27,812 nucleotides of DNA. Origin: a virus. Shown one piece after another: positions 1 through 27,812 of this stretch. The stretch lies in IMG/VR virus record IMGVR_UViG_3300017593_000760, positions 1 through 27,812 of that record, one strand, 5' to 3'. The number at the start of each line of letters is the position of its first letter. Position 1 is the first letter of the stretch. The position numbers were made by a program, and so were the translations under genes. A model generated the notes under the pieces. The model was not told the origin of the DNA. It saw only the letters and a list, made by a program, of their open reading frames with translations, and did not search any database.

Positions 1-72
1 AGCATCATGTCCTCGTGAGGCAAATTCATCCCTCACTATACCGGAGAACTCACAAGCAATAAGAACTCGCAT
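1..72 (-). CDS. Phage-type DNA methyltransferase, N-terminal fragment (cut by window edge)
   Basis: Only the first 24 codons lie in the window. They read MRVLIACEFSGIVRDEF and continue to SRGHDA, which matches the start of the phage and proviral DNA (cytosine-type) methyltransferase family, whose first strand and glycine turn (ACE.SG.VRD.F...GHDA) bind S-adenosylmethionine. The start is supported by GGAGG about 7 bases upstream, and it lies 2 bases after the stop of the upstream gene, so the two are probably co-transcribed. Catalytic motifs are outside the window, so target base and integrity cannot be judged. This would be the fifth methyltransferase of the locus. Confidence 0.7.
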   Translation of the reverse strand, partial: MRVLIACEFSGIVRDEFASRGHDA

Positions 73-74
73 CT

Positions 75-437
75 TTAATCCTCCTTCAAGAAATTCTTAA
101 CCCAAGCTTCAAGCGTCTCTTTGTTTTCGTTTGTTTTCTTCTGCCCTCGTTCTTTCTTCATTTCCTCTCTCCATCGTTTATTCAGTAATTCTGTTGCATC
201 TCCCATTATCTGTGTCCAGAACATCCCATAGAATGCTAATCCTAAACACGCAAAGATAGTCATGGGATCAAGTCCTTTGTAAATCGCAGTGGGAACATTT
301 GAATAATTTGGATACTCACCTCTGCCTCCTAAATGAAGAACCTTTCCGTTATATTCGACGGGAATATCCATTGCCTTTGCGAGCTTAATAATTTCATCGT
401 AGTCACCTTTCCACGCCTGTAATGCGAGCTCAACCAT
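75..437 (-). CDS. Hypothetical protein, about 120 aa, first gene of an operon
   Basis: I do not recognise this family. The start at 437 (MVELALQAW) is chosen because AGGAG sits 7 bases upstream; in-frame ATGs at 458 and 518 lack a ribosome site, and 518 would lie inside the promoter module. The protein has an amphipathic N-terminal part, a glycine-rich middle (LHLGGRGEYPNYSN), one moderately hydrophobic stretch at about residues 60-78 (DPMTIFACLGLAFYGMFW) that could be a buried helix or a single membrane segment, and a highly charged C-terminal helix rich in K and E. It is followed by the methyltransferase fragment and is preceded by one of four copies of the 93-bp regulatory module, leaving a leader of roughly 80-90 bases. 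Confidence 0.65.
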   Translation of the reverse strand: MVELALQAWKGDYDEIIKLAKAMDIPVEYNGKVLHLGGRGEYPNYSNVPTAIYKGLDPMTIFACLGLAFYGMFWTQIMGDATELLNKRWREEMKKERGQKKTNENKETLEAWVKNFLKED

Positions 438-495
438 ACGCTCTCCTACTATTTTCATATTTTGGTCTATCACCACACTATGATTTTGCACCATT

Positions 496-588
496 TGCTT
501 ATATTTGCACGAGAACAAAATTTTATCGCTGAGCCAATAGTTTTAATCATGTCTCAAGATAAATTGCACCAGAACTCAAAATTGTGCA
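496..588 (-). promoter_or_regulatory. Copy C of the 93-bp promoter/operator module
   Basis: On the plus strand the ends are TGCTTATA (496-503) and ATTGTGCA (581-588), spaced as in the other three copies. Between them, AACAAAATTTTATC and AGTTTTAATC (539-548) align with copy A. Read on the minus strand, GATTAAAACT is the TATA-like element, placing initiation at about 515-525, upstream of the gene starting at 437. This copy is the most divergent, and its upstream box overlaps the 3' end of the gene at 576-869. Confidence 0.65.
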
Positions 589-869
589 TCTGGTTCAATA
601 AGCATGTGCTTCCTTCGCTTAAGGTTCTTACTCGCTATTTCATTAAGAGCAAGAGCGGAATAACCCATGATATCCAGAAGAGTATCTTGAACATAGGGTA
701 AGGCGCTATCCTTCTCTTTCATTGCTAAATTCTTGAGCCTACTGAGTTTAATGGTAAGAATGACATTCACTGCGGTCAAACCGTATTCCTCCCACACTCT
801 ATGAAACGCATCTCCGTATAATTTATTCTTCCTCTCCAATAAATCATTCACCAACTCAATTACAGCCAT
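576..869 (-). CDS. Nmad1/DUF1599-like nucleotide-modification-associated protein
   Basis: The 97-residue protein shows the spacing of the DUF1599 family, also called nucleotide modification associated domain 1: LLERKNKLYGDAFHRVW near the N-terminus, then a helix with KLSRLKNLA, then DTLLDIMGYSALALNEI. Family members are small all-helical proteins related in fold to MazG-like nucleotide hydrolases and are found in phages near nucleotide or base-modifying enzymes; the biochemical role is not settled. The ATG at 869 is preferred over the GTG at 875 because GGAGG lies 7 bases upstream. It directly follows the ClpP-like gene and ends operon 4, inside the next promoter module. Its presence among many methyltransferases fits a DNA or nucleotide modification role (inference). 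Confidence 0.7.
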   Translation of the reverse strand: MAVIELVNDLLERKNKLYGDAFHRVWEEYGLTAVNVILTIKLSRLKNLAMKEKDSALPYVQDTLLDIMGYSALALNEIASKNLKRRKHMLIEPDAQF

Positions 870-871
870 CT

Positions 872-1456
872 TCACACCTCCTCTATTTTATCTATAAGAC
901 CCCAATCCTTTGCTTCTTGCGGGGACATCCACTTCTCCTTCAACCTTATTGTTTCTCTCACTTCCTCCTCTGTCTTGCCACAACGATTGGCTAATATCTT
1001 CACTATTTCATTCGTGATTCTGTTCATCTCGGTAACTTCAGTTTCAAGCTGAGAAGTGGATTCGTTGTGGAAATACACCCAACGTTTGGGTTCGTGTAGC
1101 AAGAATGTAGCATGAGGACGAGCTATACGAATATCACCAGCCTGAAGAATAATCATGGCAGCTGCACTCGCTGCGAGACCCTCAACTATTACACGCACTT
1201 TTATACCAGATTTTGATATCTCTCGTAATGCATCATAAAGAGCAAACGAACCGTGAACTTCTCCACCCTCAGAACACAGCTTCACTGTGAGAGTATCTCC
1301 TTTCTTTAATTTACGTTTAACCTCACTCAGCAACAACAGATACTCCTTTGTTTTGAATTCATCAACCTCTCCGCTGATATGGATTATACCATCTTCTAAT
1401 TCCCGACTCACTATTATGTCCTCTAAACACGTGAAATAATGCTCTTTAACTTCCAT
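872..1456 (-). CDS. ClpP-like serine protease (S14 family)
   Basis: A 194-residue protein with a ClpP/crotonase-fold peptidase layout. The substrate-binding loop CSEGGEVHGSFALYDALR (61-78) corresponds to N-PGG-V-G-AIYD of ClpP; the nucleophile is Ser97 in GLAASAAAM, the histidine is His121 in FLLHEP, and the C-terminal signature WMSPQEAKDWGLID (176-189) is intact. The position equivalent to the third triad residue of bacterial ClpP (Asp in RDRFLS) is Glu174 here. Length is close to ordinary ClpP. In head-tailed viruses, S14 members often act as prohead maturation proteases; in archaea stand-alone ClpP is rare. No scaffold, portal or capsid gene is visible nearby, so a capsid role is only one option; protein turnover is another. 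It overlaps the upstream gene by 11 bases. Confidence 0.85.
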   Translation of the reverse strand: MEVKEHYFTCLEDIIVSRELEDGIIHISGEVDEFKTKEYLLLLSEVKRKLKKGDTLTVKLCSEGGEVHGSFALYDALREISKSGIKVRVIVEGLAASAAAMIILQAGDIRIARPHATFLLHEPKRWVYFHNESTSQLETEVTEMNRITNEIVKILANRCGKTEEEVRETIRLKEKWMSPQEAKDWGLIDKIEEV

Positions 1457-1814
1457 TTTGGATTTCCTCGTGAGTAACCAATAAAATGTAAGGTTTAGAT
1501 GTTCTATTCTTCAAGTCGTTAATAGCCGAGTATATATCTGGATATAGTCTTCTTGTGCTACTCTTCTCCATGCCTATACAGGTTCTATCTGCCTTCACTA
1601 TGATTCGTGGATAATACACGGGACCCTCAATCCAGGCAAAACACCAGTGCTCTTTTTCCTCCACTAAGCACTTGTATTCTATGCCTTCTATTACGGAACA
1701 TGTATCACGTCTGTGATGAAGGACTATCTTGCCATTGGGAAGTCTCGCTACGTCGTTGCCCTTGTTATCCTTGTGAAACACAAGAACCATTTCCTTCTTC
1801 TCTCCTTCTTCCAT
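1446..1814 (-). CDS. Hypothetical protein, about 122 aa
   Basis: Not recognised. The start at 1814 (MEEGEKKEMVLVF) has GAGGAGG 6 bases upstream, better than the earlier in-frame ATG at 1829. The predicted strand-rich N-terminal half (VLVFHKDNKGNDVARLPNGKI, then HHRRDTCSVIEG) resembles a small barrel with three cysteines, but no clear metal site (C..C pair) is present. The C-terminal half contains a charged helix. It lies between a metallophosphoesterase and the ClpP-like protease and is translationally coupled to the latter, so it probably belongs to the same functional block. Confidence 0.6.
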   Translation of the reverse strand: MEEGEKKEMVLVFHKDNKGNDVARLPNGKIVLHHRRDTCSVIEGIEYKCLVEEKEHWCFAWIEGPVYYPRIIVKADRTCIGMEKSSTRRLYPDIYSAINDLKNRTSKPYILLVTHEEIQNGS

Positions 1815-1841
1815 ATTAAACCTCCTCAATAAATATTAGAA

Positions 1842-2477
1842 TTATATCTCTTGGACTTCACCATCTGGATTGACCATCATCAGCTTCGCAGACCTCTTCC
1901 TCGTATCGTATTCTGTCCAGCCGAGAAGAGCTGGTGGGAGAGACCTCTCTATTGCGTATTGCAGTCCCCTTGCCAACGAACCAGTCCTCAAGAGAGTCAC
2001 TCGTTTATCTCCACGCAAGACGTCGAGCTTAGCAAGGATGTGATTGTGTCCCAACGCTATAACATCCGCGTCAATGAACTGAAGGAGTTTCCTGTGTTCA
2101 CTCCAGATGTCCATTGCTGTGCTTCTGCCATGCGCAAAATAGAACTTAACACCATCCACTGTTATCTCATGTGAAGGTTTACCCAAGTATTCCTCATAGA
2201 CATTGAGACCCACCTGATTGAATATCCTGTATTCGTGATTACCCAAGCAATAAGCTATGACGTTCAATTCCCTCGTTATAGTTCTTACCCAGCGCAATTG
2301 AGCCTGTGGCTGTATCTCATTCTCGAATTGCATACCATTGGAGAGTCCACAATCTATCAAGTCACCCATGAGAATTACCTTAGCCCCTCGCCAGTGAGTC
2401 TTGGCTATCTCCTCTATGGTCTCTGGAGAAAGCTCTCCCTGACCTATATGCCAATCCCCATTTAATACCACTCTCAT
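1842..2477 (-). CDS. Calcineurin-like metallophosphoesterase
   Basis: The 211-residue protein carries the complete dinuclear-metal motif series of the calcineurin-like superfamily: GDWHIG (residues 7-12), GDLID (about 38-42), GNHE (about 79-82), an isolated FAHG, and GHNH (about 142-145). These residues bind two metal ions and hydrolyse phosphodiester or phosphomonoester bonds. The architecture is minimal, without the extra domains of Mre11 or SbcD, so a role in nucleic acid or nucleotide hydrolysis is plausible but not shown. The start overlaps the stop of polymerase B (ATGA) and uses GGAGGCGG within the polymerase's last codons, so the two proteins should be made together. This favours a replication-linked job. 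Confidence 0.9.
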   Translation of the reverse strand: MRVVLNGDWHIGQGELSPETIEEIAKTHWRGAKVILMGDLIDCGLSNGMQFENEIQPQAQLRWVRTITRELNVIAYCLGNHEYRIFNQVGLNVYEEYLGKPSHEITVDGVKFYFAHGRSTAMDIWSEHRKLLQFIDADVIALGHNHILAKLDVLRGDKRVTLLRTGSLARGLQYAIERSLPPALLGWTEYDTRKRSAKLMMVNPDGEVQEI

Positions 2478-4501
2478 ATTCCGCCTCCAAATCTATTCAA
2501 GTTGGTTTGGGAAAGAATGTCCTCTATTTCTTTTAGAGGAGTATAAAACCATTTATTAAGGATAGTTCTATAATCAATTTCAGGAAGTTCATCAATTATA
2601 TCCTCATGAATAGCCAAATAGCCAATAGAATTATTCTTAGTTGGGACAATAGGAAGCTTCTCGCCTGCATAATACGGTATGCGATACAATCGCAGTCTGT
2701 TCTTTGCGGCTTTGAGATGAGACGTCTGCACTTTGGGTGAGGTTGAAGAGAGGCGTATCCATTCGGCTATATCCATCACATTCTGCTTCTTTATTTCCTC
2801 TTGCACTTGAGACTTCAAAGCACGTAATTCCTCCCATTTGCTCTTGAGTATATACTCGTATGCCAACATAAGTGCATTCCTGATATACATGGGACATGAC
2901 GTTTTATTCACCACCGTCCCAGTTATCTTCAACTTGCCGTCTTTTGTGATGCCAAAATAGTTCTTCTTCTTATCGTAAAGAAACAAGACATCAAACTCTT
3001 TATCTATATCGAGATTGAATTCCTCGCCCCATGTCTTATGCAATTCCTCATTCAGCTCATTCATTATTTTCACAGGCTCTGGGTGGACTATCATCATTGC
3101 ATCAGTATCTCCCGCTAATATGGGAATGCCTCGTTCTTCTACACGTTTCCAGATATATGTCAGGAGGGCTCGCTCATGTGAAGTTACCTCAGCTGCCAGC
3201 TTCCTGTTATAAAATCGTGATTTTGAATACCCGAGTATCCCTATACAGGCATTAAGTAGGAATTTATATGAGGTATTCCATATCTGACTTTGAGTGTCTC
3301 CTCTTTTCTTGTATAGCTTCTTGTATTCGAGCCTTCTCTCAAACAATTCCCGAATGGTCTCTGTGAGTATGCCTGGATTCCTGATATCCCTATCGGGCGA
3401 GATATTGAAGTGCATAACAATAGATGGGTAGAGTGACGTAAAATCTAACACCGTGACGCCCCGATGCAGACCCTTCTGTGGTTCTCTAACTAGTGCACCT
3501 TTATACTTTTTATGCTTCACTCTTCCCTTATTAGGCAATACATATTTGTTGTGGTATCGCCTCAAGAGATACGCCTCGATGATACTGCTCCTATTCATAA
3601 TGTCTATGGTATTAAGAGGCACAAGATTCTGAAATGAGAAGACCAACTGTGAGAGTTTCAACTTCTCGTCTATTTCCTTAGTGAGGGTTACATCTTCTAT
3701 ACAATGAAGGAGCTCTGGTAGAGATGGGTCTTTCCTCCTTCCGAGCACAAGATAAGCAACGTGGTCAAGGAAATATCGTCCTCCTCGCTCTCCAAATTCT
3801 CGATACGCTCTCATCAGGTCTAATGGCTGACTTTCTCCTATCGTATATTCATCATGGTATTTCCTAAATACGCTCTTGTCTCTGGCACGATTGAACATGT
3901 AGGTTAAATCGAAATTACTTGAGTTCCACCCAATAATCACATCGAAATCCAGCGTCTTACAGAACGAGAAGAAGGACTTCAATAACTGTTGGTCATCATC
4001 AAATACAAAAGCCTTAACGCCGTCTATTGCATAATCTCGTAATACGAAAGGATAATGTCGCTGAGTGAAGCTATCATAAGCATCAATCACGGTGATGGGA
4101 AGGGGAGCATTCTCAGTGTCGAGAGAACCATTTCCTCGCTCCACTTCGATATCAAAATAAAGTATCCTCCTGTTTAATCCAAACGTTAAATTAGAGTCTA
4201 TCAAGTAGCGAGTCAAATAAGGAATGTCAGACTCCATACTAAAACTGACATTTCGTTTTCCTGTCTCAAGGTCTTTTATTGAATTGAATGAAATCTTATC
4301 AAGAGGCTTGTTGTCATAAGAAACGTATCCCTTCTCCCGTGCAACGTGAGGAAATGAAACCTTTTCTTCTGGTCTTACATAGAAATAAGGATACTTTCCG
4401 TTTCGCACTGAGTAGGTTACCTGAGAACCCTCCCGAAACTTCAATTTAACGGAAGGTCTTGAATTCCGTGAACCAATTAGAGAAGCATTCACAAGTTCCA
4501 T
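2474..4501 (-). CDS. polB: Family B DNA polymerase with 3'-5' exonuclease
   Basis: A complete 675-residue polymerase, shorter than cellular archaeal PolB (about 750-800). Exonuclease motifs: Exo I FDIE (Asp117, Glu119), Exo II NSSNFD (193-198), Exo III with Asp270 but His266 where a tyrosine is usual. Polymerase motif A is DFTSLYPS (353-360), motif B KFLLNACIGILGY (413-425), motif C GDTD (464-467), followed by KKKNYFG (511-517). All three metal-binding aspartates of exonuclease and polymerase sites are present. Motif B reads NACIG where most family B enzymes have NSxYG. It is the replicative polymerase candidate of this element. It overlaps both neighbours, the upstream methyltransferase by 13 bases and the phosphoesterase by 4 bases. 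Confidence 0.97.
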   Translation of the reverse strand: MELVNASLIGSRNSRPSVKLKFREGSQVTYSVRNGKYPYFYVRPEEKVSFPHVAREKGYVSYDNKPLDKISFNSIKDLETGKRNVSFSMESDIPYLTRYLIDSNLTFGLNRRILYFDIEVERGNGSLDTENAPLPITVIDAYDSFTQRHYPFVLRDYAIDGVKAFVFDDDQQLLKSFFSFCKTLDFDVIIGWNSSNFDLTYMFNRARDKSVFRKYHDEYTIGESQPLDLMRAYREFGERGGRYFLDHVAYLVLGRRKDPSLPELLHCIEDVTLTKEIDEKLKLSQLVFSFQNLVPLNTIDIMNRSSIIEAYLLRRYHNKYVLPNKGRVKHKKYKGALVREPQKGLHRGVTVLDFTSLYPSIVMHFNISPDRDIRNPGILTETIRELFERRLEYKKLYKKRGDTQSQIWNTSYKFLLNACIGILGYSKSRFYNRKLAAEVTSHERALLTYIWKRVEERGIPILAGDTDAMMIVHPEPVKIMNELNEELHKTWGEEFNLDIDKEFDVLFLYDKKKNYFGITKDGKLKITGTVVNKTSCPMYIRNALMLAYEYILKSKWEELRALKSQVQEEIKKQNVMDIAEWIRLSSTSPKVQTSHLKAAKNRLRLYRIPYYAGEKLPIVPTKNNSIGYLAIHEDIIDELPEIDYRTILNKWFYTPLKEIEDILSQTNLNRFGGGI

Positions 4502-5268
4502 TCTAAATACTCCTCCAAACTTCTTTGATTCCTATCTCGTCCTAAAATTCTTTCTTGTGCTATTTCACAGTATTTTTCTGATATTTCAATGCCTATCCAC
4601 TTACGGTTCAGCCGCTCACATGCCACTGCCGTTGTGCCAGACCCGAGAAAAGGATCCAATACCAGCATGTCTTCTGCTGTATGATTCTTGATAATTCGGG
4701 AGACTAAGTCCAGTGGCTTTTGGTTCTGATGTAACTGTTCAGCGCCAGAGACTCTTCTGAAGAACCAGACATCGGACAGCCTCTTATCAGACACGAACCG
4801 AGAGCGTCCTTTACTTCCATAAATGATCATCTCATACTGCTGCCCATACTGAGCTTCCAAATCCCCTGCCGTCCAGTTGTTCTTTACCCACACTATAATG
4901 TTCTTGATCTTGAATCTGGTCTTAACGTATCTTTTGAACACGTCTACGGTCTTCCACGAACAGAACGTGTATATGGCAGCATTCTTCCGTAGAATCCGGA
5001 ACGCCTCTCTCAGGAAGAACTTTATCAGGCTTGCATGCTTTATCGAATCGTTATATATTGGCGAACAGAACTCATGTCCCCGGTCTTTACGATAATTGGT
5101 CTCGTAGCCTATCAGATAGGGAGGGTCAGCTATCACCAAATCTACACTTTGAGTCGGAATAATGTTCATTACTTTCAGGGAGTTACCACAAAGCAGCACT
5201 CCGTTCTCTGTATGGAAGTAGTGATATTTGCTATCAATCAGTTTCTTTCTTAACTCTTCCCAATTCAT
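4489..5268 (-). CDS. Beta-class DNA methyltransferase (N6-adenine/N4-cytosine), paralog 1
   Basis: The 259-residue enzyme has catalytic motif IV ADPPY (47-51) before SAM-binding motif I DPFLGSGTT (205-213), the order of beta-class amino-methyltransferases. DPPY favours adenine-N6 methylation, although sequence alone does not exclude cytosine-N4. The end IGIEISEKYCEIAQERILG is standard for the family. It shares its N-terminal SKYHYFHT segment and its C-terminus with the adjacent upstream methyltransferase, so the pair arose by tandem duplication and divergence of the target-recognition middle. The start overlaps the previous stop by ATGA. No restriction endonuclease is adjacent, so this is best read as an orphan protective methyltransferase. 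Confidence 0.93.
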   Translation of the reverse strand: MNWEELRKKLIDSKYHYFHTENGVLLCGNSLKVMNIIPTQSVDLVIADPPYLIGYETNYRKDRGHEFCSPIYNDSIKHASLIKFFLREAFRILRKNAAIYTFCSWKTVDVFKRYVKTRFKIKNIIVWVKNNWTAGDLEAQYGQQYEMIIYGSKGRSRFVSDKRLSDVWFFRRVSGAEQLHQNQKPLDLVSRIIKNHTAEDMLVLDPFLGSGTTAVACERLNRKWIGIEISEKYCEIAQERILGRDRNQRSLEEYLEWNL

Positions 5269-5981
5269 TTTAGGAAATTTATTAAGGTCTTTTGGTGTTT
5301 ATCATATCCTAATACCCGCTTCTGGATTATCTCACAATAACGTTCCGAAATCTCAATACATATCCATCTGCGGTTATGCTTCTCGCATGCCACTGCGGTT
5401 ACACCTGTGCCTGCAAACGGATCCAGTATTAATTCTTCTTCCTTAGGACTGCCACGAAGTAGTAATCTTTCCCAAAATTTGAGCGGTTTGGGACATGGAT
5501 GCTCATAGGATTGGTTATCTAACCCTGTTGCCTCTATTATATCGCTTCTCGCTCCGAGTCCTTGAGTTAAGTAGGGGTCCTTACCATACGCGAGTATAGG
5601 TTGCCATTGAGCAAATCCCCACTTGCCTCTTGAGTTCGTCGTCTTATAGACCCAAGCAAGAATCCAATAAGGAGGTGGATAAAGAGAGATGTTAGTGAGA
5701 CCACAGGTTAATAGCATGACTTTGCCTACTCGCACAGCTTGAGGCATGAATTTCTTAATAAGAGCCTTGAGGTTCTCTTTGATATCCTCATAATTATCGT
5801 ATTGCTTTCCTAATGCGTAAGGAGGATCTGTCAAAATCAAATCTATACTTTTATCGGGGAGCATCTTCATGATTTCAATACAGTCCCCGAGAAGCATAAC
5901 TCCTCGATCGGTATGAAAATAATGATATTTGGAGTTAATCAACTCACAATACAATTTATACCAGTCGGTGTGTTCTGTCAT
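5265..5981 (-). CDS. Beta-class DNA methyltransferase, paralog 2, first gene of operon 4
   Basis: A 238-residue enzyme with motif IV TDPPY (51-55) and motif I LDPFAGTGVT (186-195). The N-terminus (INSKYHYFHTDRGVMLLGD) and C-terminus (RRWICIEISERYCEI) match the next gene, but the central target-recognition part is shorter and different, so a distinct recognition sequence is expected. It is the first gene after promoter module copy A, with a leader of about 100 bases. I see no Shine-Dalgarno before the ATG at 5981, although the alignment with its paralog supports this start. The following gene is coupled by ATGA. Confidence 0.92.
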   Translation of the reverse strand: MTEHTDWYKLYCELINSKYHYFHTDRGVMLLGDCIEIMKMLPDKSIDLILTDPPYALGKQYDNYEDIKENLKALIKKFMPQAVRVGKVMLLTCGLTNISLYPPPYWILAWVYKTTNSRGKWGFAQWQPILAYGKDPYLTQGLGARSDIIEATGLDNQSYEHPCPKPLKFWERLLLRGSPKEEELILDPFAGTGVTAVACEKHNRRWICIEISERYCEIIQKRVLGYDKHQKTLINFLK

Positions 5982-6062
5982 TTAGAAACAACCGGAACAG
6001 AATAACATAGAAGTTTCCATTGAGCATCCTTCCCTGCGTTATTACATCAATTATTGCTCACT

Positions 6063-6155
6063 TGCACATATTTGGCACAGAACAAAATATTTCATCTTGG
6101 ACATAGTTTTATATAGGCTCTAATAGATAATTTGCATGACGCTTATATATGTGCA
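6063..6155 (-). promoter_or_regulatory. Copy A of the 93-bp promoter/operator module
   Basis: Plus-strand ends are TGCACATA (6063-6070) and TATGTGCA (6148-6155), perfect inverted repeats of each other. The minus strand carries CCTATATAAAACTATG (TATA box at about 6107-6117), so initiation should be near 6080-6085, about 100 bases upstream of the methyltransferase start at 5981. A further ATTTGCATGA box is at about 6130-6139. The whole 5982-6190 spacer is otherwise without a gene that I can support. Confidence 0.75.
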
Positions 6156-6190
6156 TCTCATAGGAAATTTACAATATTGCATTGAACATT

Positions 6191-6412
6191 TCAGACTCGT
6201 CTAATACGAATTCCATGAATAGACTTTAAAGCCTCTATTCGAGATTTCACCGTTTCTTCATCGTCTCCAACTACGCGAATCCATATACAATCCAAACGAT
6301 CTCGTCGGTCTGCCAGTGTGTCTTTTCCGTCAAACCAACTATCTATACTTAGAAGACAGGAGAGCCTAATCTTGCTAATCAAATCCGCAACATTAGCATA
6401 GAACTGTTTCAT
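6191..6412 (-). CDS. Hypothetical protein, about 73 aa, last gene of operon 3
   Basis: Not recognised. The ATG at 6412 (MKQFYANVADL) is the likely start; a TTG at 6424 overlapping the previous stop (TTGA) is possible. The C-terminal 45 residues, DRLDCIWIRVVGDDEETV and following, look like a strand-helix-strand unit of a small ferredoxin-like or ACT-type fold, but this is shape only, with no family signature. The gene follows a 58-residue helical protein, and the next 200 bases hold promoter module A. Confidence 0.55.
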   Translation of the reverse strand: MKQFYANVADLISKIRLSCLLSIDSWFDGKDTLADRRDRLDCIWIRVVGDDEETVKSRIEALKSIHGIRIRRV

Positions 6413-6420
6413 GCTATCTA

Positions 6421-6597
6421 TCAATAAAGAGGGAAAAGGTCGAGTTTTTCACGTAAATCTTCGGGAGTTAATTCGCCATGCTTTCTCTGAAACTCTTCTA
6501 CCTTCTTGGGAAGTTCTGGGTCTGACCAAACCTTATCCAAAATTTCTTCTATTTCCTTTATCTTCTTCTTTCTTTGAGATACCCTATCTTCTTTCAT
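6421..6597 (-). CDS. Small charged helical protein, 58 aa
   Basis: Not recognised. The start at 6597 (MKEDRVSQRKKK) has AGGAAG about 7 bases upstream and is preferred over the in-frame ATG at 6633. The protein is almost entirely helical and highly charged (KKIKEIEEILDKVW, then ELPKKVEEFQRKHGEL), with no cysteines or hydrophobic segment. It could be a small coiled-coil partner protein. It is separated from the methyltransferase upstream by an 83-base gap. Confidence 0.55.
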   Translation of the reverse strand: MKEDRVSQRKKKIKEIEEILDKVWSDPELPKKVEEFQRKHGELTPEDLREKLDLFPLY

Positions 6598-6680
6598 TTT
6601 AATCTTCCTTTCTTGATTATTTATAAATATCATCTCCCAATAAAATCCTTTATTTGGTATTGTCCTTAAAGTGTAATCTC

Positions 6681-7874
6681 CTAAAATCCTATTCTCTCTA
6701 TCACGGAGGGCTCTTCACCTAACTTTGTCTGTGCGACTAAAGGCTTGAGCCTCTGGTATGCCATCTCACAATATTCCTCGTTTGAGTCTATTTGAATGCT
6801 GTTGAATCCCGTTTGTTCGGCAACTACTCCCACTGTCCCAGTTCCTGCGAAAATATCCATCACAACTCCATTTGGAGGACATCCCGCAAGAAGACAGGAG
6901 GACACAAGAGATCGTGGGAATGCAGCCCAATGTGGAAGAGAACTCGGCTCAAGATTAATTTGCCAAACGTTAGGACGGTTAGCTCCGGTTAAATCTCCCT
7001 GATTAACACGCTCTGCGAAGTGACGTGCTCCCGTATGTTTCATAGCACCTTGAATATCTCCTTTGGTTGGATTGAATGCGTGTCTAACTCGTTCTCGTGT
7101 TGCTTCTTTAAGAGGTGTTCGTATGGCGTCTTGATCCCAATAGTAACGTGGACTTTTTACCAATACGTATACGGGCTCATAAGTGAATGCACATCTATCG
7201 TTTGCAGATGTGGGCATAGCAGAACCAATGGTTGTATTAGTTTTGGAAATCCAAATTTTCTTTGCCCAAATTATCCTGTCTCGAAGTCTCAATCCTAACT
7301 CATCTACGCATCTGGCAATAAATCTTTCATTTTGTAAACATAAGGACTTGGGAGGAATTTCATTAGTGACACATCTTCCTTGATGCTCTCTATATTTGAA
7401 GCTATTCCATCCCATTCCTCCTGTTCTTACGTTTGAACTTGAGGCATAAGAATCTCCTTGGTTCCAAAATATCACTCCCGTCTTCTTGAGAACCCTCTTC
7501 AGTTCTTTCATTATGTCTAAGAGATGATTGATATACATCTCCAAAGATGGCTCGAGTCCAAGTTGTCCATAAAAAGCTCCGCATCTCTTACAGAATTTCC
7601 CGCTTGAAAAACTCTTATGTTCTGCATCCTTCGTGACTGTGGCTATATCAATTATGTTTGAGCTTATGCCGTGATGGGGCTTACTAAATTTTCTTGAGCA
7701 ATCTTCCCATTCGTGCTCACAAGAAGGATTGCCATTCCAGATTGTGTATGTGCTTTCTCCATAATCTCTTAACCCTCCCCAGTAAGGTGGAGAAGTAACA
7801 ACACAATCAATGCTTTCATTAGGTAATGTCTTCAACACATCCAGCACATGTCCACAAATTATCGTGTGCTTCAT
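6681..7874 (-). CDS. Beta-class DNA methyltransferase with TSPPYW motif (N4-cytosine type), zinc-knuckle insert
   Basis: The 397-residue enzyme starts with a GHVLDVLKTLP segment, then catalytic TSPPYW (27-32), the variant most often associated with cytosine-N4 methylation, and near the end SAM motif DIFAGTG (340-346). A cysteine/histidine-rich insertion (Cys52, His54, Cys59, and Cys95/Cys98 in KFCKRCG) leads into QLGLEPSLEMY, a layout familiar from phage and archaeal members of this family, and probably binds zinc. The start overlaps the stop of a 36-residue zinc-ribbon gene (ATGA). It is the fourth amino-methyltransferase here. Target sequence is not predictable from sequence alone. Confidence 0.93.
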   Translation of the reverse strand: MKHTIICGHVLDVLKTLPNESIDCVVTSPPYWGGLRDYGESTYTIWNGNPSCEHEWEDCSRKFSKPHHGISSNIIDIATVTKDAEHKSFSSGKFCKRCGAFYGQLGLEPSLEMYINHLLDIMKELKRVLKKTGVIFWNQGDSYASSSNVRTGGMGWNSFKYREHQGRCVTNEIPPKSLCLQNERFIARCVDELGLRLRDRIIWAKKIWISKTNTTIGSAMPTSANDRCAFTYEPVYVLVKSPRYYWDQDAIRTPLKEATRERVRHAFNPTKGDIQGAMKHTGARHFAERVNQGDLTGANRPNVWQINLEPSSLPHWAAFPRSLVSSCLLAGCPPNGVVMDIFAGTGTVGVVAEQTGFNSIQIDSNEEYCEMAYQRLKPLVAQTKLGEEPSVIERIGF

Positions 7875-7981
7875 TTCTGTTCGGGAATCTTAATAACGTA
7901 AAGACTATAACAAAATGGGCAATAGAAGTAGCCACATTCTAATCTTACCAATTCCGAACCGCATATTGGGCATTCTAACAT
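7871..7981 (-). CDS. Tiny zinc-ribbon protein, 36 aa
   Basis: This short gene begins MLECPICGSELVRL and contains a second pair in YFYCPFCYS, giving a CxxC-x15-CxxC zinc ribbon that occupies almost the whole protein. Its ATG overlaps the primase stop (ATGTTAG) and its TGA overlaps the methyltransferase ATG (ATGA), so it is exactly threaded between the two, which is strong evidence that it is real. A role as a nucleic-acid or protein-binding accessory of primase or methyltransferase is inference from position only. Confidence 0.8.
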   Translation of the reverse strand: MLECPICGSELVRLECGYFYCPFCYSLYVIKIPEQK

Positions 7982-8826
7982 TTGTGCTTCCTCCACTTAC
8001 ACAGCTTCGGGATGCAATATCCTTGCTTCCTGATAGTGCCACACGATGGGATTTTATACTTCTTGCTTCTAATCTGATTGATTTGATATGCTGTTACTTC
8101 CTCATCCCAGTCTTCCCAACCATAGCCTTTAGCTTCCTCAATCAACTCTGCATCAGTCTTACCCTGTGCTATTCTCAAAGAAGCCCAAGCAAACCTTATG
8201 AATTGGGATGGGTGTCCCTCCCGAATGAAATACTCAATGCAAGGACGATAGAGTTCTTGAGGAACATCTTTAGGAATGGATTGGAACACGTGGATTTCTT
8301 CGCCATCAAGCAAATCAAATGGATTAACGAATTTGGTTATCTTCTGCCGTATGATTCTCACTCGCCGATTCAATTCTGGATAATAACTTCCTGGTAAACG
8401 CGCTAAACCATTTATGACACCATCGGTGATATCATCATAGTGTTCAATGCCAACAGTCTCAATAACATAATCAGAGATATTCCTGAATACATTGGAGTCC
8501 ATTTCAACTGGTGAAAGATGCAAATAAAAATGATATCCTCTTTTAGGTTCTGCTATTGTGAATGAGAGACCACGACGATTAGCAAAATCTTCAAGCTTTT
8601 TTATTTCTCGCTCTGCTATGCGCTTTTTACAATCAAAATCATAAAAAAGGTATAATGGGAATGCTTGTCTATCTTGGAACATGCTGATGCTTCCGTAAAG
8701 AGGTTCTTTCTGTATCAGGTATCTCATAATCTCGGATGATGACGTCACTGGGAATTGCTTGAGGTCTGCTTTAGCTATTCTGCGATAAAACCCATGCGGG
8801 AGATAATAGAACAAATCGTAATTCAT
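7975..8826 (-). CDS. Archaeo-eukaryotic primase: PriS-like catalytic domain fused to PriL-like Fe-S tail
   Basis: The 283-residue protein has the AEP catalytic metal motif FYDFD (Asp63, Asp65), the RGYHFYLH motif (His99), and RLPGSYYPELNRRVRI as third motif, as in the small subunit PriS. After about residue 190 it reads like the C-terminus of the large subunit PriL: PC at 196, a helix RFAWASLRIAQGKT, then PSCGTIRKQGYC and LCKW. Cys196, 262, 271 and 276 have the spacing of the four ligands of the PriL [4Fe-4S] cluster. Such PriS-PriL fusions are known from Nanoarchaeum and archaeal mobile elements; this one is very compact. It should make primers for the PolB in the next operon. Coupled by ATGA to the preceding small gene. 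Confidence 0.88.
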   Translation of the reverse strand: MNYDLFYYLPHGFYRRIAKADLKQFPVTSSSEIMRYLIQKEPLYGSISMFQDRQAFPLYLFYDFDCKKRIAEREIKKLEDFANRRGLSFTIAEPKRGYHFYLHLSPVEMDSNVFRNISDYVIETVGIEHYDDITDGVINGLARLPGSYYPELNRRVRIIRQKITKFVNPFDLLDGEEIHVFQSIPKDVPQELYRPCIEYFIREGHPSQFIRFAWASLRIAQGKTDAELIEEAKGYGWEDWDEEVTAYQINQIRSKKYKIPSCGTIRKQGYCIPKLCKWRKHKC

Positions 8827-9005
8827 TCGTTGAGAATTTCTTTTAACGCTCCATTCTTAAATGCGAAAAGGAATTCTTTTACTGCCCTATCGAGGACTTC
8901 TATCAAGGGAAGTATGTCTCTTGAATTACCTCTCTGTGTCATAGAAATCTCTATAAGAATGGATGGATTTTGGTATCTCAATGTGTACTTATTCTCTTCT
9001 ATCAT
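8823..9005 (-). CDS. Hypothetical protein, 60 aa, upstream of primase
   Basis: Not recognised. It starts at an ATG that overlaps the preceding stop (ATGA) and ends overlapping the primase start by ATGA. The N-terminal 30 residues look strand-forming (KYTLRYQNPSILIEISM) and the rest is a single helix (DILPLIEVLDRAVKEFLF). The position directly before the primase suggests a replication accessory, but nothing in the sequence proves it. Confidence 0.6.
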   Translation of the reverse strand: MIEENKYTLRYQNPSILIEISMTQRGNSRDILPLIEVLDRAVKEFLFAFKNGALKEILNE

Positions 9006-9157
9006 ATCCGTGTCAGCTCTTCATAGTCTGCTTTGCTTATCTCTTCAACGACAGTTCGGGTAAGAAGCACAATAGCCTCCTTTAGTTCATCAATATCCTT
9101 TGCGAGTTTAATATTTATTAGTTTCTTCTCTATTTCTTCCTTGTTTATTGCTAACAT
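9002..9157 (-). CDS. Small helical protein, 51 aa
   Basis: Begins MLAINKEEIEKKLINIKL and is predicted to be two charged helices, ending EEISKADYEELTRI. GGAG lies about 8 bases upstream of the ATG, and the stop overlaps the next start by ATGA, so it is part of the primase cluster. No family is recognised. The acidic/basic heptad-like pattern would suit a small coiled coil. Confidence 0.65.
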   Translation of the reverse strand: MLAINKEEIEKKLINIKLAKDIDELKEAIVLLTRTVVEEISKADYEELTRI

Positions 9158-9190
9158 ACTGCCTTCTCCAATAACAATTAAGACTTACGT

Positions 9191-9844
9191 TTAAATTCCG
9201 CCTTTAACTACGAATATCCCTAAGCTATCAGCAACATCTTCAGCTGAATCTAAGACTTGCTCAAGTCTCGTGAGTATCTCTAAGAGAAGCAGTCTCTCTC
9301 CCTCTTCCCTAAATGCTCTTCTAACCAACCGTATCAACCAGCTTCTATACAGCTCGTCTCCTCTGTTCTCATTACGATTAATACCTTTGATATAAAAACT
9401 GATCTCGTCTTGATTTATCGAAACGTCATAGAGGAAATAAACAGCAAGTGTAATATCCCTTATGGTTGATTTAAAGAGAGGAACGAAATCATCCCGCATC
9501 TGCAATGCAAGAGTGTTTGGTTCTATATTCGCTATCCTCCAAGCAGCACCTTCAATGTTATCAATGATATTATCGAGATTGTGGAGGAACACTTGGATAT
9601 CGCCCTTCTCTTCCGTTACTCTTGTATGGTCATAAAGAAGCATCATGTTCAAATCGTGAACTATTCGGTCTGCACGTTCTTCCATTTCTTTTATATTCGA
9701 GATTGTTTTGCTCGGATGCTCATTTGCTCCTAAATGCTCAAGAGCATCCACACTCTCCTCTATCACCGAAACCAGTTCTTGAATTGATTGAAGATAAGTT
9801 TCTGTCTTTCTCGGAATCAAATATCTTGAAATTCTTTTTAGCAT
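9191..9844 (-). CDS. DUF47/PhoU-like protein
   Basis: The 217-residue all-helical protein has the DUF47 (PhoU_div) pattern: EMEERADRIVHDL (53-65), GDIQVFLHNLDNIIDNIE (81-98), then ENRGDELYRSW and LEQVLDSAEDVADSLG, the repeated E/D-rich helices that bind metal clusters in PhoU-fold proteins. Cellular DUF47 proteins usually sit beside Pit-type phosphate transporters and modulate phosphate uptake. Here the gene lies between an adenine methyltransferase and the primase cluster, with no transporter in view. It could be a host-derived auxiliary gene acting on phosphate uptake during infection (inference). Its start overlaps the methyltransferase stop by 7 bases. Confidence 0.85.
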   Translation of the reverse strand: MLKRISRYLIPRKTETYLQSIQELVSVIEESVDALEHLGANEHPSKTISNIKEMEERADRIVHDLNMMLLYDHTRVTEEKGDIQVFLHNLDNIIDNIEGAAWRIANIEPNTLALQMRDDFVPLFKSTIRDITLAVYFLYDVSINQDEISFYIKGINRNENRGDELYRSWLIRLVRRAFREEGERLLLLEILTRLEQVLDSAEDVADSLGIFVVKGGI

Positions 9845-10614
9845 TTAATCTCTTTCACCTCTCCTGGATTGGTAAATAATTTTCCTTTTCTTACTTCTTC
9901 TCTTAATCGTTTCAATCCTAATTTATAATAAGTCGGGTCTTTCTCAATTGCTATTGAATTCCTTCCCAAAGATTCCGCTACTACGCTTGTAGTGAACATC
10001 CCCGCAAATGGGTCTAACACTATATCATTAGGAAAGCTCCAGTATTCCATGAGTTCCCTAATTACTTTACGAGGCTTGAGAGTGGGATGGTTGTATCGCT
10101 TTCGTTCATCTCCAAGAGCCTTTGGTGCAACAATGTAATCAGGATGTTCCTTGAGGGATTTATTAAAGTGGTGTTCATTTCCTTTCTGGCGCGTTGCAAT
10201 TATAAAGAGGATGGATGCACTGCTCCAAGCGTTGCTTCTAAACATCGGAATATATACGGGAGATATCCATACACCAATATTACGAATGTGACTTCCGTCC
10301 TTTTCAATTGCTTGCATTGTTCGTTCGGCTAATCGCTTACCCGTGAAAGTGATAAGAACTCCATTCTCCTTCAATATTGGTATGACAAGAGGAATCCAGT
10401 CTTCTGGGAATATCTCATTCTTGTCCCATTGACCAAAATCCAATGAATACTTTTGATTGTCTATGTTAAGACACGTCTCTTGAGAAATGTTGAAAGGTGG
10501 ATCAGTCAGGATCAAATCCACAGAGCCTTTAGGTAATAACGGAAGTATCTTACGACAGTCTCCGTGAAATGCATAATGCCTGATTTTGTCCTTAGGAAAC
10601 TCCAGCTTTATCAT
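9838..10614 (-). CDS. Beta-class DNA methyltransferase (DPPF) with altered SAM motif
   Basis: The 258-residue protein has catalytic motif TDPPFNIS (37-44) and motif I DPFAGMFTT (201-209). DPPF, like DPPY, points to adenine-N6 methylation. In motif I, the second glycine of the usual FxGxG is Phe207, a change at the SAM-binding loop that could reduce activity or simply be tolerated. Other landmarks (GDCRKILPLLPKGSVDLIL; HPTLKPRKVIREL) are intact. It overlaps the ERCC4 nuclease upstream by 23 bases and is coupled to the PhoU-like gene downstream, so it sits in the middle of the replication/repair operon. Confidence 0.9.
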   Translation of the reverse strand: MIKLEFPKDKIRHYAFHGDCRKILPLLPKGSVDLILTDPPFNISQETCLNIDNQKYSLDFGQWDKNEIFPEDWIPLVIPILKENGVLITFTGKRLAERTMQAIEKDGSHIRNIGVWISPVYIPMFRSNAWSSASILFIIATRQKGNEHHFNKSLKEHPDYIVAPKALGDERKRYNHPTLKPRKVIRELMEYWSFPNDIVLDPFAGMFTTSVVAESLGRNSIAIEKDPTYYKLGLKRLREEVRKGKLFTNPGEVKEIKC

Positions 10615-11239
10615 CTTTCCCGTAAAAGAAATCGAAGATACGCTTCTTAACTGGAGTATCCGCTTCCCTCGATTCTTCTATGACCTTAATGAGTGTTTGT
10701 GATTCCTTGAGGAGGTTTTCAGCTGTAATGTTACCAATGCGAGGGACACACATTAGACACGCAACTCGCAGAGAATGAAGGTTAGCATTGGTCTTCGATA
10801 CCTTTATATCGGCTGTTCTTGGAGGTGAGACCTTTTGCTTCTTTTCTATCATCATAGCGAGATACTTGAATGCACTACTCAACTTTGCAAACTCAACGAT
10901 AGGAATACCCATCATTAAGACTGAAATCTTCGTGCCTTCTACCATCGAATTCGTTATGCCTCTACGTGAGATGACTTCCCTCCAACTGAATTCATCACCA
11001 TCAAGAAGTAGAAAAGGATGAGCATAATTAGATTTCATTACATACAAATTAGTCCAAAAGGAAGGGCGTCTTGCAGAGGTAATGAAATCAGATGGAGTTT
11101 TCCTTTCGATTATAATATCCTCAAATTGAATGTCCCCTACCTCAAGCTTGCTACGTCTGATTTTAACGTCCTTTAGTGTTTGAACTGCTGTTTCATAAAC
11201 ATGCTTGGGTTCTCTTGTATCCACTATTACCTCGCTCAT
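10592..11239 (-). CDS. ERCC4/XPF-Hef-type structure-specific nuclease
   Basis: A 215-residue protein with an ERCC4 nuclease domain: VDTRE (6-10), GDI with Asp36, and the hallmark ERKTPSDF (45-52), which together form the ERKxxxD active site that cuts branched DNA. The C-terminal part around VACLMCVPRIGNITAENLLKE (about 158-178) looks like a helix-hairpin-helix unit, as in archaeal XPF. There is no N-terminal helicase, so it resembles the short archaeal XPF form. It probably resolves flaps, forks or recombination intermediates alongside the RadA-like and DHH proteins of the same operon. The start overlaps the preceding stop by ATGA. Confidence 0.9.
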   Translation of the reverse strand: MSEVIVDTREPKHVYETAVQTLKDVKIRRSKLEVGDIQFEDIIIERKTPSDFITSARRPSFWTNLYVMKSNYAHPFLLLDGDEFSWREVISRRGITNSMVEGTKISVLMMGIPIVEFAKLSSAFKYLAMMIEKKQKVSPPRTADIKVSKTNANLHSLRVACLMCVPRIGNITAENLLKESQTLIKVIEESREADTPVKKRIFDFFYGKDDKAGVS

Positions 11240-11568
11240 CTATACATCGGGTCTGGTTTAGGAGTAGAATTAGAGGCTACATTCGGAACCTCCTCAAATG
11301 TGAATAATTCATCTAATGGTTCATCTTCATCAAATAATTCTTCTATGAGCTCCTCTAAAAACTCATCAATTGCGTAATTCATTGTTTCTTCATCGAGATC
11401 CATTGTGAGTTCTTCAAGACATAGAATCAACGCTGCCCTCGCAGTCGTTGGATTGGTCTTTTTTAATCTCGATAGGATAGTCTTTGCTAATTTCTTAGCT
11501 GATCCTTCTTCTTTAGAAGTAATAACCGTGCCAATAGCAGCACTCACTTTTTCCATATCAATTTTCAT
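11236..11568 (-). CDS. Acidic hypothetical protein, about 110 aa
   Basis: Not recognised. The start at 11568 (MKIDMEKVSAAIG) is chosen because GAGG lies 8 bases upstream; the in-frame ATG at 11613 overlaps the RadA-like gene and has no ribosome site. The first 60 residues look like a compact helical domain (KKLAKTILSRLKKTN, TARAALILCLEEL), followed by a strongly acidic stretch (EELIEELFDEDEPLDELF) and a disordered proline-rich tail. Acidic tails of this kind are common in SSB-like and other hub proteins, so it may recruit the flanking recombination enzymes (inference). Confidence 0.6.
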   Translation of the reverse strand: MKIDMEKVSAAIGTVITSKEEGSAKKLAKTILSRLKKTNPTTARAALILCLEELTMDLDEETMNYAIDEFLEELIEELFDEDEPLDELFTFEEVPNVASNSTPKPDPMYR

Positions 11569-11599
11569 TCTGATTACCTCACATCGTTTATCACTCGAA

Positions 11600-12364
11600 T
11601 TATACAAAGCCATAATCTTTCTTTAGAGGTAGTTGATGCCATTTGCTCTCCAATTTACCTAAATATCGCCTTCTTCTTATCTGCTTATAGAGTGTCTTTT
11701 CGTCTGTTTCAACCTTGAATGATGGAGTGCGCAACTGAAGGACATACTTGGCATTATAAGCCAGAGTATCTCCACCCCAGATTCTCCCTTCGTCAAATCT
11801 ATTCGCCTTATCCTGTGATTGATGCGAAACTACTATGATGGCAACATCAGTTTCATCAAGAATTAAAGAGAGCTGACCGAGTATTCGTGAGATTACATCG
11901 GCTCTCGCACCAAAGTTCTGACGTGCACTTCCTATTGCACCCTTAATGGGCGTTGTTATTGAATCGAGCACTAAGACTTCACATTTGTGTTGCTTAATAT
12001 ATTCGAGTGCAGGAAATCTTTCCGTGATAGTGATATTGCTTTCGACCTTGCCCGCTTTACCCTCTTCTCCTTTCGTTATCAACTGGATATTCAAACCTAG
12101 TGCATTGCCTAAGGAATAGAGAGAACGGCAATTCAATTGAAACGGCTGATGGAATTTACTGCCAAATCGTGGTTGGAGGAATTTAGTAAACGCTTTTGGG
12201 TCTCCTATCTCGGTATTTATCACTACGCTATTGGTCTGACATGCTAATTGATAAGCTAAAAGAGACTTACCTGAATTGGGACCTCCGAAGAGAAAGAGCA
12301 TCTCATTTTGTGTCAATCCCCCGTCAACTAATTCATCAACTACTTTTGCGTCAAACCTGAACAT
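11600..12364 (-). CDS. RadA/RadB-like RecA-superfamily ATPase
   Basis: The 254-residue protein has Walker A GGPNSGKS (27-34), Walker B VLVLDS (130-135), a VVSHQS segment, and GGDTLAYNAKYVLQL typical of RadA/RadB and KaiC relatives. It lacks the N-terminal DNA-binding domain of full RadA, so it is closest in layout to RadB or to viral recombinases. It probably handles strand exchange or loading during recombination-dependent replication. GGAGTGAGAG precedes the ATG, and it starts 6 bases after the DHH gene. Confidence 0.88.
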   Translation of the reverse strand: MFRFDAKVVDELVDGGLTQNEMLFLFGGPNSGKSLLAYQLACQTNSVVINTEIGDPKAFTKFLQPRFGSKFHQPFQLNCRSLYSLGNALGLNIQLITKGEEGKAGKVESNITITERFPALEYIKQHKCEVLVLDSITTPIKGAIGSARQNFGARADVISRILGQLSLILDETDVAIIVVSHQSQDKANRFDEGRIWGGDTLAYNAKYVLQLRTPSFKVETDEKTLYKQIRRRRYLGKLESKWHQLPLKKDYGFV

Positions 12365-12370
12365 CTTCTC

Positions 12371-13246
12371 TCACTCCAATAAGGATAAAATAGAGAGGTG
12401 AGGAGGGGAGATAGTCCCTCCCTTTGCCTCTGCGTGTCCACCTACCACTAATTCGATATTCTTCTCTTCCGCTTTAGCCTTTAACTTGGACTCTAACCAG
12501 TTCGATAAATCCCCTCGTATTGAGAATGCACCAGTCTCAGTATTCTGTATGAGGATGGTCTCTTGTATACTCCTTGATAATTGGGTTGCTATCCTTCCCT
12601 CTACTGCGATATCAGATGAGATTTGACCTACCAATATGTCATTCCATTCTATTAGTTCTAATTCTTGGAGTACTGAATTAACTCGTGTCTTCAGTAATTG
12701 TTTAGCTTCCAAACATCTTGGGTCATTGATAACGTCTATTGGCTTCCTTGCTTCCTCAAGAACGTCCCATGCATCAAACTCCTGTCCCAATCTACAAAGA
12801 GCATTTATACCGGATGATAGGAGGTGATATAACCTCAGGTGGAATGGAACGTTCTTATAGCCATAGAATTTCGTATGCCTCGTCTTCAACATAGGACAAG
12901 TATCCCACACTTCTAAAGGAATAGAATAGGGTTCCATGTCCCCAACTGCTCCAATGGCAGTAATCCACCATTTTTCTGTGGGAATCTTGTCCTTATAATG
13001 GTTGAAGACAATCACAGCCGTTGGAACATTATCAAAAATCAATTCGTATTTCCGCTCGCTTGGGTGATTGGGATGGTGGTCTATGACAAGTCCATTGAAG
13101 GAAGGGTCTGGGTGCATATCCAATACAACAGTTGAACCCTCAGCGATATTCCCGAAGTCCCGTATCTCTACTGTGTCCTCTCCATTCGCTAAGGTATAAA
13201 GAAAAGCTGCGGAGAGTCCGTCCGCGTCGTGATGAGTTGTTATCAT
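12371..13246 (-). CDS. DHH/DHHA1 phosphoesterase, RecJ/GAN-like
   Basis: The 291-residue protein shows motif I THHDADG (4-10), motif II VLDMHP (41-46), motif III IDHHPNHP (55-62), motif IV GAVGDME (99-105), and the DHHA1 signature GGHAEAKGG (269-277). These are the manganese-binding and substrate-binding elements of RecJ, nanoRNase and archaeal GAN proteins. A 5'-3' single-strand exonuclease role in replication or repair is the likeliest reading, given its coupling to a RadA-like ATPase; oligonucleotide hydrolysis is the alternative. It overlaps the preceding stop by ATGA. Confidence 0.92.
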   Translation of the reverse strand: MITTHHDADGLSAAFLYTLANGEDTVEIRDFGNIAEGSTVVLDMHPDPSFNGLVIDHHPNHPSERKYELIFDNVPTAVIVFNHYKDKIPTEKWWITAIGAVGDMEPYSIPLEVWDTCPMLKTRHTKFYGYKNVPFHLRLYHLLSSGINALCRLGQEFDAWDVLEEARKPIDVINDPRCLEAKQLLKTRVNSVLQELELIEWNDILVGQISSDIAVEGRIATQLSRSIQETILIQNTETGAFSIRGDLSNWLESKLKAKAEEKNIELVVGGHAEAKGGTISPPHLSILSLLE

Positions 13247-13842
13247 TTCTTTAGTTTCAATCCGTTTTTACCCAATGAATATTCTCTTCCTTTCATAGAG
13301 GTCAAGACTTCCTTTATGCTATCAAAGTCCTCGCTTCCTATCTCCAATCCGACTTTCAGTGCCAATTCCTCTATGTTAGCATAAGTCTCGCCTTCACACT
13401 GTTTGAGTGCTTCTCTAACCTTCTTCTCAAGCTCACCCGTCTCCTTAATTGTAACATTCCAGCTTTGGTTACCCTTCCTCTGCATCGTAAAGACCAAGTC
13501 AGTCCACTCTTCTGGTTTCTCTATATCCCGACCGCTATCTTCAATTGCCTGTCTTATCGCTCCCACCGCACTCTCACTTACCGAAAGGACAGCTATACTA
13601 TCCTCTTCCATAGCGTAAATGTATGTCTCAAGCACTCCATTTCGGAGCTTCTCATTCACCTCTCGTCCAGCAAGGTCAGTCTCGCCAGGGAAGTATCGCA
13701 CCCATTCTCCCTTGTTCAGCTCTATGCCTTCGGGAGTCTTCCCAGCTTCAAACCTAAAAGTAACTGTCTTCTTATCATTTTGCCCAAAGAATATCACAGG
13801 TATGGATGTCTTGACCTCACCCATCTTAACAACTTCTGGCAT
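13243..13842 (-). CDS. Hypothetical protein, 199 aa, in recombination cluster
   Basis: Family not recognised. The first 130 residues are strand-rich (IPVIFFGQNDKKTVTFRF, then WTDLVFTMQRKGNQSWNVTI), suggesting one or two beta-barrel modules, and the last 65 residues look like a small helical domain ending in a basic tail (SLGKNGLKLKK). The order before RecJ-like and RadA-like genes makes a single-stranded-DNA-binding or recombination-mediator role attractive, but I see no OB-fold signature that proves it. GGAGGTGATG gives a strong ribosome site, and the preceding gene's stop codon is directly adjacent. Confidence 0.7.
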   Translation of the reverse strand: MPEVVKMGEVKTSIPVIFFGQNDKKTVTFRFEAGKTPEGIELNKGEWVRYFPGETDLAGREVNEKLRNGVLETYIYAMEEDSIAVLSVSESAVGAIRQAIEDSGRDIEKPEEWTDLVFTMQRKGNQSWNVTIKETGELEKKVREALKQCEGETYANIEELALKVGLEIGSEDFDSIKEVLTSMKGREYSLGKNGLKLKK

Positions 13843-14154
13843 TTATTCATCACCTCCTTTTAATTTATCATTTTCTTCGAATATCTCAAGAAGTTTAGTC
13901 TTGTATGCTGCTTTAAGAGCTCCTTCGTGAATGTTCAAGATCTTCCCCGATGAAGAGCCTCCAGATAACTGAACAGCCTCACAGTGAATCGCATAGCTTA
14001 ATGTATCCATGATATCTTGGATGACATCCGTCTGAGAGAAATCACCATTGAAGAGCTTAGTAATTGCCTTTTTATAAGTTGCTTCTCTTTCTTCATTTTC
14101 TGCTTCAATTGCACTCTCAAACATATCCATTATTTTATCCACTATTTCTTCCAT
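13843..14154 (-). CDS. Hypothetical helical protein, 103 aa
   Basis: Not recognised. GGAGG precedes the ATG. The protein is acidic and helical, with a central Ser/Gly loop (QLSGGSSSGKIL) and a C-terminal helix (ALKAAYKTKLLEIFEEND). The loop resembles a P-loop by chance only, because no Walker B or ATPase core is present. It is directly followed by the 199-residue protein, and the two are probably translated together. Confidence 0.65.
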   Translation of the reverse strand: MEEIVDKIMDMFESAIEAENEEREATYKKAITKLFNGDFSQTDVIQDIMDTLSYAIHCEAVQLSGGSSSGKILNIHEGALKAAYKTKLLEIFEENDKLKGGDE

Positions 14155-14168
14155 TTATCTTCCTCCTA

Positions 14169-14348
14169 TTATCTTAAAGAGGTAGATTGTAGAGATATAC
14201 GTATTTGTTTCTGTGTGCGGGAAGAGAAGAACCATCGAAGCCACGATTTCTTCTTGTGATGAACACCGTTAGGAGGTAGGCGACCATATTTATTCCCTAA
14301 GAAGCGACTGATGAATCTCCACTGGTCTTCAATTTCTAAAATTTTCAT
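14169..14348 (-). CDS. Small basic protein, 59 aa
   Basis: Not recognised. The ATG at 14348 (MKILEIEDQWRF) follows the end of the preceding gene by a few bases. The C-terminal 30 residues are strongly basic and aromatic (HHKKKSWLRWFFSSRTQK), which may indicate nucleic-acid or membrane contact. No ideal ribosome site is seen; GAGG is adjacent to the ATG, too close for normal use. The leader is part of a repeated 33-bp sequence. Confidence 0.45.
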   Translation of the reverse strand: MKILEIEDQWRFISRFLGNKYGRLPPNGVHHKKKSWLRWFFSSRTQKQIRISLQSTSLR

Positions 14349-14350
14349 CC

Positions 14351-14383
14351 TCAATATTATCCTTCTGTTTCAGGAGTTGTGGA
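14351..14383 (-). repeat. Copy 1 of a 33-bp bipartite repeat
   Basis: TCAATATTATCCTT, then 8 unrelated bases, then GGAGTTGTGGA on the plus strand. The same two blocks with the same 8-base spacing occur at 16040-16072. On the minus strand it spans the end of the 89-aa gene and the start region of the 59-aa gene. Confidence 0.65.
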
Positions 14384-14626
14384 TTGAACTATTGATGTCA
14401 ATCTTGAGTTGCTAACTCCAACTTTACAAAGATACCTCTTATGGAATTTCTCGCACTCACCTTCAGCTATAATATATCCAAGCCGAGTATCCTCATTAGA
14501 CAGAATAATGTCCCCGGGTTCCAAATAATCGTATTCCCCGATATGCGACGTATAATATTCAAGCCTATCATGTTCCTCAGAGCATATCGGACATTTGTGA
14601 GGAATGAGAAAAACTAAATATCCCAT
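14357..14626 (-). CDS. Hypothetical protein with Cys/His metal-site candidate, 89 aa
   Basis: Not recognised. AGGAG precedes the ATG. The N-terminal CPICSEEHDRL and a later GECEKFHKRYLC give candidate zinc ligands (CxxC plus C...H...C). The middle (YLEPGDIILSNEDTRLGYIIAEGE) is strand-rich and could be a small barrel. The C-terminal tail QSTTPETEG resembles the QSTTQ end of the gene at 27040-27258 and an out-of-frame NSTTP-type reading near 16060, in line with the repeated DNA there. Confidence 0.6.
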   Translation of the reverse strand: MGYLVFLIPHKCPICSEEHDRLEYYTSHIGEYDYLEPGDIILSNEDTRLGYIIAEGECEKFHKRYLCKVGVSNSRLTSIVQSTTPETEG

Positions 14627-14763
14627 TTCTCCTTCTCGTATATTACATAGAACGTATCGCCATCCTCGTGTGGGACTATATTAATCGAAATGATATTGAC
14701 GCTGGGGTCATTAAGAAGCCGTTCCACTAAACTCAACTGATTAAAAGCTCTTATTAATTTCAT
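14614..14763 (-). CDS. Small hypothetical protein, 49 aa
   Basis: Begins MKLIRAFNQLSLVERLL and continues through a strand-forming segment (NIISINIVPHEDGDTFYVIY) to a stop that overlaps the next gene. GGAGG lies 11 bases upstream, inside the end of the preceding gene, which it overlaps by 23 bases. It fills what would otherwise be a 114-base gap in a densely packed operon, which supports it. The compact helix-strand-strand pattern is protein-like; no family is recognised. Confidence 0.65.
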   Translation of the reverse strand: MKLIRAFNQLSLVERLLNDPSVNIISINIVPHEDGDTFYVIYEKEKWDI

Positions 14764-15010
14764 TATCGTTCTTTCCTCCTTTCCCGAAATTTGTGAATGG
14801 TGAAGTCATAATCTCTTCCATTGTCTCCTTATCGTTCCTATAATATGCTTCCATAAACTCTTGCTCCGCTTTCGCATCTATCTCCTCTTGATGAACTTCA
14901 CATGGATTTTCTCCTCTTTCACACATCTTTTGGAACTCTTCCAGGGATAATTTACATCTCCCTTCTTTCGAATCCCAATATTTGCATTTGATTGGATGAT
15001 TACAACTCAT
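14741..15010 (-). CDS. Cysteine-rich small protein, 89 aa
   Basis: Starts MSCNHPIKCKYWD and has cysteines at about 3, 9, 19, 30 and 37 (GRCKLSLEEFQKMCERGENPC), a likely zinc-binding N-terminal domain, followed by an acidic helical tail. An in-frame GTG at 15040 would add 10 charged residues but lacks a ribosome site. The Cys pattern suggests a metal-bound recruitment module. The last 23 bases overlap the 49-residue gene. Confidence 0.65.
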   Translation of the reverse strand: MSCNHPIKCKYWDSKEGRCKLSLEEFQKMCERGENPCEVHQEEIDAKAEQEFMEAYYRNDKETMEEIMTSPFTNFGKGGKNDNEINKSF

Positions 15011-15054
15011 TTTCTTCTCATCGCCTTCCCTTCTCTCCACCTATACTACAAATC

Positions 15055-15255
15055 TTAAAACTGTTCATTTAAAAAAGATTTGCAACAGTCCGTTCTGATT
15101 CTTTTCCCCATTTGATCTCCTATTTCAATCTCAAGAACTTCTTTAAATGCATGAATTTTACCACAATAAAATTCTTTATTCTCTCTTGTGACGGATTCTT
15201 CGTACATCCTTCTTGCTAAATCAAGCCTTGATAATATTTCATTCTTATCTAACAT
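15055..15255 (-). CDS. Small helical protein, 66 aa
   Basis: Not recognised. AGGAG lies upstream and the ATG overlaps the previous stop (ATGTTAG). It is two helices (EILSRLDLARRMYEES and CGKIHAFKEVLEIEIG), and a C-terminal CC pair is present. The LDLARRMYEE-to-GKIHAFKEVLE hairpin resembles the short two-helix proteins that are common in phages, but no function can be assigned. Confidence 0.6.
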   Translation of the reverse strand: MLDKNEILSRLDLARRMYEESVTRENKEFYCGKIHAFKEVLEIEIGDQMGKRIRTDCCKSFLNEQF

Positions 15256-15527
15256 TCTCTATCTCCTTCATCCAGTATAGCTTTCCAGTTCCTTTCCCGA
15301 ATTGCCTTCCTTAAACTCGTAAGTTGATTCCATTTGAGAGCAAGAAGGAACCCAAGAAGAATCAGTGCCAACCCATAATATTCGTGTCCTAATAGCTCAA
15401 TATCAAATCCTTGAAATCGTATGAAATGCTCCCAAAGGAGGAAGTTTCCCACAGCCAATAACGCTCCAGATACAAGCCAACGATAATATTGGAAGCATGG
15501 TTTTGCAAAATCACTTCTTCCGGTCAT
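15249..15527 (-). CDS. Small membrane protein, two predicted helices, 92 aa
   Basis: Hydrophobic segments at about 16-35 (RWLVSGALLAVGNFLLW) and 49-65 (YYGLALILLGFLLALKW) flank a short loop; the C-terminal 25 residues are charged and likely cytoplasmic. No signal cleavage site is evident. GGAGAGGAAG precedes the ATG, which overlaps the prior stop by ATGA. Membrane proteins of this form in viruses include holin-like or envelope proteins, but nothing here supports one of these specifically. Confidence 0.65.
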   Translation of the reverse strand: MTGRSDFAKPCFQYYRWLVSGALLAVGNFLLWEHFIRFQGFDIELLGHEYYGLALILLGFLLALKWNQLTSLRKAIRERNWKAILDEGDREC

Positions 15528-15787
15528 TCTTCCTCTCCTGTTGGCAATATAACTTTAGGCTTGCTATATCCCGTTGCCGTGAAGCCTTCCTTTAATGCTA
15601 ATCTCCTCGCTATAACCTCTATCAAGTCTAAGAGCTGCTTCTCACTTAAACAAGCATATTCTCCTCCGATAGTGAATTGTATGCAATATCTGTTTCCTTC
15701 AGGACCCACAAATGCAGTCAACTCTAAGTCTTTAGTGTTCCCATATCCCTCCTTCATAGTCCTATATATCCTAATGTCTTGGCTCAT
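15524..15787 (-). CDS. Hypothetical protein, 87 aa
   Basis: Not recognised. Predicted strands (LELTAFVGPEGNRYCIQFTI) and a helix (EKQLLDLIEVIARRLALKE) suggest a small alpha/beta domain. The start overlaps the previous gene by 17 bases, with a GAAGTGGA purine stretch upstream. It is coupled to the membrane protein downstream by ATGA. Confidence 0.6.
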   Translation of the reverse strand: MSQDIRIYRTMKEGYGNTKDLELTAFVGPEGNRYCIQFTIGGEYACLSEKQLLDLIEVIARRLALKEGFTATGYSKPKVILPTGEEE

Positions 15788-16022
15788 GTTCCACTTCCAT
15801 CATAAAACATATCTTCTCTCGTATTTCATTTAAAGACATCCTATTGAATTCTTCTACACTTACTCCATCCCTATAATGGTAATAATACACTTCGGGATAT
15901 CTTTGATAGCTAGTGAGCAATACTCTTTCTACAAATGCTTTCTCTCCCTTCTTAATTATTGAACCACAGGCTTCACACGTGTGTTCTTTTCTTACCCGAA
16001 CTATTTTTATCCATCTGCTCAT
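15771..16022 (-). CDS. Small zinc-finger-like protein, 83 aa
   Basis: The N-terminal VRKEHTCEACGSIIKKGEKA matches a treble-clef-type pattern seen in many phage proteins (KEHxCxxCgxxIxkGe), with further His/Cys candidates in YYYHYRDG and KICFMM. It probably binds one zinc ion. GGAGG lies upstream of the ATG, which directly follows a TAA. It is the first well-supported gene after promoter module D. Confidence 0.7.
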   Translation of the reverse strand: MSRWIKIVRVRKEHTCEACGSIIKKGEKAFVERVLLTSYQRYPEVYYYHYRDGVSVEEFNRMSLNEIREKICFMMEVEHEPRH

Positions 16023-16130
16023 TTATAAAATACCTCCTTCAATATTATCCTTGCATATTAGGAGTTGTGGAGTTCGGGGAGTGCCATTCTTAATTCTGTC
16101 CCGTGAGAAAATGTGTCTAAGACCTAACAT
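16023..16130 (-). CDS. Possible 35-aa leader ORF
   Basis: An open frame from the ATG at 16130 (MLGLRHIFSRDRIKNG) to a TAA that directly touches the next ATG. It has no good ribosome site, and its 3' half overlaps the repeated 33-bp sequence, so it may be a chance frame in the leader of operon 3. The same DNA in another frame reads as the tail of a gene like the one at 14357. Confidence 0.25.
   Translation of the reverse strand: MLGLRHIFSRDRIKNGTPRTPQLLICKDNIEGGIL
16040..16072 (-). repeat. Copy 2 of the 33-bp bipartite repeat
   Basis: TCAATATTATCCTT, 8 different bases (GCATATTA), then GGAGTTGTGGA, the same layout as at 14351. The minus-strand side leads into the ribosome site of the zinc-finger gene at 16022. 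It is probably a duplicated gene-end plus leader segment. Confidence 0.65.
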
Positions 16131-16145
16131 GGATTTCTCACTGTT

Positions 16146-16238
16146 TGCATATATCCTTTGCTCACGCAAATTTCCTCATCTCCTTAATATTTTTCTATGT
16201 CCCAAACATAAAATTTCGTTATATCCCAAATATGTGCA
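16146..16238 (-). promoter_or_regulatory. Copy D of the 93-bp promoter/operator module
   Basis: Ends are TGCATATA (16146-16153) and TATGTGCA (16231-16238). The middle carries CATAAAATTTCG, which aligns with the ATAAAATTTGC of copy B, and on the minus strand GACATAGAAAAATATTAAGG is the TATA-like core. It precedes the long replication operon beginning at 16022. The TATA-like element is weaker than in A and B. The spacer 16131-16251 holds no supportable gene. Confidence 0.65.
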
Positions 16239-16251
16239 TCTGGTGCAAATC

Positions 16252-16746
16252 TTACATAAAATTCTTCTCTATCTCATCAATCGAAAAGAGAGTCAATACT
16301 CCAATTATCATTTCAAGAACTTCTTTTTTCTTTCTCTCATCGCCAAAAACAATCGCTCCTTTTACAGAAGCGGTTCGTAGCATTCCATCGGTAAGAGGGA
16401 CACCCTCCATCGTAACCTCTTTGAGTCTATTATACAATGATTTATCATAGGTAGAATGAATAGTAAAACTAAAAACATTCTTTTTCTCATCGTGTATGGT
16501 GTGTATTCTTCTAACGCAGAGAGAAAAGAAAGAGCCATCTATATTAAGAATCAACGAAGCATTTATTTTGTCCAAGCAGTATGTTTGGGGAGGAGGAGCA
16601 GCAGAATCAATAATAGAATGACGATAAATTGAGTACAGGAATTTCTTTGAGAACGGAAGAAAATACGCATCCCACATTTCAAGATTAGAGGAGTTTTCCT
16701 GGAAGAAAAATTCAAAATTTGGAGTAGCGAAAAATACAATTCCCAT
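16252..16746 (-). CDS. Tandem paralog array member 1 (164 aa, unknown family)
   Basis: Last of five consecutive genes encoding about 165-residue proteins. It starts MGIVFFATPNFEFFF, has a strand-helix body, and ends with the shared segment KGAIVFGDERKKKEVLEM and LTLFSIDEIEKNFM. Compared with members 2 and 3, the common features are an N-terminal strand with aromatic residues (FAT.N..F.F), a FS..FL..I.R helix and the C-terminal [GV]-I-V-F-.-D-E...E.....G.L.L.S..EI...FM block. No catalytic motif is visible. No membrane segment or signal peptide. The family is not recognised. Confidence 0.75.
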   Translation of the reverse strand: MGIVFFATPNFEFFFQENSSNLEMWDAYFLPFSKKFLYSIYRHSIIDSAAPPPQTYCLDKINASLILNIDGSFFSLCVRRIHTIHDEKKNVFSFTIHSTYDKSLYNRLKEVTMEGVPLTDGMLRTASVKGAIVFGDERKKKEVLEMIIGVLTLFSIDEIEKNFM

Positions 16747-16747
16747 C

Positions 16748-17236
16748 TCACATAAACTCCTTGACGATTTCTTCGGGTGAATAAAGATTTAATAGCCCAG
16801 CAACAATCTCAGAAATCTCTTTCTTGTCTTCTCTTTCATCATAAAAGACGATGACACCTGTTATATCTCGAGCAATTCTTATTTCTCCCTCACCCCCTTT
16901 CATATAATAATCGGTTAAGCTACTTAAATATTCATAAATTTCACCATTATATTCGGTGAAGAAATCAAGTTCATAACCTTTCATACTACATTCTCTTACA
17001 GGAAACGAAACCAGCGAATGATTTATATTGAGGATTAAAATTAAATTTGCATCCTTTATAGTGAATCTTGGGAGGAAAGGACCATCATTACGGAATGACT
17101 TGTCTAAACTCCGGGAGATAGCAGAGAGAAACTCTTCTGAAAAGGAGAGACACCACCGATCGAAAATCAGGAGGGTGTGGTCTTTATTCTTAAAGAGGAA
17201 TCGAAGATTTTTCGTAGCAAAGAGTATAAATTTCAT
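16748..17236 (-). CDS. Tandem paralog array member 2 (162 aa, unknown family)
   Basis: Starts MKFILFATKNLRFLF at 17236, right after the previous gene's TAA; an upstream TTG is less likely. The C-terminal block ITGVIVFYDEREDKKEIS and LLNLYSPEEIVKEFM aligns closely with members 1 and 3. The middle is diverged, suggesting that the shared part is a framework and the middle is adapted to a partner or position. No ribosome site at ideal spacing, so coupling to the previous gene is likely. Confidence 0.78.
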   Translation of the reverse strand: MKFILFATKNLRFLFKNKDHTLLIFDRWCLSFSEEFLSAISRSLDKSFRNDGPFLPRFTIKDANLILILNINHSLVSFPVRECSMKGYELDFFTEYNGEIYEYLSSLTDYYMKGGEGEIRIARDITGVIVFYDEREDKKEISEIVAGLLNLYSPEEIVKEFM

Positions 17237-17237
17237 A

Positions 17238-17729
17238 TTACATAAATTTTTCCTCAATTTCTTTAGGTGAGAGAACGCTTAATAGACCACTTCCAATTTC
17301 AATAGCCTCACTTTGCTCTGCTTTATCACAATAAATCAAAAGACCCGTGATGCCACAACGCATTCTCACTTCCCAAATTTTTCCGTTTCTCATTCGTCGT
17401 ATTCCTCCTATCAAGAATTCTCCCAACTCTTCGGGCGGGGCTTGGCGACACCCTACGATAAATTCTATTCCCTTTCGACATCGGATACAGTTTACAGACA
17501 TTGATAATATCTCACTATCCTTGTTGAGAAGAGTGAAACCTTCCACAGAGTGAATCTCAAATTGAGAAGGCAAAGACACCTCCTTAATATTTAATTTTCG
17601 CTTGTGAAAATAAATCTGTGAAAGAAATCTTTTGAAGAGAGGAAGATCAAAATAATCAATGAGGTAAAGAGTATTGCGTTTGCCAAATCTAAATATTAAG
17701 TTTTTGGAGTAAAACGGAATTGTTCTCAT
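17238..17729 (-). CDS. Tandem paralog array member 3 (163 aa, unknown family)
   Basis: Begins MRTIPFYSKNLIFRF and ends CGITGLLIYCDKAEQSEA and LLSVLSPKEIEEKFM, clearly related to member 2. It contains extra cysteines in the middle (VNCIRCRKG, VGCRQ), absent in the others. It overlaps member 4 by ATGA, so the array is one translational unit. Confidence 0.78.
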   Translation of the reverse strand: MRTIPFYSKNLIFRFGKRNTLYLIDYFDLPLFKRFLSQIYFHKRKLNIKEVSLPSQFEIHSVEGFTLLNKDSEILSMSVNCIRCRKGIEFIVGCRQAPPEELGEFLIGGIRRMRNGKIWEVRMRCGITGLLIYCDKAEQSEAIEIGSGLLSVLSPKEIEEKFM

Positions 17730-18220
17730 GTCTTTCTTAACAAAGTTAGCATCCCTATTCCAATGTGCTTCGTGTCTTCTATACTCTCTTCTCTCTCCCG
17801 TTTTATGATTATCGCTTTAAAATCCCAAAGTTCATAACAAAAGCCTTCTATTATTTTATTTGTATAAAGAGAATTTAAGGGACAAGTCGCCATAACCTTG
17901 TGTCTCATGCTTTCATATTCATTATTATTCGGTATGACACACTGGAGATCCGCTTGTCGAAATCTTATTTCCTTCCTATAATATGTGTCTCTCCAGAGAC
18001 GAATCTCTTTTAGCCGAGCAATAAAAAATCTATCTTGGACGCTAAACATTATAAAATAACTTCCCTCGTGTATTTCTGTTGTTGGAAGAATAGAGAGATT
18101 GTTAATAGCAGGCTGCCTCCACATATATCCTAATCCGATTAAGAAGGTTTGCCATGTCTCTTTTGTGAATGGAAGCGGAGGAAGAACTACAAATTCAGAA
18201 GGAGATGAAATAATAATCAT
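17726..18220 (-). CDS. Tandem paralog array member 4 (164 aa, diverged)
   Basis: More distant from members 1-3 but similar in size and with the same closing pattern: CYELWDFKAIIIKRERE then HIGIGMLTLL. Its ELWDF motif is shared with member 5. The N-terminus lacks the FAT/YSKN start. It is coupled to both neighbours by ATGA overlaps. The homology to members 1-3 is my reading by eye and is less certain than the link to member 5. Confidence 0.7.
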   Translation of the reverse strand: MIIISSPSEFVVLPPLPFTKETWQTFLIGLGYMWRQPAINNLSILPTTEIHEGSYFIMFSVQDRFFIARLKEIRLWRDTYYRKEIRFRQADLQCVIPNNNEYESMRHKVMATCPLNSLYTNKIIEGFCYELWDFKAIIIKREREESIEDTKHIGIGMLTLLRKT

Positions 18221-18711
18221 TCCCGCAATATGAGATATCCAACACCTAAATTTTTTATGTTCTCTTCTGAATCCTCGTTAATGGGAAGCAATACACCATT
18301 AAAGTCCCAAAGTTCAATCTTCCATTTTCGTATCTTCCAAAATCCTTCTCCATGAGATTTGAAGAAGAGTAGCTTTATTAGTTCATCCCATCCTTCTCGA
18401 TCTGCTAATTCTATATCAAAAGTAAATTCAGCAAAATCTTGATATCTTTCTAATTCTCCACCCAGAATCTTCGCTATGAAATATCCTCGTTCCTTTTTCC
18501 AATTCGGAAACACAAGATTTTTTACCTCAAATACTACATAATAATTTATTAGTAGCCCTGAGGACATCAATTCTGAAAGTTTTGCCAGATGTTTATTCCA
18601 CCCAAAAGAGTAAACCACGATTTGCATCGTCTTCCTAAAGCGATTTGCACTTAATTCTGCTCTATATCCATAAATGGGAATTGCCTCATTCACTTCTCCC
18701 TTTACCACCAT
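18217..18711 (-). CDS. Tandem paralog array member 5 (about 164 aa, diverged)
   Basis: Ends IELWDFNGVLLPINED then NLGVGYLILRE, aligning with member 4. The start is uncertain: ATG at 18711 (MVVKGEVNEA) overlaps the vWA gene by 26 bases, while a GTG at 18693 would give an 8-base overlap next to GGGAGAA, and an ATG at 18732 lies further inside. The body is strand-rich with aromatic residues (NYYVVFEVKNLVFPNW). It is the first array member after the vWA gene. Confidence 0.7.
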   Translation of the reverse strand: MVVKGEVNEAIPIYGYRAELSANRFRKTMQIVVYSFGWNKHLAKLSELMSSGLLINYYVVFEVKNLVFPNWKKERGYFIAKILGGELERYQDFAEFTFDIELADREGWDELIKLLFFKSHGEGFWKIRKWKIELWDFNGVLLPINEDSEENIKNLGVGYLILRE

Positions 18712-19861
18712 CGTAAAAGACGATTTTACCAAATGGAAGCTTCTTGTGATATCTACGTAATTTCTCTGGCACTAACCAAACTACTGGGAAATCGGGAGAT
18801 TTGTTAGGTGGAGTCCCAAATGTATCGGTAACATATATCAAGCCTCGTAATTCAGGATGATTCTCCATCTCCTTAAAGACAGGTCTGAAATCAGTTCCAC
18901 CTCCGCCTTGCCACTTGATTTTATCAAGTTCTTCAGGTTCTCGTATCACGTGTTTCTCGTATAATCTCGCATCACATTGTAACAGGAGGACTTCAAGTTC
19001 GCCTCTGAAACAACTAAACAAGAACTTCATTCCTGATTTAAATTCCGATAGCAATTCCTCATCTATGGAACCACTCGTATCAATAGCTACTCCAATATGT
19101 AATTTGTTACGATTCCGGATAGGAGGCATCAAGATAGGAGGATACCTTCGTTTATTTATTCTCTTGAAGTCTGGCTGGCTAAAGCTCTGTTCAAGCACAA
19201 AAGACGATATGATTTCACTGATAGGTAATGGAGGGTAGAGCAAATCGTGAACCTCTCGACGTAAACCTTTAGGAAGATTCCCTTGCATATATGCTCTTAA
19301 CAGAGACTGTCTTAGCACTTGACTCATCACATTGTCTTTTTTGCTGTGTTTCCATACCTTGTGAGATTCTAATCGCTTCTTTGCTTCTTCACTTAGGGAG
19401 AGTTCTGGGATAGTGGTCATCCCTCGCCTCTCCTTGAGAAGTTCCCTGTATATCTGTTCAAATGTCATGCCGTCGAATCGTGAGTCGTATAACATACCAA
19501 GACGTAACCGATTGAATTCCTCCTTGATTATTGAATTAACAGCATAATCCGCAGCCATATTCGCTATCTGCCATTCTGCATCGTTTCGAGCTATTCGCAT
19601 CCTGGAGTCACCAAGATGATGCAAAAGGAGATGCAGGTATTCGTGAGCCAAATCAATCACGAGTTCTTGTGGAGATGATTCATTAAGATATTCCTCATTC
19701 ACATAGATTCGTTCCCCATCTGTGCAAGCTGCTTCAATCTTCTCACCTTCCAATTCGTATGGTGGAGGAAGTGGAACAACTGGAATTCCGAGTATTCCAG
19801 ACCAGAATGGCTTTTCACGTAAGAACATGAATTTAGCTCTCCGTATCTTCTTTTCGTTCAT
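18686..19861 (-). CDS. DUF2201-type putative metallopeptidase plus vWA-like domain
   Basis: The 391-residue protein has a zinc-peptidase-like N-terminal domain with HEYLH (73-77), and AEWQIANMAADYAVN (about 95-109) that may give the third ligand. The C-terminal vWA-like domain has a MIDAS site: DTSGS (261-265), GGGGTD (319-324) and VTD (344-346). This two-domain layout is the DUF2201 family, nearly always encoded with a MoxR-type AAA+ ATPase, which is found a few genes upstream here. The pair is thought to act as a metal-dependent chaperone or maturation machine for partner complexes. GAAGG precedes the ATG. The five paralogs that follow are candidate clients. Confidence 0.9.
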   Translation of the reverse strand: MNEKKIRRAKFMFLREKPFWSGILGIPVVPLPPPYELEGEKIEAACTDGERIYVNEEYLNESSPQELVIDLAHEYLHLLLHHLGDSRMRIARNDAEWQIANMAADYAVNSIIKEEFNRLRLGMLYDSRFDGMTFEQIYRELLKERRGMTTIPELSLSEEAKKRLESHKVWKHSKKDNVMSQVLRQSLLRAYMQGNLPKGLRREVHDLLYPPLPISEIISSFVLEQSFSQPDFKRINKRRYPPILMPPIRNRNKLHIGVAIDTSGSIDEELLSEFKSGMKFLFSCFRGELEVLLLQCDARLYEKHVIREPEELDKIKWQGGGGTDFRPVFKEMENHPELRGLIYVTDTFGTPPNKSPDFPVVWLVPEKLRRYHKKLPFGKIVFYDGGKGRSE

Positions 19862-19900
19862 ATTAAACCTTCAATCATACAAGCCCCTAACCCCAATCCC

Positions 19901-20121
19901 CTAATACTCCCCTAATAAGCATAAGGAAAGAAGTGAGTCATATTCTTCCTTTTCTTCCTCTTCTCTCGTAACGGGCTTTCCATCGGGCGCTTCAATGTTC
20001 TCATCAAAAGCATCAAGGTTCGTATCATAAAATCGCATATATGTGAATTCTCTCCGTCTGATTTCCTCGTTAAATAGTAATACTTCGTAACTCCACCTTT
20101 GGTTATGTCAAATTCGTTCAT
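19901..20121 (-). pseudogene. Probable frameshifted small gene (about 70 aa)
   Basis: A ribosome site (GAGGAAG) and ATG at 20121 start a frame MNEFDITKGG, but this frame soon becomes an unnatural run rich in Met, Arg and Lys ending at 19912. The overlapping frame from 20107 to the TAG at 19901 reads like normal protein (SYEVLLFNEEIRRREF, then FYDTNLDAFDENIEAPDGK, then EEEKEEYDSLLSLCLLGEY) but has no start codon at its beginning. A one-base change near 20105-20121 would join the ATG to this frame. Either a real frameshift, a programmed shift, or a sequence error. The product family is unknown. Confidence 0.5.
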
Positions 20122-20130
20122 CTTCCTCAT

Positions 20131-20244
20131 TTAAAGTTTGTTTCCGCATATATCACACACTAATTCTCCATTAACCTTTCGAGCTGTTACATATCGTTCA
20201 CAATATTCACACCAATAAGCGCCTCTTGCTTCCATCGCTTCCAT
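20131..20244 (-). CDS. Tiny zinc-ribbon protein, 37 aa
   Basis: Begins MEAMEARGAYWCEYCERYV and ends LVCDICGNKL, giving two CxxC pairs, a compact zinc ribbon. GAGGTGG lies 6 bases upstream, an ideal ribosome site, and the TAA is adjacent to the next ATG. It is the second tiny zinc ribbon here (the other is at 7871-7981). A nucleic-acid- or protein-binding accessory role is likely; the partner is unknown. Confidence 0.8.
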   Translation of the reverse strand: MEAMEARGAYWCEYCERYVTARKVNGELVCDICGNKL

Positions 20245-20278
20245 TTTTATCCACCTCTATTCATTTCTCAATCTGTTT

Positions 20279-20356
20279 TTACCATTCCCCTATCATCTCT
20301 TCTGCAAGGCTCGTATAACCTCCGCTACTTATTACGATAAAATCTCTAATTGTCAT
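20279..20356 (-). CDS. Possible 25-aa small protein
   Basis: MTIRDFIVISSGGYTSLAEE and five more residues. It overlaps the end of the preceding gene by 11 bases, as other real junctions here do, and fills the gap before the zinc-ribbon gene. The composition is protein-like but the length makes it uncertain. Confidence 0.35.
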   Translation of the reverse strand: MTIRDFIVISSGGYTSLAEEMIGEW

Positions 20357-20591
20357 CTTTAATTGTATCTATGAGTCTTAACATCCAAAGTAGTGCTTGC
20401 TCTACGCCTCTCCAGTAGGGACTTTCTTCGTGATTTCTTGCATGTTGGAGCATCTCATTAATTTCTTCTTCATTTCGGAGTTGTTGAGTTGTTATATTCG
20501 GGAAGAAGCACGAGTTGCTTCGTGCTTTTACCAAAAGAATATCTCCAGGTTTCCAGCCAAACATACGCTTCGTTTCTCTTAGGGAAGACAT
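20346..20591 (-). CDS. Hypothetical protein, 81 aa
   Basis: Not recognised. Starts MSSLRETKRMFGWKPGDIL and contains a helical C-terminal part (EEINEMLQHARNHEESP, then GVEQALLWMLRLIDTI). The start lies inside the end of a tiny membrane-peptide gene (13-base overlap), so they are coupled. The first 35 residues, WKPGDILLVKARSNSCFF, look like a short strand pair. Confidence 0.6.
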   Translation of the reverse strand: MSSLRETKRMFGWKPGDILLVKARSNSCFFPNITTQQLRNEEEINEMLQHARNHEESPYWRGVEQALLWMLRLIDTIKDDN

Positions 20592-20689
20592 GATGCTACC
20601 TCATTGAAATAGCTATTGATAACACGAGTTATTAGATACAATGAGAAGAGTGCGACTCCCACTATAAGCGTTAAGAGGTATAGCACCAT
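20579..20689 (-). CDS. Tiny membrane peptide, 36 aa, first gene of operon 2
   Basis: MVLYLLTLIVGVALFSLYLI followed by a short polar tail ending EVASCLP. One membrane helix covers about residues 2-20. It starts about 60 bases downstream of the predicted initiation site of module B and overlaps the next gene by 13 bases. No strong ribosome site is visible. It could be a small membrane regulator, or a leader peptide. Confidence 0.5.
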   Translation of the reverse strand: MVLYLLTLIVGVALFSLYLITRVINSYFNEVASCLP

Positions 20690-20727
20690 CCACTATTCAT
20701 CGTCTATTTTACTCATTTCCTCTCACA

Positions 20728-20819
20728 TGCACATAAATGCAATATAACAAAATTTGTGTCCGAGACATACTTTTATATTAGCTTTGGGATAAAATTTGCA
20801 TGAGCTTCATCTATGTGCA
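20728..20819 (-). promoter_or_regulatory. Copy B of the 93-bp promoter/operator module
   Basis: Ends TGCACATA (20728-20735) and TATGTGCA (20812-20819) are perfect inverted repeats, 92 bases end to end. The minus strand has CTAATATAAAAGTATG as TATA box (about 20770-20780), giving initiation near 20745-20750. It aligns along its length with copy A (AACAAAAT, GACATA, TTTTATAT, ATTTGCATGA, TGTGCATCTCAT). It drives the vWA/paralog operon. Confidence 0.75.
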
Positions 20820-20831
20820 TCTCATGGGAAA

Positions 20832-21020
20832 TCATGGTGAAGTCGAGGACTGATTTTCGGGAATCTGTGGAGGAGAGGTATCCCAATCATCCATGAGCAA
20901 TGCACCAACAATTATGAATAGCATCCCTAAGAATAGTCCTGCTTCCGAGCTGTTTTCAACTATACAGAGAACTGTTCCCCAAGCCAAGAGAGTCCGTCCT
21001 ATGCACTGAGAGAATGTCAT
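20832..21020 (-). CDS. Small membrane protein, 62 aa
   Basis: Two hydrophobic segments, about 4-21 (SQCIGRTLLAWGTVLCIV) and 27-43 (AGLFLGMLFIIVGALLM), separated by a short acidic loop, and a proline- and serine-rich tail (SPPQIPENQSS). It is coupled to the MoxR gene by ATGA. It is the last gene before promoter module B. No family is recognised. Confidence 0.6.
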   Translation of the reverse strand: MTFSQCIGRTLLAWGTVLCIVENSSEAGLFLGMLFIIVGALLMDDWDTSPPQIPENQSSTSP

Positions 21021-22087
21021 TGTCCACTCACCAATGGGAGGATTTCTTTACCTATGTTCTTCATTAGCTCTCTGAAGTTCTCATCACTCAGCATCTTTCC
21101 AAACATCTCCGGTGGCATTATGTTCTTGAAGTCCACAAGGAATCCCGCTGCTCCCTCAACGTATCCGCTGTGAGATGGGTCTTGCATCCCTTTCTCCCAG
21201 ATTGCCCTGACATATTTGAAATATGCCTTACAATAACTCATCTGCTTCTTCTTATTTCCTTCATTTGCTATCCTCGATAAGAGGGTCTGAATCGTGTATG
21301 TAAGCACATCATATTCATCAGATATCTCGCTAATATCACCTTGTAATATCTTTTGTGTATCGGGAATCTTATCTCGTAGCTCTGTGAATGCCAAGAACTT
21401 CGCAGCAACTGAAGCACCAATTGAGCCACTGAGGTCTTCCACTGACGTCATCCCCTGTCTTAACAACTTAGAGACTCTTTCCCATCCTCTTCCACAAGTC
21501 ACTTTCTCTTCTCTATTTTCCGGGAAGACGTATAAATCATCAGGATGAGATGAGAGATACGCTATGACATCAGGGGATATCCTGTTTCTCAATGCCCAAG
21601 CTTTCCACACCGTAATATCAGGCTCAATGTTTATCTCGTGTATCCTCGCTTCAAGAGGTATTTCAAAATCCACTACTCTTGCACCATGTATTCGTTTATT
21701 TCCAGTGCCACAAACTAACATCCCATCGGGAAGCTTTAGGTCTCCTATCATAAAATCATAGAAGACGCGGTATAATGCTTTCTGCATCCATTCGGAAGCA
21801 TGATTCAGCTCGTCAAATACGAGTAGTCCCTTAAAATCATCGGGATACTTTGCCCACTCTGGAGGAAGCTGCCTCACTATTCCATTCTCTACGTCTGGAA
21901 CACACCAGCCCTCTAAATCAGGTGGCTCAAGTGTAAGTAGAGACTTAGAGACATATTCTATGCCCATCTCCTCCGCTACCTCCTTAATTATAGAACTCTT
22001 GCCTACTCCCGTTGGACCCCATAAGATAAATGGAATCCGTTCTTTATATAACTTCCTAATCTTCTCCTTCGCCTCTAACAAATTCAT
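21017..22087 (-). CDS. MoxR-family AAA+ ATPase
   Basis: A 356-residue ATPase when started at 22087 (MNLLEAKEKIRKLY), chosen because GAGGTGAGGG is just upstream; an ATG at 22108 is possible. Walker A is WGPTGVGKS (23-31), Walker B LLVFDEL (88-94), sensor 1 GTGNK (127-131), then an arginine-finger-like LEARIHEI region. MoxR ATPases work with vWA-domain proteins to assemble, activate or remodel partner complexes. The partner vWA gene is downstream in the next operon, after promoter B, so the two may be controlled separately or by readthrough. Confidence 0.9.
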   Translation of the reverse strand: MNLLEAKEKIRKLYKERIPFILWGPTGVGKSSIIKEVAEEMGIEYVSKSLLTLEPPDLEGWCVPDVENGIVRQLPPEWAKYPDDFKGLLVFDELNHASEWMQKALYRVFYDFMIGDLKLPDGMLVCGTGNKRIHGARVVDFEIPLEARIHEINIEPDITVWKAWALRNRISPDVIAYLSSHPDDLYVFPENREEKVTCGRGWERVSKLLRQGMTSVEDLSGSIGASVAAKFLAFTELRDKIPDTQKILQGDISEISDEYDVLTYTIQTLLSRIANEGNKKKQMSYCKAYFKYVRAIWEKGMQDPSHSGYVEGAAGFLVDFKNIMPPEMFGKMLSDENFRELMKNIGKEILPLVSGQ

Positions 22088-22118
22088 TTCCCTCACCTCA
22101 TGTTGCATATTTAGGAGT

Positions 22119-23150
22119 TCATGATTTCAGTATGTGATAAAACTCTTCTAAATATTTCCTGACTGTAGTCTCTTTCAGATATGTCGAGCCCTCAACACCA
22201 TGAGAAATTAAATTCTCTTTCTCCGCTTTTAAATGCCGAACTATTATATCCTCTGCTAAATTAACATAAGATAAAACAGGACGAAGACTCTTTTCTTCAT
22301 TCCAAGACGAATAATATACTTCCTCTAAGGTCATGAAAAATAAGTTCTCAGGCTCTATAAGAATATACTCATTTATAAAACGAAGAATTCTACCGGCTAT
22401 GTTACAGAAGATATCTAACCATGAAGCATTTTGAAGAAACATGGAATGAATGGGCTTTTTCCGATATATACGAGTTCGTAAGTCAGTATCATTAATGAAG
22501 TATTTTCCCCTTTTATCAAAATAAAATGGAACGGGAGGGAAGCTCACAGGAGAATATGGAGAAGCCACTTTATGAGCAAAGATACTTGGAAAATCAGAGA
22601 TTTGTGAGTCTTCAAGAAGAACTCTGCATTCTCCATCTGAAGTCCTAAACTCAATTTCTTTTTCTTTTAACGGAAAATTCTCTCTGAGACACTCAAGTAT
22701 CCACATGATTAAAGGAGGTTGTGCATCGAGCTCTCCTATAATTCTTTCTATTATAGGCTTAATATGAATATTGAATGGATGAGATACAATGTATTTATTA
22801 AGAAATTTATGCTTACGTCCTCTTTCAAAATACTGCGATTGAATATCTCCCATTACTTTCTCATACTGCATTACTCTATCGAGCAACCTATGTGTGAAGA
22901 TTAAGAGGTTCTTCGGGTTGCTCAGATACTCTTCCATATTCTCTATGAAATGGCTTAGAGGAAGAATTATAAGTCCTGTATCCTCTGTTCCTAAATGAAC
23001 AAGATGGAATCTCGCTTCTCTGTCTATTTCGATTTTCTGAATTTCCCAAAGACGACGATCACTTGGAAGATTAATGTGCGCTCCTAATACCGATAGGACA
23101 TAGTAGGCTGGTATTCCTTCCCACAATCGAGAGACATTGATAGTTTTCAT
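22119..23150 (-). CDS. Large hypothetical protein, 343 aa, next to MoxR
   Basis: Not recognised. It starts MKTINVSRLWEGIPAYYVL, with GGGAAAA as a weak ribosome site, and overlaps no functional motif that I know. The N-terminal 75 residues look alpha/beta (LWEIQKIEIDREARFHLVHLG), then a long helical centre (LLIFTHRLLDRVMQYEK), then strands and a helical C-terminus. There are only two cysteines, no transmembrane helix and no signal peptide. It is directly upstream of MoxR and is a candidate subunit or client of that machine. Confidence 0.65.
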   Translation of the reverse strand: MKTINVSRLWEGIPAYYVLSVLGAHINLPSDRRLWEIQKIEIDREARFHLVHLGTEDTGLIILPLSHFIENMEEYLSNPKNLLIFTHRLLDRVMQYEKVMGDIQSQYFERGRKHKFLNKYIVSHPFNIHIKPIIERIIGELDAQPPLIMWILECLRENFPLKEKEIEFRTSDGECRVLLEDSQISDFPSIFAHKVASPYSPVSFPPVPFYFDKRGKYFINDTDLRTRIYRKKPIHSMFLQNASWLDIFCNIAGRILRFINEYILIEPENLFFMTLEEVYYSSWNEEKSLRPVLSYVNLAEDIIVRHLKAEKENLISHGVEGSTYLKETTVRKYLEEFYHILKS

Positions 23151-23399
23151 TCAATTTTCCCAAATATTTGTGTGTCGAAAATGTTTAGTGATAATGCGTT
23201 TCTTGTGATTTCGGAATAGTTCTTTGAGAATCTCAACTTTTCGTGGACCAAGAACAGTTGTTTCATCAAGACACCCATTCCTATACGTCTCGATTGTTAT
23301 TATGTTCTCTTTCCTATTGAATTTTCCTATCAACTGGATATCCATTTTTCTGTTAGTTTCTATATCAATTGTTCTCTGCACACGATGTGATTTTCGCAT
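23151..23399 (-). CDS. Hypothetical protein, 82 aa
   Basis: Not recognised. The start at 23399 (MRKSHRVQRTID) has the best ribosome site of the region, GGAGGAG at 5 bases. The protein is basic, strand-rich in the middle (MDIQLIGKFNRKENIITIET) and ends in a basic helix (KEILKELFRNHKKRI type). It could be a small DNA- or RNA-binding protein, judging by charge only. Confidence 0.6.
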   Translation of the reverse strand: MRKSHRVQRTIDIETNRKMDIQLIGKFNRKENIITIETYRNGCLDETTVLGPRKVEILKELFRNHKKRIITKHFRHTNIWEN

Positions 23400-23499
23400 T
23401 ATTCTCCTCCCTTTCACTATTTGAATTCCTTTGTTGCATTCTTGATTGATAAAATATGAACTCTTGAGCTTCTTCCCAATCTCTTCTTCTTAGTTTCAT
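23365..23499 (-). CDS. Possible 44-aa leader protein after the GAA repeat
   Basis: MKLRRRDWEEAQEFIFYQ and on to a TGA, overlapping the next gene by 35 bases in another frame. The ATG follows the GAA tract directly, and a TATA-like sequence lies about 30-45 bases upstream, so initiation would be near-leaderless. The purine-rich GAAGAA run may act as a ribosome site. Its second half is low in complexity (QQRNSNSEREENN), so it may not be real. Confidence 0.4.
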   Translation of the reverse strand: MKLRRRDWEEAQEFIFYQSRMQQRNSNSEREENNAKITSCAENN

Positions 23500-23528
23500 T
23501 TCTTCTTCTTCTTCTTCTTCTTCTTCTT
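23500..23528 (-). repeat. GAA triplet tract (TTC on plus strand), nine units
   Basis: Nine exact TTC triplets plus TT on the plus strand. On the minus strand the tract lies between a TATA-like sequence and an ATG, where slippage would alter leader length in steps of three bases. Confidence 0.9.
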
Positions 23529-23545
23529 ATAAATTAATATAAATA
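23527..23545 (-). promoter_or_regulatory. TATA-like promoter candidate upstream of GAA tract
   Basis: The minus strand reads TTTATATTAATTTATAAG. With the usual 25-base spacing, transcription would begin inside the GAA tract. No TGCACATA box is near, so this promoter is not of the 93-bp module class. Confidence 0.4.
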
Positions 23546-23552
23546 ATATAAT

Positions 23553-23614
23553 AATAAAGGACCTTATAATAGGATCCTACGTATTTTATACGTACACGTT
23601 ATGATCAATAAAGG
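23553..23614. repeat. Palindrome cluster in AT-rich spacer
   Basis: Contains TAGGATCCTA (23570-23579, perfect palindrome), TACGTAT-TTT-ATACGTA (23578-23594, 7-base arms, 3-base loop) and two direct copies of AATAAAGG (23553-23560 and 23607-23614), each followed by a CCTTA. The spacer 23500-23641 has no supportable gene upstream of the GAA tract. It could be an operator array or a replication origin. Confidence 0.6.
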
Positions 23615-23641
23615 AGAGACCTTAACACGATAGGAATATCC

Positions 23642-24004
23642 TCATTCTTTATATTTTGAAAGCCATAATAAATAGACTGCATACGCGTGCCTTCCGAGAT
23701 TGTTCCAGAAACACTCATTCGCCTTGAATCTCAAAATAGCTTCTCCAAGCCCGTCTCTCGTGCCTGATCCGAATCCTTGCTCTTTCAGTTCCGTACCGAT
23801 TTTCCATATTCCTCTCATCACATAATATCTGGGCGCACCGAAGACTTCTGGAGGATAATCGGATTCCAATGTAATAATAAACCGATATTCCATCTCTGGC
23901 ATAACTGTTGTCCATTTCTTCTTTTTGCAGTCATAGTATTCACTTGTCCGTAGTTCCTTCTCAAATATTTTTTGTGGTTTAAATCTATGAAATGTTCTTC
24001 CCAT
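23642..24004 (-). CDS. Hypothetical protein, 120 aa
   Basis: Not recognised. Starts MGRTFHRFKPQKIFEKEL; a strand-rich core (YRFIITLESDYPPEVFG and RYYVMRGIWKIGTEL) is followed by a helical end (AILRFKANECFWNN). It lacks a good ribosome site: the strong AAAGGAG sits before a 3-codon mini-ORF just upstream. It ends next to the palindrome-rich spacer. Confidence 0.6.
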   Translation of the reverse strand: MGRTFHRFKPQKIFEKELRTSEYYDCKKKKWTTVMPEMEYRFIITLESDYPPEVFGAPRYYVMRGIWKIGTELKEQGFGSGTRDGLGEAILRFKANECFWNNLGRHAYAVYLLWLSKYKE

Positions 24005-24011
24005 CTTTTAG

Positions 24012-24050
24012 TTAGTCAATCATGAACTCCTTTATTTTGAACATATATTA
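24012..24050 (-). promoter_or_regulatory. TATA-like element and minimal 3-codon ORF in leader
   Basis: The minus strand has TAATATATGT (24041-24050), then AAAGGAG, then ATG ATT GAC TAA (24012-24023), then the real ATG at 24004 seven bases later, out of frame. A start-stop of this kind could control translation of the 120-aa gene by reinitiation. Confidence 0.35.
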
Positions 24051-24070
24051 GAGGAAGAAAATAGAAACAT

Positions 24071-24295
24071 TCAATCTTCCTCGAAGAAGCCCTCTTCTCC
24101 TTTGCCCTCCTGCCTCTCCCGTTGTATAGCCTCCCTAATTATAGCATAAGTGCGAGAAGGGAGTGTTGAACGAATGACTTGATAAAGCTTTTGCGCATCG
24201 GAAATTATATCTTCGTCGCTCGGAAATGCAGTAGGGATTATCTCAATCAGTGTTATCCCTCTGTAAGACCTATCTCCGTGAATTCTTATTTTCAT
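24071..24295 (-). CDS. Hypothetical protein, 74 aa
   Basis: Not recognised. An N-terminal pair of strands (MKIRIHGDRSYRGITLIEI) is followed by a helical part (SDAQKLYQVIRSTL, AIIREAIQRE) and an acidic, glycine-containing tail (EGKGEEGFFEED). It is coupled by ATGA to the amidotransferase gene upstream, so it may belong to that module. Confidence 0.6.
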   Translation of the reverse strand: MKIRIHGDRSYRGITLIEIIPTAFPSDEDIISDAQKLYQVIRSTLPSRTYAIIREAIQRERQEGKGEEGFFEED

Positions 24296-25116
24296 ATCAA
24301 TCCATATAACCGTCCCAAGATAATGCTTCTGTTCCCATCGTCCCCGCTCTTAATAATCTTAGTCTCTCCGCTGTCCTTATCTTCATACACAAATGCACCA
24401 CCGTTCTCTTTAACGTAGTTCCACGCTTCAGTCTTGTCTTTAAATTCCACCTCTTTCACGATATCCAGATATTCATTACCTTTTAGATAAGTCCCGTGTA
24501 TTCCTCTGCTTCTCTTTACTAGGTATTCGCCCTTTCCTACTCTTACCACATTACTATACCAAGATTGATACCAGTTATATTTCCAATCGAGGTCTGTGAA
24601 CTTACGCTTGCCACTCACACGGAAATCACCTATAAGAATCGGTTTTCTACCATTCAGCAGCAATACAAACTTTGAGTATCCAAGCATGTTCTGGAATTCC
24701 TTTGATAACATCAGAAGCATTAACTGTCTCTCACTAAGCTTAAGAGAAGATAAGAACCCAACAAAATTTGCTGTATCGCTTAAATTGCGATTGACATACT
24801 CAAAAGTGCGCAGGTGTCCTCTGTGAAATAATATTGCTCGTTTACCCTTTTTCAGCCTCACTATGAATGGGTGCGTAAGTTTTGGTTTTACTACTGCACA
24901 AGATGCTAATCTCCAGTGACATACAACTGTGTGCTCACCCTGAATCTGGGATAGTGTCTCCCATGCTATCTCGGGTTCCATCATACCTTTAAGCACTTTC
25001 CATTTGCTATCTTCACAGTAGGCTAATCCGAAACCATCGGGATTACTGTTCCAAATATTATTGAATTCTTCTTCGCTTACTTCACTTCCCTTTGGAAGGT
25101 ATCCTATTACGCACAT
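24292..25116 (-). CDS. Class II glutamine amidotransferase-like (Ntn) protein
   Basis: The 274-residue protein starts MCVIGYLPKG, so removal of Met would expose Cys2 as the N-terminal nucleophile of the class II amidotransferase fold. Other landmarks are HWRLAS (67-72), THPF (81-84), and LFHRGHLR (96-103), which is where most members have HNGHI; Arg99 replaces the oxyanion-hole asparagine. It would release ammonia from glutamine, or hydrolyse an amide, for a partner ligase. The amidoligase three genes upstream in the same operon is the natural partner; such pairs are described in phages and bacteria. The final 100 residues are unassigned. Confidence 0.8.
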   Translation of the reverse strand: MCVIGYLPKGSEVSEEEFNNIWNSNPDGFGLAYCEDSKWKVLKGMMEPEIAWETLSQIQGEHTVVCHWRLASCAVVKPKLTHPFIVRLKKGKRAILFHRGHLRTFEYVNRNLSDTANFVGFLSSLKLSERQLMLLMLSKEFQNMLGYSKFVLLLNGRKPILIGDFRVSGKRKFTDLDWKYNWYQSWYSNVVRVGKGEYLVKRSRGIHGTYLKGNEYLDIVKEVEFKDKTEAWNYVKENGGAFVYEDKDSGETKIIKSGDDGNRSIILGRLYGLI

Positions 25117-25117
25117 C

Positions 25118-25459
25118 TTACTTCCTAAATAAGCACTTTAGTGCTCGCTTTAGATTCACCTTTTGATTCTTAATGAATCTTTGACGAAAGTAAAACGGCA
25201 GTCCTAACACGAAAGCGTATTCCTCTAACCACTTGTGGAATCCGGGAGTGTCTATTGGGACAAAGTCAATATTTGTGGCATTCTTTCGCATTAACTCTCT
25301 TAATAGCACATTATTAACGTATACTGCGTTCTCTCCACGAGAAGATGCTAATCCTATTATTTTCAGTTTTTTATATCCTCTTTCCTCCAGAGCTGGTAAC
25401 GAAATCTTGAAGTTCTCCGATGGTAAATAATCATCAGGATTGCATTCTACTTCAATCAT
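25118..25459 (-). CDS. Small paralog A between amidoligase and amidotransferase (113 aa)
   Basis: Started at 25459 (MIEVECNPDDYLPSE), because this aligns end to end with its neighbour and overlaps the neighbour's stop by ATGA. Shared features: an N-terminal PxxxFxxxLPA, a middle KLKIIGLASSRGE, and the strongly conserved C-terminal LGLPFYFRQRFI and RALKCLFRK. No catalytic motif, no membrane helix. Family not recognised. Confidence 0.7.
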   Translation of the reverse strand: MIEVECNPDDYLPSENFKISLPALEERGYKKLKIIGLASSRGENAVYVNNVLLRELMRKNATNIDFVPIDTPGFHKWLEEYAFVLGLPFYFRQRFIKNQKVNLKRALKCLFRK

Positions 25460-25761
25460 TTCTTGCGAAATAAGCATCTCAGTGCCTGTGCCAACCTCTT
25501 TTTATCGCCATCTATATATTTAGTCCGAAAGTTAAAAGGTAGTCCCAGTATCAATGTTTCCTCTTCTCTTTCCTCCATCTCTATTATTCTTGCGTTTATA
25601 ACATTTTGCATTATCCGTTCTTTCCAGCCTTTGCTAATTACTATTTCATTGCCGTGAGTGCCGAATAGTTTAATGCGCTTAACTCCTTTCATCGCAGGAA
25701 GCCGTAAATCAAACTCCTCCTCAGGAAATCCCACAAACTCTCCAACATAAGTTATTTTCAT
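25456..25761 (-). CDS. Small paralog B between amidoligase and amidotransferase (101 aa)
   Basis: MKITYVGEFVGFPEEEFDL, then LPAMKGVKRIKLFGTHG, then LGLPFNFRTKYI and ALRCLFRKK. Similar to paralog A throughout, strongest in the C-terminal 30 residues. Coupled by ATGA to the amidoligase upstream. A conserved basic C-terminus on two small proteins next to a ligase suggests a possible substrate or carrier (inference). Nothing in the sequence identifies the fold. Confidence 0.72.
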   Translation of the reverse strand: MKITYVGEFVGFPEEEFDLRLPAMKGVKRIKLFGTHGNEIVISKGWKERIMQNVINARIIEMEEREEETLILGLPFNFRTKYIDGDKKRLAQALRCLFRKK

Positions 25762-26471
25762 ATTCTTTTCACCATTTCCTCCTGTATCTTTTCAAATCGT
25801 TCAGGCTGTTTAATGAATCGCTTGATGAATAGGGTCACGAGAAGAAGCTGGCGATATGTGGTTATCTTTGGGAGACGAAACTCAACGTCTCCTTTATTGG
25901 CTGTCTTTAGATTTATGAAAAAGTATCTGTCATCCGCATCATCTAAGTGACAGTAATCATTTGGTCCTCTTCCCCAAAGCCTCTCGTCTATATAAACGTC
26001 TGAGAGCTCTGGCAGGACCGCTTCGATTCTCTGATAATTGCTATACGGTATCCTTCCTACATGAACATGGGAGGAAACGAGATACCACCGAAAATACGCT
26101 TGATATATTTGCATTAATGGCTTGAGTGAAGATATCAGAGCTCGCCGAGACAGATATATTGGAGATTTCCATTCCGTGTCATCAATCGTTCCATCTTCAG
26201 TTGGGACGAATCCTCTTGCAGCTAACCTCCCAAAGAGTTCTATTCGTTGTTGGGTATCTCTTTCGTGGTGTCTTCGGAATTCCAGTTCAATTCCCCATGT
26301 GAAATCCCTATTTGTTCCTGTTCCCCTCATTATTTCGTTTCGCCATGTATAGGGATAGAGATTAAGATGCTTACTGCATATATAACCGTATCCTCGAATA
26401 TAAACCGAAGCCACCGTCTCGTGTCCGCATATCCTGCATTTCTTCACATTGAATCCTCTAATCCCCAACAT
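25758..26471 (-). CDS. Amidoligase-family enzyme with N-terminal zinc ribbon
   Basis: The 237-residue protein begins with a zinc-ribbon-like segment (CRICGHE at 12-18, ICSKHLN at 31-37), followed by a glutamine-synthetase-like amidoligase core: WGIELEF (59-65), DGTIDDTEWKSPIYL (93-107), SSHVHVGR (133-140), and NLKTANKGDVEFRLPK (187-202). These match the Amidoligase_2 pattern (GIE.E, D....E..SP, HVHV, EFR). Such enzymes are predicted to form amide bonds on peptides or polymers using ATP. Its neighbours include a class II amidotransferase and two small paralogs. GGGGATAAG precedes the ATG. Confidence 0.82.
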   Translation of the reverse strand: MLGIRGFNVKKCRICGHETVASVYIRGYGYICSKHLNLYPYTWRNEIMRGTGTNRDFTWGIELEFRRHHERDTQQRIELFGRLAARGFVPTEDGTIDDTEWKSPIYLSRRALISSLKPLMQIYQAYFRWYLVSSHVHVGRIPYSNYQRIEAVLPELSDVYIDERLWGRGPNDYCHLDDADDRYFFINLKTANKGDVEFRLPKITTYRQLLLVTLFIKRFIKQPERFEKIQEEMVKRI

Positions 26472-26474
26472 TTC

Positions 26475-26711
26475 TTATCCCCGCAAAACGATTCTTCCAT
26501 CTAAGAGCAATCTGTCCACTGAATCAAAGTTCTCCGTTATTTCGTATCCGGCTTTCCTGTATAACTTATAAAGCTCTTCAAACGACAGTTTCGGTTTCCT
26601 TAAGTTACCACTCGGGTCCCTGAATAGCGTCAAGCCTATCCTCCTGAAGTGGAGGAATTCTCCGATTTCTTTCCCTCCTTTCCATACCTTAAATCTTGCT
26701 ACTCTCTCCAT
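26475..26711 (-). CDS. Hypothetical protein, 78 aa
   Basis: Not recognised. GGAGGTGAT lies 5 bases upstream of the ATG. Basic, with strands (VARFKVWKGGKEIGEF) and a helix (SFEELYKLYRKAGYE), ending in a strand DRLLLDGRIVLRG. It is immediately upstream of the amidoligase (3-base gap) and probably part of that module. Confidence 0.65.
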   Translation of the reverse strand: MERVARFKVWKGGKEIGEFLHFRRIGLTLFRDPSGNLRKPKLSFEELYKLYRKAGYEITENFDSVDRLLLDGRIVLRG

Positions 26712-26765
26712 TTTCTTATCACCTCCAATATCCTATACTTTAACACAAACGAGAAGGAAGAGACA

Positions 26766-27035
26766 TCAATCCCTTCCTCCCCGTTGTAGGTGTCTTCGCT
26801 TATTTCGTTTCTTTTCATAATTTTCTCTCACCTCTTTCACATACTCCACCACTTTATCCCAATCTTTATGATGCAAAAACACATGTCCATCTTCTATCCC
26901 TGCATTCGTGGTTATTATCTCTACTGCTCTTTCCCACACTTTCACAATGACTTTACTGTTCAGATAGTGGTCTAATATTGCGTTCTTTGTCTCTTCATCT
27001 ATTTGCTTTGGTTTCATTTCTTCATCCCAAACCAT
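26766..27035 (-). CDS. Hypothetical protein, 89 aa
   Basis: Not recognised. The ATG at 27035 (MVWDEEMKPKQ) directly follows the previous gene; an in-frame ATG at 27017 has GGGATGAAG in front and is possible. It is helical (ETKNAILDHYLNSKVIVK, then WDKVVEYVKEVRENYEKK), with a basic tail (KRNKRRHLQRGGRD). The tail suggests nucleic-acid binding, by charge only. The 54 bases downstream hold only the next ribosome site. Confidence 0.6.
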   Translation of the reverse strand: MVWDEEMKPKQIDEETKNAILDHYLNSKVIVKVWERAVEIITTNAGIEDGHVFLHHKDWDKVVEYVKEVRENYEKKRNKRRHLQRGGRD

Positions 27036-27039
27036 GTCA

Positions 27040-27258
27040 TCATTGAGTTGTGGATTGGAACAAGTTCCCGATGGGAGAATCCAGTCCCCACTTCTTTATC
27101 CCTTCTTTAACAAGAAGTATGAGGTCTTCATTAATCTCAATGTTTCCCAAGAAGAACGAACGTTCATACGCTTCCTTGAAGCTGTAACTTAAGATATCGG
27201 GATATGAACGATATCGCGTAATGAATTTTGCTACGCCAATCGCAATCTCATCTGTCAT
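27040..27258 (-). CDS. Hypothetical protein, 72 aa
   Basis: Not recognised. Helical, starting MTDEIAIGVAKFITRYRSY and ending GNLFQSTTQ, a tail like that of the gene at 14357. Its last 17 coding bases match the 33-bp repeat's GGAGTTGTGGA half. It overlaps the gene upstream by 11 bases. Confidence 0.6.
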   Translation of the reverse strand: MTDEIAIGVAKFITRYRSYPDILSYSFKEAYERSFFLGNIEINEDLILLVKEGIKKWGLDSPIGNLFQSTTQ

Positions 27259-27541
27259 TGTTCAATCCTTTTTTCTCGATATCCCATCCCTCCTCTCCCG
27301 CTACGTTAATAAGGTCTGGAAGAGTTCTAAGTGAGAAATAGGATTCCGGTCTCTCAGTCCACCATTTAACCGTGAATCCAGCATGGTAATCATCAATATA
27401 CGATTCTCCGTCCTTATAAATTTCAAAGTTCACTATTCCTACTCCGATGACTCTACCTCTTTCCCTTACTATAAGAACATCTCCGATACGGTATTCTCTA
27501 TCGTTAATTCTAATTCCGTTATCTATCAATTCTGCGTCCAT
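27248..27541 (-). CDS. Hypothetical beta-rich protein, 97 aa
   Basis: Not recognised. The N-terminal half looks like a small barrel (NGIRINDREYRIGDVLIVRE, then VIGVGIVNFEIYK), reminiscent of SH3-like or ASCH-type barrels, but with no defining motif. The C-terminal half ends in WDIEKKGLNNDR. It overlaps the upstream gene by 23 bases and the downstream gene by 11. Confidence 0.55.
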   Translation of the reverse strand: MDAELIDNGIRINDREYRIGDVLIVRERGRVIGVGIVNFEIYKDGESYIDDYHAGFTVKWWTERPESYFSLRTLPDLINVAGEEGWDIEKKGLNNDR

Positions 27542-27698
27542 TCTTCCTCAATTCCTCTATTTTGTTAAGGATTCCTTCGTCCAGTTCTATAATGAGTTCT
27601 GCATTATTCTCTTCCACTTTCTTATATGCTTCTCTGAAATCCCGTGCCTCTATTACGTCTTCCACTCCACCATCTCTATCGGCTAAGAGGTATAACAT
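27519..27698 (-). CDS. Small hypothetical protein, 59 aa
   Basis: Begins MLYLLADRDGGVEDVIEARD and continues as two acidic helices (FREAYKKVEENNAELI and GILNKIEELRKNG). GGGAGGG lies about 7 bases upstream of the ATG, and it overlaps the next start by 23 bases, in the style of this genome. The DRDGG..D turn resembles a metal- or phosphate-binding loop, but no family is recognised. Confidence 0.65.
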   Translation of the reverse strand: MLYLLADRDGGVEDVIEARDFREAYKKVEENNAELIIELDEGILNKIEELRKNGRRIDR

Positions 27699-27714
27699 TT
27701 TAAATCCCTCCCAC

Positions 27715-27740
27715 GCCTACGTCCCTTCGGGGCGATAGGC
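27715..27740 (-). promoter_or_regulatory. Hairpin in the leader of the first operon
   Basis: GCCTA pairs with TAGGC across a CG/CG pair and CCC/GGG with a GAA loop, a stable 26-base hairpin on the minus strand. It lies between a TATA-like TTTATAAG (27791-27798) and the 59-aa gene at 27698. No T run follows, so it is not a classic terminator. It overlaps a 15-codon mini-ORF (27717-27764). Confidence 0.5.
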
Positions 27741-27812
27741 TATATGGGGAAAGCTCCTTGTCATTCCTTATCCGAATACACACTCGTCGCTTATAAATCA
27801 AAAATTCGTGGA

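Follow-up and report, generated by a model that had tools for sequence, protein, structure and literature searches.

A conserved module of inverted boxes at the heads of operons in an uncultured, apparently archaeal tailed virus

In the viral DNA analysed here, the same element of about 93 bp stands at the head of four operons, is found again before the orthologous operons of relatives, and consists of inverted boxes that are better conserved than neutral sites. Where it lies, how often it recurs, its symmetry and its constraint are what one would expect of a common operator overlapping or next to the promoter, and since the same element lies before several gene blocks, a single DNA-binding protein probably switches them together. 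The reading that we favour, and hold to be probable, is that of a virus-wide operator bound by one oligomeric protein, through which the operons would be controlled jointly. A preliminary description of this DNA had proposed a shared promoter/operator module; the present analysis supports that proposal in part, as set out below.

Module copies in the window

The window, by which we mean the whole stretch of 27,812 bases, is a virus record that is probably a fragment. Its coding lies almost wholly on the minus strand (8,554 amino acids called there versus 167 on the plus strand), and its genes include those for a family B DNA polymerase (PolB), DNA methyltransferases, a ClpP-like protein, a phosphoesterase, a RadA/KaiC-like ATPase, a DUF2201 vWA/metallopeptidase protein and an AAA ATPase, with no structural genes in the window. 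All four copies of the module listed in the preliminary description are confirmed, and all are assigned to the minus strand. Module A (496-588) heads an operon whose first gene starts at 458, a start codon that is conserved in an alignment with the relatives G006 and L008. Module B (6063-6155) heads the methyltransferase-methyltransferase-PolB-phosphoesterase-ClpP operon, which runs from 5981 down to 576 and opens with a DNA methyltransferase-like gene of 238 aa (5265-5981, minus strand). Module C (16146-16238) stands before the long replication operon, from 16022 down to 6191, in which the first gene downstream encodes 83 aa and is zinc-ribbon-like by inspection (15771-16022, minus strand). 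Module D (20728-20819) stands before the operon of the vWA/metallopeptidase protein and its paralog, from 20591 down to 16252; here the first gene after the module that is conserved in G006 encodes 81 aa of unknown function (20346-20591, minus strand). The first three modules are 93 bp long and the fourth 92 bp.

A natural concern is that such boxes might be as common inside genes as between them. Every match to the bipartite pattern in the window falls in a module (six strand-matches, as against a mean of 0.0 and a maximum of 0 in 100 shuffles), and all five exact occurrences of TGCACATA do so as well, where the shuffle mean is 0.63. An HMM built from the G006 copies alone returned exactly the four modules in the window, with E values of 1.2e-19 to 4e-16. 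The modules do not, as had been thought, occupy exactly the four larger gaps between gene blocks: there is no module in the called gaps of 224 bp (23418-23641) and 215 bp (20131-20345), several intergenic gaps lack one, as does the first late (terminase) operon, and module A overlaps the final 13 bp of the ORF upstream of it.

Inverted half-sites and a variable centre

Alignment of half-sites resolves the module into two inverted composite half-sites around a variable, AT-rich centre. Read inward, a half-site consists of a flank of the CACCA or CTCA type, TT or GA, an outer box TGCACATATTTG, about 6 variable bases, and an inner box near AACAAAATTTTATC or ATGCAAATTTTATC. This consensus is present on both sides of the module, which extends to about 113 bp when the symmetric flanks are included, and over 143 bases a copy is 38-56% identical to its own reverse complement. 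In module B, the start-codon side carries the outer box TGCACATATTTG at 6063-6074 and the inner box AACAAAATATTT at 6081-6092, both on the plus strand, and the far side carries their inverted counterparts on the minus strand, the inner box ATGCAAATTATC at 6126-6137 and the outer box TGCACATATATA at 6144-6155. The end boxes had been described as inverted repeats in A and B; the repeats are perfect in B (8/8 positions) and D (8/8), match at 7/8 in C, and match at only 4/8 in A. Their separation, put earlier at about 9 helical turns, is about 8, the box centres being 85 bp apart.

The centre is another matter, as the preliminary description placed a TATA-like box in the middle of every copy. When 16 copies were scored with a hand-set archaeal box-A matrix, with the 95th percentile of background as the threshold, four stood clearly above it: window B, window D, G006 B and G006 E. 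In the window these correspond to TTTTATATA of module B (6107-6115) and TTTTATATT of module D (20771-20779), both on the plus strand; the boxes of A and C do not rise above background, and the claim is good for two of the window's copies. In all four high-scoring copies the best TATA reading comes from the strand that does not code for the downstream genes, as does the canonical form TTTATATA where there is one, and in G006 B the gene strand also exceeds the threshold. With only 4 of 16 copies clearly above the threshold, TATA is not a constant part of the module; the constant part is the boxes. A promoter built around a TATA box, as in the preliminary description, is a possible reading of the module. 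We also considered leaderless transcription in which the downstream outer box serves as TATA and rejected it, as the start codon lies anywhere between less than 20 and more than 120 nt from the box and the scheme is therefore not common to the copies. Scans for sigma-70 promoters and terminators were uninformative, since promoter-like matches were not enriched (41 versus 52.2 in shuffles) and the virus looks archaeal.

Recurrence and constraint in relatives

Relatives were gathered from several metagenomes by PolB, terminase and capsid searches and with a tight DNA pattern. A loose pattern run against the viral collection gave mostly chance hits among the matches listed, whereas a tighter pattern together with an HMM separated the true relatives. 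Three of these are long: G006 (71.9 kb), G010 (81.8 kb) and G015 (80.7 kb). The HMM of the four window copies matched G006 at seven places, G010 at five and G015 at four (E 8e-19 to 0.03), and the full HMM found a fifth in G015 at 77784 (E 1e-7). All of these copies are at the heads of gene blocks, one in G010 (61-155) lying inside a doubtful ORF of 58 aa.

All four modules have orthologs at the same operon heads in G006 (5934-6026 for A, 20702-20795 for C and 26126-26217 for D), and module B has others in L007, L011 and L013. The operon behind the G006 module A includes NrdD and an NrdG-like gene of the radical-SAM type; a copy at 2365 precedes genes for an RNA ligase and a dCTP-deaminase-like protein in one operon, and a weak copy at 35003 heads a block at the right-hand end of the minus arm. 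On the plus strand of G006, a copy at 58278 precedes an operon that starts with a scaffold-like protein of 134 aa and a capsid-like protein, and the copy at this second capsid operon is also present in six records (G010, G015, G011, L170, L196 and L226). The apparent regulon of the preliminary description, with one module heading several operons, is upheld by this recurrence and by the constraint described below, and is wider than first noted in that it includes the NrdD/NrdG, RNA ligase/dCTP deaminase and second capsid operons. Which genes lie next to module B varies from one relative to another. G010 and G015 lack both the module and two small ORFs, so that one methyltransferase gene directly follows the other: the module marks the beginning of an operon and is missing where two operons are fused.

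Between the window and G006, 120 of 227 four-fold sites in PolB are identical (53%). Pooled over modules A-D, the outer boxes are identical at 80 of 96 positions (83%) and the inner boxes at 119 of 137 (87%), which argues that the orthologous modules have been kept by selection, mostly at the boxes. The leader, from module to start codon, is 32-63% identical. The direction of the copies can also be compared, as the HMM of the minus-strand modules fits the G006 capsid-operon module better when it is reversed relative to transcription (48.1 versus 35.5 bits). All modules would then point in the same direction in genome coordinates, though one serves the other strand. This is weak evidence that module function is independent of orientation relative to transcription, as it comes from a single locus and a near-palindrome.

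Against isolated phages, neither module B nor the capsid protein found a match, and the best match of PolB was at only about 24% identity, to haloviruses. In genome contigs, searched for host or integrated copies, the outer-box pattern had 0 matches and the capsid protein no relative. The window looks archaeal, and appears to derive from a tailed virus, as yet uncultured, whose hosts are heat-loving archaea. In G006 there are two capsid-like genes, and close to each a protease-like gene (with weak matches to PF25209 for the capsid and to PF04586 and PF09979 for the protease), as well as terminase, tape-measure, PolB, NrdD and PhoU-like genes, with structural and enzymatic arms separate. GBV301 (71.8 kb) and GBV302 (80.6 kb), viruses of Methanophagales, belong to the Ekchuahviridae (PMC9894754), and the relatives resemble them in the lengths of G006 and G015 and, for G006, in the separate arms, in PolB, NrdD and the PhoU-like gene and, less surely, in the two capsid-like genes with their protease-like neighbours. 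Membership in this family is probable, not proven; a search with PF02511 for ThyX found none. Thermococcales have been linked to two genomes of the Ekchuahviridae (PMC12934983), and a host other than ANME-1 is possible. The description of GBV301 and GBV302 makes no mention of promoters or transcription (PMC9894754).

A probable shared operator and its alternatives

How might such an element work? In the operator reading, one DNA-binding protein, encoded by the virus or perhaps by its host, would occupy both half-sites as an oligomer. With about 8 turns between box centres the protein could lie on one face of the DNA, and the dyad geometry would suit a complex that wraps, loops or coats the promoter between the half-sites. 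The replication, nucleotide-metabolism, vWA/AAA and second-capsid operons would then respond together. Some observations count against an operator: the canonical TATA faces away from the genes, the capsid-operon copy is reversed, and there are gaps free of modules.

Shared regulatory sequences that recur through a genome are already known. In the Sulfolobales viruses SIRV2, SIFV and SMV2, one conserved stretch stands before many transcription units, repeated much as the module is here, and in SMV2 the shared sequence includes inverted repeats that are thought to bind a repressor (PMC11065993). What differs is which part is constant and what it precedes: in the Sulfolobales viruses the TATA/BRE core is constant and the targets are small early genes of anti-defence type (PMC11065993), whereas in the present module it is the flanking inverted boxes, and not TATA, that stay constant, and what follows is an operon of replication, nucleotide-metabolism or capsid genes, with PolB, methyltransferase, NrdD, vWA and capsid genes rather than single small early genes. 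The constant inverted boxes and the operon targets, capsid included, are what is new here. Comparable with the predicted operator are the targets of AvtR, SvtR (RHH) and F55 of SSV1, single viral regulators that each act at several promoters or sites in their own genome; for AvtR, which both represses and activates, some eight potential sites are described, with a footprint close to 100 nt (PMC5569661). Compared by eye, their consensus sequences differ from the module, that of F55 being a tandem ATAGATAG and that of SvtR ATnnTTCAAnAnnnnnAAAATG (PMC5569661). By analogy with F55 and SvtR, repression seems slightly more likely than activation.

The alternative that survives best, unlikely though we judge it, is a strong, conserved core promoter that the host's transcription factors recognise, in which there would be no viral regulator and the symmetry would be incidental. 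It accounts for copies that are always at operon heads, for the TATA-like centre of B, D and their G006 relatives, and for the lack of a recognisable regulator among the window proteins scanned; shared sequences around the core are, moreover, common in early genes of other archaeal viruses (PMC11065993). The best-conserved parts of the module, however, are its inverted outer and inner boxes and not a TATA/BRE core, two composite half-sites exceed what a core promoter needs, and the strict outer-box pattern is absent from the host genome contigs scanned.

We give very little credence to two further possibilities. One is a mobile or recombinational repeat, MITE-like or marking a boundary of cassette exchange, found between operons since insertion is harmless there. 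The terminal inverted repeats would suit it, as would the varying gene content beside modules (module B and two small ORFs being present or absent together), but A-D are orthologous between the window and G006 with their boxes retained, copies are always on the 5' side of an operon, and near-identical recent copies with target duplications were not seen. The copies differ greatly from one another, which indicates no recent spread, and it is because they are old, constrained and orthologous that mobility is unlikely. The other is an iteron-like site for replication origin, partition or packaging, repeated round the genome in constant orientation. The common genome direction of all copies, even that at the oppositely transcribed capsid operon, is what it would predict, but this argument comes from the one locus and from a near-palindrome in which orientation is only weakly defined, and genomes with five to seven scattered copies, all of them at operon heads, are not what such a site would lead one to expect. 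Least credible of all is a transcribed palindrome that forms a long inter-operon hairpin, cleaved or stabilising mRNA as phage T7 RNase III sites do, since the strong folding of some copies relative to shuffles (z of -8.35 for G006 X, -4.61 for G006 B and -3.84 for window D) and a few concerted flank changes (C-G to U-A at one pair) are set against folding that is not conserved (z of 0.10 for window B, the ortholog of G006 B, -0.26 for G006 A and -1.18 for window A), pairing over 14 copies that barely exceeds that in shuffles (64.8% versus 63.1%, with the inner helix 45.8% paired), and no Rfam match.

To return to the shared operator, the preliminary description found no evident binding protein in the window, and we concur: no regulator was recognised among the window proteins scanned, and there was no RHH match. 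Outside the window there is a candidate, a protein of some 320 aa for which a winged helix is predicted at the C terminus, together with a long helical stretch; it is kept in G006 (35493-36470), G010, G015 and G018, and in G018 a module (7123-7243) lies roughly 420 bp upstream of its gene. Its AlphaFold model is of low overall confidence (pLDDT 67, pTM 0.32) and its matches to winged-helix structures are weak, none at E <= 0.001, so that the protein is a lead only. An alignment search for relatives of this candidate confirmed none, probably since the patterns are short and the candidate list long.

It is tempting to go further and to imagine an orientation-tolerant operator of nucleoprotein type, about 100 bp long, that gates most operons, both early replication and capsid, as a genome-wide master switch in which the half-sites rather than the core promoter are constant. 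This is a tentative idea, and equally tentative is its corollary that a master switch of this kind has not been described for archaeal tailed viruses, a statement that refers to a non-exhaustive set of open papers.

To our knowledge, essentially nothing is known of how tailed viruses regulate their genes in uncultured archaea that are thermophilic or anaerobic. A regulon defined by sequence, with a clear predicted operator, can be tested in vitro, and its boxes are usable as bait for the regulator. In metagenomic relatives, the boxes could predict operon boundaries and help to recognise fragments of this virus group. They also let one ask how such a virus coordinates its replication and capsid genes.

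Stretches between genes in the long relatives

In two long metagenomic relatives of the window virus, G006 and G010, a long stretch with little coding (36471-37982 and 34153-36850, respectively) separates the minus-strand enzymatic arm from the plus-strand structural arm; it contains GGTATGAATTCACACC-like repeats and is a possible origin or control region. The gene for the winged-helix candidate, a ~320-aa protein whose winged helix is predicted and which is our tentative lead for a regulator of the modules, is inverted between these two related genomes, lying on the plus strand in G010 (34613-35587) but on the minus strand in G006 (35493-36470). Both genomes also have a gap of just under 1 kb 3' of the terminase gene (G006 41843-42820; G010 40705-41694), whose short reading frames show 60-70% conservation among G006, G010 and a third long relative, G015; the gap may hold a missed gene or a conserved non-coding element.

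A second short repeat ahead of start codons

Another short repeat, TCCACAACTCCT-N8/9-AAGGATAATATTGA, is found upstream of start codons, twice in the window (14351-14383 and 16039-16071) and once in G006 (at 20627), in each case on the minus strand, and is possibly a translational or leader element.

Genes beside the modules

In the operon headed by module D, the vWA/metallopeptidase gene adjoins several tandem paralogs (window 16252-18732), which encode proteins of unassigned family, each ~165 aa long; one representative had no match in Pfam. Two small ORFs of 77 and 70 aa (window 6191-6633) adjoin module B, the copy of the inverted-box element that heads the methyltransferase-PolB operon, and their presence there differs between relatives; the genes flanking the modules undergo turnover in content.

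Follow-up and report, generated by a model that had tools for sequence, protein, structure and literature searches.

Pairs of an amidoligase and a glutamine amidotransferase are already known from unrelated bacteriophages. The chemistry of the two families is established: the amidotransferase hydrolyzes glutamine, and the ligase activates a carboxylate at the expense of ATP and amidates it. Both genes are present in Methylophilales phages, for which cell-wall modification or metabolite synthesis has been proposed (PMC10580990), and a class II amidotransferase occurs in the haloarchaeal viruses phiCh1 and ChaoS9 (PMC8651126). The substrate of the phage pairs has so far been a guess between cell wall and metabolite. 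We analyzed a virus record of 27,812 bases (IMG/VR IMGVR_UViG_3300017593_000760; the whole stretch is hereafter called the window), which carries such a pair together with two small genes, A and B, lying between those for the enzymes.

The cassette and its viral lineage

The head-maturation protease and the family B DNA polymerase encoded in the record have haloarchaeal tailed viruses as their best matches in the phage collection, and the record also encodes an ERCC4-type nuclease. On these grounds the virus is likely to be a tailed virus of archaea. The record is probably a fragment of a larger virus genome, because it is broadly colinear with about 5.5–33.5 kb of a 71.9-kb relative, G006. 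This contig and two other large ones, L019 (81.8 kb) and L020 (80.7 kb), are the relatives in which the cassette was found; they were reached via DNA polymerase B and via two- and four-sequence alignments. Collection scans with the single sequences of the ligase, the amidotransferase, the AAA ATPase and paralog A gave no matches, and bacterial and archaeal genomes, scanned twice, yielded no relative of the ligase, though these scans depend on short exact motifs and are no proof of absence. The DNA polymerase and the AAA ATPase of the record are 90–91% identical to those of G006. Elsewhere in the window, an extra N4/N6 DNA methyltransferase gene (4489-5268) lies between DNA polymerase B and a conserved methyltransferase gene (5265-5981), two genes in whose place G006 has a single one. 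The virus also encodes a PhoU-like protein (DUF47, PF01865; 9191-9844), which is 70% identical in G006.

The initial annotation had described four tightly coupled genes, transcribed in the order amidoligase, B, A and class II amidotransferase, and the open reading frames lie on the minus strand exactly where it placed them (Table 1). Ligase stop and B start share 4 bp (25758-25761), the overlap of B with A is 22 bp long (25456-25477), and 1 bp separates A from the amidotransferase gene. The gene for a 78-aa protein probably forms one transcription unit with the ligase gene, and at the other end, the gene for a 74-aa protein overlaps the amidotransferase stop by 4 bp.

Table 1 Genes of the cassette and its immediate flanks in the window
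Feature	Position	Strand	Evidence
Conserved 78-aa protein, directly upstream of the ligase	26475..26711	-	57-64% identical, same place in 3/3 relatives
Predicted amidoligase with N-terminal zinc ribbon	25758..26471	-	ORF, relatives, phage PF12224 profile match
Paralog B, 101 aa, alpha/beta, GLPxxFR motif, predicted non-catalytic accessory subunit	25456..25761	-	
Paralog A, 119 aa, B family, longer N-terminus and insert before last strand	25118..25477	-	
Predicted class II glutamine amidotransferase	24292..25116	-	Pfam PF13230, phage profile match, invariant residues
Conserved 74-aa protein, directly downstream of the amidotransferase	24071..24295	-	43-60% identical, same place in relatives

Checking the gene order in related viruses, as the annotation had proposed, gave the same succession in the window, G006, L019 and L020: 78-aa protein, amidoligase, B, A, amidotransferase and 74-aa-type protein, followed in all four by a 343-aa protein and an AAA ATPase, with a VWA/metallopeptidase protein further downstream. 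A and B thus lie between the ligase and the amidotransferase in four of four viruses, and every relative found has them beside the ligase. Since this order is conserved inside one broadly colinear virus lineage, it is by itself weak evidence of joint function. Every relative has, downstream of its cassette, a MoxR-like AAA ATPase and a VWA/metallopeptidase-like protein (18686-22108 in the window), a pairing that is also adjacent in HCTV-1.

Compared with G006, L019 and L020, respectively, the window proteins are 66, 55 and 54% identical for the ligase, about 73, 54 and 54% for the amidotransferase (54–75% over the three relatives), 56, 42 and 43% for B, and 58, 30 and 30% for A (tblastn); A and B rank with the most variable proteins of the set. 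Because synonymous sites are saturated between the window and G006, selection was read from the comparison of L019 with L020, in which dN/dS was 0.08 for the ligase, 0.24 for B, 0.20 for A and 0.04 for the amidotransferase. All four genes are under purifying selection, and given these low values we regard their products as maintained proteins.

The two enzymes and their active sites

The 237-aa product of the ligase gene can be assigned on sound sequence grounds to the amidoligases (glutamine-synthetase-like COOH-NH2 ligases). It has the amidoligase signature GxExE ... D ... E ... HxH ... ExR, in the form of G60-x-E62-x-E64, D93, E100, H135-x-H137, R168, Y183 and E197-x-R199. In an alignment of nine proteins, ranging from this virus to phages, G60, E62, E64, H135, H137, R168, Y183, E197 and R199 were invariant, and these nine residues occupy the positions expected for the active site. 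The signature, on whose conservation among homologs the initial annotation had staked its reading, is therefore kept. Within the lineage, the zinc-ribbon residues C12, C15, C32 and H35 do not vary either.

Comparison of a profile of the four ligase copies with one of four bacteriophage amidoligases (PF12224) gave an hhalign Prob of 88.6 and an E-value of 2.7e-6. Pfam Amidoligase_2 matched the L019 and L020 copies weakly, below the cut-off (E 0.008), as the only relevant family match in two of the four orthologs, and did not match the window copy; the phage phiEco32-like COOH-NH2 ligase family PF14395 had no match to the ligase at E <= 10. The structure model of the ligase was poor (pLDDT 48.9), so that its fold is not confirmed structurally, and a fold search with this model, which returned no usable match, was not counted.

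The assignment of the last cassette gene to the class II glutamine amidotransferases is likewise sound by homology. Its predicted product has Cys2 as the nucleophile, followed by HWR (H67, R69), THPF (H82), HRG (H98-R99-G100) and SDT (D114). It matched Pfam PF13230 (GATase_4) above the cut-off (E 2.4e-5), and profile–profile comparison with phage class II amidotransferases gave E 7.7e-19. M1, C2, H67, R69, H82, H98, G100 and D114 are invariant over ten amidotransferase proteins. Both enzyme assignments of the initial annotation thus held up, with one departure: where the phage and halovirus proteins have HNG, each of the four copies in this lineage has HRG. In class II amidotransferases, the Asn of this motif lines the oxyanion hole. 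With Arg in its place, glutaminase activity may be altered, and in view of this change we file the protein as class II amidotransferase-like by homology.

The Asn-to-Arg substitution could also be taken to mean that the enzymes are degenerate and that the cassette now serves as binding proteins only. We consider this very unlikely, as the remaining catalytic residues are invariant and dN/dS is as low as 0.08 for the ligase and 0.04 for the amidotransferase.

Paralogs A and B

A and B share 33% identity over 102 positions (BLASTP E 2e-15), and a blind search of the record with B recovered A (E 3.6e-11). By sequence comparison, then, they are true paralogs, as the initial annotation had held. 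Searches of Pfam, PADLOC, NCBIfam, PHROGs and the PDB sequences gave nothing above chance level for either of them, and the same held for the L019 copy of A in the phage collection; we regard A and B as a family not described before. The anti-phage defence models of PADLOC gave no meaningful match to any of the four cassette proteins. Matches to GapR, MipZ and Csn2 were at chance level and were rejected.

The shared C-terminal motif noted in the initial annotation is real but looser than claimed. Across the eight A and B copies, its only invariant parts are GLPxxFR, I, L and LF. The Cys and the basic tail are not constant: the A copy of G006 has Tyr instead of the Cys and Glu-Glu instead of the basic tail, and LFQ is the ending of two B copies. 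The tails accordingly vary among FRKK, FRK, LFQ, LFEE and FRRRRRKK.

This variation bears on the annotation's suggestion that A and B could be substrates, which the ligase would amidate or conjugate, or else carriers that hold a product during its synthesis. Such a role would suit small, fast-evolving proteins encoded between the two enzymes in all four viruses, with mostly basic tails and a nearly conserved Cys-Leu-Phe. Carriers such as LysW or Pup, however, keep a fixed C-terminal acceptor, which A and B lack, and no Lys, Asp, Glu or Cys is kept in all eight copies, whose C-terminal residues also differ. B is, moreover, predicted to be a compact folded domain. We therefore disfavor this role and judge it unlikely. 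As they have no nucleophilic, acidic or amine side chain in common and no constant tail, A and B, fixed between the enzymes, are better read as binding or coupling subunits than as tags; of the options offered by the annotation, that of a scaffold fits best.

The AlphaFold model of B, built with eight sequences, is a single confident domain (pLDDT 91.6, pTM 0.83). Foldseek searches with it gave no match at E 0.001. The first PDB match was the poly-gamma-glutamate hydrolase YndL (E 0.042, prob 0.91, TMq 0.43), and the second and third matches among viral models were the poly-gamma-glutamate hydrolase (PghP) of phage Bobb and an HCTV-1 protein of PF05908 (E 0.06–0.07), so that PF05908 hydrolases are among the best neighbours in two libraries. 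Further matches, to N-formylglutamate amidohydrolase, amidase_3 and zinc aminopeptidases, fall into the same broad fold class. In profile comparison, the LGLPFxFR of A and B aligned with the QLELSxxxR end of the hydrolases, which comprises their last strand and helix, at a score of 20–23; the best of 60 column shuffles in the larger set scored 20.9 (empirical p about 0.02–0.03). These two weak signals agree, yet they do not prove the link, and a fold shared with zinc amidohydrolases, above all with poly-gamma-glutamate hydrolases, is a borderline proposal.

The best structural neighbours of B bind glutamyl or peptide amides, but B lacks their catalytic residues. Compared with the PF05908 hydrolases, A and B are about half as long, have no Pfam match and lack the metal ligands (HGG..E, HG) and the catalytic Glu; they have no invariant His or Glu, and the Glu of QLELS is aligned with the Gly of LGLP. 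Should the relationship be genuine, both paralogs would have lost the zinc ligands and this Glu. A gene of the poly-gamma-glutamate hydrolase family overlaps the start of qatA, of the Qat anti-phage system, on a Delftia acidovorans plasmid (L045).

The weak resemblance to amidohydrolases acting on glutamyl peptides could also suit a pair that makes a small molecule, such as a secondary-metabolite-like peptide or amide, with A and B as binding or resistance proteins. Secondary-metabolite synthesis is proposed for the phage pair in a passage of PMC10580990 that cites mycobacteriophage Marvin. The conserved block around the cassette, however, contains no other recognizable biosynthetic enzyme, carrier protein or transporter, and we give this possibility only a small chance.

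A proposed amidation complex and its relation to known systems

The explanation we favor, as slightly better than an even bet, is that the cassette encodes a virus-borne, glutamine-dependent complex that amidates carboxylates, with A and B as non-catalytic substrate-binding or coupling subunits. The N-terminal Cys of the amidotransferase would hydrolyze glutamine and release ammonia. The amidoligase would spend ATP on turning a carboxylate into an activated acyl-phosphate, which it would then join to the ammonia, or to another amine. A and B, which would have no catalytic part, may bind the acceptor or hold the ligase and the amidotransferase together. The acceptor would most likely be a protein or surface polymer of the host that carries glutamate or aspartate and whose modification benefits the virus; the faster evolution of A and B fits contact with a host molecule. 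Modification of the virion, the other target raised in the initial annotation, found no support in our analysis.

Amide formation on the bases of the viral DNA, protecting it from host nucleases, would be another use of the same chemistry. The window encodes several N4/N6 DNA methyltransferases, so DNA modification matters to this virus, but they lie about 14 kb or more from the cassette, and the window proteins scanned included no enzymes of base hypermodification (thymidylate-synthase homologs, base kinases, deazaguanine enzymes). This use of the cassette seems highly improbable.

A more specific version of the proposed complex, which we put forward only tentatively and consider rather doubtful, is that A and B derive from a duplicated, catalytically dead zinc-amidohydrolase fold of the gamma-glutamate-hydrolase type, recruited for acceptor recognition by a viral amide synthetase. 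The result would be an amidation complex of four components, a type without described precedent, directed at a glutamyl-containing molecule of a host archaeon without peptidoglycan. As dedicated partners fixed between the two enzymes, A and B offer a tractable handle and could be used as bait for the acceptor.

Among known systems, the phage PF12224 pairs (Methylophilales phages MEP401/402, ctgrD200) resemble the cassette in both enzymes, in their order and in most active-site residues. In four of four bacteriophage records picked from amidotransferase matches, the amidotransferase has the amidoligase upstream, and in three of these the two genes are direct neighbours; the small ORFs between the two in a Christensenellales phage were not A/B-like by inspection. 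A cysteine-rich stretch before the ligase domain in three of four phage ligases recalls the zinc ribbon of this virus. By contrast, most phage ligases are longer (294–672 aa, versus 237 aa here), their amidotransferases have HNG rather than HRG, and A and B, both present here, are absent between the enzymes. In Acinetobacter phage vB_AciJM_313 (PX050566.1), there seem to be two separate amidoligase–amidotransferase pairs, at about 4.8 kb and 21 kb.

phiCh1 and ChaoS9 are archaeal tailed viruses with an amidotransferase beside a protein with ligase-like motifs, but they lack A and B and keep HNG. In ChaoS9, this protein is ChaoS9_220 (L069:2319-3392), annotated as uncharacterized and encoded upstream of the amidotransferase; in phiCh1, its equivalent is split into two ORFs (ORF41 and ORF42). 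ChaoS9_220 has GMEVE, HVH and TIELR motifs, and on these motifs we call it no more than a probable divergent amidoligase; profile comparison gave E 0.14. The MurT–GatD system of peptidoglycan amidation also combines a ligase with a glutamine amidotransferase and amidates a glutamate carboxylate, but it has Mur-ligase and class I amidotransferase folds, and its family is unrelated to this cassette. Archaea have no murein peptidoglycan, so the probable archaeal host calls a cell-wall explanation into question. New here, relative to the described pairs, are the fixed partners A and B and the fact that the virus carrying them probably infects archaea.
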